Positions 1 through 64,000 of a stretch of DNA of 64,000 nucleotides are shown here, one piece after another. The stretch comes from Streptosporangium becharense (lineage in GTDB: Bacteria; Actinomycetota; Actinomycetes; Streptosporangiales; Streptosporangiaceae): the NCBI RefSeq assembly GCF_014204985.1, contig NZ_JACHMP010000001.1, forward strand, positions 6,820,001 to 6,884,000, in the 5' to 3' direction. Positions within the stretch are counted from its first letter, which is position 1. Each line of letters begins with the position of its first letter. The position numbers and the translations under genes were made by a program. The notes beneath the pieces are model-generated. The model had not been told where the DNA came from, searched no databases, and saw only the letters and a list, made by a program, of their open reading frames with translations.

Positions 1-166
1 GCCGGACGGCGCGTTTTCCGGTGGCCGGCACCCGCCGGCGGAGGCGCGGGTAGAGGGAACGTAACGGCTTGCTGTGTCTCCGTCCACGGAATCGCCGTTG
101 CCGTGACCGTTGTGCGAGGATCTGCGCTGAGTAATCGGCGGTCACGGTGTGATGGAGCGCGACACG

Positions 167-1534
167 ATGGATTCGACGAGGCGTTGGGCCGGGCCGGTGC
201 TCGGTGCCTTCGTGGCGGGCTGCGGGCTCGTCGCCGTTCCGGCACCGATCGCCGCCACTGCGGCGGGCACCGCTGCGGGCACAGTGGCGGGCACAGTGGC
301 GGCCACTGCGGTGGGCCCGGTGAGCACGGCCGGCACCGGGGCGGGCAGGGCCGGCACGGCCGGCACCGTCTACTACGTCGACTCCCGCGCGGGTGACGAC
401 GCCGCGGCGGGCACCTCGGAGACGGCCCCCTGGCGCAGCCTGGACCAGGTCAACGCCACCGAACTGCGTCCCGGCGACACGGTGCGGCTCAAGCGCGGCG
501 GAAGCTGGCCCGGCACGCTGACCCTGTCCGGCAAGGGCACCGCCGCGGCTCCCATCACCGTCGAGCCGTACGGCAAGGGTGCCGCTCCGAAGATCAGCGG
601 CAGGGAGACCGCCTGCGTCGTCATCTCCGGATCCTACGTACGGGTGACGGGCGTGCACGCCCGCGACTGCCTGTGGGCCGGTTTCGAGGTGGGCGGCAAC
701 CGCAACGAGCTCGACCGGGTCCGCGCCGACCGCAACGTCACCGGGGTCCACATCATCGGCGCCCACAACGTCGTCAGGAACAGCGTCCTGGCCGGCAACA
801 ACCGGATGAGCGTCAACGACGAGGGCGGCGACGACGACTCGGGCGCCTTCGGCGTGCTGCTCAACGGCGACGACAACCTGATCACCGGAAACGTGATCAC
901 CGGTAGTTACGCGCCGAGCAAGGACTACGGTTTCGACGGCGCCGCCGTCGAGGTCTTCAACGGCGACCGCAACCGGGTCACGCACAACGTCTCCAAGGAC
1001 AACCTGACCTTCGTCGAGCTGGGAGCACGCAAGGGCAAGACCGCCACGGGCAACGTCTTCGCGCACAACGTGGTGACCTCCTCGCGCGAGCGCGGCTCCT
1101 TCCTCGTCACCCGCGGCGCCCGTCACGCCGTCGGACCGGTCAAGGGCACCGTCGCGGTGCACAACTCGGTCCACCTGCCCGGACGCGACACCAGCGGCTG
1201 GGTCTGCCACGACGGCTGCGCACCCGGCATCCTCAAGCTGCGCAACAACGTCATCGTGGTCGGCGGACAGGTCGGCTTCGAGGACGGCAAAGGCGCGGAC
1301 GAGGGCGGCAGCGTCTACCGGGGCCGCTCCCGCAAGTTCACGCTGGGGCCCCGGTCGGTCATGGCCGACCCCCGGTTCCGCGGCCGGGACGACCTGCGCC
1401 TGCGTCCGGGCTCCCCGGCCATCGGCCGCGGCTTCAGGCTGGGCCCGGACTGGTACGGCGGTGCCGCGCTGGCCCGCGACGCAGCGGGGACGGCGCTGCC
1501 CGAGGCTCCCACCGCGGGTGCCTACCAGCACTGA
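167..1534 (+). CDS. secreted right-handed parallel beta-helix protein
   Basis: 455 residues. An ATG with GGAG nine bases upstream decides the start over in-frame GTG 149 and ATG 152. An N-terminal signal peptide (RR, then hydrophobic residues about 8-30) leads into an Ala/Gly/Thr-rich linker encoded by four 12-bp repeats (263-310). The mature part opens with VYYVDSRAGDD and a PGDTVRLKRGG block, followed by many short Asn/Asp-rich rungs (NRN, NNVI, NGDRN), typical of pectate-lyase-like beta-helices. Such proteins bind or cleave polysaccharide outside the cell. I see no clear catalytic signature, so the substrate is unknown. It looks monocistronic. Confidence 0.85.
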   Translation: MDSTRRWAGPVLGAFVAGCGLVAVPAPIAATAAGTAAGTVAGTVAATAVGPVSTAGTGAGRAGTAGTVYYVDSRAGDDAAAGTSETAPWRSLDQVNATELRPGDTVRLKRGGSWPGTLTLSGKGTAAAPITVEPYGKGAAPKISGRETACVVISGSYVRVTGVHARDCLWAGFEVGGNRNELDRVRADRNVTGVHIIGAHNVVRNSVLAGNNRMSVNDEGGDDDSGAFGVLLNGDDNLITGNVITGSYAPSKDYGFDGAAVEVFNGDRNRVTHNVSKDNLTFVELGARKGKTATGNVFAHNVVTSSRERGSFLVTRGARHAVGPVKGTVAVHNSVHLPGRDTSGWVCHDGCAPGILKLRNNVIVVGGQVGFEDGKGADEGGSVYRGRSRKFTLGPRSVMADPRFRGRDDLRLRPGSPAIGRGFRLGPDWYGGAALARDAAGTALPEAPTAGAYQH

Positions 1535-1629
1535 CTTTTTCCCGTCGCGGGATTTATCCTGGACATCGCCCCGGAACCTCGCTGAAACCTGGCTACGGCA
1601 CTGTGATGCCCAGAGTGAGGTGATCGGCG

Positions 1630-2268
1630 ATGATGTTGCGGCTACGGGTCTCCTTCCCCGACCGGCCCGGTGCCCTGGGCCAGGCGGCCCGGGTGCTCGG
1701 CACGCTGGGGGCGGACATCCTCCAGGTGACGGTCCTGGAACGTGAGGCGGGGCGTGCGGTGGACGACTTCACCGTCTCCTGGCCGGGGACGACCGACGCC
1801 GAGACGGTCAGGGACCGTCTCTCGGTGATTCCCGGGATGCGCGTCGAGGGGGTCTGGCCCACCCGTGAGATCCCCGGTGCCGCGCCGGACTACGACCTGT
1901 TGCGGCATGTCGCGGGAGAGCCCGGCAGGGCCCTCGCCACCCTCGTGGACGCGATGCCGGACCTGGTGAGCGCCGAGTGGGCGGTGGTCATGTGCGCCGA
2001 GCGCGGTGAGCTGACGCACCACAGCTGGCAGGCCCCGCAGGTCCTCGACGAGACGGGCGGCCTGGCCGGGGTGAAGGCGGCCGATCTCACGCCCCTGCGT
2101 CCCGCCGCTCTCAGCTCGGGCGGGCAGCAACTGATGAGCCTGCCCGTGCCCGGGACGGGTCTGCACCTGATCCTGGCCAGGAATCAGGGGCCGCCCTTCC
2201 ACCGCGCCGAACTGGACCGTGCCGGGCGGGTCCTGGAAATCATCTCGATTATCGGCCGTATCTCTTGA
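1630..2268 (+). CDS. ACT domain-containing protein
   Basis: 212 residues. Residues 1-75 form an ACT domain: a beta strand with FPDRPGALGQAARVL, then GADILQVTVLERE, the usual ligand-loop glycine context (DRPGAL). ACT domains bind amino acids or other small ligands. The C-terminal 130 residues (DYDLLRHVAGEPGRAL onward) are unassigned and may be a degenerate GAF-like or regulatory domain. No catalytic domain is present, so a sensor role is inferred. ATG codons at 1630 and 1633 are both possible; GAGG lies about nine bases upstream. It stands alone between two secreted proteins. Confidence 0.75.
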   Translation: MMLRLRVSFPDRPGALGQAARVLGTLGADILQVTVLEREAGRAVDDFTVSWPGTTDAETVRDRLSVIPGMRVEGVWPTREIPGAAPDYDLLRHVAGEPGRALATLVDAMPDLVSAEWAVVMCAERGELTHHSWQAPQVLDETGGLAGVKAADLTPLRPAALSSGGQQLMSLPVPGTGLHLILARNQGPPFHRAELDRAGRVLEIISIIGRIS

Positions 2269-2418
2269 AGTATGGCGTTTCCGGTATAACCGAAATTGGG
2301 TATTGAACGCGTTGATACGGTGGCAGCGCATGTCTCCGTATTAGAGATCGTCCCCCCGACGGGCACCACAGGTCATATCGGTATCGGGCTTTCACCGGCC
2401 CGTGAGGGGGGCAGCTCG

Positions 2419-3198
2419 ATGCCTGACCGCCACCATGTCGCGGCCACGGGGCTACTGGGCCTGTGCCTGGCGCTCACCGCCTTCTCGGGAAGCGGTGGGC
2501 GGGCGGCCACCGCGACGGAGGCCGCCGGCCCCCGACCGGCCGCGGTGGACCCGACCCAGCCGCCCGCCACCGGTGAGCCCGAGGGGACGCCACCCCCTCC
2601 CGGGGGAACGGCCTCGCCCACCCCCGGCGGAACGGTCTCGCCCACCCCCGAGCCGGCCCCGGTGCCCGAAGGGTTCAAGCGGATCGGCGGCGTGGAGAAC
2701 GGCCTCACCGTCGCCGTCCCGCAGAAGTGGGTCGCGCTCGACCTGAGCAAGGAGAACCTGGAGGAGGGCCTGAAGCGCAGCGGCCTGACCGGTGACGCGG
2801 CGGAACAGGCGAGGCGGAGCCTGCAGACCCTCATCGACAACAAGGGCATCTGGGCGACCGACTCCGAGTCGGTCAAGACGTCGCCCAACGGCTTCGCGAC
2901 CAACCTCAACGGCTTCTGCCAGCCAGTCCAGGCGCCGGCGATGGACCAGCTGATCAGGGAGACCAAGGAACAACTGGAGCAGCTCAACGCCAAGGTCACC
3001 GAAGCCGACACGGTCAGGCTCGGCTCGGCGGAGGCGGCGCGGATCGTCTACACCTTCCCGGCCGGCGGTGTCGACATCCGCGGCACGCAGTACTACCTCC
3101 CTTCCTCGGGCAGGACCTGCATCATCACGCTCAGTACCGACAGCGAGGACCGGCAGCGGCTCTTCGACCGGATCGGCCGGACCATGCGCCTGTCCTGA
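2419..3198 (+). CDS. secreted hypothetical protein with Pro/Thr linker
   Basis: 259 residues. An ATG follows a GAGGGGG ribosome site at 2404-2410, which makes the longer in-frame extension from 2296 unlikely. The N-terminus has a signal-like hydrophobic stretch (about residues 8-24) with no clear lipobox cysteine. Residues 30-85 are a Pro/Thr/Gly-rich linker with a repeated GGTxSPTP element, typical of a wall-spanning tether. The remaining 170 residues are a folded domain (VAVPQKWVALDLSKENL), with two cysteines (NGFCQPV and GRTCIIT) that may form a disulfide outside the cell. Function is not recognised. Confidence 0.7.
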   Translation: MPDRHHVAATGLLGLCLALTAFSGSGGRAATATEAAGPRPAAVDPTQPPATGEPEGTPPPPGGTASPTPGGTVSPTPEPAPVPEGFKRIGGVENGLTVAVPQKWVALDLSKENLEEGLKRSGLTGDAAEQARRSLQTLIDNKGIWATDSESVKTSPNGFATNLNGFCQPVQAPAMDQLIRETKEQLEQLNAKVTEADTVRLGSAEAARIVYTFPAGGVDIRGTQYYLPSSGRTCIITLSTDSEDRQRLFDRIGRTMRLS

Positions 3199-3214
3199 CC
3201 GGCCGGACGGCCGG
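3199..3214. terminator. GC-rich hairpin after 2419-3198
   Basis: Inverted repeat CCGGCC-ggac-GGCCGG immediately follows the stop codon. There is no T-tract, as is common in actinomycetes. It probably ends the upstream gene, which converges on the ATPase gene at 3335-4624. Confidence 0.45.
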
Positions 3215-3334
3215 GGAGGCACCGGAAGAACCCTGGGCCGCATCGGGTACGCCGCAGACGGGGTCAGCGCCGCCCGAGATCCGCCTGGTGCCGCTCGGGC
3301 TCGGTGCGTCACATGGAGTACGCAGGAGACGGGG

Positions 3335-4624
3335 TCAGCGCTGCGGCGGGTCGACCCGGGAGCCGTCCATGGTGAAGAGCATCAGGCGGCCGGCGTCGAC
3401 GCCGACCCGCGCCGGATCGCCGGCCCGCCAGACGGGACGGGCGCCGAGGCGGACGATGAGGTCGGCCCGGCGGTGGCTGCCGCCGACCTGCTCCTGCTCC
3501 TGGTGCGGGTCACCGGTGTCGCCGGCCCCGTAGCCGGGGATCAGGCGGCGCAGCACGGAACGGGCCCGGCCGCCGTTGAGAGTGGAGGAGCCCGCGCGGG
3601 CGGCGCGCCGGGGGTCGGGCGGCTCGGGCACCGCCACGGCGGTCAGCCCGCTCTCGACGTAGGCGAGCCACTCGTGGCCGTGATACTCCAGGGCCCGGAC
3701 ACGGCCGAGGAAGGTCGGCCCCTCGAAGGTGTCGGGGACCGGGGCCAGGCAGTCGGGGCGGAGGCCGACGATGATCTGCTGGCCGACGTGCTTGGAGATG
3801 GCGTACGCCCTGGGATCGGTCCAGGGGATCATGATCTGGTGCGGGCCGAAGTCGAGCAGGATGAACTGGTTCTGCGGAGCGCGCACGGTGGCCGCGAGCA
3901 GGTTGAGCTGCTGGGAGCTGAGGAAGGCCGCGGTGAAGGCGGTCGCCGGGTCGTTGTACACCTGGCCCGGGGTGCCGAGGTCCTGCAGGACCCCGCGGTT
4001 CATGATGGCGATCCGGTCGGCCATGGTCAGGGCTTCCACCTGATCGTGCGTCACGTAGATCGTGGTCACCCCGAGGGAGCGGACCAGCGCGGAGATCTCC
4101 ATGCGCAGCTCGGTGCGCATGCCCGCGTCCAGGTTGGACAGCGGCTCGTCCATCAGGAAGAGCGAGGGCTGGCGGACGATCGCGCGGCCCATCGCGACCC
4201 GCTGGCGCTGGCCGCCGGAGAGCGTTCCGGGACGGCGTTCGAGCATCTCGTCGATGTGCAGGGCCTTCGACAGCTCGGTCACCCGTTGCCGCACCATCGC
4301 CGGGTCGGCCTTGGCGATCTCCAGTGGGAAGGCGATGTTGCCGCGTACCGTCCGGTGCGGGTAGAGCGCGCCGTTCTGGAAGACCATGGCGACGTCGCGG
4401 TCGCGGGGAGCCAGGTCGTTGGCGAGTGTCCCGCCCAGCCACAGGTCGCCGTCGGTGACCTCCTCCAGCCCCGCGATCATCCGGAGCAGGGTGGACTTGC
4501 CGCACCCGGAGGGGCCCAGCAGGACGAGAAGCTCACCGTTTCCGGTGCGCAGGTTCATGCGGTCAACCGCGAGGTACCCGCCCGGGTAAACCTTGCTCAC
4601 GTTGTCGAGGACGACGGTACTCAT
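3335..4624 (-). CDS. ABC sugar transporter ATP-binding protein, MsmX/UgpC type
   Basis: 429 residues from the ATG at 4624 (MSTVVLDNVSKVYPGG). Walker A GPSGCGKST, signature LSGGQRQR, Walker B LFLMDEP and the H-loop in YVTHDQVEA are intact. The roughly 150-residue C-terminal extension carries the TOBE-like regulatory region of the MalK/UgpC/MsmX family (VGLRPDCLAP). It energises uptake of oligosaccharides or polyols at the membrane. No permease or binding protein lies next to it, so it may be a shared ATPase serving several sugar importers, as MsmX does in Bacillus. It is divergent from the LacI gene at 4927, with a candidate operator between. The last 70 residues are Arg/Gly-rich and poorly conserved. 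Confidence 0.9.
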   Translation of the reverse strand: MSTVVLDNVSKVYPGGYLAVDRMNLRTGNGELLVLLGPSGCGKSTLLRMIAGLEEVTDGDLWLGGTLANDLAPRDRDVAMVFQNGALYPHRTVRGNIAFPLEIAKADPAMVRQRVTELSKALHIDEMLERRPGTLSGGQRQRVAMGRAIVRQPSLFLMDEPLSNLDAGMRTELRMEISALVRSLGVTTIYVTHDQVEALTMADRIAIMNRGVLQDLGTPGQVYNDPATAFTAAFLSSQQLNLLAATVRAPQNQFILLDFGPHQIMIPWTDPRAYAISKHVGQQIIVGLRPDCLAPVPDTFEGPTFLGRVRALEYHGHEWLAYVESGLTAVAVPEPPDPRRAARAGSSTLNGGRARSVLRRLIPGYGAGDTGDPHQEQEQVGGSHRRADLIVRLGARPVWRAGDPARVGVDAGRLMLFTMDGSRVDPPQR

Positions 4625-4831
4625 GGCGCGCTCGTTCCCCCCGGGCTCCGGCGCCCGGATCCAGCCGTGTGATTGATGAGGTAGTACATCGCGACCTTTG
4701 CCTGCGTGTCCATAGATGCCGTTAGAAAATGCACATCCGCCGGTTACTTTTCGGTCAGGTCGGCCGGGTACGGCCCGCGGCCGGAGGGCCTTTCCCGCGC
4801 GGGATCGCGCTGAGCGCGAGATGTTACAGTT

Positions 4832-4847
4832 TGCGAAAGCTTTTGAA
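4832..4847. promoter_or_regulatory. candidate LacI-family operator
   Basis: Near-palindrome TGCGAAAG/CTTTTGAA, centred on AAGCTT between positions 4839 and 4840; six of eight paired positions match. The CGAAAGCTTTCG-like core is the usual half-site style for LacI/GalR sugar regulators. It lies in the 302-bp region between the divergent ATPase gene and the LacI gene, 80 bp before the LacI start. The rest of that region is AT-enriched promoter sequence with no gene. Confidence 0.6.
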
Positions 4848-4926
4848 AATGAATTCACGCGAGGGCGTCGGCTGTGCGTGCCGATCGACTTGCGTGTGAT
4901 CCGGTCGCGTGGTGGGGTGGCTTCTG

Positions 4927-5991
4927 ATGGACGGTGAACTCACGGAGACCGCACGCTCCCGACCCGACGGAACCGGGATCAGGCTGGCCGACGTCGCCGC
5001 GCAGGCGGGGGTCAGTGAGGCCACGGTCAGCCGGGTGCTCAACGGCAAGCCCAGCGTCTCGCCGTCGACCAGGCAGGCGGTGCTGGCGGCACTCGACCTG
5101 ATGGGGTACGAACGCCCGCAGCGGCTGCGTCAGCGCAGCAACGGGCTGATCGGCCTGGTCACCCCGGAGCTGGACAACCCGATCTTCCCGGCGTTCGCCC
5201 AGGCCATCGAGAAGGCGCTCACCCAGCACGGCTACACCCCGGTGCTCTGCACCCAGCTGCCAGGCGGAGCCCCCGAGGACGAGTTCACCGAACTGCTGAT
5301 GGAGCGCGGGGTGAACGGCATCATCTTCGTCTCCGGCCTGCACGCCGACACCACGGCGAAGATGGACCGTTACATACGCCTGACCGAGCGCGGGCTGCCG
5401 ATCGTCCTGCTCGACGGCTACACCCCCCACGTCGACGCACCGTTCGTCTCGCCGGACGATCGGGCGGCGGCGCGGTTGGCGGTGCAGCATCTGGTGGATC
5501 TGGGGCATGAGCGGATCGGGCTGGCGGTGGGGCCGCGGCGGTTCGTGCCGGTGATCCGGAAGATCGAGGGGTATCGGCAGGCGATGGCGCAGTTGCTGGG
5601 GGCGGTGGAGGTGGAGGGGTTGGTCTCGCATTCGCTGTTCTCGGTGGAGGGTGGTCAGGCGGCGGCGGCGCAGTTGCTGGAGCGGGGGTGTACGGGGATC
5701 GTGTGCGCGTCGGATCTGATGGCGTTGGGGGCGATCCGGGCGTGCCGGGATCGGGGGTTGTCGGTGCCGGGGGATGTGTCGGTGGTGGGGTTCGACGACT
5801 CGCCGTTGATCGCGTTCACCGATCCGCCGCTGACCACCGTGCGCAAGCCCATCGGCGCGATGGCCTCGGCCGCCGTGGCCACCCTCCTGGAGGAGATCAA
5901 CGGCGTCCGGAACAAGCACGTGGAGCTGATGTTCCAGCCCGAACTGGTGGTGCGCCGCTCGACCGGCTCCGGCCCCCTCGTGAACCGCTGA
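4927..5991 (+). CDS. LacI family transcriptional regulator
   Basis: 354 residues. The ATG at 4927 is preferred over GTG 4909. The helix-turn-helix and hinge lie at about residues 18-45 (LADVAAQAGVSEATVSRVLNG), followed by a periplasmic-binding-protein-like effector domain (GLVTPELDNPIFPAF, GIVCASDLMALGAI, DVSVVGFDDSPL). It probably represses the divergent ABC ATPase gene and perhaps the PfkB kinase that follows 85 bp downstream, with a sugar as inducer. From about 5458 to 5817 the synonymous codon choice changes abruptly, with many TTG, GGG, GCG, CAT and GAT codons, while the flanks use C-ending codons. This suggests a recombined segment (see findings). Confidence 0.93.
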   Translation: MDGELTETARSRPDGTGIRLADVAAQAGVSEATVSRVLNGKPSVSPSTRQAVLAALDLMGYERPQRLRQRSNGLIGLVTPELDNPIFPAFAQAIEKALTQHGYTPVLCTQLPGGAPEDEFTELLMERGVNGIIFVSGLHADTTAKMDRYIRLTERGLPIVLLDGYTPHVDAPFVSPDDRAAARLAVQHLVDLGHERIGLAVGPRRFVPVIRKIEGYRQAMAQLLGAVEVEGLVSHSLFSVEGGQAAAAQLLERGCTGIVCASDLMALGAIRACRDRGLSVPGDVSVVGFDDSPLIAFTDPPLTTVRKPIGAMASAAVATLLEEINGVRNKHVELMFQPELVVRRSTGSGPLVNR

Positions 5992-6076
5992 CCCGCCGGG
6001 GCCGCCGGCGACACGGTCACGGCCGCCCGACCTCCCCCCGCGGCCGGAGCCCGGGGCCCACGTTCAAGGAAATCCG

Positions 6077-6985
6077 ATGAAACCTGGCCATGACGTCGTC
6101 GTCATCGGCGGTACCGGGGTCGACACCACCGTCTACGTCCCCTCGCTGCCCCTGCCCTACGCCGACACCTACGCCGTTCCTCCGGTGATCGACCGGATCG
6201 GCAACACCGGCAGCGGAGTGGCCCTGGGGTGCCACGCGCTGGGACTGAGGGTCAAGCTGGTCGACCTGATCGGCGACGACCCGCAGGGCCGGTTCATCCG
6301 GGCCCGCTTCGAGGGCGGCGGCATCGACACCGGCTGGGCGCTCGCCCCGCAGGGCACCCGGCGCAGCGTCCTGCTCGTCGGCCCCGACGGGCGCCGCACC
6401 TCCCTGTTCGACCCGCGCGCCGCCGAGGGGGAACGGCTGCCCCGGGAGCTGTACCTGGAGGCGGTGCGCGACGCCCGGCACGTCCACGTGTCCCTCACCG
6501 GTTTCTCCCGGCACGTCTACCCCGACCTCGACGGCCGGTTCGTCTCCACCGACCTGCACGACTGGGACGGTGAGGACGACTTCCACCACGACTACGCCTA
6601 CTCCTCCGACCTGGTCTTCCTCTCGGCATCCGCCCTCGGCGCGCGCCGCGAGGAGGTCATGCGCGACATCCTGTCCCGCGGCCGGGCCGGTGCCGTGGTC
6701 TGCACGGACGGCGCGGCGGGCTGCCACGTGCTCGACGCGGCCGGGCCGAGGTCCTTCCCCGCCGCGCCTCTGCCCGGCCCGGTGGTCGACAGCAACGGTG
6801 CCGGAGACGCGTTCGTCTCCGGCGTCCTGTACGGCCTGCTCTCCGGACGCATCCTCGACGAGTCGGTCCGGCTGGGGACGGTGGCGGGGGCCCACGCCTG
6901 CACGTCGGCCGGCACCCACGAGAACCCGATCGACGAGGCGACCCTGCTCGACCGGGCGGGTGAGCCCCGGGAACCCACCCGGTAG
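6077..6985 (+). CDS. PfkB family carbohydrate kinase
   Basis: 302 residues. The N-terminal PfkB signature region is VVVIGGTGVDTTVYVPSLP with the substrate-binding stretch RIGNTGSGVALG. The C-terminal ATP/anion-hole motif DSNGAGDAF lies near residue 240, with the catalytic Asp of GAGD. Family members phosphorylate sugars or nucleosides (ribokinase, fructokinase, adenosine kinase); the substrate cannot be told here. It follows the LacI gene on the same strand and faces the sugar-transport ATPase, so the three probably form one sugar-uptake and activation unit. Confidence 0.88.
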   Translation: MKPGHDVVVIGGTGVDTTVYVPSLPLPYADTYAVPPVIDRIGNTGSGVALGCHALGLRVKLVDLIGDDPQGRFIRARFEGGGIDTGWALAPQGTRRSVLLVGPDGRRTSLFDPRAAEGERLPRELYLEAVRDARHVHVSLTGFSRHVYPDLDGRFVSTDLHDWDGEDDFHHDYAYSSDLVFLSASALGARREEVMRDILSRGRAGAVVCTDGAAGCHVLDAAGPRSFPAAPLPGPVVDSNGAGDAFVSGVLYGLLSGRILDESVRLGTVAGAHACTSAGTHENPIDEATLLDRAGEPREPTR

Positions 6986-7099
6986 CGGGCCGGGAACCCG
7001 CGGGGGAGGGGCCGCCCGCGTCCGGCAGTCCGCGGCCGGGGCGGGAGGGGCGTCCCCGCGGGGACGCCGTCCCCCGCCTCCGCGGCGGGACCCGGGCCC

Positions 7100-10000
7100 C
7101 TACCCGCGCCGCAGGTCGCCGAGCAGTTCGGCGGCCCGCTCGCGGTAGGCGGCCACGCCGCGCAGCTTCACGTCCTCGTAGCCGCGGACGACGTCGGGCA
7201 GCTCGGCCAGCTCCCGGACCCGCTCCGCGGTGCCCCGATCCAGGAACGCGAGGGCACGATGGAGATCACGGGTGTACTCCTCGGCCAGCTCCCGCTCGGT
7301 CCTGCGCACCCGGCCCAGGCCGAACGGGTCCAGCCGGGTGCCGCGCAGCCCGCGCATGCCGTACAGCAGGTGGAAGGCGGGGTCGAACCAGGGCCCCAGG
7401 CGGAGCTTGCGCTTCATGCCGAGGGCACGCAGCGCCGGCGGGTGCAGGTTGTAGGAGATACGGGCGCCGGGGCCGAACTCGGCTGCGATCCTCGCCCGCT
7501 CGGCCGGGTCGAGGTGGAGCCGCGCCACCTCGTACTCGTCCTTGTAGGCCATCAGGCGGTGCAGCTGCCGGGCGTAGGCCTCGGTGACCGGGAAGCTCCC
7601 GGCCGGTTCCCAGCCCTCCGCGCCGAGCGCCTCCCGCTCCCGGTCGAGCACCGCGCGGACCGCGTGGGCGTAGCGGACCGCGTAGCGCGGGTTCTGGTAC
7701 GCGGCCAGGTCGGGCACCCGGGCCGACAGGATGCGGTGCAGTTCGGTGCCGGGCTCGGCGAGCGCGTCGACCAGGCGTGCCGCCTCCCGGGCCACCGGCG
7801 GCGGGACCGGGACCGCGGGCCGGGTCGCGCGCGCCACGGCCTCCGGGTCGGAGACGACGGCGCGGCCCCAGTGGAAGGCGGCGATGGTCCGCTCCGCCGC
7901 CCGGCCGCCGCCCGCGCGGATCGCCCGCTCGATCGACTCCAGGCGGATCGGGATGAGCCCCCGCTGCCAGGCGGCCCCGACGACGATCGTGTTGGCCGGC
8001 ATGTGGTCGCCGAACAACGCCTGGGCCACCCGCTCGGCGTCGAGGTAGACGTTCAGCTCGCGCCGGGTCCGCGCCTCCAGCGCGCCGACCGGGGAGGCGG
8101 GGTCGGTCAGGTGCGTGGCCGGGTCGAGCACCATCGAACCGGTCGGCACCAGGCTGGTGGAGACCACGGCGACGGTCCGGTCGCGGTCGGCGGCGGCCAG
8201 GTGCTTGGGGTCGGTGGCGCCGATCAGGTCGAGTGCGAGGTAGGCGTCCACGCCGGCGGCGCCGCTCGGCGTGGTGCGGTCGCCGTCGCCCTCGAAGATC
8301 AGGATGTCGGAGACGACCGTGCCGCCCTTCTGCGCCAGCCCGGTCTGGTCGAGGCCGCGGGACCGCTTGCCGTCGAGCATCGCGGCGGTGCCCAGGATCT
8401 GCGCCACCGACACCACGCCCGTGCCGCCGATGCCGACCAGCCGGATCGAGGTCTCCCCGGTGGGCAGACCGGGTACGGGCATCCGCGGCGGGGCCGGCAC
8501 CGGGGGACGTTTCCCGGCGGTCCCCTTCCCGGCGGGCACGACGGTGACGAAGGACGGGCAGTCGCCGTCGACGCAGGAGTAGTCCTTGTTGCACGACGAC
8601 TGGTGGATCTCGGTCTTGCGGCCGAACTCGGTCTCCACCGGCAGCACCGACAGGCACTCGGACTTGCGCGCGCAGTCGCCGCAGCCCTCGCAGACCCGCT
8701 GATTGATCGCCACCCGTCTGACCGGGTCGGGCAGCGTGCCCTTCTTGCGCAGCCGCCGCTTCTCGGCAGCGCACTGCTGGTCGTGGACCAGCACGGTCAC
8801 GCCCGGGGTCGCCGCCAGCTCACGCTGGGCGTCCTGCAGCGCCGACCGGTCGCGGACCTCGGCGATCGGCGCCAGCGCGACCCCCCGGTAGCGCTCGGGC
8901 TCGTCGGTGGTGACGATGACCCGGCGGACCCCCTCGGTCTCCAGCCAGCGGGTCAGGTCGGCCACCGACAGGGCCGGGGTGATCGTCTGGCCGCCGGTCA
9001 TCGCGACCGCGCTGTTGTAGAGGATCTTGTAGGTGATGTTGACGCCCGCGCCGACCGCGGCCCTGACCGCGAGCGAGCCGCTGTGGTGGAAGGTGCCGTC
9101 GCCCAGGTTCTGGAAGATGTGCGGGGTGCCGGTGAACGGCGCCTGGCCGATCCACTGCGCACCCTCGCCGCCCATCTGGGTCAGGCCGGCCAGCGTGCCC
9201 TTGCCCTCGCGGTTGAGCACCACCATCGTGTGACAGCCGATCCCGGCCCCCACCACCGCACCGTCCGGGACGGCGGTGGAGCGGTTGTGCGGGCAGCCCG
9301 AGCAGAAGAACGGGGTGCGGCTGGCCGTGATCAGTTTCAGCGGCGCCGGGCGAGAGACGGTGGCCAGCCCTTTCTCCACGCGCTCGCCGATTCCCCGGCG
9401 GCGCAGCCGGAAGGCGACGGCCTTGGCGGCCAGGTCGGCGTCGACCGCTCCGTGCCGCGGGATCAGCGGCGCGTCGTTCTCGTCGAGCTTGCCCAGGACG
9501 CGGGGTGCGTCGGCCGTGCCGTACAGCACGTCCTTGACCAGGGTCTCCAGCAGCGGGCCCTTCTCCTCGACCACGAGGATCTCCGTCAGCCCCCGGGCGA
9601 AGGTCCGTACGATCTCCGGGTCCAGCGGCCAGAGCATGCCGATCTTCAGCAGCCGGATGCCCAGCTCCTCCGGGGTCACGCCGAGCCTGCGCAGGCCCTC
9701 CCGGACGTCGTAGTACGCGGTGCCGGAGGCGACGATGCCCAGCCAGGCGTCGCGGGGGTCGGCGGTGATCCGGTTGAGCTCGTTCTCCCGGGCGTACGCG
9801 CGGGCCAGCTCCAGGCGGGGGCCGGTGAGCGTGCGCTCCATCTCCAGCGACCAGGGGGTGAGCAGCGTGCCGTCGGGCACGTGCCGGTAGGGCCTGCCCT
9901 GGTGCTCGACGACGGGCATGACCGGAGTGATCCGGCCATGCCCGACGTCCACGGTGCCGGTGGCGTCCACGACGTTGGAGACGGCCTTCACCGCGACCCA

Positions 10001-10597
10001 CAGGCCGCTGGCCCGGGACGCCGCTATCGCGTGGCGGCCCAGGTCGAGCAGCTCCTGGACGCTGCCGGGGTGGATCACCGGCATGCCCAGGGCGGCGAGC
10101 GAGCTCTCGGTCGCCGAGGGGAGTGTGGAGGACTTGCAGGTCGGATCGTCACCGCAGAAGGCGATCAGGCCCCCCAGGGGATGGGCGCCGACGAAGTTGC
10201 CGTGCCGGAACGCGTCGGCCGCGCGGTCCACGCCGGGCGCCTTGCCGTACCAGACGCCCAGCACGCCCGCCTTGCGCGGGTCGGGCAGGGTGGGCACGAG
10301 CTGGCTGCCCCACACCGCGGTGGCGCCGAGCTCCTCGTTCTGGCCGGGGCGGTGCACGACGTCGAGCGGCTCGGCGAACGCGCGGGAGCGGGCCAGCTCC
10401 TGGTCGAAGCCGCCGAGGGGGGAGCCGGGGTAGCCCGAGACCATCGCGCCGGTGTCGAACCCGGCGGCGCGGTCGGCGCGCATCTGGTCGAGGATCACGC
10501 GGACGAGCACCTGGGTGCCGTTCATGAACACCCGGCCTTGTTCCAGCAGGTAGCGGTCGTCGGGGGAGACCTCACCGGCATCGGCGGAGATCGTCAT
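7100..10597 (-). CDS. indolepyruvate ferredoxin oxidoreductase, fused form
   Basis: 1165 residues, the single-chain actinobacterial/proteobacterial form of 2-oxoacid:ferredoxin oxidoreductase. In order: an N-terminal pyruvate-ferredoxin-type domain with GYPGSPLGGFD; a TPP-binding half with FFCSGCPHN (about residue 430) and a GGEGAQWIG stretch; iron-sulfur cysteines in CEGCGDCARKSEC (about 634) and CNKDYSCVDGDC; a gamma domain (GIGGTGVVSVAQILG, about 710); and a C-terminal DUF6537-like segment from about 930. It oxidatively decarboxylates arylpyruvates from aromatic amino acid transamination to aryl-acyl-CoA, reducing ferredoxin. The gene is divergent from the Lrp/AsnC regulator at 10710, which suggests amino-acid-responsive control. 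Confidence 0.93.
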   Translation of the reverse strand: MTISADAGEVSPDDRYLLEQGRVFMNGTQVLVRVILDQMRADRAAGFDTGAMVSGYPGSPLGGFDQELARSRAFAEPLDVVHRPGQNEELGATAVWGSQLVPTLPDPRKAGVLGVWYGKAPGVDRAADAFRHGNFVGAHPLGGLIAFCGDDPTCKSSTLPSATESSLAALGMPVIHPGSVQELLDLGRHAIAASRASGLWVAVKAVSNVVDATGTVDVGHGRITPVMPVVEHQGRPYRHVPDGTLLTPWSLEMERTLTGPRLELARAYARENELNRITADPRDAWLGIVASGTAYYDVREGLRRLGVTPEELGIRLLKIGMLWPLDPEIVRTFARGLTEILVVEEKGPLLETLVKDVLYGTADAPRVLGKLDENDAPLIPRHGAVDADLAAKAVAFRLRRRGIGERVEKGLATVSRPAPLKLITASRTPFFCSGCPHNRSTAVPDGAVVGAGIGCHTMVVLNREGKGTLAGLTQMGGEGAQWIGQAPFTGTPHIFQNLGDGTFHHSGSLAVRAAVGAGVNITYKILYNSAVAMTGGQTITPALSVADLTRWLETEGVRRVIVTTDEPERYRGVALAPIAEVRDRSALQDAQRELAATPGVTVLVHDQQCAAEKRRLRKKGTLPDPVRRVAINQRVCEGCGDCARKSECLSVLPVETEFGRKTEIHQSSCNKDYSCVDGDCPSFVTVVPAGKGTAGKRPPVPAPPRMPVPGLPTGETSIRLVGIGGTGVVSVAQILGTAAMLDGKRSRGLDQTGLAQKGGTVVSDILIFEGDGDRTTPSGAAGVDAYLALDLIGATDPKHLAAADRDRTVAVVSTSLVPTGSMVLDPATHLTDPASPVGALEARTRRELNVYLDAERVAQALFGDHMPANTIVVGAAWQRGLIPIRLESIERAIRAGGGRAAERTIAAFHWGRAVVSDPEAVARATRPAVPVPPPVAREAARLVDALAEPGTELHRILSARVPDLAAYQNPRYAVRYAHAVRAVLDREREALGAEGWEPAGSFPVTEAYARQLHRLMAYKDEYEVARLHLDPAERARIAAEFGPGARISYNLHPPALRALGMKRKLRLGPWFDPAFHLLYGMRGLRGTRLDPFGLGRVRRTERELAEEYTRDLHRALAFLDRGTAERVRELAELPDVVRGYEDVKLRGVAAYRERAAELLGDLRRG

Positions 10598-10709
10598 TAG
10601 CGTGGTCCCGTCTGTCGGACTCCTGCGATTGCCGAAAGGTTATGTCACAGAGAACGGAATTCGATGTCAATCTTTCGTAGGGATGTGCCGGGGGTTAGCA
10701 TCAGATGCC

Positions 10710-11162
10710 ATGGATGTGACGGATCGCGCAATTCTGAGCTTTCTGCAGGCCGAGGGCAGGCTGAGCAACCTGGAGCTGGCCGAGCGGGTCCGGCTCACGC
10801 CGTCGCCCTGTCTGCGCCGGGTCCGCAACCTTGAGGAGTCCGGGGTGATCACCGGCTACCGTGCGGTGATCGACCCGGTCGCCGTCGGGCGGGGCTTCCA
10901 GGTGGTCGCCTACGTCGAGCTGGAGGGCCAGGACGCCGAGACGGTCACCGCTTTCGAGGCCGCCGTCATGGAGATCGACGACGTGGTGGAGTGCCTGCGC
11001 ATGTTCGGCCGTCCCGACTACGTGCTGCGGGTGGCGGTCCCCGACATGGACGCCTACAGCCAGCTCTGCCTGGAGAAGCTGGGTCGCCTGCCCGGTCTCG
11101 ACAAGCTGACCTCGCAGATCGCGATGAAGGCCCTCAAGCCCGGGGGCGTCCTCCCGCTCTGA
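10710..11162 (+). CDS. Lrp/AsnC family transcriptional regulator
   Basis: 150 residues from ATG 10710. A TAGCAT -10-like hexamer at 10696-10701 ends eight bases before the ATG, which suggests a leaderless transcript and decides against the longer reading frame from 10602. An AsnC-type helix-turn-helix occupies residues 1-60 (LDRAILSFLQ-like start, LAERVRLTPSPCLRRVRNLE), then a RAM/ActD ligand domain (GRGFQVVAYVELEGQD, GRPDYVLRVAVPDMDAY). It is divergent from the indolepyruvate oxidoreductase gene across 112 bp and is its likely regulator, with an amino acid or its keto acid as effector. Confidence 0.9.
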   Translation: MDVTDRAILSFLQAEGRLSNLELAERVRLTPSPCLRRVRNLEESGVITGYRAVIDPVAVGRGFQVVAYVELEGQDAETVTAFEAAVMEIDDVVECLRMFGRPDYVLRVAVPDMDAYSQLCLEKLGRLPGLDKLTSQIAMKALKPGGVLPL

Positions 11163-11301
11163 GCCGCAGGCACCGCCCGGTTTCCGCATGGTCGGCCGGT
11201 TGCCGCCCGATGGCGCCCGCTTCCAGGTATGAGGATTCACTCATGCCGTACGCGCCGTCCAGCATTGGCACTCCTGACCGTGGTCATCGATAGTTGACCC
11301 C

Positions 11302-12003
11302 ATGCACCGACCCCTGACCGTCGCCGTCATCGGCGATTCCGATGAGACGTCCGCCTCCTACCTGACCACGAACGACGCCCTGCGCCACTCCGCCGGGCAC
11401 CTGGGGGTGGAGGTGGACATCCGCTGGCTGCCGACCCCTCCCCTGGAGACCGACCTGTCGGCCGTCCGGTCGGCCGACGCACTGTGGTGCGCCCCCGGCA
11501 GCCCCTACCGCAGCCTGTCAGGGGCGTTGCGTGCGATGCGCCACGGCCGTGAGCACGGGATCCCGACCCTGGGCACGTGCGGCGGCTACCAGCACATCGT
11601 CATCGAGTACGCCCGCAACGTGCTGGGTTTCACCGACGCGCAGCACGCTGAGTACGACCCCTACGCCTCGCGGTTGTTCGTCTCCAGGCTCGCGTGCTCC
11701 CTGGTGGGGAAGACCATGCCGGTCATGCTCGTACCAGGCTCGACGGCCGCCGCCCTGTACGGTGAGGAGAAGGTCGAGGAGGAGTACTACTGCAACTTCG
11801 GGCTCAACCCCGACCACCAGCGGACCCTCCACGACGGCGGCCTGCGGGTGATCGGCACCGACGCCGACGGCGAGGCCCGCATCCTGCAAGTGCCCGGCCA
11901 CCCCTTCTACCTGGCCACGCTCTTCCTCCCGCAGGCCCGCTCGTCGAGCGCCGGGCCGCACCCGCTGATCACCGGCTTCCTGAGGGCGGCGCTGAAGGCA
12001 TGA
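11302..12003 (+). CDS. CTP synthase C-terminal-related (glutamine amidotransferase-like) protein
   Basis: 233 residues. The fold matches the class I glutamine amidotransferase half of CTP synthase, without the synthetase domain. The nucleophile elbow is GTCGGYQH with Cys93. The C-terminal motif is HPFYLATLFLPQ (200-211), where CTP synthase has HPFFxAxQFHPE. The catalytic His and Glu are therefore Leu209 and Gln211, so ordinary glutaminase activity is unlikely. The family is known from databases as a stand-alone relative, some members carrying selenocysteine at the Cys position; here the codon is TGC. It overlaps the LysR gene by 4 bp (ATGA), so the two are translationally coupled. A TAGTTG hexamer just upstream of the ATG suggests a leaderless start. 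Confidence 0.8.
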   Translation: MHRPLTVAVIGDSDETSASYLTTNDALRHSAGHLGVEVDIRWLPTPPLETDLSAVRSADALWCAPGSPYRSLSGALRAMRHGREHGIPTLGTCGGYQHIVIEYARNVLGFTDAQHAEYDPYASRLFVSRLACSLVGKTMPVMLVPGSTAAALYGEEKVEEEYYCNFGLNPDHQRTLHDGGLRVIGTDADGEARILQVPGHPFYLATLFLPQARSSSAGPHPLITGFLRAALKA

Positions 12004-12905
12004 CGTTCACCCAGCTCCGGATCCTGCAGGCGGTGGCGCGCACCGGCAACATGACCCGGGCGGCCGAGGAACTCGCCACCACCCAGTCAGCGGTGAGCCA
12101 CGCCCTGCGCCTGCTGGAACGCGAGCTCGGTCTGCCCCTGTTCATCCGGGGCAACCAGGGGGTGACCCTGACCCCCGCCGGCCGTACCGTGAGCCGGCGG
12201 GCCGCGCTCATCCTGACCCAGCTGGAGGCTCTCGACCAGGAGGTGGCGGTCGCCCGCAGCCAGTCGGGCGGCCGCCTGCGCATCGGCGTCATCCCCAGCG
12301 CCAACGCGCACCTGCTCCCGTCCGTCCTGCGCGCCTTCACCGCCGCGCATCCCCGCGTTACCCTCACCGTGCTGGAGGGATCCGACCCCGAGGTCCTGGA
12401 CTGGCTCCAGACCGGCGCGGTCGACGTCGCCACCATCACCACCACCGCCCCCCACCTGACCGTCACCCCGTTCTCCCGTGACCGCATGCTCGCCGTCTTC
12501 CCGGCCGCCCACCGGCTGAGCTCCCGACCCGCCGTCACCGTGGCCGACGTGGCCCGTCACCCCTTCATCATGTCCGCGGGCGGCTGTGAGCCGCTGATCA
12601 TGGAGGTTGTACGACGAGCGGGGGCGACCCTGCGCTGTCACTACCGCGTCCGCGAGACCGGCAGCATCCTCGCCATGGTCGCCGAGGAGCTCGGCGTGTC
12701 GATCATCCCTGAGCTGGCCCTTCCGGCGCAGACCACGGGGATCTGCGCGATACCGCTTGAGCCGGAGGAGACGCGCACCATCATGCTCGGTCTCCCGGGG
12801 GACGGTGCGGCGCTGCCCATGGCCGCCGCTTTCACCGAGCTGGCTCTGCGCGAGGTGCCCCCGGCGTACCGCTGCGTCGCCGGTTCTGTCGGTGGCCGTT
12901 CCTAG
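12000..12905 (+). CDS. LysR family transcriptional regulator
   Basis: 301 residues. The N-terminal winged helix is classical (MTFTQLRILQAVARTGNM, LATTQSAVSHALRLLEREL, PLFIRGNQGVTLT). The type 2 periplasmic-binding effector domain starts about residue 90 (GRLRIGVIPSANAHLLPSVL). The start overlaps the stop of the amidotransferase-like gene, and a small DUF6882 gene follows within 62 bp, so the regulator is inside the cluster rather than divergent from it. Its target and effector are unknown; control of its own operon is the simplest inference. Confidence 0.92.
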   Translation: MTFTQLRILQAVARTGNMTRAAEELATTQSAVSHALRLLERELGLPLFIRGNQGVTLTPAGRTVSRRAALILTQLEALDQEVAVARSQSGGRLRIGVIPSANAHLLPSVLRAFTAAHPRVTLTVLEGSDPEVLDWLQTGAVDVATITTTAPHLTVTPFSRDRMLAVFPAAHRLSSRPAVTVADVARHPFIMSAGGCEPLIMEVVRRAGATLRCHYRVRETGSILAMVAEELGVSIIPELALPAQTTGICAIPLEPEETRTIMLGLPGDGAALPMAAAFTELALREVPPAYRCVAGSVGGRS

Positions 12906-12966
12906 GATCGGCGCGCGAGTGCGAACCGCATCGCGACACCTTCCCACCGCAGAAAAGGCGTGTTCG

Positions 12967-13632
12967 TTGAACAACCTGCAGCAACACCTGTCACGGTGCA
13001 TCGCCTCCTCCCTGGCGCGTCAGATCGCCTTCGGCGAGCTGACCGGCCACCTGGGCTGGGCCGTGGACGTGAACACCGGGACGATCACGTTCGGCGACGA
13101 CCTCAGGTTTCCGATCCAGCTCCTGGGCACGGAAAGCGACGCTGAGCAGACCTGGCTCTGGGCCTGGGCGAACACGCGGAGCAACCTCCCGCCTGCTCTG
13201 CTGCGCGCCGCCACCTGGCTGCGGGAGTACGGGCTGCAGCACCGCATCCCGGAGCTGACCGAGGCGCAGGTGCCGCTCGACTCGGCCGACGGGCACCTTC
13301 TCGCCCTGCTGTCGGCGGGGCTGACCGGGCGTTGTTACTACCGCGGGTCCCACCAGGGCGGGGCGGTGTTCCTGCTCGTGGAGGCCGTGCCGGACTCGGT
13401 GCTGGCGCCCGTGCCGCCGGAACGCGCCGTCGCCGTCCTGTCCCACGCCATCGGGATGTGCGAGCTCGATCATCGAACACTGGTCGGCAGCTTCCTGACC
13501 CAGCAGGGCTGGCAGGTCGAGACGGCGGCGGCGGCCATCGCGGGGCGGCACCCCGGCGGGTCGGAGCTGCGGGTGGAGTTCGACGGCCAGGGGCGGATCG
13601 GCGACATCCGCGCCACGATCCAGGCCGGCTGA
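12967..13632 (+). CDS. DUF6882-like protein
   Basis: 221 residues from a TTG start (LNNLQQHLSRCIASS) with GAAAAGG about eight bases upstream; GTG 12919 in the same frame is an alternative. Features of the family are LGWAVDVNTGTITFG near the N-terminus and QLLGTESDAEQTWLWAWAN at about residues 47-66, followed by an alpha-helical region. No signal peptide, membrane segment or catalytic motif is visible. DUF6882 proteins are cytoplasmic actinobacterial proteins of unknown function. It follows the LysR gene in the same direction. Confidence 0.72.
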   Translation: MNNLQQHLSRCIASSLARQIAFGELTGHLGWAVDVNTGTITFGDDLRFPIQLLGTESDAEQTWLWAWANTRSNLPPALLRAATWLREYGLQHRIPELTEAQVPLDSADGHLLALLSAGLTGRCYYRGSHQGGAVFLLVEAVPDSVLAPVPPERAVAVLSHAIGMCELDHRTLVGSFLTQQGWQVETAAAAIAGRHPGGSELRVEFDGQGRIGDIRATIQAG

Positions 13633-13639
13633 GACCGGG

Positions 13640-13656
13640 GGGAGGCGTTCCCTCCC
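13640..13656. terminator. candidate terminator after DUF6882 gene
   Basis: Stem GGGAGG/CCTCCC with loop CGTTC, 8 bp after the stop codon at 13632. The following stretch to about 13740 is C-rich low-complexity sequence with no gene. Confidence 0.4.
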
Positions 13657-13804
13657 GGCCCCGCCCGCCCCTGCCCGGCCCCGCCTGCCTCTGCCCGGTC
13701 CTGCCCGGCCCTGCGCGGTCGCTGCGGCGCGTGGCCGTCCGCGCGCCGTCCGCCGGGATCCGGTCGTCACGGGTGGGCCGTATGACAGCCCGTGGTGTCC
13801 GAAA

Positions 13805-13834
13805 TTGGAAAAATCCTACTATTTTTGTAGGATT
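13805..13834 (+). promoter_or_regulatory. promoter overlapped by a perfect dyad (operator)
   Basis: A perfect 8-bp inverted repeat, AATCCTAC (13812-13819) and GTAGGATT (13827-13834), separated by TATTTTT. It sits in an AT-rich island within C-rich sequence. TTGGAA (13805-13810) and TAGGAT (13828-13833), spaced by 17 bp, make a good actinomycete -35/-10 pair. The dyad covers the spacer and the -10, which is the classical placement for a repressor site. The predicted transcript would have a leader of about 100 nt before the DUF1684 gene at 13941. The 308-bp gap 13633-13940 otherwise holds nothing I can name. Confidence 0.65.
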
Positions 13835-13940
13835 ACCAGATAAGTCGCCCAAGTGGAGGAACTCCCACAGACGGTGACGTATGCGTCGAACACCCCGGTG
13901 AGCCCCAGGCCCGCCCGAACGAAGTGAGCTGTCCGAAACC

Positions 13941-14678
13941 ATGTCCGCAACGGCCCCCGCGCACGTCGTCGAGTCCGCCCGCGCAGGCTGGGACGCCTGG
14001 CGTGCGTCCCGCCTCACCTCCCTCACCGCACCCACGGGAAACCTCGCGCTCGTCGAGACCCGCTGGTCGGCCCCGGGCGAGGAGGCCCCCGCTGAGGACA
14101 CGGCCGAGGACACGCCGACCGGGCGGCCGGACGGGGTGACGGTCACCAGGCTGGAGCGGCGTGACCTCGTCACCGGCCAGGTGCAGCACGGCATCCGCCA
14201 ATGGGACGCCGCCTCCCCGGCGATCCGGCACTTCACCACCGTCGACGCCTTCCCCTTCGACCCCCGCTGGGTGACCGAGGCCGTCTTCACCCCGGTCTCC
14301 GAGTCGCGGGTCTTCCCGTTCGAGCACATCCGCGACGGCGGCGCCACCCGCGACCTCGTCGTTCCCGGCGACCTCGCCGTCTCCCTGGGCGGCGTCTCGT
14401 ACACGCTGAGCGCGTTCGACGACGGCGGGTCGCTCCTGCTGGTCTTCGCCGACCCGACCAACGGCGTGACCACCTACGGCGCCGGCCGGTTCCTGCTGGT
14501 GCGGCGCCCGGCCGGCGAGGAGCGGGTCGTGCTCGACTTCAACCGCGCCTTCGTCCCGCCCTGCGGGTTCTCCGTGCACTACAACTGTCCGCTGCCACCG
14601 CCGCAGAACCGCCTGCACGTGCCGGTCGAGGCGGGCGAGAAGCTGCCCGTCTTCCGCGACGGCTACCAGGTGCACTGA
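13941..14678 (+). CDS. DUF1684 domain-containing protein
   Basis: 245 residues. DUF1684 features: an N-terminal helix with GWDAWRASRLTSLTAPTGNL, the central EVRTLTRxxVVPGDL-like strand pattern (FEHIRDGGATRDLVVPG), GAGRFLLVRRP, the DFNRAF strand, and the C-terminal CGFSVHYNCPLPPPQNRL. The family has unknown function; it is cytoplasmic and has no signal peptide. The gene is the first after the dyad-overlapped promoter at 13805 and lies 130 bp before the peptide-type transporter genes, suggesting that it acts on, or is induced with, the imported compound. The gap 14679-14808 contains short GCGCCACACC repeats only. Confidence 0.85.
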   Translation: MSATAPAHVVESARAGWDAWRASRLTSLTAPTGNLALVETRWSAPGEEAPAEDTAEDTPTGRPDGVTVTRLERRDLVTGQVQHGIRQWDAASPAIRHFTTVDAFPFDPRWVTEAVFTPVSESRVFPFEHIRDGGATRDLVVPGDLAVSLGGVSYTLSAFDDGGSLLLVFADPTNGVTTYGAGRFLLVRRPAGEERVVLDFNRAFVPPCGFSVHYNCPLPPPQNRLHVPVEAGEKLPVFRDGYQVH

Positions 14679-14808
14679 GACGCACCGCGCCACACCGCGC
14701 CACACCGCGACGCACCCGGTACGCACCGGCGCACCGAGCGGTCCCACCCCCGGCGAGCCCCGGCCCGCCCGTTCCACCCGGCCGTACGGCCACACCTCAG
14801 GAGAGACA

Positions 14809-16350
14809 GTGAAAAGGACGACGACCTCGCTCATCGGAGCCGCCCTCGCGGCCGCGCTGGCCCTGGCGGGCTGCGGCTCCGGCTCCGGTTCCGGGGGGAG
14901 CGCCTCCGGGGGCGGCTCGGCGAGCGCCGCGCCGGCGGGCGCGTTCGACCCGAACGCGACGATCGAGATCGGCTCGCTCTACGAGCCGCAGAACCTCGAC
15001 AACACCGGCGGCGGCGGACAGGGCGTGACCGAGGCGTTCAACGGCAACGTCTACGAGGGCCTGTTCCGGCTGACCGACGACGGCAAGGTCGAGAACCTGC
15101 TCGCCGAGAAACACGAGGTCAGCTCCGACGGCCTGACCTACACCTTCACGCTGCGTGACGGCGTGAAGTTCCACTCGGGCGACCCCCTCACCGCCGCCGA
15201 CGTGAAGTACAGCATCGAGAAGGTCACCGCGAAGGACTCGCAGTCGGCCCGCAAGAGCAGCCTGTCCGTGATCAAGAGCGTCGAGACCCCGGACGACCGC
15301 ACGGTCGCCGTGAAGCTGTCCGACAAGTCGATCTCGTTCGTCTACAACCTCAGCTACATCTGGGTCGTCAACGACGCCGCGAAGGACCTCGCGAAGTCCG
15401 AGGACGGAACCGGCCCCTACAAGCTCGGCGAGTGGAAGCGCGGCTCCACGCTGAGCCTGGTGCCCTTCGACGGCTACTGGGGCACCGCCCCGACCAACAA
15501 GGGCGTGGTGTTCCACTACTTCACCTCGGCGACCGCGCTCAACAACGCGCTGCTCACCGACGCGGTGGACGTCGTCACCAGCGAGCAGAGCCCGGACGCG
15601 CTGGAGCAGTTCGCGAACAACCCGGCCTACAAGGTCAACGACGGCCAGTCCACGACCAAGCTCCTGCTGGCCTTCAACGACCGGGTCAAGCCGTTCGACA
15701 ACAAGCTCGTCCGCAAGGCCGTCAGCTCCGCCATCGACGACCGCAAGCTGCTCAACTCCATCTGGGGCGACTACGGCACGCTCATCGGCTCCATGGTCCC
15801 GCCGACCGACCCGTGGTACGAGGACCTGACCGCGGTCGACCCCTACGACGTGGAGCTGGCCAAGAAGCAGCTCGCCGAGGCGGGCCTCGCCGGCGGGTTC
15901 GAGTTCACCCTCGACACCCCCAACTACGACCCGCACCCCACCGTCGCCACGTTCATCAAGGGCGAGCTGGCCAAGATCGGCGTCAACGTCACGATCAACG
16001 TCATCACCGCCGACGAGTGGTACACCAAGGTGTTCAAGAACCGCGACTTCAGCGCGACGCTCCAGGAGCACGTCAACGACCGCGACGTGGTCTGGTACGG
16101 CAACCCCGACTTCTACTGGGGCTACGACAACCCCGAGGTGACCAAGCTCGTGGCCGAGGCCGAGCGCTCGGACACCGCCGAGCAGCAGACCGAGCTGCTC
16201 AAGAAGGCCAACCGGCAGATCGCCGAGGACGCCGCCAGCGACTGGCTCTACCTCTACCCGCAGATCGTAGTGGCCTCCTCGAAGCTGTCCGGCTACCCGG
16301 TCAACGGCCTCAACTCGCAGTTCCCCGCCTACGCCATCAAGAAGGGCTGA
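14809..16350 (+). CDS. ABC transporter substrate-binding lipoprotein, family 5 (Opp/Dpp/Nik type)
   Basis: 513 residues from GTG 14809 with AGGAGAG upstream. The lipoprotein signal ends with LALAGC, lipid-modified Cys22, then a Gly/Ser linker. SBP_bac_5 features are IEIGSLYEPQNLDNTGG, YTFTLRDGVKFHSGDPLTAADV (the family signature region), GTGPYKLGEWKRGS, and LRKAVSSAIDDRKLL-like helices. It binds a peptide or related solute outside the membrane and delivers it to the permeases encoded downstream. An 18-bp hairpin follows the stop codon and should make this gene more abundant than the permeases. Confidence 0.92.
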   Translation: MKRTTTSLIGAALAAALALAGCGSGSGSGGSASGGGSASAAPAGAFDPNATIEIGSLYEPQNLDNTGGGGQGVTEAFNGNVYEGLFRLTDDGKVENLLAEKHEVSSDGLTYTFTLRDGVKFHSGDPLTAADVKYSIEKVTAKDSQSARKSSLSVIKSVETPDDRTVAVKLSDKSISFVYNLSYIWVVNDAAKDLAKSEDGTGPYKLGEWKRGSTLSLVPFDGYWGTAPTNKGVVFHYFTSATALNNALLTDAVDVVTSEQSPDALEQFANNPAYKVNDGQSTTKLLLAFNDRVKPFDNKLVRKAVSSAIDDRKLLNSIWGDYGTLIGSMVPPTDPWYEDLTAVDPYDVELAKKQLAEAGLAGGFEFTLDTPNYDPHPTVATFIKGELAKIGVNVTINVITADEWYTKVFKNRDFSATLQEHVNDRDVVWYGNPDFYWGYDNPEVTKLVAEAERSDTAEQQTELLKKANRQIAEDAASDWLYLYPQIVVASSKLSGYPVNGLNSQFPAYAIKKG

Positions 16351-16366
16351 CCCCCGGATCGGCCGC

Positions 16367-16415
16367 ACGCCCCGGCCCGGCCCGCCGCCTCACGCGACGG
16401 GCCGGGCCGGGGCGT
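16367..16415 (+). terminator. 18-bp attenuator hairpin between binding protein and permease genes
   Basis: Perfect inverted repeat: arms 16367-16384 and 16398-16415, stem ACGCCCCGG...CCGGGGCGT, loop 13 nt. A mismatch-tolerant outer GGCCG/CGGCC extension would lengthen it. It lies 16 bases after the SBP stop and 30 bases before the permease start, with no T-tract. It is probably an intra-operon partial terminator or mRNA-stabilising hairpin. Confidence 0.75.
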
Positions 16416-16444
16416 CCGGCCGCCGGCGACCCGTCTGGTCTCCT

Positions 16445-17410
16445 ATGATCACTTACCTGTTGCGGCGGGCGGCGTTCCTCGTCGTCTCGCTCCTCCTCGC
16501 CTGCGTCGTGCTGTTCCTGCTGCTGCGGCTGCTGCCCGGCGACCCTGCCAACGCGCTGCTCTCGGTGGGCGCCACCCCCGAGCAGATCGAGGCCGCCCGG
16601 CACCGGATCGGCTCGGACCGCCCGCTGCCGGAGCAGTTCGCCACCTGGGTCGGCCAGATGGCGAGCCTCGACCTCGGCGAGTCCTTCGTCAGCACCCTCC
16701 CGGTCGGCCCGGAGATCGCCGCCCGCCTGGTCGTGACCGTCCCGCTCACGCTGCTGTCCTTCACGCTGGCGGTCGTCGTCGCCGTCCCGGTCGGTTTCGT
16801 CGCCGCGCACCGCGCGCACACCTGGTACGGGTCCCTGCTCAGCGGGTTCTCTCAGCTGGGCATCGCGGTGCCGGTCTTCTGGGTGGGCATGCTGCTGATC
16901 ACCGTCTTCGCGCTCCAGTTGCGCGTGCTGCCCGCCGGAGGGTTCCCCCGGGACGACTGGGCCGACCCGGTCGCGGCCCTGACCTCGCTGGCCCTGCCCG
17001 TCGTCACCGTGGCCCTCGTCATGTCCGCCTCGCTCATCCGCTACGTCCGCTCCGCCACCGTCGACGTGCTGGGCAGCGACTACCTGCGGACGTTCCGGGC
17101 GCTCGGCTCCTCCTTCACCGGGGCGATGTGGCGGCACGGCCTGCGCAACGCGGCCGTGCCCGTCGTGTCGATCCTCGGCATCGAGCTGGCCACCACCTTC
17201 CTCGGCGCCGTCGTGGTCGAGAGCGTCTTCGTCCTGCCCGGCCTCGGCGGGATGCTGGTCAAGGGGATCGCCCAGCACGACTACCCGGTCATCCAGGGCA
17301 TCCTGTTCGTCAGCACGTTCGCGGTGCTGCTGATCGGCTTCGCCGCCGACCTCGTCCAGCGGCTCATCGACCCGCGGCTGCGCGGCTCCGCGACGGGAGG
17401 CAGGCGGTGA
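16445..17410 (+). CDS. ABC transporter permease, DppB type
   Basis: 321 residues. The first transmembrane segment (residues 8-30) is followed by the DppB-type extracytoplasmic loop (RLLPGDPANALLSVGATPEQIEAARHRIG), then five further hydrophobic spans. The EAA loop for ATPase docking is in DYLRTFRALGSSFTGAMWRHGLRNA. The C-terminal ESVFVLPGLGGMLVKGI is typical of the family. It forms the membrane channel together with the permease at 17407, which it overlaps by 4 bp. Confidence 0.93.
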   Translation: MITYLLRRAAFLVVSLLLACVVLFLLLRLLPGDPANALLSVGATPEQIEAARHRIGSDRPLPEQFATWVGQMASLDLGESFVSTLPVGPEIAARLVVTVPLTLLSFTLAVVVAVPVGFVAAHRAHTWYGSLLSGFSQLGIAVPVFWVGMLLITVFALQLRVLPAGGFPRDDWADPVAALTSLALPVVTVALVMSASLIRYVRSATVDVLGSDYLRTFRALGSSFTGAMWRHGLRNAAVPVVSILGIELATTFLGAVVVESVFVLPGLGGMLVKGIAQHDYPVIQGILFVSTFAVLLIGFAADLVQRLIDPRLRGSATGGRR

Positions 17411-18321
17411 AGACCCCATCCGGGCAGCCGGTCGCAACCCCGGCCGAGGCGTCGGTGGAGACGTCGCCCAAAGCACCGGCCGGGGCATCCGCGCGGCGTG
17501 TCGCCCGGTCACGCCGGTCCGTCACCCTGGTGGCCGGCTGCGTGCTCGCCGGCCTGGTCGTCGCCATCGCCGTCGTCTCGCTCGTCTGGCTCCCGTACGC
17601 CCCCGACGACACCTCCGGCGACCGGCTCATGCCGCCGGGTGCGGCCCACCCGCTGGGCACCGACAAGCTCGGCCGGGACCTGCTCACCCAGCTCATGATC
17701 GGTGCGAGGATCGCGCTGACGGTGGGGATCGGCTCGGTCCTGCTCGGCGGGGTGCTCGGCGTGCTCGGCGGCCTGGCGGCGGGCTTCGCCACCAGGTGGC
17801 TCGACGACACCGTCGCGGCGCTGCTCGACATCCTCATCGCCTTCCCGACCCTGCTGCTGGCGATGCTGGTCGTCGCGGTGCAGTCGGCGTCGCTGTGGTC
17901 GGCGGTCGTCGCGATCGGCCTCGGCATGTCCGCCGTCGTGGCCAGGCTGACCCGCGTGCTCGTCAAACGGGTGCTGGCGCAGGACTACATCACGGCCGCC
18001 CGCACCTCGGGGACCTCCTGGCCGCGGGTGGTGACCGAGCACGTCCTGCCCAACATCTGGCCGACCCTGCTGGTCAACCTGGCGTTGCAGCTCGGCCTCG
18101 CGGTGCTGGCGGAGGCGTCCCTGTCCTACCTGGGGCTGGGGCCGCCCCCGCCGAACGCCTCGTGGGGCAGGATGCTCCAGGAGGCCCAGACGACCGTGCT
18201 CACCGCGCCGGTCGGCGCCGTCGCGCCCGGCGTGCTGCTGGTCATGCTCGTCGTCGGCGTGAACCTGATCGCCGACGGCCTGCGCGACGTGGCCGACCCC
18301 ACCCGGCGGAGGACGCGATGA
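17407..18321 (+). CDS. ABC transporter permease, DppC type
   Basis: 304 residues from GTG 17407, overlapping the previous stop as GTGA. A 35-residue Ala/Pro/Ser-rich cytoplasmic start precedes the first transmembrane span. The DppC signature HPLGTDKLGRDLLTQLMIGARIAL, the EAA loop DYITAARTSGTSWPRVVTEHVLPN and the end region LSYLGLGPPPPNASWGRML are clear. It is the heterodimer partner of the DppB-type permease. The stop overlaps the start of the first ATPase gene (ATGA). Confidence 0.93.
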   Translation: MKTPSGQPVATPAEASVETSPKAPAGASARRVARSRRSVTLVAGCVLAGLVVAIAVVSLVWLPYAPDDTSGDRLMPPGAAHPLGTDKLGRDLLTQLMIGARIALTVGIGSVLLGGVLGVLGGLAAGFATRWLDDTVAALLDILIAFPTLLLAMLVVAVQSASLWSAVVAIGLGMSAVVARLTRVLVKRVLAQDYITAARTSGTSWPRVVTEHVLPNIWPTLLVNLALQLGLAVLAEASLSYLGLGPPPPNASWGRMLQEAQTTVLTAPVGAVAPGVLLVMLVVGVNLIADGLRDVADPTRRRTR

Positions 18322-19147
18322 CCCCACCCGGCGCCACGGAGACCCTGCTCGACGTCACGGGACTCGGCATCCGCTCCGCGGACGGCCGCGACCTCGTCTC
18401 CGGCCTCACCTTCGGCATCCCGTCCTCCTCCAGGCTCGGCCTCATCGGCGAGTCCGGATCGGGCAAGTCGCTGACCGCTCTGGCGATCATGGGACTGCTC
18501 CCGCCCGGGATGACCGCCTCCGGAAGCATCACACTGGACACGCCCGGGACGGGCCGGACGGAGGTCGTCGGCGCGGCCGAGCGGCACCTGCGGAAGATCC
18601 GCGGCCGGGTCGCGTCGGTGGTCTTCCAGGAGCCGCTGACGGCACTCGACCCGCTCATGAGGGTCGGCCGCCAGCTCGCCGAGCCCATCAGGCGCCGGCG
18701 TGGCCTGCGCGGCGCGGCCCTGCGCGCCGCCGTCACCGCCGCCCTGACGGAGGTCAGGCTGCCCGAACCCGAGCGCATCGCGCGGGCGTACCCGCACGAG
18801 ATCTCCGGCGGCCAGCGTCAGCGCGTCGCCATCGCCATGGCCCTGGCCTGCGAACCCGCGCTGCTCATCGCCGACGAGCCGACCACGGCCCTGGACGTGA
18901 CCGTCCAGGCCGAGGTGCTCGCGCTGCTGGACGGCCTGGTCTCGGCCCGCGGCATGGCCCTGCTGTTCATCAGCCACGACCTCGCGGTCGTCTCCGGCAT
19001 CACCGACCGGGTGCTCGTCCTCAAGGACGGCCGGGCCGTCGAGTCGGGAACCGTCCTGGAGGTCGTGAACGCGCCGGAGCACCCGTACACCCGCTCGCTG
19101 GTGGCCGGCGCCCGCGAGCTCGACGACGCACTGGATTGGACGACCCG

Positions 19148-19151
<4 letters not shown>
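18318..19151 (+). CDS. ABC transporter ATP-binding protein, DppD type
   Basis: 277 residues. Walker A GESGSGKS, Q-loop VVFQEPLTALDP, signature ISGGQRQRVAIA, Walker B LLIADEPTTALD and H-loop FISHDL are intact. The oligopeptide-family extension is short: after HPYTRSLVAGA the protein ends quickly, and no CxxxxxxC iron-sulfur motif is seen. It pairs with the second ATPase encoded at 19148, overlapping it by 4 bp. Confidence 0.93.
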
Positions 19152-20110
<959 letters not shown>

Positions 20111-20200
20111 CATCGGCCCGCCGCCGTGCCCGCCTGTGCTCCTCCCCGGTCTCCTCCAAGCCCCGGGGGTCCGGCGAGCGCGCCACCTGACGGGCCGGGA

Positions 20201-20527
20201 TCAGTCGGGGACGTTGACGACGCTGGTGAGGATGACCACGGAGTCCTCGTCGGCCTCCAGCGAGTGGCGCCGCTGCGGGATGGGGGCGGCGTGCCCCGTG
20301 CGCAGTTCCAGGCTTTTTTCGTCGTCGATGAGCCGTACCCGCCCGGAGAGCACGTGCAGGCTCGCGGCCGGCGGGGCGTCGTGGTCGCCGAGGGCCGTCC
20401 CCGCGGTGAGGGCGATGAGCGCCTGGCGCAGCAGCCCCTCGTTGACGTAGGTGTGGGTGCTGCGGCCGTGCGGGTTCCCCTTGGCCAGAGCCAGATGTTC
20501 CTCGGCGAGGGCCAGTACGTCGGTCAT
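20201..20527 (-). CDS. small cupin-domain protein
   Basis: 108 residues from an ATG preceded by GGAGGAG. A single cupin barrel: HDAPPAASLHVLSGRVRLIDD matches the first conserved cupin strand pattern with the Gly-rich turn, and RTGHAAPIPQRRHSLEADEDSVVIL the second. The metal-binding His/Glu set is only partly kept (H at HDAP, H in RRHSLEA). Such small cupins bind metabolites or act as sensors. It is unlinked to its neighbours and converges on the transporter operon. Confidence 0.72.
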   Translation of the reverse strand: MTDVLALAEEHLALAKGNPHGRSTHTYVNEGLLRQALIALTAGTALGDHDAPPAASLHVLSGRVRLIDDEKSLELRTGHAAPIPQRRHSLEADEDSVVILTSVVNVPD

Positions 20528-20694
20528 CGGTGCTCCTCCTGCTTCCTGTGAGACCTGCCCCGGGTGTGCGGGGGACAGTGCCAGGCGCGGGTAAAGCCGC
20601 CCGCCCCGCGCCTACCCCGCCCGGCCCGTGGCTACCGCTCCTAGAGTGATCTTCTTTCTCGCCTCCCCCACGATGGCCGGCTGCCCGCGCCGGT

Positions 20695-21411
20695 TCAGGC
20701 GGCCCGCCGCTCGTCGAAACGGATGGCGCGCAACCGGTCGGCTCCCGGGCGGTCCAGGACCGTCACACCCGCGGCCGGGGGGAGGGCACCGTCGCGAGCG
20801 CGGCCGACGATCGACCGCCAGCGGCGGCAGTGCCGGGCGAAGGTGGCGTCGGTGACGACCCGGCCGCGGGCGACCTGCCCCTCCCGGGCCACCTCCGGAT
20901 CCACGTCGAGCAGGATCAGGTGGACCTCGCCGCCCGCCCGCCTGGCCAGCCAGGCGAAGCCGTACAGGATGTGCGGCCAGGTGCCCCTGGTGTGCGCGAC
21001 GGTGCCGTGCCCGCCGCCCAGCAGGACGCGCGAGATCCGCCACACGTGGGTGGCGTACACGAACGGGATGCGGATGCGGGGCGGCAGGACCCGCAGGTGA
21101 GGCGCCCACCAGTTACGGGCCTGCCGGGAGTCGATCACCCATGCCCCGTCCGCGCGCACCGGCTCCTTCTCGTCGCCGCGCAGCCCGTACAGCCGGTCGA
21201 GCAGGGTGCTCTTGCCCGCGCCAGGCAGGCCGGCGAGGAGCACCAGCGACCCGGCCGGGTAACGCAGGTCCTCGGCGGCGAGGGCATGAGCGCGGGAGGG
21301 AGGCGGGGTCGGCGCGGTCGCCTCACGCGCCTCGGCGGGACGGGGGGACTGTCTCGTCATGAGGTGCGAGGCCTTCCGGCTGGCAGGGGATCCGCTTCGG
21401 CTGGCGGGCAT
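20695..21411 (-). CDS. P-loop AAA/kinase-like ATP-binding protein
   Basis: 238 residues when started at the ATG at 21411, which has GAGGAG four bases upstream; ATG 21360 and GTG 21453 are alternatives. After a basic low-complexity start, Walker A is GLPGAGKSTLLDRL at about residues 57-66. Later, YATHVWRISRVLLGG, VHLILLDVDPEVA and RHCRRWRSIV resemble zeta-toxin/Chloramphenicol-phosphotransferase-like small-molecule kinases (the predicted-kinase AAA_33 group). Substrate unknown. It is divergent from the CYP152 gene; the 416-bp gap 21412-21827 has no convincing gene. Confidence 0.7.
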   Translation of the reverse strand: MPASRSGSPASRKASHLMTRQSPRPAEAREATAPTPPPSRAHALAAEDLRYPAGSLVLLAGLPGAGKSTLLDRLYGLRGDEKEPVRADGAWVIDSRQARNWWAPHLRVLPPRIRIPFVYATHVWRISRVLLGGGHGTVAHTRGTWPHILYGFAWLARRAGGEVHLILLDVDPEVAREGQVARGRVVTDATFARHCRRWRSIVGRARDGALPPAAGVTVLDRPGADRLRAIRFDERRAA

Positions 21412-21827
21412 GGGACTCCTCGAATGCGCTCGGCCATTCGAGGTCTCCTTCACCCGTGTGCTGCGGGCGACCGTCCGGGGACGCCATGGGGCGCCCGTAC
21501 TGACCGGAGCGGTTCTTGGGAAGTACTCCCCTCGTCCTGTCCCAGGCTAAAGGACCACGGCGCGCGATGGGAGGGCGGATGCGCGGTCTTCAACTCGCCC
21601 TTGGCGATCCGGCCGGGGGTAGCAGCGACGAGACCTGGAGGACGTCCCCGGTCGCCGAGCGGCGCGCGACGTCTCGTCCCCGCCGCTCGGCACCGCCCGG
21701 CCGGGACGGGACACGGAGGCGCCGATCCGCCGGGACGCCGTGCGTGAGGGCGTGCCCGCCGGGGCGTGAGCCCCCGGTTTCACCGGGGACACGGTTTCAC
21801 CCGCAGGCACGGGGGGAGAGGGGCGAC

Positions 21828-23102
21828 ATGCCCGATCTCGACAACACTTTTCTCCTGCTGCTCGAAGGTTACGGCTGGCTGCCCGCCCGGCGGCGGCGCA
21901 CCCCGAAGGAGGTGGTGCGCACCCGGGTGATGGGGCAGCGCGCCGTGGCCCTGTGCGGGCCGGACGCGGCGCGCTTCTTCTACGACGAGGACCACGTCGA
22001 GCGGAGTACGGCGCTGCCAGGCCCGGTGAAGAGCACCCTGTTCGGCGACGGGGCGGTGCACACCCTGGACGGAACCGCCCACCGCGTGCGCAAGGCCATG
22101 TTCACCTCCCTCATGACCGACGCGGGCATCGCCGCCCTCGTGGACGCCACCGCCGCGGCCTGGGACAAAGCCGCGGCGTCGTGGAGCGGCGGGCACCGGG
22201 TCGTGCTCTTCGACGAGACCGCCAGGATCCTGACCCGGGCGGTCTGCCCGTGGGCGGGGATCCCGCTGGACGAGGACGACGTGCCGGACCTCGCCGCCGA
22301 CCTGGTGGCCATGGTGGACGGGTTCGCCACTCTCGGGCCGCGGCACTGGCGGGCGCGGCGGGCCCGCGCGCGCCGCGAGGCGTGGCTGGGCCGCCTGGTG
22401 GAGGACGTGCGGGAGGGCACCGTCGCTGCGCCGCCCGGCTCCCCCCTCCGCGTGGCCGCCCGCCACCGGGACGCCGACGGCGAACTCCTCGACCCCCGGG
22501 TGGCGGCGGTGGAACTGCTCAACGTCATCCGCCCGACCGTGGCCGTGACCTGGTTCGTCACGTTCGCCGCGCACGCCCTGCACCGCTGGCCCCGCCATCG
22601 CGCGACGCTGCGGGACGGCGACACCGCGTTCGCCGAGGCGTTCACCCATGAGGTGCGGCGTTTCTACCCGTTCGCGCCGTTCGTCGGAGGCAGGGCGGTC
22701 CGGGACCTCTCCTGGCGCGGCGAGCCGATCCCCGCCGGCGCGCTCGTCCTGCTCGACGTCTACGGCCAGAACCACGACCCCGGACTCTGGGAGAACCCCT
22801 ACACCTTCGACCCGGAGCGGTTCGTCGGCCGGGACATCGGCGTGTTCGACCTGATCCCGCAGGGCGGCGGCGATCCGGGCACCGGTCACCGGTGCCCCGG
22901 CGAGGCCATCACCGTCAGCCTGCTGCGGACCTTGATCCCGAAGCTGGCCGGGCTGGACTACGACGTCCCCGAGCAGGACCTGTCCATCTCGCTGCGGCGC
23001 GTTCCGGCCCGCCCCGCCAGCGGCTTCGTGCTGAGCGCCGCGCGTCCCGCCACGACCGGACGCCCCGCCGCCCGGCTTGAGCCCGGCGCCGCACGGTCCT
23101 GA
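21828..23102 (+). CDS. CYP152-family cytochrome P450 (fatty acid peroxygenase/decarboxylase)
   Basis: 424 residues from ATG 21828 (GGGGAGAGGGG upstream). The heme region IPQGGGDPGTGHRCPGE with Cys356 and the I-helix ELLNVIRPTVAV with Arg235-Pro236, in place of the usual acid-alcohol pair, are hallmarks of CYP152 peroxygenases. These use hydrogen peroxide to hydroxylate or decarboxylate fatty acids, and the Arg binds the substrate carboxylate. ExxR is E275/R278. Near the active site, TLFGDGAVHTLDG places Phe72 and His78 where CYP152A1 and OleT have Phe79 and Gln/His85; His is the OleT (olefin-forming) state. No redox partner gene is adjacent, as expected for a peroxygenase. Confidence 0.88.
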   Translation: MPDLDNTFLLLLEGYGWLPARRRRTPKEVVRTRVMGQRAVALCGPDAARFFYDEDHVERSTALPGPVKSTLFGDGAVHTLDGTAHRVRKAMFTSLMTDAGIAALVDATAAAWDKAAASWSGGHRVVLFDETARILTRAVCPWAGIPLDEDDVPDLAADLVAMVDGFATLGPRHWRARRARARREAWLGRLVEDVREGTVAAPPGSPLRVAARHRDADGELLDPRVAAVELLNVIRPTVAVTWFVTFAAHALHRWPRHRATLRDGDTAFAEAFTHEVRRFYPFAPFVGGRAVRDLSWRGEPIPAGALVLLDVYGQNHDPGLWENPYTFDPERFVGRDIGVFDLIPQGGGDPGTGHRCPGEAITVSLLRTLIPKLAGLDYDVPEQDLSISLRRVPARPASGFVLSAARPATTGRPAARLEPGAARS

Positions 23103-23168
23103 CCGCGGGGCCGTGCGGGGCGGTCCCGGCCGCCGTGTCGCACGGGCGTGACGCGACGCGGCGGCGGG

Positions 23169-23780
23169 TCAGCGCAGCGCGGCCGCCTCGGCGGCGAGCT
23201 TCTCGATGCGGGCGTAGTCGCCGGAGGCCAGCGCGTCGGCCGGGGTGAGCCAGGTCCCGCCCACGCAGCCGACGTTCGGCAGCGCCAGGTAGTCGGGGGC
23301 CGTCGCGAGCCTGATGCCGCCCGTCGGGCAGAACCGGACCTGCGGGAGCGGGCCGCCCAGCGCCTTGAGGTAGGCCAGGCCGCCGGCGGGCTCGGCCGGG
23401 AAGAACTTCATCTCGGTCACTCCGCGCTCGGCCAGCGCCATGACCTCCGACGCGGTCGCCACACCGGCCAGGAACGGCACGCCGCTCGCCTCGAAGGCGT
23501 CGACCAGGGCCGGGGTGCTCCCCGGGCTGACCAGGAACTTCGACCCGGCTTCCACGGAGGCGGCCACGTCCTGCGGGGTGCGCACGGTGCCCGCCCCGAT
23601 GACCGCGTCGGGGACCTCGGCGGCGATGCGCCGGATGGCCTCCAGGCCGACGGGGGTGCGCAGGGTCACCTCGATGACGGGCAGGCCGCCCGTGACCAGG
23701 GCACGCGCCAGGGGGACGGCGGTCTCCAGGTCGTCGATGACGACGACCGGGACGACCGGGGCGATGTCGAGCAGGCTCAT
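23169..23780 (-). CDS. eda: 2-dehydro-3-deoxy-6-phosphogluconate aldolase
   Basis: 203 residues. It cleaves KDPG to pyruvate and glyceraldehyde 3-phosphate, the last Entner-Doudoroff step. The class I aldolase signature is present: [12 protein letters not shown] with Glu37 and Arg41, and the Schiff-base lysine in [10 protein letters not shown] (Lys125). The phosphate-binding FCPTGGI stretch follows. Length is usual for the family. The ATG overlaps the stop of glk (ATGA, 23777-23780), so it is the last gene of a tightly coupled operon. Confidence 0.95.
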
Positions 23781-24729
23781 GTGTACTCCATGGTGGCGAG
23801 ACGCCGGTCCAGCCACGCCGCGGCGCCGGTCAGGGCGGGCTGGGCGGCCACGATCAGCAGTGTGGGGATGTCGGCGAGGTAGTCGTGCAGGGTGGGGGAC
23901 GCCTCGAACCGGCGGCGGAAACCACTGGCGGCGACCCGGTCCACGATACGCGGCAGCACCCCGCCGCCCACGTAGACCCCGCCGCGGGCCCCCAGGGTCA
24001 GCGCGACGTTCCCGGCGAAGGTGCCGAGCATGCCGCAGAAGACCTCGACGGTCTCCGCGCACAGCGAGTCGTCCATCCTGGCCACGACGTCCGCGGCCGG
24101 CAACCGCGGCGCGTCCACGCCGCGTACCAGCGCCAGCGCACGGTGCAGACGCGACAGCCCGGGCCCGGACAGCAGGTGCTCGGCCACCGGGTACTCCAGC
24201 CCGTCGGCGCGCAGGGCCCGGAGGATCTCCCGGTCCAGTTCGTCGCGGACGGGCATCGTCACGTGCCCGCCCTCGCAGGGCAGCGGCACCCAGTCGTCCC
24301 CGGCCGGTACCAGGCCGCCCACGCCGAGGCCGGTCCCCGGGCCGAGCACGGCCTTGACGCCGCGCGAGGGCTCGGGACCGCCCAGCGCGACCAGGTCACC
24401 GCCGCCCAGGTGGGGCAGGGAGGCGGCCAGGGCCTCGAAGTCGTTGAGCAGCCACACGTTCGGGATGCCCAGCTCGCGCGCCGACCCGGTCCAGCCGGCG
24501 TTCGTCAGGTGGTAGCGGTCGCCCTCGACGGGCCCCGCGATCGCGATGCACGCCGCCCCGGGCAGCACTCCGCCCGCGTGGTCCGCCAGGTAGGCGGCCA
24601 CGGCCTCGGGCAGGCCGCCGTGGTCGGCGCCGGCGAGCACGGCCACCGACTCCGGGTGTCCGCCCGGCTCGGTGACCAGACCGAACCGGGCGTTGGTGCC
24701 GCCGACGTCGGCGACGAGCCAGGGAAGGC

Positions 24730-24733
<4 letters not shown>
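23777..24733 (-). CDS. glk: glucokinase (GlkA/PF02685 type)
   Basis: 318 residues from GTG 24733, overlapping the edd stop by 4 bp. The phosphate-binding start is [15 protein letters not shown], with [25 protein letters not shown] and CEGGHVTMP further on. This is the GlkA-type family best known in proteobacteria and cyanobacteria, not the ROK-type glucokinase usual for actinomycetes. It phosphorylates glucose at the head of the pathway, so the operon covers glucose to pyruvate except for the lactonase step. It overlaps eda at the other end. Confidence 0.93.
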
Positions 24734-26652
<1,919 letters not shown>

Positions 26653-26834
26653 CCGGCCTCCTCGGTACTCGTCGGTTCGGTCGGCGTGCCCGTCTCGGGC
26701 GGCGCCGTCGGTATGGTCTGCCCGGCCGGTCCGGGCCGCGTCGCAGGTGCCGCCGGTGTGCTCGCCGCGGTCCGCGCGGTCGCTTCCGCGTCCCCCGCCG
26801 GACGCGGGAACAGGGCCGCCGCCGGTCCGGCCGC

Positions 26835-28310
26835 TCACGCCGTGCCCTCCTCGTGCCAGCAGCGGCCGCTGCGGGTGACGAGGTCCAGCGCGCCGGCCGG
26901 CCCCGAGGTCCCCGCGGGGTACGGCTCGGGCGGCATGGTCTGCGCGTCCCACTCGCTGCGGATCGGGTCGATCCACCGCCACGCGGCCTCGACCTCGTCC
27001 CGGCGCATGAACAGGGTCGGGTTGCCGGCCAGGACGTCGAGGAGCAGCCGCTCGTAGGCGTCGGGCACCCGGCCGGTGAAGGTCTCGGCGAAGCTCAGGC
27101 CGAGCGGGACCGGCTTGAGCGCCACCTCGCCCGCCCCCGGCTCCTTGGCCATGATGTGCAGCTGGATGCCCTCGCTCGGCTGGAGCCGGAGCACCAGGCG
27201 GTTGGGTGCGCTTCCCGGGAAGATCGAGTGGGGCACGTCCTTGAACTGCACCACGATCTCCGAGCGCCGGTCGGGCATGCGCTTGCCGGTGCGCAGGTAG
27301 AACGGCACGCCGGCCCAGCGCCAGTTCTTCACCTCGGCCCGGATCGCGGCGAAGGTCTCCACCCGGTGCGACTCCTCGGTGGGTGCGGTGCTGTCGGGTT
27401 CGTCGAGGTAGCCGGGGACCGGCACGCCGCCGGACTCGCCGGCCGTGTACTGGCCGCGGACGGTGAAGCGGTCGACCTCGGTGCCGGTGATGGGCCGCAG
27501 CGCCTCCAGGATCTTGACCTTCTCGTCGCGGATGGACTCGCGGTCGTTGCGGGACGGCGGCTCCATGGCCACCAGGCACAGCAGCTGGAGCAGGTGGTTC
27601 TGCACCATGTCGCGCAGCGCGCCCGCGTGGTCGTAGTAGCCGCGGCGGCCGGGCGTGCCGACGGTCTCGGCGACGGTGATCTGGACGTGGTCGATCCACA
27701 GGGAGTTCCAGATCGGCTCCAGGAACGCGTTGGCGAACCGGAGCACGAGCAGGTTCTGGACCGTCTCCTTACCCAGGTAGTGGTCGATGCGGTAGATCTG
27801 CCGTTCGTGGAAGATCGCGCCGACCTCGTCGTTGATGCCCTGGGCACTGGCCAGGTCGCGGCCGAGGGGCTTCTCCAGCACCACCCGTGAGGCGGGGGTG
27901 ACCAGGCCCGCGCGGTTCACCTCGCGGCAGAACGGGCCGAACGTCATGGGCGGGCTGGCGAGGTAGAACACCCGGTCCCGCTGCTCGTGCCCGGCGAGCA
28001 GGCCGGCCAGCCGCCTCCAGCCCGTCGGGTCCTGGCCGCCGATGTCGATGGTCACGTGGTGCAGGCGGCCGACGAAGCGCCGCCACACTCCGGGGTCGTC
28101 GACCGGGACGAAGCCGCGCACCTCCGCGTCCACCTTGCCGCGGAAGTCGTCGTCGTCGAGCCCGCCGCGGGACATCGCGATGATCCGGGTCTCGGGGGCC
28201 AGGAGCCCGTCCCGGTCCGCGTGGTAGAGCGCGGGGAGGAGTTTCCGCATGGAGAGGTCGCCTGTGCCGCCGAAGACGATCAGGTCGGCGGGCTGCGGGG
28301 TCTCGGACAT
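26835..28310 (-). CDS. zwf: glucose-6-phosphate dehydrogenase
   Basis: 491 residues. ATG 28310 is chosen ([10 protein letters not shown]) because GGAGAG lies seven bases upstream; ATG 28325 is in frame. The dinucleotide fold reads [18 protein letters not shown]. The active-site signature is RIDHYLGKE and the substrate loop is LRTGKRM. It converts glucose 6-phosphate to 6-phosphogluconolactone, making NAD(P)H. It is the first gene of the Entner-Doudoroff operon and is divergent from a ROK regulator, with a 14-bp palindrome in the shared promoter region. Confidence 0.96.
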
Positions 28311-28408
28311 GGGGGAACTCTCCATGGGGTCGACCGGAATTGGGGATAGATCGGACACTAGCCAGATGTTGCGCTCTACACAAGCGGAGTTTTGTAATTC
28401 GTACTGAG

Positions 28409-28422
28409 AAAGTTCGAACTTT
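28409..28422. promoter_or_regulatory. 14-bp perfect palindrome, candidate ROK operator
   Basis: AAAGTTCGAACTTT is a perfect dyad in the AT-rich region between zwf (start 28310) and the ROK regulator (start 28456), 34 bp before the latter. Its position suits autoregulation and control of the Entner-Doudoroff operon. Confidence 0.65.
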
Positions 28423-28455
28423 TCATTCCCTAAGCAGATGTGATTCACTTGACCG

Positions 28456-29658
28456 ATGCCTCGACGTCCCGCTGCCGCGCTCGCCACCAGCGGTGAGGTG
28501 CTCCGCCTCATCCGCACCGGTGAGGCCGTCACGCGCGCGGACATCGGGCGGGTGACCGGCCTGTCCCGTCCCGCCGTCTCCCTCCGCGTCACCGAGCTGC
28601 TCGACCGCGAGCTCGTCGTGGAAGACAGCGACGGCCCCTCCACCGGCGGGCGCCCGCCGACCCGGCTGCGCTTCAACGCGGCCGGGGGCGTGGTGCTGGT
28701 CGCCTCCCTCGGCGCCAGCCGGGCACAGATCGCGGTCTGCGACCTCGCCGGGGAGCCGCTGGCCCGCGCGGCCCTGGACATCGACGTGGAGGAGGGGCCC
28801 GACATCGTCCTCCCCCTGGTGATGGACACCTGGGACGACCTGCTGGGCGAGCGGCCCGTCTCCCTGGTGCGCGGGGTCGGCATGGGCGTCCCCGCGACGG
28901 TGGAGTTCGCCGCCGGCCGCACCGAGAGTGCCCGCATCATGGCCAACTGGACCGGCGTGGCCATCCCGCCGATCATCGCCGGCCGTTTCCCCGGGCCGGT
29001 CTTCCTCGACAACGACGTGAACGTCATCGCGATCGGCGAGCACCGCGCGGTCTACGCGGGCGAAGCCGACGACCTGCTGTTCATCAAGGTCTCCACCCGG
29101 ATCGGCTCCGGCATCATCGCGGGCGGCGAGATCCTGCGCGGCGCGCTGGGGGCCGCGGGGGAGATCGGCCACATCCCGGTGCGCGACGGCGGGGGAGTGC
29201 TGTGCCGCTGCGGCAACGTCGACTGCGTCGACTCCGTCGCCAGCGGCACCGCGATCCTGCGCGACCTGCGAGCCCGGGGCCACGAGGTCAAAACCCTGGC
29301 CGACGTGGTGAGCCTGGTCCGGGCCGGCGACGCCGAGACCATGACCGTGGTGCGCAACGCGGCCCGGATGCTCGGCGAGGTCGTGGCCACCTCGGTCAAC
29401 CTGCTCAATCCCTCGGTGGTGGTCCTCGGCGGCGACGTCGCCGAGACCTTCCAGCCGCTCGTCTCGGGGGTCCGCGAGGTCGTCCACCGCCGCTCGACCG
29501 CGCTGTCGACCCGCAACCTGCGCATCGAGCGCAGCCGCCTCGGCCCCGGCGCCGGGATCACCGGCTGCGCGCACATGGTCCTGGACCACATCCTGTCACC
29601 CGAGGCGATCGACTCCCCCGGCACCCACCCGCCCCGGACCGCCCGCACTCACCTCTGA
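28456..29658 (+). CDS. ROK family transcriptional regulator
   Basis: 400 residues. The N-terminal winged helix-turn-helix (VTRADIGRVTGLSRPAVSLRVTELLD, about residues 25-55) is followed by a ROK sugar-kinase-like fold (PATVEFAAGRTESARIMANW, FLDNDVNVIAIGE). The zinc motif is in GHIPVRDGG...LCRCGNVDC. Such proteins (NagC/Mlc/XylR type) bind a sugar or sugar phosphate and release DNA. The active-site Asp of ROK kinases lies in DNDVN, so ligand binding is likely. It is divergent from zwf-edd-glk-eda and is the probable local glucose regulator. Confidence 0.93.
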   Translation: MPRRPAAALATSGEVLRLIRTGEAVTRADIGRVTGLSRPAVSLRVTELLDRELVVEDSDGPSTGGRPPTRLRFNAAGGVVLVASLGASRAQIAVCDLAGEPLARAALDIDVEEGPDIVLPLVMDTWDDLLGERPVSLVRGVGMGVPATVEFAAGRTESARIMANWTGVAIPPIIAGRFPGPVFLDNDVNVIAIGEHRAVYAGEADDLLFIKVSTRIGSGIIAGGEILRGALGAAGEIGHIPVRDGGGVLCRCGNVDCVDSVASGTAILRDLRARGHEVKTLADVVSLVRAGDAETMTVVRNAARMLGEVVATSVNLLNPSVVVLGGDVAETFQPLVSGVREVVHRRSTALSTRNLRIERSRLGPGAGITGCAHMVLDHILSPEAIDSPGTHPPRTARTHL

Positions 29659-29686
29659 AAGGCGGACCGGGCTTTCTCCCTCCCAC

Positions 29687-29705
29687 GGGCGGTGGACGAC
29701 CGCCC
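29687..29705. terminator. bidirectional hairpin between convergent genes
   Basis: Stem GGGCGGT/ACCGCCC with loop GGACG, between the ROK regulator (stop 29658) and the convergent small membrane protein (29774). Confidence 0.5.
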
Positions 29706-29773
29706 GCTCCCACGTCCGAAGGGCGGGCCGGGCACCCGAAGCGCACCGGCCGCATCCCCTCCCGGGCGGGTGG

Positions 29774-30040
29774 TCAGCCGGCCTCCGGCATCCCGCCGCG
29801 GGCACGGCTCTGCCGGCGCATCGCCAGAACCATGTCGACGACCACCACCACCGCCAGGACGGCGGTCACGGCGAGCAGCCAGGTGAGGCCCGACACGAAG
29901 CCGATCACGCTGATGCCGATCAGCGCGACCAGCACGAACGAGCCGAGACGGATGTGAACCACGTCGCGCGGCGTCGCAGGCACCATGGCCCTGCCGTCGG
30001 CGGAGGTTTCCTCTGGTTGCTGTCCCTCAGGAGTAGTCAT
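29774..30040 (-). CDS. small membrane protein, two TM segments
   Basis: 88 residues from ATG 30040, preceded by GAGGAGAGGGG. A polar, disordered 35-residue start precedes two hydrophobic segments (about residues 34-52 and 55-74), then the basic tail AMRRQSRARGG. It should insert in the membrane with a cytoplasmic C-terminus by the positive-inside rule. No family is recognised and no neighbour gives a function. Confidence 0.65.
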   Translation of the reverse strand: MTTPEGQQPEETSADGRAMVPATPRDVVHIRLGSFVLVALIGISVIGFVSGLTWLLAVTAVLAVVVVVDMVLAMRRQSRARGGMPEAG

Positions 30041-30202
30041 GTTCCCCTCTCCTCGATCAAGACGCATCCCGTACCCGGATGCCTCGCTGTCATGTGCCCT
30101 CGGGCTCGCCGAGTGCGTCCACCAGTCCTTCGATGCCGGAGGCCGTCACGGTCGCATCGGGATGCGCCGCACCGGGTCGACGTGGAACGCGAAACGCGGC
30201 GC

Positions 30203-30568
30203 TCAACGGTCCCAGGGAGCGGTCTCGCCCATCTTGGCGTAGTACTTGGCCAGGTGGGACTTGATGCGGGCGACCTCCTCGGCCGGCACGTCGACCCCGC
30301 CCCGGGCTCCCTGCATGACCCCGCCGGCGGCCCGCACGGCGTGCGGCACGACCTTGAGCTCGCCCCCGATCACATCGGCGATCGGGAGCTTGTACGACCC
30401 GAAGTCGCCCGGGGCGTCACCGTCGTACCAGACGTGGGCCTCGCGGTAGCGGGCGTTGGGCTCCTCCTCGGCACCGGCCCACGAGCGGACGCGTTTGTCG
30501 GCCTCGCCGCTGTCCCAGGTCCTGTCGGCGTCGGCGAGTGGCAGGTCCTGGAATCGGGTCACCGTCAT
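30203..30568 (-). CDS. conserved hypothetical protein
   Basis: 121 residues. The stretch GDFGSYKLPIADVIGGELKVVPHAVRAAGGVMQG resembles a small domain also seen attached to tailed-phage structural proteins (the KLPIADV...VPRAI style), followed by GVDVPAEEVARIKSHLAKYYAKMG. No signal peptide or membrane span. There are no other phage genes nearby, so a domesticated or ordinary cellular use is more likely. Function unknown. Confidence 0.65.
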   Translation of the reverse strand: MTVTRFQDLPLADADRTWDSGEADKRVRSWAGAEEEPNARYREAHVWYDGDAPGDFGSYKLPIADVIGGELKVVPHAVRAAGGVMQGARGGVDVPAEEVARIKSHLAKYYAKMGETAPWDR

Positions 30569-30663
30569 GATCTCACTCCCTTCGTCGACCGTCCCCTACC
30601 CGGTCGTCCGGCTCCATTCCTGCCGGGCGACATATTCGGAGGTCGCCGGGGGAGGGGAGCGGC

Positions 30664-30960
30664 ATGACCGACAAGCGTGATGCGAACGAAGAGACGACCC
30701 GGCAGGACACCCCGGAGCAGGACACCCCGGAGACGGATCAGCCGCCCGCCGGACCGCGCGGCGTCGACGGTGAGACCCGCGTGGTGGCCGAGCGCTCGGG
30801 GGCCGACACCTCCTTCCCGGAACGGCCGCTCCCGGCCGACCCGGAGGACGCCCGCCGCACCCCGGACGAGGAACGCGCCGGCGCCGCCGGCACCGCCGAC
30901 CAGGCCACCGAGGGTGAGGAGTCCGGTACCGCCCAACCGGAGGTCGGCCCCGCCTCGTGA
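30664..30960 (+). CDS. disordered acidic hypothetical protein
   Basis: 98 residues, almost entirely Glu, Asp, Pro, Thr, Ala and Arg, with repeated QDTPEQDTPET near the start. No hydrophobic core, so it is predicted to be intrinsically disordered and cytoplasmic. The GGAGGGGAG ribosome site right before the ATG supports translation. It sits among small stress-type genes (CsbD at 31024). Function unknown. Confidence 0.6.
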   Translation: MTDKRDANEETTRQDTPEQDTPETDQPPAGPRGVDGETRVVAERSGADTSFPERPLPADPEDARRTPDEERAGAAGTADQATEGEESGTAQPEVGPAS

Positions 30961-31023
30961 GGGTTCCGGTGGGCCCGGGGCGGGGTTCCGGCGTGCCGGG
31001 ACCCCGCCGCGTGACGGCCCGCG

Positions 31024-31218
31024 TCAGCTCTTGAAGGCGTCCTTGACCTTCTCGGCGCTGTCCTTGAGCTTCTCGCCGGCCTGCTTGAGGTGGCTCTTGG
31101 CCTGGTCGTTGCGGCCCTCCGCCTCGAGGCGCTCGTCGTCGGTGGCGCGACCGGCGCCTTCCTTGACCTTGCCGCCGAGTTCCTCGGCCTTGTTGGCAAT
31201 CTTGTCCTCGGCACCCAT
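31024..31218 (-). CDS. CsbD family protein
   Basis: 64 residues, amphipathic and highly charged: MGAEDKIANKAEELGGKVKEG, then ATDDERLEAEGRNDQAKSHLKQ, the CsbD repeat-like pattern. CsbD proteins are small helical proteins, general-stress induced in Bacillus (sigma-B) and common in actinomycetes; the molecular role is unclear. Ribosome site GGGAGGAAG lies upstream. Stress induction is inferred from the family, not from a promoter seen here. Confidence 0.85.
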   Translation of the reverse strand: MGAEDKIANKAEELGGKVKEGAGRATDDERLEAEGRNDQAKSHLKQAGEKLKDSAEKVKDAFKS

Positions 31219-31341
31219 CGTAGGCTTCCTCCCTTTTGTGAAGTTTTGCCATCCAGGGATGTCCCTGCCCTCAGGGTGGGGCGTAAACGTGTGCCCTCCA
31301 GGCCGGGAGCGGTGCGGCGCCGTGGCCGATAGCGTGGAGCG

Positions 31342-32295
31342 ATGATCAGGAGAGTCTCACTGCCGGAAGACTGGGAGCCGAGGGTGCGCAGCGCGCTCGG
31401 CGGCGTGCTGCCCGGACTGCGGGACGCCCCGCTCCGGCCGCTGGGAGCCGGTCTGGACAACGTGACCGTGCTCCTGGACGGGTCGATCGTGCTGCGGCTG
31501 CCGAAGAACGACGACGGTGCCGAGAGCATCGAGCGGGAGGCCCGGCTGCTGCCCGAGCTCGTCCTCGACCTCCCCATCCCCCGGTTCCTGTTCACCGCAC
31601 CCAACCCGCTCGGGCCCGGTTCGTTCTGCGGCTACGCCCTGGTCCCCGGCAAGGTGCTCTCCCCCGGGCAGTGGCACGCGCGGGGGCTGCTCGACCTGCC
31701 GGGGCCGGTCGAGCAGGTCGCCCGGACGCTCGACGCCGTCCACGCCTTCCCGGTGGAGAAGGCCGGGAAGCTCGGGATGCCGACGTGGGACCTGCGGGAC
31801 GACTTCGCCGCCGACCTGTCGTCGATCCGCGAGGAGGTGCTCCCGAAGCTGACGCCGGGGGAGGGACGGGCGTTGCTCGACGCCTGGGAGGGCTATCTGG
31901 AGGACGACGCCAACTTCGCCTACCGTCCCACGCTGACACACGGCGACGTGAGCCTGGACCATCTGCTGGTCACCGGGGACGAGATCACCGGGCTCATCGA
32001 CTTCGGCGACGCCGAGATCGGCGATCCCGACTACGACCTGTCCTACCTGTGGGCCGAGGCCGGGTCCGGGTTCGTTCGGCGGGTGCAGGCCCGGCGGGGT
32101 CTGCCGTTCACCGGCCTGCTGGCGCGCAAGCTCGGTTTCTGGAGCCTGGCCGATCCGGCGCTGGACGTGCTGTTCGGCCTTCGGGAGGGGGAACCGGAAC
32201 TGGTGGACGACGCGCTCGGCACGCTCCGCGCCAGGCTCGCGGCGGAGGCGGGGGAGGAAGCGAGGGCGGAAGCTCAGGCGGCGGAAACGAGGTAG
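31342..32295 (+). CDS. APH-type phosphotransferase
   Basis: 317 residues of the aminoglycoside phosphotransferase/choline-kinase fold: the nucleotide-binding region LGAGLDNVTVLLDGSIVLRLPK, Brenner motif LTHGDVSLDHLLV with the catalytic Asp, and the metal-binding LIDFGDAEIGDPDYDLSYLW. The HGDxxxxN motif has His where Asn is usual (HGDVSLDH), a common variation in this family. The substrate may be an antibiotic, an amino alcohol or a metabolite; context gives no clue. A TAGCGT hexamer a few bases upstream of the ATG suggests a leaderless mRNA. Confidence 0.85.
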   Translation: MIRRVSLPEDWEPRVRSALGGVLPGLRDAPLRPLGAGLDNVTVLLDGSIVLRLPKNDDGAESIEREARLLPELVLDLPIPRFLFTAPNPLGPGSFCGYALVPGKVLSPGQWHARGLLDLPGPVEQVARTLDAVHAFPVEKAGKLGMPTWDLRDDFAADLSSIREEVLPKLTPGEGRALLDAWEGYLEDDANFAYRPTLTHGDVSLDHLLVTGDEITGLIDFGDAEIGDPDYDLSYLWAEAGSGFVRRVQARRGLPFTGLLARKLGFWSLADPALDVLFGLREGEPELVDDALGTLRARLAAEAGEEARAEAQAAETR

Positions 32296-32392
32296 GCGTA
32301 CCGGCCGGGTCTCAGCCCGCCCGCCGCCGGTGCCCGGGTGTCCGGGGACGGTCCTGGCGGCGGGCGGGTCGAGGAAGAGGGGGCAGGACAGC

Positions 32393-33763
32393 TCAGGACA
32401 GCAGGGTCTCCCCGATCCACCCGCCGGCCGAACAGCCCGGCGGGATGGCGAAGACCGCCGAGCCGATCGGCGTCGTCCACTCGTTGAGCAGGTCCGCCTC
32501 GGCCAGCCTCTTCTGGATGGGGATGAACTGCCGGGCGATGTCCGCCTGGTAGGAGGCGAACAGCAGCCCGGAGTCGGAGTGTCCCTGCTCGGTGAGCCCT
32601 TCGTCGTAGTTGTAGGGGCGGCGGAAGATCCGCATCCCCGGGTCGGTGACGTGGGCCCGGCGGATGTGGGCCTGCTCGGAGATCACCGGGAAACCGGTCG
32701 CGTTGAGCTTGCCGAAGTCGGCCTCGTCGTGCTCCCGCTGCCCGGTGAGCGGAGCGCCGGTGTCCAGCCGGCGGCCCACGGTGAACTCCTTGCCGACGGT
32801 GTCGACGGCGTCCCAGGTCTCCATCTCCGCCCGGATGCGCCGCAGCACCAGTGTGGTGCCGCCGCGCAGCCACTCGGGCCCGTCGCTCACCCACACCGCC
32901 CGGTCGAAGTCGGGTGTGCCCGGCTTGGGGTTGACGGTCCCGTCGAGCTGACCCATCACGTTGCGCTGGGTCAGCCCCGGGTCCTGGGTCTGCGGGCTGC
33001 GCCGGAACCCCCGCTGGGTCCAGCGCACCTTCGCGAACGAGCGGGCGTCCTTGACCGTCATCCGCAGGGCGTGGGAGAGGGTCAGGGCGTCGTCGGCGCA
33101 GATCTGCAACAGCAGGTCACCGCCGCTCCACTCCTTCCTGAGCTTGTCAATCTTGAAGGAGGGCAGCGGGGCCACCGACTCCGGGCGGTGGTCCTCCAGC
33201 CCGGCCGCGGTGAAGAGGCCGGGACCGAAGCCGAAGGTGACCGTCAGCCGGGAGGGCAGGTCGGCCAGCTCGGGCTCGGTGTCGGCCAGGGCGGGCCTGC
33301 CCTCGGTCAGCCGCAGGGCGTCGTCGGTGAGCAGCCGCATCATCCGGGTGATCGCCTCACGATCGGTGTCCGGCAGCAGATCCAGGCCGACGAAGATCCC
33401 GTAGGTCTGCGGTGCCGTGGCGATTCCCGCCTGGTGGGCACCGTGGAAGGGCTCGGTCGCGACGCCGCCGGGCACCGCGGTCGCCCGGCCCGTCCCCTGC
33501 CCCGGGGATCCTTCGCCGGTGACCTGCCGTGCGGCGGCGGCACCCGGTGCGGGAAGCCTGGAGGCGTCCTTCTCCGGAGCGCACGCCGCCAGGGCACCGA
33601 CGGCGGTGAGGGCTCCTCCGGTGAGCAGGCCGCGTCTGCTGAGCCGGGGTCGCCGGGCGGTGCCCTCCGGCCCGGTGCCCTCCGGCCTGGGGGCCTCCGG
33701 CCCGGTGCCCTCCGGCCTGGGGGCCTCCCGGCCGGGGAGGCTCCCGGTGGGGGATTCCTGCAT
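32393..33763 (-). CDS. efeB: Dyp-type peroxidase, deferrochelatase EfeB-like
   Basis: 456 residues. A 37-residue Pro/Gly/Glu extension with repeats precedes a Tat signal (SRRGLLTGGALTAVGALAAC), so it is exported folded. The Dyp signature GxxDG appears as GQLDGTVNP. A C-terminal domain carries the heme-ligand His region (HIRRAHVTDPG) and RRPYNYDEG. Dyp/EfeB enzymes bind heme outside the membrane and act as peroxidases or release iron from heme. It lies 17 bp after the PCu(A)C copper chaperone gene in the same direction. EfeU and EfeO are absent, so this is not a complete EfeUOB iron importer. Confidence 0.9.
   Translation of the reverse strand: MQESPTGSLPGREAPRPEGTGPEAPRPEGTGPEGTARRPRLSRRGLLTGGALTAVGALAACAPEKDASRLPAPGAAAARQVTGEGSPGQGTGRATAVPGGVATEPFHGAHQAGIATAPQTYGIFVGLDLLPDTDREAITRMMRLLTDDALRLTEGRPALADTEPELADLPSRLTVTFGFGPGLFTAAGLEDHRPESVAPLPSFKIDKLRKEWSGGDLLLQICADDALTLSHALRMTVKDARSFAKVRWTQRGFRRSPQTQDPGLTQRNVMGQLDGTVNPKPGTPDFDRAVWVSDGPEWLRGGTTLVLRRIRAEMETWDAVDTVGKEFTVGRRLDTGAPLTGQREHDEADFGKLNATGFPVISEQAHIRRAHVTDPGMRIFRRPYNYDEGLTEQGHSDSGLLFASYQADIARQFIPIQKRLAEADLLNEWTTPIGSAVFAIPPGCSAGGWIGETLLS
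33666..33725 (-). repeat. two 30-bp tandem repeats in efeB
   Basis: Units 33666-33695 and 33696-33725 are nearly identical and encode repeated PRPEGTGPEA in the disordered segment before the Tat signal. Confidence 0.75.
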
Positions 33764-33780
33764 CAGGTTCTCCTCCCCGC

Positions 33781-34383
33781 TCAGCCGTTGCCCTCGTGGC
33801 CGCCCTCGTTCTCACCGCCCGTGCCGTGGCCGGGCTGGTAGTCCTCCTTGCCGCCGGCGAAGTCCTTGCCGACGGCGGTGAACTCCAGGGTCTTGCCGTC
33901 CTTGAGGGTGAGGGTGAAGGCGACCTGCGCGCCGGGCTTCACCTCCTCGGTGACGCCCATCAGCATGATGTGGTCGCCGCCCGGCTGGAGCCGGTGCGTG
34001 CCCCGGGCGGGGATCACGAAGCCGCTCTGCTTCGGCTGCATGACCATCTTTCCGCCGGACTCGACCACCTCGTGCAGTTCGACCTTCGGTGACAGCGGCG
34101 TGCTGCCGGAGACGACCGTCACCTCGGCGTCGGTGTTGTTGACCAGGGTGCCGAAAGCCGCGGTCATCCCCTTCTTGGTGGTCTTCACCCACGGGTCCAC
34201 CACCGACAGGACCGCGCCGGCGGCCGCCGGGCCGGACACGGGGGCGGTCGCGGGGGCGGAGGCGGTCACCTGCGGTTCCTGTCGCGCGGTGGACTGCCCG
34301 CTCTCCTGGGCGCCGCAGGCCACCAGGGACACGCTGGTGAGCGCGGCCAGCAGACCGGTGCGGAGAACACGACGAACAATCAT
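33781..34383 (-). CDS. PCu(A)C-type copper chaperone lipoprotein
   Basis: 200 residues from ATG 34383. The signal peptide ends in the lipobox SVSLVAC (Cys about 24), then a Ser/Thr/Pro linker. The copper site follows the family pattern: LHEVVESGGKMVM and, after about 20 residues, PGGDHIMLMG, giving His/Met ligands for Cu(I). The C-terminus is His/Gly-rich (HGTGGENEGGHEG), perhaps a second metal site. PCu(A)C proteins carry copper outside the membrane, for example to cytochrome oxidase. It lies between a histidine-rich membrane protein (34658) and efeB, as part of one probable operon. Confidence 0.88.
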   Translation of the reverse strand: MIVRRVLRTGLLAALTSVSLVACGAQESGQSTARQEPQVTASAPATAPVSGPAAAGAVLSVVDPWVKTTKKGMTAAFGTLVNNTDAEVTVVSGSTPLSPKVELHEVVESGGKMVMQPKQSGFVIPARGTHRLQPGGDHIMLMGVTEEVKPGAQVAFTLTLKDGKTLEFTAVGKDFAGGKEDYQPGHGTGGENEGGHEGNG

Positions 34384-34534
34384 GAAAAAGCCTTTCGATG
34401 TACGGTGCCGCGGCCGGGAGCGGTGCTCGACGGGCACGCGGAAGCGTCGGGTAAGTCATGCGGGACCCCGCCACCGGACGGAACCGGTCCGCGGGTGCGG
34501 GAGCCTCTGGGCCACAGGGCGCCGGGTCGCTCGG

Positions 34535-34564
34535 ACGGCCGTCGAACGGCCGTCAGACGGCCGT
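34535..34564. repeat. three ACGGCCGT palindromes at 11-bp period
   Basis: ACGGCCGT at 34535-34542, 34546-34553 and 34557-34564, exactly one helical turn apart, in the 274-bp gap between the membrane protein gene and the PCu(A)C gene. It may be an operator array or a weak transcription pause element. The rest of the gap shows nothing else. Confidence 0.55.
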
Positions 34565-34657
34565 CGGACGGCGGAGCGTACGACCGGCGTGGTCGCCGGT
34601 GGAGACGGGCGCGGGCACACGACAGACCCGGTCACGCCGGACGGTCGTGGCCGGCCG

Positions 34658-35251
34658 TCAGAGGCCGGGGACCAGAGAGAGGAAGACGGGACGCCGCGGG
34701 GGAGGGCCGCGCCGGTGCAGCACATGGCGGAGCGCGGACAGCCGGGGAAGGCCCGGCCCGCCCTGGGAAGGGGGCAGCAGGGGTGCCCCGGCGGGGCACG
34801 GTTCGCCGAGGAGCACCGGGCCGAGCCGCGCGCCGAGGCGCCGCAGCAGGGACCAGAGCAGGGCTTCGCCCCGGGCGAGCCACAGGGCGGTCAACACCAC
34901 GGCCCAGCCGTGCATGGTCAGCATCGCGACGTCGGCCAGCAGGCCGGAGTGCGGATGTGCCGCGCCGGCGTGGCCCACCACCGGGCAGGTCACGGCGAAC
35001 AGCATGTGCAGGGCCGCCTGCCCGCCGCCGAGCAGCGAGAGGATCGTCCGCACGCCACGCTCGCGGCCGGTCACCGGAAGGGCGATCCCGAACGCCAGTG
35101 CCAGCCCGCCCGCCGCGCTCGCCGCCGTGACCGTGCCACCGGCGAACACGTGCGCGACCACTCCCAGCCCCGAGCACACCGCGGCGAACGCCGAGGCGCG
35201 GGCAAGGCGGAAGGACGACGTGACGAACATGATGCGGCAATCATCACACAT
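34658..35251 (-). CDS. histidine-rich polytopic membrane protein (copper locus)
   Basis: 197 residues from ATG 35251, which has GGAGGGG ten bases upstream; ATG 35230 is a second option. About four transmembrane segments lie in residues 14-125. Five histidines (34, 82, 99, 101, 114) align with those of the protein at 58796-59344, including an HPH motif; both share RGExxLWSLLR and a C-terminal LRHxxxRRGPP. No named family is recognised. Because it sits upstream of a copper chaperone, and its paralogue upstream of a YcnI copper-binding protein, membrane copper binding or transport is inferred. Confidence 0.72.
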   Translation of the reverse strand: MCDDCRIMFVTSSFRLARASAFAAVCSGLGVVAHVFAGGTVTAASAAGGLALAFGIALPVTGRERGVRTILSLLGGGQAALHMLFAVTCPVVGHAGAAHPHSGLLADVAMLTMHGWAVVLTALWLARGEALLWSLLRRLGARLGPVLLGEPCPAGAPLLPPSQGGPGLPRLSALRHVLHRRGPPPRRPVFLSLVPGL

Positions 35252-35380
35252 CGTGTGGTCGCCCCTCCCGCCGGAGTGTGATCAAGCTCCTCCGCGCGGG
35301 GGGCGGATCGTCCCGGTCTGCGTGGCGAACCGGCGCCATGGCGGGGTCGGCGGCGTGGCGGGGGCGGCGGCGTGCCGGGG

Positions 35381-36106
35381 TCAGCGGTGGCAGAGCAGGC
35401 AGTGCAGGGCGTGTTCCAGGGTCGCGACGTCGCCGGCCGGGGTGGGCCAGGGCAGGCGGACGAGCGTCGGGTCGTCGATGTCGCAGCGGATCGTCGCCCC
35501 GAAGCGGTCGAGCTCCCACAGCCAGGCGTCAGGCGCGGGAGCGGAGAGCAGGAAGCCCACCGCCCTCCTCAGTTGCTCACGGTGGGCGTTGTTGACGTGG
35601 TGCAGCATGCGCTCGGCCTCCCCCAGCAACGGGTCGGGGGCGGCGTCGAGATACTCCTCGGCGTCCAGGATGCCCGACTCGGTGGCGGTGATGTGAACCA
35701 CCTGGCCGATGTCGACGCGGAGGAGCCGGGCCCCGCCGGTGCTCTCCAGCGCGGTGAACAGGGCCTCGTCCGGGCACCGCTCCGCGATGGCCACCGCCGT
35801 CTCCCGCGCCTCGCGCTCCGGCACGGCCTGCAGCCATCCCTGCACCTTGAGCAGGCCCCGCGACAGTTCGCGCTCCCCCAGCAGGCGGTTCGAGGTGAGG
35901 TCGACGGTCACCACCGGCTCGTCCCGCATGTCGTACAGCGGCTCGTCCGGCAGCACGAGCAGCACCGGGCGGCCTGCGCCGTCCACGCCGCCCCTCGCCG
36001 GCATCGCGGGCCGGTCGGAACCGGCGAGCGAGACGTGGGTGGGGGCCGCCGCGGCGGCGAGCGTACGAACCCGCTCCGGGACGGGCGGGGCGACGACGGG
36101 CTGCAT
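35381..36106 (-). CDS. DUF2470 (HugZ-like) protein
   Basis: 241 residues. The N-terminal half resembles the split-barrel of flavin/heme-utilisation HugZ proteins (GRPVLLVLPDEPLYDMRDEPVVTVDLTSNR). The C-terminal DUF2470 region is clear (EAERMLHHVNNAHREQLRRAV, RCDIDDPTLVRLPWPTPA). HugZ-type proteins bind or degrade heme to release iron. An iron box lies just upstream (36144-36162), supporting iron repression. It ends with a cysteine pair (CLLC) of unknown use. It is divergent from rpsD. Confidence 0.8.
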   Translation of the reverse strand: MQPVVAPPVPERVRTLAAAAAPTHVSLAGSDRPAMPARGGVDGAGRPVLLVLPDEPLYDMRDEPVVTVDLTSNRLLGERELSRGLLKVQGWLQAVPEREARETAVAIAERCPDEALFTALESTGGARLLRVDIGQVVHITATESGILDAEEYLDAAPDPLLGEAERMLHHVNNAHREQLRRAVGFLLSAPAPDAWLWELDRFGATIRCDIDDPTLVRLPWPTPAGDVATLEHALHCLLCHR

Positions 36107-36143
36107 GAACCGGCTCTCCTTGAGATCGGACGTCTTCTACAGC

Positions 36144-36162
36144 TAAGGTAAGTCTTACCTAA
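36144..36162. promoter_or_regulatory. IdeR/DmdR-type iron box
   Basis: TAAGGTAAGTCTTACCTAA, 19 bp; the two 9-bp arms match at eight positions. It fits the actinobacterial iron box style TTAGGTTAGGCTAACCTAA. A second, weaker half-site (CTAAGGTAGACCTAA, from 36163) adjoins it. It lies between the DUF2470 gene (38 bp upstream of its start) and rpsD (32 bp before its start), so one repressor could control both. Confidence 0.85.
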
Positions 36163-36193
36163 CTAAGGTAGACCTAATCACACAGGAGTGATG

Positions 36194-36808
36194 ATGCGCT
36201 ACACCGGACCCAAGGTTCGGCTCTCTCGCCGGGCGGGCGTCCCGCTGACCCGCAAGGCCGTCCGCTACTTCGAGGAGCGGCCCTACCCGCCGGGCGAGCA
36301 CGGGCGCAAGACGAACCGCCGCCAGACCGGCGACTACGGGCTCCGGTTGATGGAGAAGCAGAAGCTGCGCTGGTACTACGACGTGTCCGAGCGCCAGATG
36401 GGCCGCTACTGGGACCTGGCGGTGCGCAGCAGCGGCCGTTCCGGCGCCGAGCTGGTGGTGCTGCTGGAGTCGAGGCTCGCCTCGCTCGTCCTGCGCGCCG
36501 GCCTGGCCCCGTCGATCTACGCGGCCCGCCAGTACGTCACCCACGGCCACATCACCGTGGACGGCCGGAAGGTCGACATCCCCAGCTACCTGGTCAAGCC
36601 CGGACAGGTCATCGCGGTGCGTGAGAAGTCGCGCCGCATGCAGCCGTTCGTCGCGGCCTCCGAAGGCGTCTACGCCGACGACCGGGTCGCCCCCTACATC
36701 GACGTCAACCACGGTGAGCTCCGGTTCACCCTGGTCAACCGCCCGCTGCGCGAGCAGGTCGTCGTCCCCGTGGACGAGCAGCTCGTGGTGGAGTTCTACT
36801 CCCGCTGA
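36194..36808 (+). CDS. rpsD: 30S ribosomal protein S4
   Basis: 204 residues. Of the tandem ATG codons, 36194 has AGGAG at the better distance. The S4 N-terminal domain (YFEERPYPPGEHGRK) and the S4 RNA-binding domain (LESRLASLVLRAGLAPSIYAARQYVTHGHITVDGRKVD) are clear. It binds 16S rRNA early in 30S assembly. It contains no cysteine, so it is the zinc-independent form, and it stands alone instead of beside rpsK and rpoA. A second copy elsewhere is possible. The iron box directly upstream is unusual for a ribosomal gene. Confidence 0.93.
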   Translation: MRYTGPKVRLSRRAGVPLTRKAVRYFEERPYPPGEHGRKTNRRQTGDYGLRLMEKQKLRWYYDVSERQMGRYWDLAVRSSGRSGAELVVLLESRLASLVLRAGLAPSIYAARQYVTHGHITVDGRKVDIPSYLVKPGQVIAVREKSRRMQPFVAASEGVYADDRVAPYIDVNHGELRFTLVNRPLREQVVVPVDEQLVVEFYSR

Positions 36809-36814
36809 GCCGTC

Positions 36815-37675
36815 CTACCGGCCCGCCGCCCGCCGGGCGGCGGGCCCGTTCTGCGTCGCGGGCCCGTTCCGTGCCGCGGGCCCGTTCTGCGCCGCGGGGA
36901 CCCGGTCGCGCAGCTCCCGCACCTCGGCCCGCAGCTCGGCCAGCTCGGCCAGGAGCACGGCCCCCAGCTCCTCGGTGGCATGCACGGACTCCTCGGCGTG
37001 CTCCTCCTCCATCGCGCTGACGACCACCGCGATGAACAGGTTCAGCACCACGAAGGTGCACACCAGCATGAAGAGCACGAAGAACACCCAGGCCCACGGG
37101 TGCCGGGTCATCACCTCGCGGGTGATGTCGGACCAGGCGTCACCGGTCATCATCTGGAACAGTGTGAACAGCGAGGTGGGCAGGTCCCCGAAGTACTTCG
37201 GCGCCGTCTCGTGGTAGAGCTTCGTGCCCATCACCGCCGCGACGTAGAGCACCAGGCTCAGCAACAGCACGATCGACGTCATCCCCGGTACGGCGGCGAG
37301 CAGGGCGGTGACCACCCTGCGCAGGCTCGGCACCACCGAGATCAGCCGCAGCGTCCGCAGGATCCGCAGGGTGCGCAGCACCGACAGGCCGCCCGCCGTG
37401 GGCAGCAGCGAGACCGTGACGATCGCGGTGTCGAACAGGTTCCACGGGTTGCGGAAGAACCGCCAGCCGTAGGCGTAGACCTTGGCGCACAGTTCGACGA
37501 CGAAGACGGCGAGCGCGAGGTGGTCGACGACCGTGAGCGCCGTTCCGTACCGTGCGACGGCCGTCGCCGAGGTCTCCAGCCCCAGCGTCACGGAGTTGAT
37601 CACGATGACGGCGATGATGAGGTGCTGGAAACGGGGGGTCTCCAGGGCGGCGCGAAGACGTTCGCGCACCGGCAC
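36815..37675 (-). CDS. bacterial voltage-gated cation channel (ion transporter)
   Basis: 286 residues with the six-transmembrane BacNav layout. The S4 voltage sensor has arginines every third residue (R101, R104, R107, R110; LRTLRILRTLR). The pore helix and filter are FQMMTGDAWSD, with T177, D179, W181 and D183. S6 ends LNLFIAVVVSAMEEE, followed by a charged helical tail with Leu heptads (LLAELAELRAEV), the usual tetramerising coiled coil, then an Asn-Gly-Pro-Ala repeat tail. Four subunits should form the channel. Asp at the filter positions suggests calcium permeability (see findings). The gene converges on rpsD, with 6 bp between stops. Confidence 0.9.
   Translation of the reverse strand: MPVRERLRAALETPRFQHLIIAVIVINSVTLGLETSATAVARYGTALTVVDHLALAVFVVELCAKVYAYGWRFFRNPWNLFDTAIVTVSLLPTAGGLSVLRTLRILRTLRLISVVPSLRRVVTALLAAVPGMTSIVLLLSLVLYVAAVMGTKLYHETAPKYFGDLPTSLFTLFQMMTGDAWSDITREVMTRHPWAWVFFVLFMLVCTFVVLNLFIAVVVSAMEEEHAEESVHATEELGAVLLAELAELRAEVRELRDRVPAAQNGPAARNGPATQNGPAARRAAGR
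36821..36845. terminator. hairpin within the 3' end of the channel gene
   Basis: GCCCGCCGCCCG (36821-36832) pairs with CGGGCGGCGGGC (36834-36845). It follows the rpsD stop by 12 bp and also encodes the last residues of the channel on the other strand, so it may serve as a shared terminator for the convergent pair. Confidence 0.55.
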
Positions 37676-37804
37676 GGGGGCTCCTGGGTGTCGGCGGCCG
37701 AGTACAGCGCCCGATCTTAACGGATGCCCGGAAAACAGGGCCTTGCGGTGATCGATCGGGAAGCCCGGACCGCTCGCTGCTCACCCCGCCCGGGTCACCC
37801 GGGT

Positions 37805-38455
37805 TCACCCAGGTGTGTCCTCCCGCCGGACGCGGTATCCCCCGATCCCCGATTCCAGCAGGTCGAAAGCGTGTTCGGCCTGCCGTCGCAGACGCGGGGT
37901 GATGGCGCCGACGATTTCGCCCGCGAGCATGTGCCGTACGGCCTCGCCGACCAGGGTCCGCAGGGTCGCGTCGATCTGCGCCGCCACGAGGGCGGGGGTG
38001 AGATCGTCGGGGTCGGCGTCCAGTTCCTCGGCGATGGCCTGGGCGAGTCTCCGCTCCCGGGCCTCGGCCATCTGCCGGGTCCGGGCGACCAGCGTCGGGC
38101 TGGCCTCGACCATCCGGATGAAGTCTCCGCCGCCCTCGTGGAAGCCGTAGCGGTGGTGGCCGGTGTCCAGGGCGTCCAGGAAGTCGCGGCGTACCGCCTG
38201 TAGCACGCTCTCGCCCGGCTTGCGGTCCCGCACCACCCGGGCCAGCGTGTCCTCGACCTCGGGTGCGCGGTCGAGGAGCAGATCCTCCTTGGTGGCGAAG
38301 TAGTTGAAGACCGTGTTGACCGAGACGTCGGCGACCCTGGCGACCTCCGCCACCGTCACGTTGTCGAACCCTCGGGCGAGGAACAGCCCCGTCGCGACGT
38401 CGGAGATGCGTCGCCGGGTCTCCCGCTTCTTACGCTCGCGCAGGCCCTCGCTCAT
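37805..38455 (-). CDS. TetR family transcriptional regulator
   Basis: 216 residues. The helix-turn-helix is at about residues 12-58 (RRRISDVATGLFLARGFDNVTVAEVARVADVSVNTVFNYFATKEDLL). The ligand domain is helical, with a His-rich GHHRYGFHEGGGDF loop. It is divergent from the two-gene ABC exporter at 38530 across 74 bp of AT-rich sequence and is its likely repressor, released by the exported drug or metabolite. Confidence 0.92.
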   Translation of the reverse strand: MSEGLRERKKRETRRRISDVATGLFLARGFDNVTVAEVARVADVSVNTVFNYFATKEDLLLDRAPEVEDTLARVVRDRKPGESVLQAVRRDFLDALDTGHHRYGFHEGGGDFIRMVEASPTLVARTRQMAEARERRLAQAIAEELDADPDDLTPALVAAQIDATLRTLVGEAVRHMLAGEIVGAITPRLRRQAEHAFDLLESGIGGYRVRREDTPG

Positions 38456-38478
38456 GGCCTCATTCTAGGTGCCGAGCA

Positions 38479-38518
38479 ATTTTTGATGTGACTCTAAAAA
38501 TAGTGTTAACCTAAAAAT
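38479..38518. promoter_or_regulatory. AT-rich boxes in the TetR/ABC divergent promoter
   Basis: Direct repeat CTAAAAAT at 38494-38501 and 38511-38518, with an imperfect inverted copy ATTTTTGA at 38479-38486. It lies in the 74-bp region between the divergent starts and is a reasonable TetR operator candidate. Confidence 0.45.
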
Positions 38519-38529
38519 GGAGGTGCACA

Positions 38530-39279
38530 ATGATCAAAGCATCGGCACTGAGCAAGACCTTCCCGGGTGGTGTCGAGGCCGTCAGGGGTGTCGACATGAC
38601 GGTGGAGAAGGGAGAGATCGTGGGATTCCTCGGCCCCAACGGGGCGGGGAAGACGACCACCATGCGGATGCTGACCACCCTGCTGACCCCCAGCGGGGGC
38701 AGTGCCACGGTCGCCGGGCACGACCTGATCACCGATCCGCGGAACGTACGACGACGGATCGGCTACGTCTCACAGGGCGGTGGAATCGGCCCGGCCAATC
38801 CGGTGGGGGAGGAGCTGGAACTGCACGCCATGTTGTACGGCATGCGTCAGGCCGAGGCGCGTGAGCGGGTCGCGGCGATCCTCGGCTCGCTCTCCCTGAC
38901 CGGCCTGGAGAACCGGCCCGGCGGTGCGCTCTCCGGAGGTCAGCGCCGCCGTTTCGACCTGGCCTTCGGGCTGGTCCACGGCCCGTCGCTGCTCTTCCTC
39001 GACGAGCCCACCACCGGTCTCGACCCGCGGAGTCGGGCCGACCTCTGGACGCACATCCGGAGGCTGCGCGACGAGGACGGCCTGACGGTCTTCCTGACCA
39101 CGCACTATCTCGACGAGGCGGACGCGCTGGCCGACCGCCTGCTCGTCATCGACCACGGCGTGATCGTCGCCGAGGGCACCCCGGCCGAGCTCAAGGGCGG
39201 CACCGGCACCCTCGACGACGCCTTCCTTTCCATCACCGGTCGCTCCCTGCGGGACGACGCCGAGAACGAGGGACGGTGA
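38530..39279 (+). CDS. ABC transporter ATP-binding protein, DrrA type
   Basis: 249 residues from ATG 38530 with GGAGG six bases upstream. Walker A GPNGAGKTTTMRML, signature LSGGQRRR, Walker B LLFLDEPTTGLD and H-loop LTTHYLDEAD are present, typical of drug or lipid exporters of the daunorubicin-resistance group. It powers the permease encoded next, which overlaps it by 4 bp. The divergent TetR gene suggests ligand-induced expression. Confidence 0.92.
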   Translation: MIKASALSKTFPGGVEAVRGVDMTVEKGEIVGFLGPNGAGKTTTMRMLTTLLTPSGGSATVAGHDLITDPRNVRRRIGYVSQGGGIGPANPVGEELELHAMLYGMRQAEARERVAAILGSLSLTGLENRPGGALSGGQRRRFDLAFGLVHGPSLLFLDEPTTGLDPRSRADLWTHIRRLRDEDGLTVFLTTHYLDEADALADRLLVIDHGVIVAEGTPAELKGGTGTLDDAFLSITGRSLRDDAENEGR

Positions 39280-40019
39280 ACGACCGGATGAACGTCATCC
39301 GCGACACCTGGTTGATCTTCCGGCACGACGTCCGGATCTCCCTGCGGCAGAGGGCGGGGATCGTCTTCGGCGTCCTGCAGCCGATGCTCTACCTGGTGCT
39401 GTTCGGCCCGCTGTTCGCCACCATCGGCACCTGGGAGACCCTGATCCCCGGACTGCTGATCCAGGTGGCACTGCTCAGCGCGGGCCTGGCCGGGTTCGGC
39501 ATCGTCTTCGACGCCAGGTCGGGGGTGCTGGAACGGCTGCGCGTCACCCCGGCGCGCCGGGTGGCCCTGCTGCTCGGCAGGGTGCTGGCCGGCTCCGTCG
39601 TCCTGCTGCTCCAGTCACTCGTGCTGGTCGCGGTGGGGTACGCCTTCGGCCTGCGGGCGGCGGTACCCGGCGTGCTGGTCGGGCTCGTCCTGATGATCCT
39701 GCTCGGTGTCGGCCTGGCGGCGCTGTCCAACGCGATCGCGCTCACCATGAACCCCGACGCGTTCGCCCCGGTCATGAGCACGGCGGTCATCCCGCTGATC
39801 CTGCTCTCCGGGGCCTTCCTGCCGATGTCCATGGCCCCGGGCTGGCTGGACGCGCTCTCCCTGGCCACCCCGTTCCGCCACGTGCTCGAAGCCCTGCGTG
39901 AGCTCTTCGCCGGACACTACGTCACCGGGACCGTCGCGACCGGCGCCGCGGTGTCCGTGGTCCTGGCGGTGGCCTGCGTCGTCGTGGGAACCCGCGTCTT
40001 CAACCGCGCGAACGCCTGA
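39276..40019 (+). CDS. ABC-2 type transporter permease, DrrB type
   Basis: 247 residues from GTG 39276, overlapping the ATPase stop (GTGA); ATG 39288 is also in frame. Six hydrophobic spans, with the ABC-2 signature region ERLRVTPARRVALLLGRVLAG and the second-half motif PLILLSGAFLPMSMAPGWL. It exports an unknown hydrophobic compound together with the ATPase. It converges on the small subtilase-linked gene. Confidence 0.92.
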   Translation: MNDRMNVIRDTWLIFRHDVRISLRQRAGIVFGVLQPMLYLVLFGPLFATIGTWETLIPGLLIQVALLSAGLAGFGIVFDARSGVLERLRVTPARRVALLLGRVLAGSVVLLLQSLVLVAVGYAFGLRAAVPGVLVGLVLMILLGVGLAALSNAIALTMNPDAFAPVMSTAVIPLILLSGAFLPMSMAPGWLDALSLATPFRHVLEALRELFAGHYVTGTVATGAAVSVVLAVACVVVGTRVFNRANA

Positions 40020-40283
40020 CACGCCGCGTTCCGGGGGTGCGTCCGTCCGCGGCGGGCCGTAGGGCTCGATCCCCGGGTCGGAGTGGACGCTCCCGTCCCC
40101 GTCCGCCTCCGCGCCGACGCGCCGGGCGGCGGTGTTGCTCACCCGCAGGACGTACAGGCCCAGGTCGGGATCGACGGACACCAGGCCGTAGGCGGTGTCG
40201 ACCTCGTCCTGGGCCAGGCCCAGGCGGCGCATCGCGTCGGCGAGTGTCGCCCGGGCCGGGAGTCGTACGCTGACCAGAAGCAT
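39615..40283 (-). CDS. small subtilase-linked protein, 3' end uncertain
   Basis: The first 80-85 residues look like a real gene: MLLVSVRLPARATLADAMRR, then YGLVSVDPDLGLYVLRVS and a DPGIEPYGPP end. The start lies 4 bp after the stop of the subtilase gene, so the two are probably cotranslated. The frame has no stop until 39615 and would run 222 residues, opposite the ABC permease gene. Those later residues (His/Arg/Gly-rich) look non-coding, so the stop was probably lost or shifted near 40020. A beta-alpha-beta pattern like a propeptide or inhibitor is possible. Coordinates give the open frame. Confidence 0.45.
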   Translation of the reverse strand: MLLVSVRLPARATLADAMRRLGLAQDEVDTAYGLVSVDPDLGLYVLRVSNTAARRVGAEADGDGSVHSDPGIEPYGPPRTDAPPERGVSGVRAVEDAGSHDDAGHRQDHGHRGAGRDGPGDVVSGEELTQGFEHVAERGGQGERVQPARGHGHRQEGPGEQDQRDDRRAHDRGERVGVHGERDRVGQRRQADTEQDHQDEPDQHAGYRRPQAEGVPHRDQHE

Positions 40284-40287
40284 GACC

Positions 40288-41646
40288 TCACGCTACGCGC
40301 CTGGCACGGCGGCGCAACGAGGCGATCAGGCCGCGCGTGTCGAGGACGCCGTACCCGTAGTCGTCGTCGAACCCGACGTCGCTGCGGTCGTCGGCGGTAC
40401 GGCGTAGCAGGGTGCGCAGCTGGGCGGGCGAGAGCCGGGAGGAGGGCCAGAGGGTGCGCACCGCCGCCACCACGCCGGCGGCGACCGGGCAGGCGGCCGA
40501 GGTGCCCGAGTCGGGCTCGCCGTCACCGAAGGCCCCGGAGCCCGCGAAGTGGGTGTAGCAGCAGAGGTCGGGCTTGCGGGCGGTCAGGCGGCCCGGCCCC
40601 TGGGAGGAGTAGCCGACCCGGTCGCCGCGGACGTCGACGCCGCCGACCGAGAGGGCGTCCGGGTGGGAGTTGGCGCCCGCGATCGGCCGGTCCGGGTAGG
40701 CGCACCGGCCGTCGCGGCACTCGCGACCGCAGTTGCCGGCGGCGAACAGCACGTCGGCGCCGGCCCGGTCGAGGCTGGAGATGATCAGGTTGAACGGGTG
40801 GGCCGGGTTGTCGGAGTAGTTGCCCGGGTGGCCGACGGGGAAGTCCCAGAGCGGGGAGAAGGAGCCCCAGCTGTTGCTGATCACCAGGGAGCGTGATCCG
40901 GCGGGCTGCCCCTCCAGGACGGTGCGCAGGTGGGCGAAGGCGGCGATGGCGTCCGACAGCAGGCCGTCGAGGGCCGAACCGCCCGGCCGCCGGGAGAGCA
41001 GCACCGGGACGTCGATCAACGAGGCGCGCGGGGCGGCGATCAGCGCGTCGAAGGCGCACATCGTGCCGTGGTCGACGGTGAACTCGCCCGGCCCGCCGTT
41101 CACCCCCGCCGGACTCCAGCTCCGCCCCGCGTCGAGGCTCACCTCGCGGTCGAGCCGCCGGGTGACGTGCCGCGCGTTGATGCCGGTGTCGAGCACGGCG
41201 ACGGCGACGCCCGAGCCGTCCAGGCCCTCCTCGGCCAGCTCGGCGACCCGCAGCAGCCGCTCCACGTCGTGCCAGTCGCCCACCGGGGGGTCGCCGCCGC
41301 AGGTGAGGTTCGGCCCGATCACCGGGTCGGCGAAGACCCCCACGACGTCGGGACGGAACGCCGGCAGCAGGCTGACCCGGGTGGAGATCTCGTCGTCGGA
41401 GATCTCCCCGCGGACCAGCACCGAGGCGTCCCCCGCGGCCATGGAGAACGTCAGCGGCTGGTGCAGGGAGAGGGGGTCGCCCCCGCCGCCGGGCACGGGC
41501 CTGGGCACGACGACCGGAGCGAACGAGGGGTCGAGGACGACCCCGGGAAGCGTGTCGGCCACGTCGGCCGCCGCGGTGGTGACCGCGGGGTCGGCCACGG
41601 CGGCGACGACGTCGGGTGAGGGGCGGAGCTGGAGCAGGACTCGCAT
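40288..41646 (-). CDS. S8 family serine peptidase (subtilase) without signal peptide
   Basis: 452 residues from ATG 41646 (MRVLLQLRPS). The catalytic triad is D153 in VAVLDTGIN, H193 in VDHGTMCA and S383 in DSGTSAACPV, with oxyanion N305 in AAGNCG. Four cysteines cluster at 306-315 and 362-363. The first 120 residues form an N-terminal domain without hydrophobic signal sequence, so the enzyme is probably cytoplasmic. Intracellular subtilases act in regulated proteolysis. The adjacent small gene may encode a regulator. It is divergent from the membrane spermidine-synthase-like gene at 41818. Confidence 0.88.
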   Translation of the reverse strand: MRVLLQLRPSPDVVAAVADPAVTTAAADVADTLPGVVLDPSFAPVVVPRPVPGGGGDPLSLHQPLTFSMAAGDASVLVRGEISDDEISTRVSLLPAFRPDVVGVFADPVIGPNLTCGGDPPVGDWHDVERLLRVAELAEEGLDGSGVAVAVLDTGINARHVTRRLDREVSLDAGRSWSPAGVNGGPGEFTVDHGTMCAFDALIAAPRASLIDVPVLLSRRPGGSALDGLLSDAIAAFAHLRTVLEGQPAGSRSLVISNSWGSFSPLWDFPVGHPGNYSDNPAHPFNLIISSLDRAGADVLFAAGNCGRECRDGRCAYPDRPIAGANSHPDALSVGGVDVRGDRVGYSSQGPGRLTARKPDLCCYTHFAGSGAFGDGEPDSGTSAACPVAAGVVAAVRTLWPSSRLSPAQLRTLLRRTADDRSDVGFDDDYGYGVLDTRGLIASLRRRARRVA

Positions 41647-41817
41647 GGTGCACCACCGGCGGTGAGGGGGAGCCAACCTCACCACATTCCTGCATTGCCG
41701 CTGATCACGCCACCGGTCGAATCCATCTCCAATCGGGACGCATAACTCGCAGAATCCACAAATCGCGGGCGTGGATTTCCTTCCCTGGGGGAATGCCGGT
41801 CACTAGCGTTGGAGGGC

Positions 41818-43863
41818 ATGACCACAGCGGCCGAGACGACGCCGACACCGCACTCCGCATCCCGGCACGGGCACTGGCTGAGCACCCGGCCACGGCTGGT
41901 CGTGGCCAGTGGCTTCATGCTCTTCCTGGAGCTGGCGCTGATCCGGTGGACCGGATCGAACATCGTCCATCTGAGTTATTTCACGAATTTCGTCCTGCTC
42001 GGTTCCTTCCTCGGGATCGGACTCGGGTTCCTCCGGGTCGGACGCACCACCCGGCAGCCGTACTATTCGCCGATCGTGCTGGCCGCGTTGGTGCTGGTGG
42101 TCCTGCTGTTCCCGGTCACCGTGGACCGCCAGACCGAGGGCGTCCTGTACTGGACGAGCCTGAGCGCCAGCGGGCCGCCCCCCTGGCTCATCCTGCCGGT
42201 GATCTTCGTCGCGGCGGCGGTCGTGCTGATGGGCCCGGCCGAACTGGTCGGGCGGTGCTTCCCCGAACTCGACCGGCTGGAGGCCTACCGCTACGACCTG
42301 ATCGGCAGCCTGACCGGGATCGCGCTGTTCACCGCCCTGTCGTTCCTCAGCGCGCCGCCGGTGGTGTGGGGCGGGATCGCGGCGCTCGCCTACGCGGTGC
42401 TGCTGTGGCCCCGCAGGCCCTGGGCCCGCGTCGCGCTGCTGTTGCCCTCGCTGGTCGTCGTCGGGGCGCTCGCCGTCGAGACGCTGACCGCCGGGGCGTT
42501 GTGGTCGCCGTACTACAAGGTGACCTACGTGCGCGGTCACTGGAACGACGTGCCGCTGATGAACATCGACGTCAACGGCATCCCGCACCAGCAGGCGACC
42601 CCGGCGCGCAGCCGCCTGGAGTGGGAACGCCAGTACGCCCTGCCGTACGAGCGCTCCGCCACGGGCAGGCTCGACGACGTGCTGATCGTGGGTGCGGGCA
42701 GCGGCACCGACGTGTCGATCGCGCTGTCCAAGGGAGCAAGGCACGTCGACGCCGTGGAGATCGACCCCAAGCTGCTCGAACTCGGCCGCAGGCACCACCC
42801 GGACCGGCCCTACGACGACCCCCGGGTCACCACCCACGTCACCGACGGCCGCGCCTTCCTGGAGCGCACCTCCGGCAGGTACGACCTGATCCTCTTCGCG
42901 CTGCCCGACTCGCTCACCCTGGTCTCCGGCGCGAGCTCGCTGCGACTGGAGAGCTACCTGTTCACGTCGCAGGCGATGGAGGCGGCCCGCGAGCACCTCA
43001 AACCCGGCGGCTCCTTCTCGATGTACAACTACTACCGTGAGGGCTGGCTGGTCGACCGGCTCGCCTCCACCGTCCAGTCCGCCTTCGGCCACAGGCCGTG
43101 CGTCGACATCGTCAGCGAGACCGGCCAGCAGGCGGTCATCACCGCGGGGCTGACCCCGGACGCGCAGCGGTGCGGCGGCGAGTGGGCCGGGGCGACCGCC
43201 GACACCCCGCCGCCGGCCGGTGACGACCGGCCCTTCCTCTACCTGAAGGACCGGACGATCCCGCAGATCTACCTCCTCACCCTCGGCCTGATCCTCATCG
43301 TGAGCATGCTCGCCGTCCGCGCGGTGGCCGGCCCCTACGCCCGGATGCGTCCCTACGCCGACCTATTCCTGCTCGGGGTGGCGTTCCTGCTGCTGGAGAC
43401 CAAGAGCGTCACCGGGTTCGCGCTGCTGTTCGGCACCACCTGGGTGGTCAACGCGATCGTGTTCGCCGGGGTCCTGGTCGCGGTGCTCGCCGCCGTGGAG
43501 GTGACCCGCCGCTTCCGGGTCCCTTCCCTGCCGGTGATGTACGGCGTGCTGCTGGCCGGGCTGCTGCTGGCCTGGCTGGTGCCGAACTCCTGGCTGCTGG
43601 GCCTGCCGCTGCCGGTGCGCGCGGTGGTCGCCGTGGTCGTGGCGTTCCTGCCGATCTTCGCGGCCAACGTGGTGTTCGCCAAGCGCTTCGCCGGCTCCGC
43701 GGACGGCACGGTCGCCTTCGGCGCCAACCTGCTGGGTGCGATGGTGGGAGGCTGCCTGGAGTACCTGGCGCTGGTCGTCGGCTACCAGGCGCTGCTGGTC
43801 GTCGCGGGGGTGGTCTACCTCGGGGCCTTCGCGCTGCTGCCCAGGACCGCGCGGGCCGGGTGA
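41818..43863 (+). CDS. membrane-embedded spermidine synthase-like protein
   Basis: 681 residues. About six transmembrane segments (residues 30-225), then a soluble Rossmann methyltransferase-like spermidine synthase domain (VLIVGAGSGTDVSIALSKGA, HVDAVEIDPKLLELG, YDLILFALPDS), then six to seven more spans (from about residue 475). The nucleotide motif GAGSGTD and acidic VEIDP are kept. Such fusions are common in bacteria; the product (polyamine or other aminopropylated or methylated compound) is unknown. TAGCGT at 41804-41809 ends eight bases before the ATG, suggesting a leaderless transcript. GGAGGG is too close to act normally. Confidence 0.85.
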   Translation: MTTAAETTPTPHSASRHGHWLSTRPRLVVASGFMLFLELALIRWTGSNIVHLSYFTNFVLLGSFLGIGLGFLRVGRTTRQPYYSPIVLAALVLVVLLFPVTVDRQTEGVLYWTSLSASGPPPWLILPVIFVAAAVVLMGPAELVGRCFPELDRLEAYRYDLIGSLTGIALFTALSFLSAPPVVWGGIAALAYAVLLWPRRPWARVALLLPSLVVVGALAVETLTAGALWSPYYKVTYVRGHWNDVPLMNIDVNGIPHQQATPARSRLEWERQYALPYERSATGRLDDVLIVGAGSGTDVSIALSKGARHVDAVEIDPKLLELGRRHHPDRPYDDPRVTTHVTDGRAFLERTSGRYDLILFALPDSLTLVSGASSLRLESYLFTSQAMEAAREHLKPGGSFSMYNYYREGWLVDRLASTVQSAFGHRPCVDIVSETGQQAVITAGLTPDAQRCGGEWAGATADTPPPAGDDRPFLYLKDRTIPQIYLLTLGLILIVSMLAVRAVAGPYARMRPYADLFLLGVAFLLLETKSVTGFALLFGTTWVVNAIVFAGVLVAVLAAVEVTRRFRVPSLPVMYGVLLAGLLLAWLVPNSWLLGLPLPVRAVVAVVVAFLPIFAANVVFAKRFAGSADGTVAFGANLLGAMVGGCLEYLALVVGYQALLVVAGVVYLGAFALLPRTARAG

Positions 43864-43986
43864 GCGGCTCCGGCGGCCGGGCGGTGCCGGTACACCCCGC
43901 CTGGTGGTCGCGATGGTTGCGATACCCCGGTCGCCCTCGGCCGTCTCCGGTGGTCCGGTGGTCCGGATGGCCCGGGTGGAAAAGCG

Positions 43987-44029
43987 GTGGCCCGCCCTTC
44001 TTCCGATGTGCGGAAGGAGGGCGGGCCAC
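43987..44029. terminator. 19-bp bidirectional terminator hairpin
   Basis: Arms GTGGCCCGCCCTTCTTCCG (43987-44005) and CGGAAGGAGGGCGGGCCAC (44011-44029), one G-T mismatch, loop ATGTG. It lies between the convergent membrane spermidine-synthase-like gene (stop 43863) and the LCP gene (stop 44042). Confidence 0.85.
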
Positions 44030-44041
44030 ATGTGTCCCGGG

Positions 44042-46282
44042 TCAGAAACCGCAGATCTCGTCGAGCGTCTGCGCGTTCTTGCCGTTCTGGGTGGGGGTCT
44101 GGCTCGGCTTGGCCGCCGTCGTCCTCGTGGCGGTGGGCGTGGGAGTGGTGGTCGCGGGGCCGCTCGCGGAGGGGGAGGTCCCCGTGCCGCTCGCGGAGGG
44201 GGCGGGGCTCGTGCCGCTCGCGCCGGGGGAGGCCGGGGCGGCCTGCGCGCGACGGGGGGACTGCATCGACTGGCGCACCGTCCTGGCGGCCGCGGTGCGG
44301 ATCTTCTGCCAGTCGGGCGAGCCGGTGTAGAACTCCGGCGGCACGAACTGGAGGCTGACGATCCTGGCGTCCTTGACGCGCAGGCCCAGCTCGGCGATGT
44401 GCTCCAGCAGCTCACGCGGGATGTCGGTCTTGGCTGTCTTCTTCGCCACATTTGCGATCTTGGCGAAGTTGGTGAGCACGACCGCGGGGGTGGCCTGCTG
44501 GGCGAAGGCGCCGATGACGCAGCGCTGACGGGCCATCCGGGAGAAGTCGTCGCTGCCGACGCGCGATCGCCCGTACCAGAGCGCCTCCTCACCGCTGAGG
44601 GTCCGGTAGCCGGCCTTGATGGTGCCCGCGGTGCCGTAGAGACCGCCCCACGGGATGTCGCGCTCCACCTTGATCTTCAGGCCGCCGATGGCGTCCACCA
44701 GGTGGGCGAAGCCGTACATGTTGACCAGGGCGTAATAGTCGATCTTGAAACCGAGTGTGTGGCCGAGGGCGTCCATCAGCGCCCGGGGGCCGCGCTGCCC
44801 GTCCTTCTTGCCCGGTACGACCTCGGGGTGGTCCTCGGCGTACTGCCACACCTCGTTGAGCAGGCCGCCGTTGGGCAGCTCGCGCATGAAGCCGCTGGGG
44901 AACCGCTTGGCGAGCTGGGTGCCGGCCGGGAAGTGGACGTGCTGGAGGTTGCGGGGGATGCTGAACATGGCTGTGTTGCCGGTCATGACGTCCACGCTGG
45001 CCACGGTCATGCTGTCGGTCCGGACGCCTTCCCGGTTCCCGGCGCCGTCGCCGCCGACGAGCAGGAAGTTCACCCGCTTGCGTCCGCCCCAGGGGTCCTC
45101 ATGCTTGATCGGGGCCGCGGTGGGATCGTCCGCCGTGCTCCCGAAGATGCTGTTGGCCGTCTCCTTGAGGGTCAGCACGGTGCTCGCGGTCAGCGCGAAC
45201 GGCGCCAGCACCGACACGCACAGCACGCCCACCACGATGCCCGAGACGATCTGGCCCCTGCCGTTGAGCCGCTCCGGCCGCAGGGAGATGTAGGAGAAGA
45301 GCATCAGCAGGAACCAGGCGACCCCGCCGACGACGGCGAGGGCCACGGCGGTCGTGAGCGTGCTGTCCCGGGCGACGAAACCGGTGTTGTCCGGGTCGCT
45401 GAGGATGAACCCGGCGACCGCCGCCGAGGCCAGCAGCAGGCCGAAGACGCCGAGCAGGATGTAGCCGACGCGGCGCTGTCCCGCCCGCAGGTGCGCCGAG
45501 CCGGGCAGGATCGCCGACAGCGCGGTCCAGCCGATGAGTGCGGCGGGCGTCAGCGGCTTGGCGAACCGGGGGCCACCCTTGGCGGGGCGGCCGGCAGGGC
45601 GGCCGGAGGGCTTGGCGGGGCGGCCGGCCGGGGAGGCGGAGGGGTTCGCGGCCGGTTCGGGGCGCGCTCCCGGCGGAACCGCCTCCCGGTTCTCGCCGGT
45701 CGTCTGCCTTTCACCCGTGTCGCGCTTCCCGTGCGCCTCCTGGGGGAGGGCCGCACCCGATGCTCCTGCCGCAGCGGTGTCGCCCGGGCGTGGTGTGGCG
45801 GGCCCGCCGGGTGTTCCGGGGTCCTGGACGGCTCGGCCCCCCGCGGGCCCGGAAGCCGCTGAGGCCCTGGAGGATGCGGAAGGTGCGGAAGGCGCTGAGG
45901 CCGCGGAAGGCCCGGAAGCTCCCGGGGCCTCGGCGGACCCGGCGGTTCCGGGAGCTCCGGAAGCTCCGGAAGCTCCGGAAGCTCCGGAAGCTTGGGAGGT
46001 TGCGGAAGCCCGGGGGGCTCCAGAGGGTGGGACGGCGTCCGCACCGGGGGTGCTCGAGGCCGCCGCCGGGTGCGGAGCGCCGTTCGAGCCTGCGCCGGGG
46101 GGAGCGCCGGGTGGTCCTGCCTGGCCGGGGTCGCCGCCGGGGGTGGGGGCGGGGGTGTTCACAGGGCCGGGCGGACCCGCGGGGCCGGACGCGCCACTGG
46201 GGCCGCGGCCCCCGCTGCGTCGCCGGGGGCGCCGTTTCCCGCCTTCGCCGGCGAGATCCCCCGAGTCTTGCCCAAGGCGCAT
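44042..46282 (-). CDS. LytR-CpsA-Psr family wall-polymer ligase with long low-complexity N-terminus
   Basis: 746 residues. Residues 1-230 are a cytoplasmic Gly/Ala/Ser/Pro-rich region with GAS triplets and three AGRPAK-like repeats. Three to four membrane spans follow (about 240-385). The LCP domain comes next: NFLLVGGDGAGNREGVRTDSM, MFSIPRNLQHVHFP, LVNMYGFAHLVDAIGGLKIKV and the Arg-rich YGRSRVGSDDFSRMARQR. LCP enzymes transfer undecaprenyl-linked polymers such as arabinogalactan or teichoic acid to peptidoglycan. A Pro/Thr/Ser tail follows the domain and ends in a lone CGF. AGGAAG lies ten bases before the start. Confidence 0.9.
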   Translation of the reverse strand: MRLGQDSGDLAGEGGKRRPRRRSGGRGPSGASGPAGPPGPVNTPAPTPGGDPGQAGPPGAPPGAGSNGAPHPAAASSTPGADAVPPSGAPRASATSQASGASGASGASGAPGTAGSAEAPGASGPSAASAPSAPSASSRASAASGPAGGRAVQDPGTPGGPATPRPGDTAAAGASGAALPQEAHGKRDTGERQTTGENREAVPPGARPEPAANPSASPAGRPAKPSGRPAGRPAKGGPRFAKPLTPAALIGWTALSAILPGSAHLRAGQRRVGYILLGVFGLLLASAAVAGFILSDPDNTGFVARDSTLTTAVALAVVGGVAWFLLMLFSYISLRPERLNGRGQIVSGIVVGVLCVSVLAPFALTASTVLTLKETANSIFGSTADDPTAAPIKHEDPWGGRKRVNFLLVGGDGAGNREGVRTDSMTVASVDVMTGNTAMFSIPRNLQHVHFPAGTQLAKRFPSGFMRELPNGGLLNEVWQYAEDHPEVVPGKKDGQRGPRALMDALGHTLGFKIDYYALVNMYGFAHLVDAIGGLKIKVERDIPWGGLYGTAGTIKAGYRTLSGEEALWYGRSRVGSDDFSRMARQRCVIGAFAQQATPAVVLTNFAKIANVAKKTAKTDIPRELLEHIAELGLRVKDARIVSLQFVPPEFYTGSPDWQKIRTAAARTVRQSMQSPRRAQAAPASPGASGTSPAPSASGTGTSPSASGPATTTPTPTATRTTAAKPSQTPTQNGKNAQTLDEICGF
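45953..45997 (-). repeat. 9-bp tandem repeat in the LCP gene
   Basis: AGCTCCGGA repeated four times (45953-45988) plus a degenerate fifth copy. On the coding strand it gives Gly-Ala-Ser triplets in the disordered N-terminal region, so copy-number change would keep the frame. Confidence 0.85.
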
Positions 46283-46342
46283 CGTTACACCGCTTCCTAA
46301 CTATGTATATCCCGGTCCACCAGGCAAAATGGCCATGGTTCC

Positions 46343-46360
46343 CCGATTCCACGGAATTGG
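46343..46360. promoter_or_regulatory. candidate operator upstream of the LCP gene
   Basis: CCGATTCCACGGAATTGG: nine-base arms with one mismatch, core ATTCC-AC-GGAAT. It lies in the AT-rich region 61 bp upstream of the LCP start. No regulator can be named. Confidence 0.4.
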
Positions 46361-46605
46361 CAGGATTCTAGTCCCCATACAGGAACATGGCGGACAGATG
46401 ACCAATCCAGGGTGAATGACTACTTAAGCTACGGCGTCACGGATGCGGGGTGTGCGGAGAGCTCCGGGTGCGGCCGTGACCGTGGAGGGGGCCCCGAGGC
46501 GACGGCCGGGGAGGGAGGCCGGTCGCCGGTCCGGGGGAGGGGGCGGCGCGGTGCGCCGAACACCGGTGTGGCCGTCCCGGTGATCGTCCCGGCGGCTTTC
46601 CTCGG

Positions 46606-46701
46606 GCGGTCGTGCCGGCGGCTTTTCCCACGTGGTCGTCCTGTCGGCTTCCCCTCGCGTGGTCGTGCCGTCGGCTTTCCCCCGCGTGGTCGTGCCGGCG
46701 G
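46606..46701 (+). repeat. 27-bp tandem repeat in a non-coding gap
   Basis: Three and a half copies of a 26-27-bp unit of the form GTGGTCGTGCCGTCGGCTTT, starting at 46606, 46632, 46659 and 46686. It sits in the 679-bp gap 46283-46961 between the LCP and LysR genes. All six frames there give only low-complexity peptides, and I see no gene. From about 46740 the sequence becomes AT-richer, leading to the LysR promoter. Confidence 0.7.
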
Positions 46702-46961
46702 AGGCGTGGCGGCCGGCGGTGTGGTGGGTGGGGCAGGTGGGACGACAGGTGCTGTTGTCCTTTTTGTGGCACACCGTCCCCTGTCGGGCTGAGTGTCCAG
46801 TGCGGCAGATGGGTCCGGACTATTGTGGGATTTGGGGCGTAAGCATACTGATTTATCAGCCGTCACGGATGTAGCCGCGTTCGATTACATTCCGAAATCA
46901 TCCAAGGTGATCTCCGCGATGTCCGGGACCGGACCGGGTGCCGTGACCTAGCTTCAAAACC

Positions 46962-47831
46962 ATGAATCTGCAGCAGCTCCGCTATGTGGTCGCGACGGCG
47001 GAGCATCGCACCATGACCGACGCGGCCAGGTCGCTCTACATCGCCCAGCCTGCGCTTTCCCGTGCCATCAGGGACCTGGAACGGGAACTCGGGATGACGC
47101 TGTTCGCCCGCTCCGGACGCGGGGTCGTCGTCACCGCGCAGGGACGCCGGGTGGTCAAGCTGGCCAGGGAGGCCCTCGACGCGGTTCGCGAGATCGAGGC
47201 CCTGTCCACGCACGGCCACACCTCCGAGGCGGAGCTCCGCATCGCCTCGACGCCCAGTCTCGAACCGGGGCTGGCCGGACGCCTCCTTCCCGCCTACGCC
47301 GCCGAGCATCCCGGGGTGCGCGTCCACATCGTCCGCTGCGACGGCCGGGACGGTGTGGTCAGCGCCATCAGGGACCATCGGGCCGACCTCGGCCTGACGG
47401 ACCTGCCCGTCCCCGCCGACCTGGTCAGCCATCCGCTGGAGCGGCAGGAGATCGTCCTGATCTCCCCGCCCGGAGTGGACCTGCCCGACCCGGTGCCGAT
47501 GCGGAGACTCAACGGCATGCGCCTGACACTGCCGAGTCCCGACAGCGCCAGGCGCAGGGAGTTCGACGCGCTCTTCGCCAAGCACGGGGTGGCCCCCGTG
47601 GTGGTGAGCCACATCGACGAGCGCGGCAACTGGCTGGGAACGGTCCGTTCGGGCACGGCCTCGATGCTCTGGTACCGGGGGGCGGCCGACCAGGCCGTCC
47701 GGGCCGGGCTCGTGGTCCGCACCCTCGACCCCTCGGTCCGCCGGGTGATCGCCCTCGTGCACGCGCGGCGGCGGCTGCCCGCCTCGGCCCAGGAGTTCCT
47801 GTCCGTGGCCGAAGGTGGGTCGGCCGCGTAA
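46962..47831 (+). CDS. LysR family transcriptional regulator
   Basis: 289 residues. The winged helix starts at MNLQQLRYVVATAEHRTMTD, with LYIAQPALSRAIRDLEREL and LFARSGRGVVVT. The effector domain begins near residue 90 (AELRIASTPSLEPGLAGRLL). TAGCTT at 46949-46954 ends seven bases before the ATG with no ribosome site, so the mRNA is probably leaderless. It lies 96 bp upstream of the DHPS-like gene in the same direction. Its target is unknown. Confidence 0.92.
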   Translation: MNLQQLRYVVATAEHRTMTDAARSLYIAQPALSRAIRDLERELGMTLFARSGRGVVVTAQGRRVVKLAREALDAVREIEALSTHGHTSEAELRIASTPSLEPGLAGRLLPAYAAEHPGVRVHIVRCDGRDGVVSAIRDHRADLGLTDLPVPADLVSHPLERQEIVLISPPGVDLPDPVPMRRLNGMRLTLPSPDSARRREFDALFAKHGVAPVVVSHIDERGNWLGTVRSGTASMLWYRGAADQAVRAGLVVRTLDPSVRRVIALVHARRRLPASAQEFLSVAEGGSAA

Positions 47832-47927
47832 GGACGCCGTGGGTCGTCCGTGTTCTCTCAATTCCCCCAGAGGCGGCGCAGGTGGGAGCGCCGTCCTCTC
47901 CGAAGCCGGGCGATAGGCTCGGTTTCG

Positions 47928-48761
47928 ATGACTATCTTGCGCCTGCGTGGCCGTGAGTTCCGGCCCGGCGAATTCGCGATCATGGCGGTGGTCAACCGCA
48001 CCCCCGACTCCTTCTTCGATCGGGGCAGGACATACGGTTTCCCCGCGGCCCTGGAGGCGGTGGACGCGGCGGTCGCCGCGGGAGCCGACATCGTCGACAT
48101 CGGCGGTGTCAAGGCGGGCCCCGGAGCCGAGGTCGATCCGGCGGAGGAGATCCGCAGGGTGGCCGACCTGGTGGCCGCGGTCAGGCGGCGCCACCCCGAG
48201 CTCGTCATCAGTGTCGACACCTGGCGTGCCGAGGTCGGCGAGGTCGTCGCCCAGGCGGGTGCGGACCTGCTCAACGACACCTGGGGCGGAGTCGACCCCG
48301 AGCTGGCCGGCGTCGCCGCGAAACACGGCATCGGGCTGGTCTGCGCGCATGCCGGCCGCGTCGCCCCGCGCACCCGCCCGCATCGCATCGCCTACGCCGA
48401 CGTGGTCGCCGACGTGGTCGGATACACCGTGGCCCTGGCCGAGCGCGCCGCCGCGGCGGGCGTGCCCAGGGAGTCGATCCTCATCGACCCCGCGCACGAC
48501 TTCGGCAAGAACACCCGGCACTCCCTGGAGATCGGCCGCCGCCTGGACGAACTGGTGGACACCGGCTGGCCGGTGCTCGTCGCGGTCTCCAACAAGGACT
48601 TCGTCGGCGAGACCCTCGGTGGCCTGCCCGTCGACGAACGTCACGCCGGGACCATGGCGACCCTCGCGATCTCCGCGTGGCAGGGGGCGAGGGTCTTCCG
48701 GGTGCACGACGCCGCCTCCGCCCGCACCGCGCTGGCGGTCATCGGTGCGCTGCGCCGCTGA
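47928..48761 (+). CDS. folP2: dihydropteroate synthase paralogue, FolP2 type
   Basis: 277 residues from ATG 47928; TAGGCT at 47914-47919 suggests a leaderless start. It has the DHPS TIM-barrel pattern but with the FolP2 changes: VVNRTPDSF, DIGGVKAGPG where DHPS has GGESTRPG, SNKDFVGE where DHPS has SRKRF, and LIDPAHDFGKNT. The ending FRVHDAAS keeps the Arg-His pair. Mycobacterial FolP2 shares these features and was reported not to make dihydropteroate. No other folate genes (folK, folB, folE) are nearby, so a non-folate role is likely. Confidence 0.88.
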   Translation: MTILRLRGREFRPGEFAIMAVVNRTPDSFFDRGRTYGFPAALEAVDAAVAAGADIVDIGGVKAGPGAEVDPAEEIRRVADLVAAVRRRHPELVISVDTWRAEVGEVVAQAGADLLNDTWGGVDPELAGVAAKHGIGLVCAHAGRVAPRTRPHRIAYADVVADVVGYTVALAERAAAAGVPRESILIDPAHDFGKNTRHSLEIGRRLDELVDTGWPVLVAVSNKDFVGETLGGLPVDERHAGTMATLAISAWQGARVFRVHDAASARTALAVIGALRR

Positions 48762-48775
48762 CCCGGAGACCGGCC

Positions 48776-48804
48776 GGGCCACCCGCGGGGGAAACGGGTG
48801 GCCC
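48776..48804 (+). terminator. terminator of the FolP2 gene
   Basis: Perfect stem GGGCCACCCG/CGGGTGGCCC with loop CGGGGGAAA, 14 bp after the stop codon. The remaining gap to 49036 (232 bp) has no gene I can support. Confidence 0.75.
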
Positions 48805-49036
48805 GGGTCGCGAGGCGGGGGCGCGCCTCGCTCTTCGCAAGGTCCTGCGGCGTGATGCCCGCCGCGTGGCCGGTGGAGATTCAGGCCATGCTCGTGGACC
48901 TTCCGGCTGGAACCGCTCCGGCGCTCCGATGGGCCCCGGACGGTGGCCGGAGTCACCATCGTCGGTCAGCGCGATGCTTACCGCAAGATCCTGACTGGAG
49001 TAAATTTTTCTGTTACAGAGTGGGGGGGCGGTGCGT

Positions 49037-50455
49037 TCACGAATAGATCACCGACAGGAACCGGGTCAGGATCTCCTCCCGCTTGCTCCCCGGAAGGGCG
49101 TCCAGGACCGCGTTGACCACGGCCATCTCCGGCCGGCCCGAACCGCCGAAGTCCACTCCGACGGAGGCCGCCAGCTCGGCGAAGGCGGCGTCGTCCAGCG
49201 CGTCCAGATCCAGGCCGGCCACCAGTTCCACCAGCCCCTCGGGCAGTCGCGCCGGCCCCCGCTCACGCGCGGCCCGCGCCGACTCCTCGATCACCGCCAG
49301 CATCGCCTCGACCCCCCGCAGGGTGACCCCCGTCACCGTGACGTGGATGTTGGCCGGGATGCCCGCGTAGGAGAGCTGCGGCTGCAGGAACCAGCCGCGC
49401 TTCCTGGCCTCGTCCGACAGCACGAAGACGTCGAGCTCGTCCGAGCCGAAGGCGACCAGCGCCGACTCGGGATCCCCGAGCACCCGCAGGCCCTCGATCG
49501 CCCCGATCCCCTCCCGGAGTCTGCGGGAGGCCGCCAGGGTGGCGCGGCCGAGCTCCAGGTAACCCTCCCGGCCCAGGGCCTGAAGGGTGGCCCACGCGCC
49601 GCCCAGCGGCCCGGCGGACTTCGAGCTCTGCACGGTGGCGTTGATCACCGTGTAGCCCGGCCAGGACGCCGACGCGAAGTAGGCCCCGCGCCGCAGCGCC
49701 GGGTCGGCGAACAGCACCACCGACGCACCCTTGGGCGAGTAGCCGAACTTGTGCAGGTCGCACGAGAGGGAGGTCACCCCGGGCACCGACAGGTCGAACG
49801 GCGGGACCGCCGCTCCGGCCTCACGCAGCCACGGCAGGAGCCACCCGCCCACGCACGCGTCCACGTGGCACGGCACCCCGCGCGCGGCGGCGATCCCGGC
49901 GATCTCGGCGACCGGATCGACCACGCCCTGGGGGTACGACGGGGCCGAGGCGACCACCAGCACGGTCTCCCCGGTGATCGCGGCCTCGACCGCCTGCGGT
50001 GAGGCCCGGAACGTCACCGGGTCCACCGCGACCGGGTCCACCTCGACCCCGAGATAGTGCGCGGCCTTGTGGAAGGCCGGGTGCGCGGTGACCGGGACCG
50101 CCATCCGGGGCCGCCCCGGCACCCGCCGGGTGTCCCGCGCCGCCTTCACGGCCAGCATGATCGACTCGGTGCCGCCGCTGGTGAAGATGCCGTGGCCGCC
50201 GCCCAGCAGCTCGGCGACCGCGCCGACGACCTGCTTCTCCATCTCCACGACACTGGGGAAGGCCGTCGGGTCGAGGGTGTTGACCTCCAGCATCTCGAAG
50301 TACGCCGCCGCGGCGGCCTCGTGGACCTCCGGCCGCCCGGTGTCGTAGACGTACGCGGTCACCTTGCCCCCGCGCACCGGCAGGTCGTCCCGCCGCAACC
50401 GGGCGATCTCGGCCAGCAGTTCCTCGGCGCTGCGGCCCTTGTCGGGCAGGCTCAT
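49037..50455 (-). CDS. PLP-dependent decarboxylase, sphingosine-phosphate-lyase-like group
   Basis: 472 residues. The fold is the group II decarboxylase/S1P-lyase type: GIFTSGGTESIMLAVKAARD for PLP phosphate binding, VPCHVDACVGGW with Asp199 on the pyridine nitrogen, and the Schiff-base lysine Lys236 in SCDLHKFGYSPKG. The early stretch YVYDTGRPEVHEAAAAAY is typical of the lyase-like subgroup. Known relatives decarboxylate aspartate, glutamate or tyrosine or cleave phospho-sphingoid bases; the substrate is not decidable here. It is monocistronic, next to a TetR gene. Confidence 0.88.
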   Translation of the reverse strand: MSLPDKGRSAEELLAEIARLRRDDLPVRGGKVTAYVYDTGRPEVHEAAAAAYFEMLEVNTLDPTAFPSVVEMEKQVVGAVAELLGGGHGIFTSGGTESIMLAVKAARDTRRVPGRPRMAVPVTAHPAFHKAAHYLGVEVDPVAVDPVTFRASPQAVEAAITGETVLVVASAPSYPQGVVDPVAEIAGIAAARGVPCHVDACVGGWLLPWLREAGAAVPPFDLSVPGVTSLSCDLHKFGYSPKGASVVLFADPALRRGAYFASASWPGYTVINATVQSSKSAGPLGGAWATLQALGREGYLELGRATLAASRRLREGIGAIEGLRVLGDPESALVAFGSDELDVFVLSDEARKRGWFLQPQLSYAGIPANIHVTVTGVTLRGVEAMLAVIEESARAARERGPARLPEGLVELVAGLDLDALDDAAFAELAASVGVDFGGSGRPEMAVVNAVLDALPGSKREEILTRFLSVIYS

Positions 50456-50571
50456 CGGTCTCCTCGGGGGGTACGGCTCGTGGGGAGCCGGGAAGGCGTG
50501 TCCCGGTGACCACCGGGGCTGCCAGGATCACACAGATCACCCCGGCCCGGCGGGACGGCGCCGGCGCGAGG

Positions 50572-51213
50572 TCAGGAAGGAGGCGGACCGGGCAGGCCCG
50601 CGGCGCGGTGGAGCGTCCGGTGCAGCCAGCCGCGGAACCGCCGCAGCATCTCGGGGTCGTCGGCGCCGTGGCGCCTGTCGTCCGCGCCGAGCACCCCGCC
50701 GAGCATGAAGCCGTGCACGCACCAGATCATCGCCGCGAACAGCAGGTCCAGGTCCGCGTCTGGGGCGATGTGCCCGGCGGACACCGCGGGTCCGACGGCG
50801 TCGCCGCCCATTTCGAGCAGCGGCCGGACGTAGTCGCGTTCCACGGAGGTGAGGTCGCTGGCGTCGGAGAGCCACCGGTGCAGCCAGAGCGCGGGCACCT
50901 CGGGCCAGGCGAGGCAGAAGTCGATGTAGTGGTCGACGATCCGGTGCACCATCAGCGCCGTCTGCTCCGGAGTCGCCGCGGACCCTCCCCGCAGTGCCGC
51001 CTCCAGCGACGCCCGCTCCGCCAGGTAGGCGCGTTCCATCACCGCCAGGTACAGCTCCCGCCGGCTGCCGAACTCCTCCCGCAGGGCGTCGGCGCTCAGC
51101 CCGGTCGCCTCGACGATCTGACTGGTGGTCGTCGCGTCGTACCCCAGCGCGGCGAACAGCCGGGTCGCGACCCGGAGTATCGTCTCGCGCCGGTCGCCGT
51201 CGCCGGAAGTCAT
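50572..51213 (-). CDS. TetR family transcriptional regulator
   Basis: 213 residues from ATG 51213. The helix-turn-helix (ETILRVATRLFAALGYDATTTSQIVEATGLSADALREEFGSRREL) is followed by a helical ligand domain rich in Trp, Leu and Ala (HYIDFCLAWPEVPALWLHRWLSD). It lies downstream of, and unlinked to, the histidine kinase gene on the same strand and upstream of the PLP decarboxylase gene. Target and ligand unknown. Confidence 0.9.
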   Translation of the reverse strand: MTSGDGDRRETILRVATRLFAALGYDATTTSQIVEATGLSADALREEFGSRRELYLAVMERAYLAERASLEAALRGGSAATPEQTALMVHRIVDHYIDFCLAWPEVPALWLHRWLSDASDLTSVERDYVRPLLEMGGDAVGPAVSAGHIAPDADLDLLFAAMIWCVHGFMLGGVLGADDRRHGADDPEMLRRFRGWLHRTLHRAAGLPGPPPS

Positions 51214-51272
51214 GACTGCGACGTTAGGGGGGGCCGGAGTGCCCGGCCAAGCACCTGATTGACAAAGAGCGG

Positions 51273-52769
51273 TCAAGATAGCGGAAGCCGTACGACCGCC
51301 CGCAGGCCGGGGGAGGCGTCCTCCAGGTGCACCGCACCCCCGTGGGCGTGGACCGTCTCGCGCACGATCGCCAGGCCCAGCCCGGCGCCGCCCTCGTCGC
51401 GGCTGCGGGCGCTGTCCAGCCGGGTGAAGCGGTCGAACACCCGCTCCCGGTCGGGCTCCGGGATGCCGGGCCCGTCGTCGGTGACGGTCAGCACCGCGTC
51501 GGCCCCCTCGGCCCGCAGTTCGACGGCCACCGGCGCCGAGGCGTACCGCAGCGCGTTGTCGACCAGGTTGACCAGCACCCGCCCCAGAGCCAGCGCGTCC
51601 CCGGTGACCGTGATCGCCTCCCCGCCGGGACCGGCGGTGAGGTCGACGGTGACGGCCTCGCCGTACCGTTCCACGCTCTGCGGCACGAGCCGGTCCAGCT
51701 CCACGGGCTCCCGCCGGGCCAGCGCGCCGCCTCGCTCGTCCAGCCGGGCCAGCGCCAGCAGGTCCTCCGCCAGGCGGGACAGGCGCATGGTGTCCTCCAG
51801 CACGCCTTCGGCGGTCTCCCTCCATTCCTGCCCCTCGGGGTGCCCCAGCGCCACCTCCAGTTGGAGCCGGATGCTCGCCAGCGGGCTGCGCAGCTCGTGC
51901 GCCGCGTCGGAGACCAGGGCCCGCTGCCGGTTGTCGGCCTTCTCCAGGCGGGCCAGCATGTCGTTGAGCGTGGTGGCCAGGCTGTGCACCTCGTCGCGCG
52001 CCTCGGGGACCGGCAGGCGGCGGGAGCGGGCGGTGTCGGTGATCTCGTCGGCCCCCCGGCGCAGCGCGGCGATCGGCCGCAGGGTCCTACCGATGATCAG
52101 CCAGCTGGCCCCGGCGAGCAGCACCAGCAGCAGCGGTGTGCCGACGAGCAGCACGTGACCGGCCGTGGCGATGCTGGTCTGCACCTCGCTGAAGGAGCGC
52201 GCGGCGATCACCGCCCGCCCCCCGTCGGCGCTGAGCACCCGGACGCGCAGCACGTGCGGGATGCCGTACGGCCTGCCGTCCACGAAACGCGCCTCGCCCC
52301 TGCGGATCGCGGTGGCCCGCTGCCGCGCGTCCAGCAGCGGCACCAGCCTGTCGGTGCCGGCGGTGGCGTGGGTGATCCGCCCCGTGGCGTCGACCACCTG
52401 CAGCAGGACACCGTCGGGGGAGCTCAGCTCGTCCGGCAGCCGGCCGGCGTCGGCGAGGGAGACCGTGCTCCTGGCCCGCTGGCGGATCGAGTCGTCGATC
52501 GTGGTCAGCAACGCCCTGCCGAGCACGCCGATCATCGCGTACGAGGAGACCGCCAGCGCCACCGCGAGCACCGCCGAGGCCGCCGCGGTCAACCGGAAAC
52601 GCAGGCTCTTGCGCCGCCACCAGCCGATCGTGCGCCGCCTTCCCTGCGGAGCCGGGGGCGGGGGCGGGGACGAGCCGGGTGTCCGGTCCGGCGGTTTCCG
52701 GCCCGGGGACGAGCCGGGTGCCGGCTCCCGCCGCGGGGGCGTCCGGTCCCGCACCGGGTCAGCCGCCAT
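51273..52769 (-). CDS. two-component sensor histidine kinase
   Basis: 498 residues. A Pro-rich cytoplasmic start (1-50) precedes TM1 (about 60-82), an extracytoplasmic sensor loop (about 90-200), TM2 (about 203-227), HAMP, and HisKA with H291 in SDAAHELRSPLAS. The ATPase has NLVDNALRYA, DDGPGIPEPDRERVFDRF and GLGLAIV. It phosphorylates the response regulator encoded just upstream (overlap 11 bp). It sits divergent from the LolA-like and ABC genes, which are the likely targets, so it may sense envelope conditions or antibiotics. Confidence 0.93.
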   Translation of the reverse strand: MAADPVRDRTPPRREPAPGSSPGRKPPDRTPGSSPPPPPAPQGRRRTIGWWRRKSLRFRLTAAASAVLAVALAVSSYAMIGVLGRALLTTIDDSIRQRARSTVSLADAGRLPDELSSPDGVLLQVVDATGRITHATAGTDRLVPLLDARQRATAIRRGEARFVDGRPYGIPHVLRVRVLSADGGRAVIAARSFSEVQTSIATAGHVLLVGTPLLLVLLAGASWLIIGRTLRPIAALRRGADEITDTARSRRLPVPEARDEVHSLATTLNDMLARLEKADNRQRALVSDAAHELRSPLASIRLQLEVALGHPEGQEWRETAEGVLEDTMRLSRLAEDLLALARLDERGGALARREPVELDRLVPQSVERYGEAVTVDLTAGPGGEAITVTGDALALGRVLVNLVDNALRYASAPVAVELRAEGADAVLTVTDDGPGIPEPDRERVFDRFTRLDSARSRDEGGAGLGLAIVRETVHAHGGAVHLEDASPGLRAVVRLPLS

Positions 52770-53433
52770 CGCCGGCCAGCCGGTAGCCCGCTCCCCGCAC
52801 CGTCTGCAGCGCGTTCCGGGAGAACGGCACGTCGATCTTGCGGCGCAGGTAGCCGACGTACACCTCGACCACGTTGGGGTCGGTGTCGAAGGTGTCCCAG
52901 ACGTGCTCCAGGATCTCCGACTTGGAGACCACCTCGTCGGGGTGGCGGAGCAGGTACTCCAGCAGGGAGAACTCCCTCGGGGTCAGCTCCACCGGCGTCT
53001 GGCCCCTGCTCACCCGCCGCCGCGCCGGGTCGAGCGCCAGGTCTCCGGCCCGCAGCACGGCCGGTCGCCGGTTCGCGCCGCGCCGCAGCAGCGCCCGCAG
53101 TCTGGCCACCAGCACGACGTAGGAGAACGGTTTGGTCAGGTAGTCGTCCGCACCCAGGTCGAGCCCGTCGGCCATGTCGTACTCGCCGTCCTTGGCCGAC
53201 AGCATCAGGATCGGCACCCAGTTCTCCTCGGCGCGCAACTGCTTGCACACGTTGTAGCCGGAGATCCTGGGCAGCATGATGTCCAGGACCACCACGTCGT
53301 ACTCACCGTGGCGGGCCTGGTGCAGGCCGTCCTCCCCGTCGTGCGCGAGGTCGACGGCGAACCCCTCGGCCTGCAACCCGCGCTGGAGGGCCGCGGCCAT
53401 CCGCCGTTCGTCCTCCACGACGAGAACTCGCAT
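52759..53433 (-). CDS. OmpR/PhoB-type response regulator
   Basis: 224 residues from ATG 53433. Receiver: acidic E7-D8-E9, phosphorylated Asp51 in VVLDIMLP, Ser79 and Lys101 in DDYLTKPF. The winged-helix output domain follows (VELTPREFSLLEYLLRHPDEVVSKSEILEHVWD, VGYLRRKID, TVRGAGYRL). It partners the kinase encoded next. The divergent LolA-like gene starts at 53602, so the 168-bp region between is the likely shared promoter. Confidence 0.94.
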   Translation of the reverse strand: MRVLVVEDERRMAAALQRGLQAEGFAVDLAHDGEDGLHQARHGEYDVVVLDIMLPRISGYNVCKQLRAEENWVPILMLSAKDGEYDMADGLDLGADDYLTKPFSYVVLVARLRALLRRGANRRPAVLRAGDLALDPARRRVSRGQTPVELTPREFSLLEYLLRHPDEVVSKSEILEHVWDTFDTDPNVVEVYVGYLRRKIDVPFSRNALQTVRGAGYRLAGDGG

Positions 53434-53601
53434 CCCCACCCCTTCCCCGTCGGCGATCTCGTTCCCGGCATTCTCGACCGGCCGGCCTGAGAGCCGGCTG
53501 AGAACCCTGTGAGCCCTCTCAGTCTGTCTCAGCTTCGGCACAGGAACGGTCACGCAGTCTGACGGTCGACAGTGATCGACGACATACCGTGGAGCAGTGA
53601 G

Positions 53602-54843
53602 ATGTCACAGGAGAAGAGACGGGGCCGCATGGTGAGGTGGGCCGTGCCGGTCGCCGCGTTCGCGGTGGTCGCCGGGGCGGTCGGCGCGGGGCCGGTCATC
53701 GCCGCCGTCCAGGGGGACCCCGCGCTGCCGGAGCGCACCGCCGAGCAGTTGCTGGCCGACGCCGCCCGCGCCGCCCAGTCCGGGGTGAGGCCCATGTCGG
53801 GCACGGTCATGCAGACCGCATCCCTGGGCCTGCCGGGGCTTCCGGAGCTGCCGGGCGGCACGGGCGGCGCCTCGCCCGCCACGCTCCTGGCGGGCTCCCA
53901 CGAGCTCAAGGTCTGGTACGGCGGGCAGGGCAGGATCCGCCTGGCGCTGCCCGGCCGGATGAGCGAGACCGACCTGATCGTCAACGGCGACCAGGTGTGG
54001 CTGTGGGAGAGCGGGGCCAACACGGCCACCCGGGTCAAGGTCGACGCGGGCGCCCACGCCGACGCCCACCCCGGGAGCCGCGGCGGGCCCGGACCCGAGG
54101 AGACCCTGCCGGCGACCACGCCGCAGCAACTGGCGCGGAAGGTGCTCCAGGCGGCCGAGGCCGACACCGTGGTCGGCGTGACCAACGCCGAGCGGGTCGC
54201 CGACCGCCCGGCATACCAGCTCACCCTCGCACCCAAGGACGCGTCGTCGCTGGTCAAGGAGGTCAGGCTGGCCCTCGACGGCGAGACCCTCGTCCCGCTG
54301 CGGGTCCAGGTCTACGCCAGGAGCGCGACCGAGCCCGCCTTCGAGGTCGGCTTCACCTCCGTCACGTTCTCCCCGCCCGCCGCCGGCAACTTCGCCTTCA
54401 CCCCGCCCGCGGGCGCCAAGGTGGAGGAGAAGCCGCTCGCCGGTTTCTTCGAGGAGCGCGGGATCGGCCACGGTGACGGCGCGGGCCCCGGGCCGGCCGG
54501 GGCGGGACGGCCCGGGGACGGGGTCGAGGACGGAGATCTCAGGGACGGGTCCCGCAAGGGCGGCGTCAAGACCGTCGGCGACGGCTGGACCACGGTCGCG
54601 GTGCTCCCCGTCTCCGGACAGGACCTCAAGGGCGGTGCCCCGGAGAACGGCCGGCCGGCCGGCGAGGACGCCGGTGCGCTCGTCGAGAGCGTCCTGAAGT
54701 CCGCCAGGCAGGTCAGCGGCCCCTGGGGCAGCGGCAGGGTCATCCAGACCAAGCTGGTGTCGGCGTTGCTGACCGACGACGGCCGCCTGCTGGTCGGCGC
54801 GGTCACCCCGGAGAAGCTGACCGAGGCCGCCGGTCAGAAGTGA
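53602..54843 (+). CDS. secreted LolA-like (LppX/RseB-fold) protein
   Basis: 413 residues; ATG 53602 is chosen with GGAG seven bases upstream. An N-terminal signal or membrane anchor (about residues 12-35, RWAVPVAAFAVVAGAVGAG) precedes a LolA-type half-barrel: SGTVMQTASLGLPGLP, ELKVWYGGQGRIRLALPG, DLIVNGDQVWLWESGANTATRV, and the PAYQLTLAPKDASSLVKEVRLALD strand. A Gly-rich loop and a second beta segment follow. LolA folds carry lipids or lipoproteins; monoderms use them for envelope lipids or sensing. It is followed by an ABC ATPase and permease and is divergent from the two-component genes. Confidence 0.82.
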   Translation: MSQEKRRGRMVRWAVPVAAFAVVAGAVGAGPVIAAVQGDPALPERTAEQLLADAARAAQSGVRPMSGTVMQTASLGLPGLPELPGGTGGASPATLLAGSHELKVWYGGQGRIRLALPGRMSETDLIVNGDQVWLWESGANTATRVKVDAGAHADAHPGSRGGPGPEETLPATTPQQLARKVLQAAEADTVVGVTNAERVADRPAYQLTLAPKDASSLVKEVRLALDGETLVPLRVQVYARSATEPAFEVGFTSVTFSPPAAGNFAFTPPAGAKVEEKPLAGFFEERGIGHGDGAGPGPAGAGRPGDGVEDGDLRDGSRKGGVKTVGDGWTTVAVLPVSGQDLKGGAPENGRPAGEDAGALVESVLKSARQVSGPWGSGRVIQTKLVSALLTDDGRLLVGAVTPEKLTEAAGQK

Positions 54844-55060
54844 GCCGGACGCCGGGAGGGCCCGCGACGGTGCCCTCCCGGCCCTCCCGGACCGCCCCGC
54901 CTTCCCGCCCGCGCGGGCCCGCCCCCGGGGCCGGGACACCCCGCCCGGGGACGGAGGCGTCGATGAACATGATGAGCCGACGAGCAGTGGGAGAGACGTG
55001 CCGATCGCCCAGAACACCAGGACCGGTGAGGTCCCGGACGACGGACCGGGAGGGGGAGCC

Positions 55061-56038
55061 GTGCTGACCGCCGAGAGACCGATGACAGGCAGGACCGGCG
55101 CCGATGAGGACCTCTCGATCGTCACCGACGGCCTGACCAAACGATTCGCGGGCGGCCAGGTGGCCGTGGACGCCCTCGACCTGGCCGTGCCCGCCGGAGC
55201 CGTCTTCGGCTTCCTCGGCCCCAACGGCTCAGGCAAGACCACGACCATACGCATGCTGCTCGGCCTGGTCACGCCCACCTCGGGCACCTGCCGGGTGCTC
55301 GGCACGCCGATGCCCGGCGGGGCCGGCACCGTGCTGTCGAAGGTGGGAGCCCTGGTCGAGGGGCCCGCCTTCTACCCCTACCTGTCGGGTGAGGCGAACC
55401 TGCGCCGCTATGACGCGGCCGACCGGTCGGCTGACCCGCGCACCGCCTCGGCCAGGATCGGGCTCGCCCTGGAACGGGTGGGGCTGTCCGCTGCGGCCCG
55501 CAAGCGCTACCGGGCGTACTCACTGGGCATGCGCCAGCGGCTGGCCATCGCCGCGGCGCTGCTCGTCCCGAGGCAACTGCTGATCCTCGACGAGCCGACC
55601 AACGGCCTGGATCCGCAGGGCACCCGCGAGGTGCGGGCCCTGGTCAAGGAGATCGCCGCCGACGGGACGACCGTGTTCGTCTCCTCCCACCTGCTGGCCG
55701 AGGTGGAGCAGATGTGCTCACACGTCGCCGTCATGCGGGCCGGCCTGCTGGTCGCCCAGGGGCCCATCGCCGACCTCCGGGCCGCGGAGGCGGTCAGGAT
55801 CCGGGTGGAGACCCCCGACACCGCCGAGGCCGTGGCGGTGCTCGCCGGCCTCGGCCTGCCGGAGATCCGCGTCGGTGACGGCGAGGTCGGCGCGGGCCTG
55901 GCCACCGAGGCCCCGGAAAGGATCTGCGCCGCCCTGGTCACCGGAGGCGTCGCCGTCCGCGGCCTGGCGGTGCAGCGGCCGAGCCTCGAGGACGTGTTCG
56001 TCGGGTTGACCGGGGAGGGCTTCGATGTCGACGGTTAG
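55061..56038 (+). CDS. ABC transporter ATP-binding protein
   Basis: 325 residues from GTG 55061, which has the strongest ribosome site (GGGAGGGGGAG); GTG 54998 and ATG 55082 are in frame. Walker A GPNGSGKTTTIRML, a YLSGEANLRRY stretch, degenerate signature SLGMRQRLAIA, Walker B LLILDEPTNGLD and H-loop VSSHLLAEVEQM are present. This is the BcrA/CcmA-like export group, often for peptides, lantibiotics or lipids. The C-terminal 90 residues are the usual extension. It follows the LolA-like gene and overlaps the permease gene by 14 bp. Confidence 0.92.
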   Translation: MLTAERPMTGRTGADEDLSIVTDGLTKRFAGGQVAVDALDLAVPAGAVFGFLGPNGSGKTTTIRMLLGLVTPTSGTCRVLGTPMPGGAGTVLSKVGALVEGPAFYPYLSGEANLRRYDAADRSADPRTASARIGLALERVGLSAAARKRYRAYSLGMRQRLAIAAALLVPRQLLILDEPTNGLDPQGTREVRALVKEIAADGTTVFVSSHLLAEVEQMCSHVAVMRAGLLVAQGPIADLRAAEAVRIRVETPDTAEAVAVLAGLGLPEIRVGDGEVGAGLATEAPERICAALVTGGVAVRGLAVQRPSLEDVFVGLTGEGFDVDG

Positions 56039-56966
56039 CGGAAGACAGACGCCGATGGTCGGCGGGAGAGAAGCCCTGTCCACCGGGAACAGCGTCGGGA
56101 ACACCGCTGGGAACACCGTCGGGAACACCGTGCCCGCCGTCCGGGCATGGCTGCGGCTGCTCGGCTCGGAGGCGGGCCTGACCTTCCGGCGGCCCAGGAA
56201 CGCCGCGATGCTGGGCCTCCTCGTGGTGATCCCGGTGCTGGTCGGCGTCGCGCTGCGGGTGTTCGGCAGCCCCGAGGAGAGCGGGCCCGGCAGGGGGACG
56301 GCGATCCTGCAGCAGGTCACCGGGAACGGGCTGTTCCTGACCTTCGCCGCGCTCTCGATCCTCGTGCAGTTGCTGCTGCCGGTCGTCGTCGCGGTGGTCG
56401 CGGGTGACTCCGTCGCCGGAGAGGCGGGCCTGGGCACCCTGCGTTACCTGCTCGCGGTGCCCGCGGGCCGGACCCGCCTGCTGGCCGTCAAATATGTCAA
56501 CGCGGTCGTCTTCTGCCTGGCCGCCGTCACCGCGGTGGCGCTCTCCGGGCTCCTGACCGGCCTGGTGCTCTTCCCCGCGGGCCCGATCACCCTGCTGTCG
56601 GGCGTCACGGTTCCCTTCGCCGAGGGCGTGCTGCGCATCGGCGTCGTCGTCCTCTACGTCACCGCGGGGATGGCGGCTCTGGCGGCCGTCGCACTGGCCC
56701 TGTCGACGTTCACCGAGGTCTCCATCGGCGCCATCGCCTCGACCGTGGTCGTCGTCATCGTGGCGCAGGTCCTCGGTGCCATCCCGCAGCTCGCCGCGAT
56801 CCAGCCCTACCTGCTCACCACCTGGTGGAGCCACTTCGACGGGGTTCTGCGTGCCCCGGTCGCCGTCGACGAGATGGCGGACGGCCTGCTGGTCTTCGGC
56901 GCCTACGTCGTCGTCTTCGGATCCGTCGCCTGGGCCCGGTTCACCGGCAAGGACATCACCTCCTGA
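56025..56966 (+). CDS. ABC-2 family permease
   Basis: 313 residues. A disordered start with four GNT/SV repeats (about residues 21-36) precedes six membrane spans: FRRPRNAAMLGLLVVIPVLVGV, the large loop GSPEESGPGRG, GDSVAGEAGLGTLRYLLAVPAGRTRLL (the ABC-2 motif), and later hydrophobic segments. It is the membrane partner of the ATPase at 55061, overlapping it by 14 bp, and works with the LolA-like protein encoded before them. The substrate is unknown; an envelope lipid or peptide is a reasonable guess. Confidence 0.9.
   Translation: MSTVSGRQTPMVGGREALSTGNSVGNTAGNTVGNTVPAVRAWLRLLGSEAGLTFRRPRNAAMLGLLVVIPVLVGVALRVFGSPEESGPGRGTAILQQVTGNGLFLTFAALSILVQLLLPVVVAVVAGDSVAGEAGLGTLRYLLAVPAGRTRLLAVKYVNAVVFCLAAVTAVALSGLLTGLVLFPAGPITLLSGVTVPFAEGVLRIGVVVLYVTAGMAALAAVALALSTFTEVSIGAIASTVVVVIVAQVLGAIPQLAAIQPYLLTTWWSHFDGVLRAPVAVDEMADGLLVFGAYVVVFGSVAWARFTGKDITS
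56085..56132 (+). repeat. four 12-bp tandem repeats in the permease gene
   Basis: GGGAACASCGYC-type units at 56085, 56097, 56109 and 56121, encoding Gly-Asn-Thr-Val repeats ahead of the first membrane span. Confidence 0.85.
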
Positions 56967-57077
56967 GCCGCCGTCGCATTCGGGCCGCCGCGGCCCGCAA
57001 GCGCCTCTTCAGGTGTAATAGCAGGTCAGGGCGGGTAAGCGTGCTCTCGACCGTGACACGGGCCCGGGGGGAGAGCC

Positions 57078-57344
57078 ATGAGCGAGCGACTCGGGGACGA
57101 GGGGGAGCGGCCCGTCGAGCGCGGGGGCGGCGAGGAGGCGAGCGGCACACCGCTGACGCCCGCCGAGGAGAAGAACTCACTGCGCCCCGCAGGCGTCACG
57201 CCCGGCGCCACTCCCAGCTCCGCTCCCGGCGTCACCCCCGGTTCCGTTGCCGGTGACGACCGGGGCGACGACACCGGGGCGGACGAGGTGAGCGACGAGG
57301 TCTACGAACGGACCAAGGAGCTCAACCCCGACGACTTCGAGTGA
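57078..57344 (+). CDS. small acidic disordered protein
   Basis: 88 residues of low complexity: Glu/Gly-rich start, a Thr-Pro-Gly centre with repeated GVTPG, and an acidic end (EVYERTKELNPDDFE). No membrane span or catalytic motif. A GGGGGGAG site precedes the ATG. The conserved-looking C-terminal NPDDFE end suggests a real gene; function unknown. Confidence 0.55.
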   Translation: MSERLGDEGERPVERGGGEEASGTPLTPAEEKNSLRPAGVTPGATPSSAPGVTPGSVAGDDRGDDTGADEVSDEVYERTKELNPDDFE

Positions 57345-57413
57345 CGGGACCCGCCCCGGACCGTCTCCGGCCACCACGGGTCCCGCCCGCGCCGCGGGCT
57401 CACCCGGTCGCGC

Positions 57414-57617
57414 TCACCCGTCTCCCTGGTTGAGACGCTCGCTCCTGCCCTGGAGCTCGTCGATCAGCTTGGACGCCTCGGCCTTGCTGAGCCCCTCCGG
57501 AACGTCACGCCCGGCCTCCCTGGCGAGTGTGCGCAGGTACGACTCCTGGGGTGCGGTCATCGGCTCGTCCCCCGTCGCCCACTCCTCGGGATCCTTCTCC
57601 ACCGGTCCTCGGTCCAT
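57414..57617 (-). CDS. DUF3072-type small protein
   Basis: 67 residues from ATG 57617 with AGGGGAG upstream. Diagnostic stretch: MTAPQESYLRTLAREAGRDVP followed by LSKAEASKLIDELQ. DUF3072 proteins are small actinobacterial and proteobacterial proteins with a SAP-like helix-turn pattern and unknown function. A longer upstream frame was rejected as Arg-rich noise. Confidence 0.82.
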   Translation of the reverse strand: MDRGPVEKDPEEWATGDEPMTAPQESYLRTLAREAGRDVPEGLSKAEASKLIDELQGRSERLNQGDG

Positions 57618-57844
57618 GATGCTCCCCTTTCGAACTTCCGTTCGCCCTACCCGGTGAATCCGCGCTGTATTCCTCCGCTGCCCGAGCGGGCGGGCGTCCA
57701 CCCGGGCTTCCTGCGGAGGTGGTTCCCGGTCTGCCCGCCGGTGGCGCTCTTGGAGCGGGTCCGGCGGGCGGCGACGCCGTCGCGGGTGACCGTCGTGGTT
57801 CCGGCTCCGCGGCGGCACCCGCCCGCTTCGCGGTGCCCAGCGGG

Positions 57845-58594
57845 TCAGGAGGCGGAGGACCGGCCGCCGCGGCGCAGGCCGAACACGCCGAGCGCGGTCC
57901 CGACGAGCCCCACCGCCAGACCGGCGCCGCCCAGCAGGCGGGCGGTGCCGTCCGAGGCGTCCGCCGCGTTCGCGGCGGCGGGAACCGCGGAGACCGACGG
58001 GGCCGTGGTGGCGGGCGCCGTGGTGGTGGCCGCGCCGTGGCCCTCACCCGACGCCGTGGCGGGGGTGAGCCTGAGCACCGGGGCCGGGCGCTCGGGTTCC
58101 GAGCCGTCGGCCCTGGGCTCGTCGGCCCACTTGACGACCTCGCCGCCGCTGTAGGTCTGGGTGGCGGGGAAGACGAGGTGGTCGGTGTCGGTGGGCAGCA
58201 TCCCCAGTGACACCTCGAACTCCTGGAACTGGCCGGGTTCGATCCTGCCTCCCGACCAGGTGATCTTCGTGACGGCCTCGGTGATCTCCCCGTACTCGGT
58301 CTTGACCGGCTTGGGGAGCTTGCCCTCGACCACCTTGATCTTCCAGCCCGGCACCGGTTTGACCGAGACGAAGGCCAGCGGGTGGTCCAGGGGGAGGGCG
58401 ACCTCCAGTTTGGTGGTCGAGGCGTCGTCCCGCTCGTTCGGCACGCGGAAGGCGACCTTGGAGAAGCCTCCCTGCTCGGCGCTCGCGGGGTTGACGGTCA
58501 CGTGCGCGAGGGCGGGCAGCGCGAGACCCACGGTGAGGGCTGCGGCACCGGCGGTGACAACCGCCAGACCGCGGCAGGCACGCGAAAACGACAT
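57845..58594 (-). CDS. YcnI/DUF1775 copper-binding membrane-anchored protein
   Basis: 249 residues from ATG 58594. The signal peptide ends ALPALA, so the mature protein begins with His (HVTVNPASAEQGG), the YcnI N-terminal histidine that binds Cu(II). The beta domain runs to about residue 170 (VAFRVPNERDDASTTKLEVALP, VPGWKIKVVEGKLPKP, ITWSGGRIEPGQFQEFEV). A Thr/Ala linker and one C-terminal transmembrane helix with basic stop (GLRRGGR) anchor it outside the cell. The neighbouring membrane protein (58796) is the paralogue of the one in the PCu(A)C locus. Confidence 0.88.
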   Translation of the reverse strand: MSFSRACRGLAVVTAGAAALTVGLALPALAHVTVNPASAEQGGFSKVAFRVPNERDDASTTKLEVALPLDHPLAFVSVKPVPGWKIKVVEGKLPKPVKTEYGEITEAVTKITWSGGRIEPGQFQEFEVSLGMLPTDTDHLVFPATQTYSGGEVVKWADEPRADGSEPERPAPVLRLTPATASGEGHGAATTTAPATTAPSVSAVPAAANAADASDGTARLLGGAGLAVGLVGTALGVFGLRRGGRSSAS

Positions 58595-58612
58595 GGGGTT
58601 CTCCACTTCGGT

Positions 58613-58644
58613 ACGTCGGTACGTTGATACGTCGGGACGTCGTG
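58613..58644. repeat. 8-bp tandem ACGT repeats in a copper-locus spacer
   Basis: ACGTCGGT, ACGTTGAT, ACGTCGGG and ACGTCGTG in tandem, just upstream of the YcnI start. It may be a regulatory array; otherwise the 201-bp gap 58595-58795 shows nothing. Confidence 0.5.
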
Positions 58645-58795
58645 AGGCCAGAATGCCGGGATATCGGCACGTCATCGGGCCGACAGGCCGGACGCCGAGA
58701 TCTTCGGCCGGCGGATCGGAACGCCGGAGACAGATTGGGGTGCCGGAATGGGGCAGGACGTCAGAAACGGCCCAGGACGCCGGGAACGGGACAGG

Positions 58796-59344
58796 TCAGG
58801 CGGTGCGGAGTGGAGGGCCGCGCCGGCTGACGGAGTGCCGCAGGACCGTGCCCGCCGGAAGCGGCGCCGAGGCCGGGCGGAGCACGGACGGGGCGGGTGC
58901 GGACGGGGGCCGCGGCGGCGACAGCACCGCCAGCAGCCGGCGTCCCGCCGAACGGAGCAGCGACCACAGCGCGTCCTCGCCCCGTGACAGCCACCAGCCG
59001 GTGATCAGAGTCGCGGTGAGGTGCGCGGCGAGCATGCCCACGCTCTCGCCCAGCCCTTTGACGTGCGGGTGCGGGGCCAGGGACGTGCCCGCCGGATCGC
59101 CGAGCGCGAACAGTTCGTGCAGCAGCAACTGCAGGGCTGACAGGCCGGTGCTGATCGTCGCCGTGGAGCGCTCGCGTCCGGCGAGCAGCACGGCCGCCGC
59201 GGCCACCGCCGACCCGCCGATGGCCACCGCCCACGGCACCGGCCCGGAGCCTCCCGCGGCCGTGTGGCCGAGGACGGCGAGCGCCACGCAGACGGCCGAG
59301 AAGACGGCCGCCCGCACGAGGCGTAGCGGGAGGCGGGCACGCAT
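58796..59344 (-). CDS. histidine-rich polytopic membrane protein, second copy
   Basis: 182 residues, about four membrane segments. It aligns with the 34658-35251 protein: RLxRAxxFxAVC near the start, GRERxxxxI, QxxLHxLFA, the HPH motif, ML..H, RGExxLWSLLR and C-terminal LRHSVSRRGPP. Histidines at 27, 76, 92, 94 and 108 match those of the other copy. It lies 201 bp upstream of the YcnI gene on the same strand. Family not recognised; a copper role is inferred from two separate copper contexts. Confidence 0.7.
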   Translation of the reverse strand: MRARLPLRLVRAAVFSAVCVALAVLGHTAAGGSGPVPWAVAIGGSAVAAAAVLLAGRERSTATISTGLSALQLLLHELFALGDPAGTSLAPHPHVKGLGESVGMLAAHLTATLITGWWLSRGEDALWSLLRSAGRRLLAVLSPPRPPSAPAPSVLRPASAPLPAGTVLRHSVSRRGPPLRTA

Positions 59345-59416
59345 GGTGGCCCCATGCTCTCACGCCCGCGCGGTGACCGCCGCTGTGCACTTCACACCAC
59401 GGGGCGGTCGGCGGCT

Positions 59417-59511
59417 CGCGCTGTGGGACGGGCGGCGGTTCGCGCTGTGGGACGGGCGGCGGTTCGCGCTGTGGGGCGGGCGGTGGCTCGCGCTGTGGGA
59501 CGGGCGCCGCC
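59417..59511. repeat. 24-bp tandem repeat
   Basis: Four copies of CGCGCTGTGGGACGGGCGGC-type units starting at 59417, 59441, 59465 and 59489, preceded by a partial copy. It lies in the 174-bp gap between the membrane protein gene (divergent) and the end of lysA, and is not part of either gene. Confidence 0.8.
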
Positions 59512-59518
59512 GGAGGGG

Positions 59519-60808
59519 TCAGGTGTAGAGCCGGAGCAGGTCGTCCTCGGTCTCGCGGCGCACGATCACCCTGGCCGAGCCGTCGCGGACGGCGATCACC
59601 GGCGGTCTGGTCACGTGGTTGTAGTTGCTCGCCATCGACCGCTGGTAGGCGCCGGAGGCCGGGACGGCCAGCAGGTCGCCGGGGCGTACGTCGGCGGGCA
59701 GCGGCAGGTCGCGGACGAGCACGTCGCCGCTCTCACAGTGCCTGCCCACCACGGTGGCCTCGCGCGGCGGGGCCTGCGAGGCGCGCGAGGCGACGACCGC
59801 GGTGTAGGCGGCGCCGTACATCGCGGGACGGGGGTTGTCGCTCATGCCGCCGTCGACGCTGACGTAGCGGCCGACACCGGGGATGTCCTTGACGGTGCCC
59901 ACCTCGTAGAGGGCGACGGTCGTGGGCCCGGCGATCGAGCGGCCCGGCTCGACGGCGAGGCGTACGCGGGCGGGCACGGCCTCGCGCAGCGCCGCGACCA
60001 CCTCGGCGGGGCTCGGCGGGACCGGGTCGCCGGGCCGGTGGACGATGCCCAGGCCGCCGCCGAGGTCGAGCTTGGGGATCGTCACGCCGTGCTCGCGCTC
60101 GGAGTCGAGCAGGAAGGCCGACATCCGGCGGGCGGCCAGCGCGAAGCCGCCGAGGTCGGTGATCTGCGAGCCGATGTGGGAGTGCAGGCCGGCCAGTTCC
60201 AGGGCGGGGGCGGCCAGCACCCGGCGTACCGCCTCGGCGGCCAGCCCGGCGTTGAGGGAGAACCCGAACTTGGAGTCGTCGCCGCCGGTGGCGATGAACT
60301 CGTGGGTGTGCGCCGACACCCCGGGGGTCACCCGGATCATCACGCGCTGCCGTATCCCGGCCTCTTCCGCCAGGGTGGTCAGCCGCTCGATCTCGGTGAA
60401 GGAGTCGACGACGACGCAGCCGACGCCCAGGGCGACGGCACGGCGCAGTTCGGCCGCGGACTTGTTGTTGCCGTGGAAGACCACCCGCGCGGGGTCCATC
60501 CCGCCGGCCACGGCCACCGCCAGCTCACCGCCGGTGCACACGTCCAGGCAGAGCCCGGCCGAATCGAGCCAGCGCACCACCTCCGGGCAGAGGAACGCCT
60601 TGCCGCCGTAGTGCACCTCCCCGTCGGGGAGCGCCTCCCGCCACAGTGCGCAACGGGCGAGGAACTCCTCCTCGTCGAGCACGTACACGGGGGTGCCGAA
60701 CTCCGCGGCGAGCTCCCGCACGCCGATCCCGCCGAGACGCAGTTCCCCGCGTTCCCCGCCCGTCCATGCCGCGCTCCGTGGCCAGCCGTTCTCGATCACC
60801 AGGCTCAT
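59519..60808 (-). CDS. lysA: diaminopimelate decarboxylase
   Basis: 429 residues. It makes lysine from meso-diaminopimelate using PLP. The fold type III motifs are present: PLP lysine Lys70 in VHYGGKAFLC, HSHIGSQ, DLGGGLGI, EPGRSI, the active-site Cys in RHCESGDVL and SGAYQRSMASNYN near the end. The length is usual for the family. It stands alone here, divergent from the amino-acid ABC transporter genes. Actinomycetes often carry a second lysA near hom/thrC, so this one may be an additional copy. Confidence 0.94.
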   Translation of the reverse strand: MSLVIENGWPRSAAWTGGERGELRLGGIGVRELAAEFGTPVYVLDEEEFLARCALWREALPDGEVHYGGKAFLCPEVVRWLDSAGLCLDVCTGGELAVAVAGGMDPARVVFHGNNKSAAELRRAVALGVGCVVVDSFTEIERLTTLAEEAGIRQRVMIRVTPGVSAHTHEFIATGGDDSKFGFSLNAGLAAEAVRRVLAAPALELAGLHSHIGSQITDLGGFALAARRMSAFLLDSEREHGVTIPKLDLGGGLGIVHRPGDPVPPSPAEVVAALREAVPARVRLAVEPGRSIAGPTTVALYEVGTVKDIPGVGRYVSVDGGMSDNPRPAMYGAAYTAVVASRASQAPPREATVVGRHCESGDVLVRDLPLPADVRPGDLLAVPASGAYQRSMASNYNHVTRPPVIAVRDGSARVIVRRETEDDLLRLYT

Positions 60809-60952
60809 GGGGACGAAGGTAGGGCTTTGAGGGTTTTGTCCGGTCTGAGGATCGAGGTTTTCGATGCTCAGAGTCGCAAGCGTTCACCTGTGTTGGGGCC
60901 GTTACCTACCGCCGTCACGATGAGTTCACCCCCTCGCAAAACGGGAGACAAC

Positions 60953-61837
60953 ATGACAAAGAGGCTTCAATCGGTCATTGCTGCGGCGCTGGTCGTCTCC
61001 GCTTTCGCCGCCGGCTGCGGGCGCTCCTCCTCGGAGAACGACACGAGCGCGGGAGCCGCGGCGGCGGCCGGGAAGACCGCCAAGGACCTGGTGCCCGAAG
61101 CCGTGCGCAAGACGGGCGAGCTCCGGATGGCGACCTCGGAGGGCTACCCGCCGATGGAGATGTACAAGCCGGGCACCCAGGAGCTCACCGGCGTGGACCC
61201 CGACCTCGCCGCCGCCATCGCCGAGCGACTCGGCCTGAAGGTCAAGGTCACCAACGCCGCCTTCGACGGCCTGCTCCCCGGCCTGCAGGCCGGCCGCTGG
61301 GACGTGGTCATGTCCTCGATGAGCGACACCGAGGAGCGCCGCGCCGCCGTCGACTTCGTCGACTACTTCAACGCCGGCGGCGCCGTCATGGTCAAGAAGG
61401 GCAACCCCGAGGGCGTCAAGAACCTCGAGGACCTGTGCGGGCGCGCCGTCGTGCTGGCCAAGGGCAGCTCGAACCTCGCGATCGGGCAGCGCCAGGACGA
61501 GAAGTGCACCGAGAAGATGAAGATCCTCCAGAGCGAGGACGCCCCCACCGGCCTGCTGAGCATCGACTCCGGCCGCGCCGTCGCCACCATCGTCGACTCC
61601 CCGGTCGCCGCCATGTACGCCAAGGAGACCGGCAAGTACGACGTGCTGCCCGAGCAGTACGACGCCGGCCCCTGGGGCATCGCGATCGACCGGCGCAACA
61701 CCGGGCTCCGCGACGCCGTGGCCAAGGCCATGCAGGAGCTGCTGGCCGACGGCGGCTACAAGGCGATCCTGGAGAAGTACGGCGTGAGCGCCAACGCGGT
61801 GTCCGAGGTCACGGTGAACACCAAGCCGTGGAAGTGA
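60953..61837 (+). CDS. amino-acid ABC transporter substrate-binding lipoprotein (family 3)
   Basis: 294 residues from ATG 60953, GGGAGA upstream. Lipobox at SAFAAGC (Cys about 22), followed by a Ser/Ala linker. The SBP_bac_3 pattern is clear: [58 protein letters not shown] and [20 protein letters not shown]. It binds a polar amino acid or a related molecule outside the membrane. It is first in a four-gene cluster with permease, ATPase and D-aminoacylase genes overlapping end to start. Confidence 0.92.
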
Positions 61838-62751
61838 CCAAGACCCCCGGGGCCGTCGAGGCCCCGGAACTGCCGATCGACGCGGTCCGGCCGCCCCGGC
61901 CGGGCCGGTGGGCCGCCGCGCTGCTCGCCGGGTTCGCCCTGGTCTGGCTGGCCTACACGATCATCGTCAACGAGAACCTGCACTGGGACGTCATCGTCGA
62001 GTACCTGGGCGACGGCAGGATCATGGGCGGCCTGTGGGTGACGATCCAGCTCACCGTGCTGTCGATGGCCATCGGCCTGGCCCTGGGGATCGTCACCGCG
62101 GTGATGCAGCTGTCCGACAGTCCCGTCCTGCGGGGGACCGCCGCGCTCTACACCTGGTTCTTCCGCGGCACCCCGCTGCTGGTCCAGCTCATCTTCTGGT
62201 TCAACATCGGGCTGGTGTTCCCCAGCTTCGGCATCGGCATCCCGTTCGACGGCCCCAAGCTCGTGGAGTGGCAGGCCAACGAGCTGATCACCCCGTTCAC
62301 CGCCGCGCTGCTGGGCCTGGCCATCAACGAGGGCGCCTACATGGCGGAGATCGTCCGGGCCGGCATCCGTTCGGTCGACCCGGGCCAGCGCGAGGCGGCC
62401 GAGTCGCTCGGCATGTCGCACCGGCAGGTGCTCCGCAGGGTGGTGCTCCCCCAGGCCATGCGCGTGATCATCCCGCCCACCGGCAACCAGTTCATCTCCA
62501 TGCTGAAGACCACCTCGATGGTCTCGGTCATCGCCGGGGCCGAGCTGCTGACCGTGGCGCAGCGCATCTATCTCGGCAACTTCGAGGTCATCGCGCTGCT
62601 GATCGTCGCGTCCGTCTGGTACATCGTGCTCACCACCATCGCGAGCGTCGCCCAGCACTTCATCGAGAAGCGGTTCGAGCGCGGCCACCACGCGCTGCCG
62701 GCCAGGGTCCGCCGCAACCTGCGGCCGTTCGGTGGGAGGGGCGTCCGATGA
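61834..62751 (+). CDS. amino-acid ABC transporter permease (HisM/GlnP type)
   Basis: 305 residues; GTG 61834 overlaps the previous stop as GTGA (GTG 61828 is also in frame). Five to six spans with the family stretch [21 protein letters not shown], then [17 protein letters not shown] and the EAA loop [28 protein letters not shown] single permease gene suggests a homodimeric channel. The stop overlaps the ATPase start (ATGA). Confidence 0.92.
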
Positions 62752-63512
62752 CCGAGCCCATGGTGCGGATCCGCTCGGTCCGCAAGTGCTTCGGATCGGT
62801 CGAGGTGCTCAAGGGCATCAGCCTGGACGTGCCCGAAGGCGGCGTGGTCTGCGTCGTCGGCCCCTCCGGGTCGGGCAAGTCGACGCTGCTGCGCTGCGTC
62901 AACCGGCTGGAGACCATCGACTCGGGCCGCATCTGGGTCGACGGGGACCTCATCGGCTACGCCGAGCAGGGCGACCGGCTCCACCACCTCAGCCCGGCCC
63001 AGCTCTGCCGCCAGCGGCAGGACATCGGCATGGTCTTCCAGCGCTTCCACCTGTTCCCGCACCGCACCGCCCTGGAGAACGTCATGGAGGGCCCGGTCGT
63101 CGTCAAGGGCGTCCCGGCGGCCCGAGCCAGGAAACGGGCACTGGAACTGCTGGAGCGGGTGGGCCTCGCCGACCGCGCCGGCCACTACCCCGCCCAGCTC
63201 TCCGGAGGCCAGCAGCAACGCGTGGCGATCGCCCGCAGCCTGGCCATGGATCCCAAGCTGATGCTGTTCGACGAACCGACCAGCGCTCTCGACCCCGAAC
63301 TCGTCCAGGAGGTGCTCGCGGTCATGCGGGACCTGGCCGCCAGCGGCATGACGATGATGGTGGTGACCCACGAGATGGGCTTCGCACGCGAGGTCGGCGA
63401 CAACCTGGTCTTCATCGACGGAGGAGTGATCGTCGAGCAGGGCCACCCCCGCGAGGTGCTCGCCGCCCCCCGCCACGAGCGTTTCCGCGCCTTCCTGGGG
63501 CAGGTGCTGTGA
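62748..63512 (+). CDS. polar amino-acid ABC transporter ATP-binding protein (GlnQ type)
   Basis: 254 residues. Walker [20 protein letters not shown]-loop [18 protein letters not shown], signature [15 protein letters not shown], Walker [14 protein letters not shown] and H-loop VVTHEMGFA, all typical of GlnQ/HisP ATPases. The stop overlaps the GTG of the D-aminoacylase gene by 4 bp, so uptake and hydrolysis are translationally coupled. Confidence 0.95.
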
Positions 63513-64000
63513 CCCGCTTCGACCTGCTGCTCCGCGGCGGCCTGGTGATCGACGGGACGGCGTCCCCGGACGCCGCCCGGCACGCCGACGTCGGAGTCCT
63601 GGCCGGGCGCCTGGCCCTGCTGCCCCCGGGAGAGCCCGCGCACTCCGCGCGGACCGAGGACGTCACCGGCCTCGTCGTCACCCCCGGCTTCATCGACGTG
63701 CACACCCACTCCGACGGGGTCGCCCTGATCGCCGGAGAACTCGGCCGCGACATGGTCCGGGCCGCCGTCCTGCAGGGCGTCACCACCGAGATCTGCGGCA
63801 ACTGCGGCTCCAGCCTCTTCCCGGCGCGGCCGGAGCGGCTGGACGCGATGCGCGCCGAGGCCCGCGTCCACTTCGGCGGCGACGTCGGAGTCTACGAGGG
63901 CTTCGCCGGGTTCGCCGCCGCGCACGCCGCCGTGCCCCGGGCCAACCACCTGGCCTCGCTGGTCGGGCACGGTACGCTGCGCAGCGGGGTGATGGGCCCG
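63509..64000 (+). CDS. N-acyl-D-amino-acid deacylase (D-aminoacylase), truncated by window end
   Basis: The first 164 codons are visible from GTG 63509 and no stop occurs before the window ends. The start [19 protein letters not shown] is typical of amidohydrolases. Metal-ligand motif [10 protein letters not shown], then [14 protein letters not shown] with the conserved Cys near the metal site, then LVGHGTLR, all diagnostic of D-aminoacylase. These zinc enzymes release D-amino acids from N-acyl forms. Its coupling to the ABC transporter suggests that the imported solute is an N-acyl or D-amino acid. Confidence 0.9.

Follow-up and report, generated by a model that had tools for sequence, protein, structure and literature searches.

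The development, respiration and radical-copper enzymes of actinomycetes depend on copper that is delivered outside the cytoplasm, and to our knowledge the membrane and sensing steps of this delivery are both poorly known. A 64,000-nucleotide stretch of the Streptosporangium becharense genome (contig NZ_JACHMP010000001.1, positions 6,820,001 to 6,884,000; the window) raises the question of which membrane proteins act beside secreted copper proteins, since it encodes in two separate loci a histidine-rich membrane protein directly in front of such a protein. The features concerned are:

32393..33763, minus strand: Dyp-type peroxidase, the next gene after PCu(A)C
33781..34383, minus strand: PCu(A)C secreted copper chaperone (PCuAC PF04314, E 1.2e-34)
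34531..34572, no strand: tandem repeat in the member 1 spacer, 11 bp x 3.8, probably incidental
34658..35230, minus strand: family member 1, 190 aa from ATG 35230 (ORF open to 35251), histidine-rich
35228..35248, minus strand: start-codon element of member 1, TGTGATGAT-N9-ATG, one of two window matches
57845..58594, minus strand: YcnI/DUF1775 protein (DUF1775 PF07987, E 4.9e-53)
58608..58642, no strand: tandem repeat in the member 2 spacer, 8 bp x 4.4, probably incidental
58745..58795, no strand: tandem repeat in the member 2 spacer, 19 bp x 2.7, probably incidental
58796..59344, minus strand: family member 2, 182 aa, four predicted transmembrane helices, histidine-rich
59342..59362, minus strand: start-codon element of member 2, TGAGAGCAT-N9-ATG, the other window match

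The two proteins are paralogues belonging to an unnamed family of membrane proteins of about 180 amino acids that are encoded directly upstream of extracytoplasmic copper genes. They are identical at 75 of 176 positions (43%; BLASTP, E 6e-26 for the single comparison), and the four transmembrane helices of member 1 are predicted via its homology with member 2. Both open reading frames lie on the minus strand. A sequence-only reading of this DNA had already listed their common features, all of which reappeared in the BLASTP pair: the histidines H27, H76, H92, H94 (the latter two in an HPH motif) and H108 in the numbering of the 182-aa protein, the tail histidine of a C-terminal LRHxxxRRGPP, and RGExxLWSLLR. 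The stop end of member 1 stands as well; its start, formerly put at 35251, is probably ATG 35230, since the seven preceding codons are the start-codon element TGTGATGAT-N9-ATG. Some relatives likewise show codons such as those read as 'CDD' ahead of the start, where the element is taken for coding sequence.

Both members are followed on the same strand by a copper protein, as had been proposed: a PCuAC protein (PF04314) after member 1 and a DUF1775 protein (PF07987) after member 2. The frame of the PCu(A)C gene is open to GTG 34437 and that of the YcnI gene to 58675, and the likelier starts are ATG 34383, which follows GAAAGG, and ATG 58594. Measured from the stop codon of the member to these ATGs, the spacers comprise 274 bp and 201 bp, in line with the 200-275 bp reported earlier, and both contain the short tandem repeats; these look incidental because spacer length differs between relatives. 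The genome has one PF07987 gene and one PF04314 gene at E 0.001, and three clear family members. As two of the three members directly precede the sole genes of these two families, the pairing in the window goes beyond chance. The third member lies directly upstream of a PepSY_TM gene.

This association extends far beyond the window. Of 134 family matches in 54 genomes (45 genera), 122 had a codirectional partner-profile match no more than 3 kb downstream, and only 11 had one upstream. Nine partner profiles were used for this count, and places that had not been fetched were checked, on both sides, for YcnI and PCuAC only; the profiles were built from clusters adjoining the family, a partial circularity that the upstream direction control addresses. 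The nearest partners fall into seven classes, i.e. YcnI, CopC, PCu(A)C, PepSY_TM (22/134), ECF sigma factors, SCO1 and DsbA-like proteins (1/134). Twelve matches had no partner, three of them at places not fetched. An earlier profile tally gave 185 of 198 downstream versus 23, 13 and 13 in three control directions; as it includes 20 loci chosen by PCuAC, 122/134 is the figure to use. In a first tally by called genes, 32 of 161 copies had lacked a partner, some of them through failures of gene calling, and profile matches on all open reading frames were therefore used. Conversely, a family member was found directly upstream, within 1.5 kb, of 29 of 38 DUF1775 matches (9 without; of 39 rows, one is not counted, as it held the second half of a match split in two in G002) and of 29 of 55 PCuAC matches (26 without). 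Thus, the link with PCu(A)C and YcnI holds across genomes, and the idea of a membrane copper-handling partner with two chaperones is borne out in its genomic part, with a wider range of partners, while copper handling itself is what we would infer from them.

The partner labels cluster on the family tree, a FastTree tree with several long branches (41 changes versus 102.9 for shuffled labels), and the SCO1 class shows no clear clustering (49 of 500 shuffles as low). The upstream neighbour of the 161 copies is on the other strand in 81 cases, on the same strand at a distance of at least 100 bp in 54 and closer in 24, with two unknown, so that a place for the member at the head of its operon is plausible. 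Within the phylum draw the family was found solely in the class Actinomycetes. Single-protein queries gave no relative among viral contigs and no match among plasmids.

What, then, is this family? No Pfam or NCBIfam model fits either member or the scanned relatives, in agreement with the earlier statement that the family has no name, and a search limited to the open-licence literature found no publication naming it. When 24 members were compared with Pfam at E 1, only DUF3792 (two), DUF998 (one) and Acyl-CoA_dh_C (one) appeared, the best at E 0.14. Foldseek returned 17 matches among PDB folds at E 10 and none at E 0.001 for a query model with a pTM of 0.53, and the best hit of the sequence profile among solved structures had an E of 1.1. 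Kinship with the CopD, PepSY, CopC, YcnI, PCuAC, Sco, DsbA, sigma and DyP clusters was rejected (hhalign with 157 members, probabilities of at most 1.8%). Membership of the CopD/YcnJ copper importers (PF05425) is not supported by sequence, with no model match and an hhalign probability of 0.3% against 10 CopD-type proteins. In the ycnKJI operon of Bacillus, YcnI is encoded with the CopC-CopD protein YcnJ. As in our family, a membrane protein is thus paired with YcnI; however, YcnJ is a CopC-CopD fusion, whereas the family has four predicted helices and is unrelated to CopD-type proteins by sequence or profile. For YcnI, binding of Cu(II) is described in an excerpt of PMC8424229.

Among 157 aligned members (161 rows less four whose domains were short), H27, H108 and P178 are invariant (157/157 each), and R175 (155), H76 (153) and Q72 (152) nearly so, as is the C-terminal R-G-P-P; M104 is present in 142. 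The conservation expected of the histidines is therefore found for H27, H76 and H108 and is weaker for those of the HPH motif (H92, 140/157; H94, 119/157); H76 is lost in three of four DsbA-class members. The family is predicted to have four helices with both ends inside and the histidines facing outward: AlphaFold2 modelled helices of member 2 at 5-29, 37-54, 61-82 and 97-141 (mean pLDDT 75.4), and both ends inside fit the distribution of K+R per protein (N-terminus 2.32, loop 1 0.16, loop 2 2.10, loop 3 0.49, after helix 4 3.54). Histidine makes up 9.2% of loop 3 versus 1.3% of the C-terminal tail, and some copies have Met/His-rich loops (L321, L322, L324).

A well-studied operon offers a point of reference. 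The Streptomyces sco operon SCO3966-3963 comprises Sco, ECuC/PCu(A)C, CopCD and DtpA. In all 16 genomes of genus g62, which we infer to be Streptomyces, the order is family member, YcnI, Sco, PCu(A)C, a long CopC-domain protein and DyP, with the member at the position of SCO3968 and the YcnI gene at that of SCO3967. By gene order, the family member probably corresponds to the gene at the SCO3968 position, directly upstream of YcnI-Sco-PCuAC-CopCD-DyP. In the window, this sco-type set is divided over two loci with one member each. In a figure legend of PMC3603459, the two genes are given no name: SCO3968 is an 'integral membrane protein' and SCO3967 a 'hypothetical membrane protein'. The tag SLI4215 is used for the xylanase repressor XlnR in an excerpt of PMC4743123, which is hard to reconcile with how the sco operon is numbered.

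The two window members also share an element at the start codon. The pattern TGnGAnnAT-N9-ATG has its sole window matches at these two genes, and that number was reached in 2 of 100 shuffled versions of the window. In 7.8 Mb the exact pattern occurs 15 times versus 9 for the reversed pattern, so that most of these occurrences may be due to chance. It was present upstream of 68 of 175 members and of none of 1295 other genes, a lenient control as the starts of the latter were called mechanically; random windows contained it in 41 of 20000 cases. By class, the exact form was found in 2 of 31 CopC, 4 of 28 PepSY and 0 of 5 DsbA members, and the third member of the genome is without it. The element looks like the extended -10 of a leaderless transcript, and no -35 stood out upstream of it. 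A general leaderless promoter as its source is not favoured, given its restriction to the two members in the window and its enrichment over other genes.

We tentatively favour the idea that the family provides a copper site in the membrane, and that copper is exchanged between this site and secreted chaperones. In a protein with four transmembrane helices and both ends in the cytoplasm, His27 of helix 1, Gln72 and His76 of helix 3 and Met104 and His108 of helix 4 would make up this site, placed in the membrane's outer half. The outer loop, rich in His or in Met and His, may exchange copper, in whichever direction, with the chaperone that the following gene encodes (YcnI, PCu(A)C, CopC or Sco). 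The cytoplasmic tail LRHxVxRRGPP, which is conserved, may dock an inner partner or the acceptor. In S. becharense, PCu(A)C/DyP, YcnI and a PepSY_TM protein would each be served by a separate paralogue, presumably encoded by the first gene of its transcript. Several observations count against such a relay. CopCD is the usual candidate copper importer, and the inferred Streptomyces operon already has a long CopC-domain protein that resembles CopCD in length. ECF sigma factors, PepSY_TM and DsbA as nearest partners are not copper chaperones. Moreover, the weak pTM, the absence of a fold match at E 0.001, the loss of H76 in the DsbA class, the partnerless matches, the PCuAC and DUF1775 genes without a member and the unclustered SCO1 class speak in the same direction.

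It is possible, though on balance unlikely, that the protein is a copper sensor, with an outer histidine site to read copper outside the cytoplasm and a conserved cytoplasmic tail to control expression, each locus then combining the sensor with the copper tools that it calls for; in some lineages the tail would hold an adjacent SigC-like ECF sigma factor. Outer ligands on a membrane protein with a nearly invariant inner tail suit such a role, and a sigma gene is the nearest downstream partner of 17 of the 134 matches, an arrangement that, in this part of the family, recalls membrane anti-sigma factors. By eye, 30 aligned sigma genes look like one ECF subgroup, and for five scanned sigma factors the best two NCBIfam models were SigC and its sister model PRK12535 with 160-196 bits, below the curated cut-offs, followed by models with at most 95. 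According to the part of PMC7924339 that we draw on, SigC of Mycobacterium tuberculosis counters copper starvation and has no known anti-sigma factor, and the sigma-C regulon of Corynebacterium glutamicum is activated upon copper deprivation (PMC7337898, excerpt). However, an excerpt of a review (PMC8999054), which like PMC7924339 links SigC to copper starvation, describes for M. tuberculosis SigC (group ECF36) a conformational control that operates without an anti-sigma factor. Unlike membrane anti-sigma factors, the family matches no anti-sigma domain model in Pfam or NCBIfam, and in 117 of the 134 matches the nearest partner is of another kind or absent. The tail is much alike with and without a sigma partner. 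Among 29 sigma-first copies, a core copper gene follows further downstream in the same direction in only three, and lies within 5 kb on either strand in 12. The genome that holds the window, despite its three members, lacks a close homologue of the SigC-like sigma factor of L186 (best 39% identity, partial) and has no sigma gene beside any of the three, and the family is missing from 8 of 9 listed genomes of genus g48 (possibly Mycobacterium) in the phylum draw. A more specific proposal is doubtful, namely that a four-helix receptor with a histidine site holds a SigC-type (ECF36) sigma factor by its RRGPP tail at copper sufficiency, releases it on starvation, and has been copied before each copper-acquisition module.

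We regard it as improbable that the protein is a membrane anchor or assembly factor that localises or folds secreted metalloproteins, its histidines being structural or a copper buffer. That the secreted partners are so varied, with DsbA-like and SCO1 proteins among them, would suit this role, but the conserved His, Met and Gln residues within the membrane and the Met/His-rich loops exceed the needs of an anchor, and the window YcnI has, by eye, a hydrophobic C-terminal stretch of its own. Quite improbable is a haem or redox protein in which three in-membrane histidines bind haem b and electrons reduce Cu(II) or Fe(III): conserved histidines on three helices and DyP, P450 and PepSY_TM among the neighbours recall one, but copper-binding families prevail among the partners, His and Met abound in the outer loop, and neither cytochrome models nor folds matched.

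The membrane copper site exchanging copper with secreted chaperones thus remains the reading that we tentatively prefer. Compared with the sequence-only reading, our work adds ECF sigma, CopC, PepSY_TM and SCO1 partners, the start-codon element and the probable match to the SCO3968 position, and would give a role to a gene that has been overlooked although it lies in front of the much-studied sco operon of Streptomyces. The sensing of copper deficiency and the missing anti-SigC factor are named as open questions in the part of PMC7924339 cited above. The family, which is partly encoded beside SigC-like sigma genes, would be a single candidate for both steps of extracytoplasmic copper delivery, at the membrane and in sensing.

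Two open reading frames in the window encode His-rich membrane proteins of about 180 residues:

34658-35251, minus strand: member 1, open reading frame upstream of PCu(A)C
58796-59344, minus strand: member 2, open reading frame (182 aa) upstream of YcnI/DUF1775

The sequence-only reading had described these genes as paralogues encoded on the same strand as their copper partners, and this was borne out: In a pairwise comparison they are 43% identical across 176 columns, and they share five aligned histidines (H27, H76, H92, H94 and H108, numbered as in member 2), the RGExxLWSLLR motif and a C-terminal LRHxxxRRGPP. The proposed gene orders were also found: Downstream and codirectional, member 1 is followed by genes for PCu(A)C and a Dyp peroxidase, in that order, and member 2 by YcnI/DUF1775. 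The spacers to the partners, expected to span 200-275 bp with short tandem repeats, measure 274 bp (PCu(A)C locus) and 201 bp (YcnI locus) and both contain such repeats; spacer length varies among relatives. The 7.8-Mb genome carries three clear family members, one DUF1775 gene and one PCu(A)C gene, and the third member lies upstream of a PepSY_TM gene. A gene for a DUF2470 protein (35381-36106, also minus) lies shortly before member 1. Nearby are a ribosomal protein S4 homologue (36188-36808, plus; PF00163 and PF01479) without cysteine in its translation, which we take to be a zinc-independent S4 paralogue, and a one-domain ion-transport channel protein (36815-37675, minus; PF00520) that resembles bacterial voltage-gated sodium channels.

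These proteins form a genuine family, which has no name in the libraries searched and is linked to extracytoplasmic copper genes. No name had been known for it, and none was found: Neither window member has a fitting model in Pfam or NCBIfam, and 24 diverse members gave weak irrelevant matches only. At E 1e-5, the family was detected in 190 of the 200 genomes sampled for the order (with a single-sequence query), in 216 of 394 sampled for the class and in 24 of 396 sampled for the phylum, all 24 belonging to the same class. One genome (G063) has 13 family matches, of which some form tandem or divergent pairs and some are neighbours of ABC transporter genes (L181, L194, L212). The idea that the histidines are conserved across the family holds for part of the set: Among 157 aligned members (four short rows of 161 were left out), H27 and H108 are invariant and H76 is present in 153, whereas H92 (140) and H94 (119) are less constant, these being minimum counts since both are loop columns. 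C19 (129), Q72 (152) and M104 (142) also recur, as does the C-terminal tail (R175 in 155, G176 in 143, P177 in 156 and P178 in all 157). In members upstream of DsbA-like genes (L257, L262, L154), H76 is mostly lost (kept in one of four), as if this subgroup had changed function. An AlphaFold2 model built from a 46-sequence alignment has four helices (pLDDT 75.4, pTM 0.53); the charge pattern predicts both termini inside and the His-rich loop outside, and histidine makes up 9.2% of loop 3 versus 1.3% of the C-tail. No solved fold in the PDB matches a member, either by fold search at E 0.001 or by sequence-profile search.

All 134 family matches of 54 genomes from 45 genera were compared with the DUF1775 and PCuAC matches. 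Of the DUF1775 matches 29/38, and of the PCuAC matches 29/55, are immediately preceded by a codirectional member no more than 1.5 kb away, and 63 members have neither gene within 5 kb. All but a few of the loci lacking both partners, together with some others, were retrieved and their neighbouring genes clustered; the large downstream clusters were CopC, PepSY_TM, ECF sigma, SCO1 and DsbA-like thioredoxins in addition to YcnI, PCu(A)C and DyP (Pfam). Scored with nine profiles, 122 of the 134 members have a codirectional partner within 3 kb downstream, the nearest being YcnI (29), CopC (26), PCuAC (22), PepSY_TM (22), sigma (17), SCO1 (5) or DsbA (1); nine have none in that range, three further loci lie outside the retrieved set, and 11 members have a partner upstream. 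The suggested association with PCu(A)C and YcnI genes thus reappears in this tabulation, and of the proposed membrane copper-handling partner of two chaperones the genomic tie stands, while the function is an inference. Among called genes, the next gene downstream is CopC, YcnI, PCuAC, SCO1 or CopD for 69/160 members, compared with 2/172 member-adjacent genes, 2/937 genes further away and 26/191 partner genes. On the family tree, copies with the same partner label tend to group together (41 changes versus 102.9 when shuffled); clustering of the SCO1 class by itself is not clear; member 1 groups with other PCuAC copies, and the placement of member 2 is not firm. Two arrangements were seen besides: convergent pairs in which member > YcnI faces DyP < PCu(A)C < member (L038, the same place as L123; L042; L046; L120; L120 and L123 are from Microbispora), and member > cytochrome P450 > CopC > CopD-type (L051, L178) in two genomes of the window's taxonomic family.

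Most members are likely the first gene of their transcript, since the next gene upstream has the opposite orientation for 81 of the 161 copies or is codirectional but at least 100 bp away for 54 (for 24 it is closer, and for two it falls beyond the retrieved DNA). Of member upstreams, 68/175 carry TGnGAnnAT, usually 9 bp ahead of the start codon, versus 0/1295 other genes (starts called mechanically) and 41/20000 random windows; in a wider set including close relatives it occurs in 122/269 distinct upstreams. It reads like the extended -10 of a leaderless transcript. Within the window the exact 9-bp-spaced form matches only at members 1 and 2 (0.24 expected), and it puts the probable start codon of member 1 at 35230. 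Genome-wide, this form occurs 15 times, two of them at the window members, versus nine for a reversed control. A 24-bp tandem repeat (59401-59506, 4.4 copies, 91% matches) separates the element of member 2 from a decarboxylase gene (PF02784/PF00278).

In 16/16 genomes of genus g62, the best PCu(A)C match lies in the order member > YcnI > Sco > PCu(A)C > long CopC-domain protein > DyP. From Sco onward this equals the published sco operon, which is part of why we infer that g62 is Streptomyces; the length of the CopC-domain protein suggests CopCD. A figure legend for S. coelicolor lists, upstream of Sco (3966), 3967 as a "hypothetical membrane protein" and 3968 as an "integral membrane protein" (PMC3603459); by position, SCO3968 would correspond to the member and SCO3967 to YcnI. 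The S. lividans operon is described as encoding Sco, ECuC, DtpA and a putative Cu transporter; copper rescues mutants in ecuc, sco or dtpA, and the mutant lacking a functional transporter gene, SLI_4212, resembled the parent (PMC4736821). Four further g62 PCu(A)C matches differ: Three (L321, L322, L324) are reversed, with PCu(A)C > member > ECF sigma, their members having long Met/His-rich outer loops, and L323 has no member at the locus.

The sigma genes bring up the main rival explanation, that the member is a copper sensor, which we consider possible but rather unlikely. Thirty aligned sigma genes appear to form one subgroup, and for five that were scanned the two best NCBIfam models were PRK12535 and SigC (160-196 bits, under the curated cut-offs), the next model reaching at most 95 bits. 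In M. tuberculosis, SigC is described as acting against copper starvation, with no anti-SigC factor known (PMC7924339), and in C. glutamicum a lack of copper switches on the sigma-C regulon (PMC7337898). A review places M. tuberculosis SigC in ECF36 and gives a proposed conformational control, with no anti-sigma factor (PMC8999054). A general sensor role is countered by three points, however: The window genome is without a close homologue of the L186 sigma, the nearest partner is other than sigma, or absent, for 117/134 members, and only 3/29 sigma-first copies have a codirectional core copper gene further downstream. An anchor or assembly role is less probable still, and a haem or redox protein is the least probable of all. 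The most economical mechanism, which we favour tentatively, is that a copper site within the membrane part of the member would exchange copper with whichever secreted chaperone the adjacent gene encodes.
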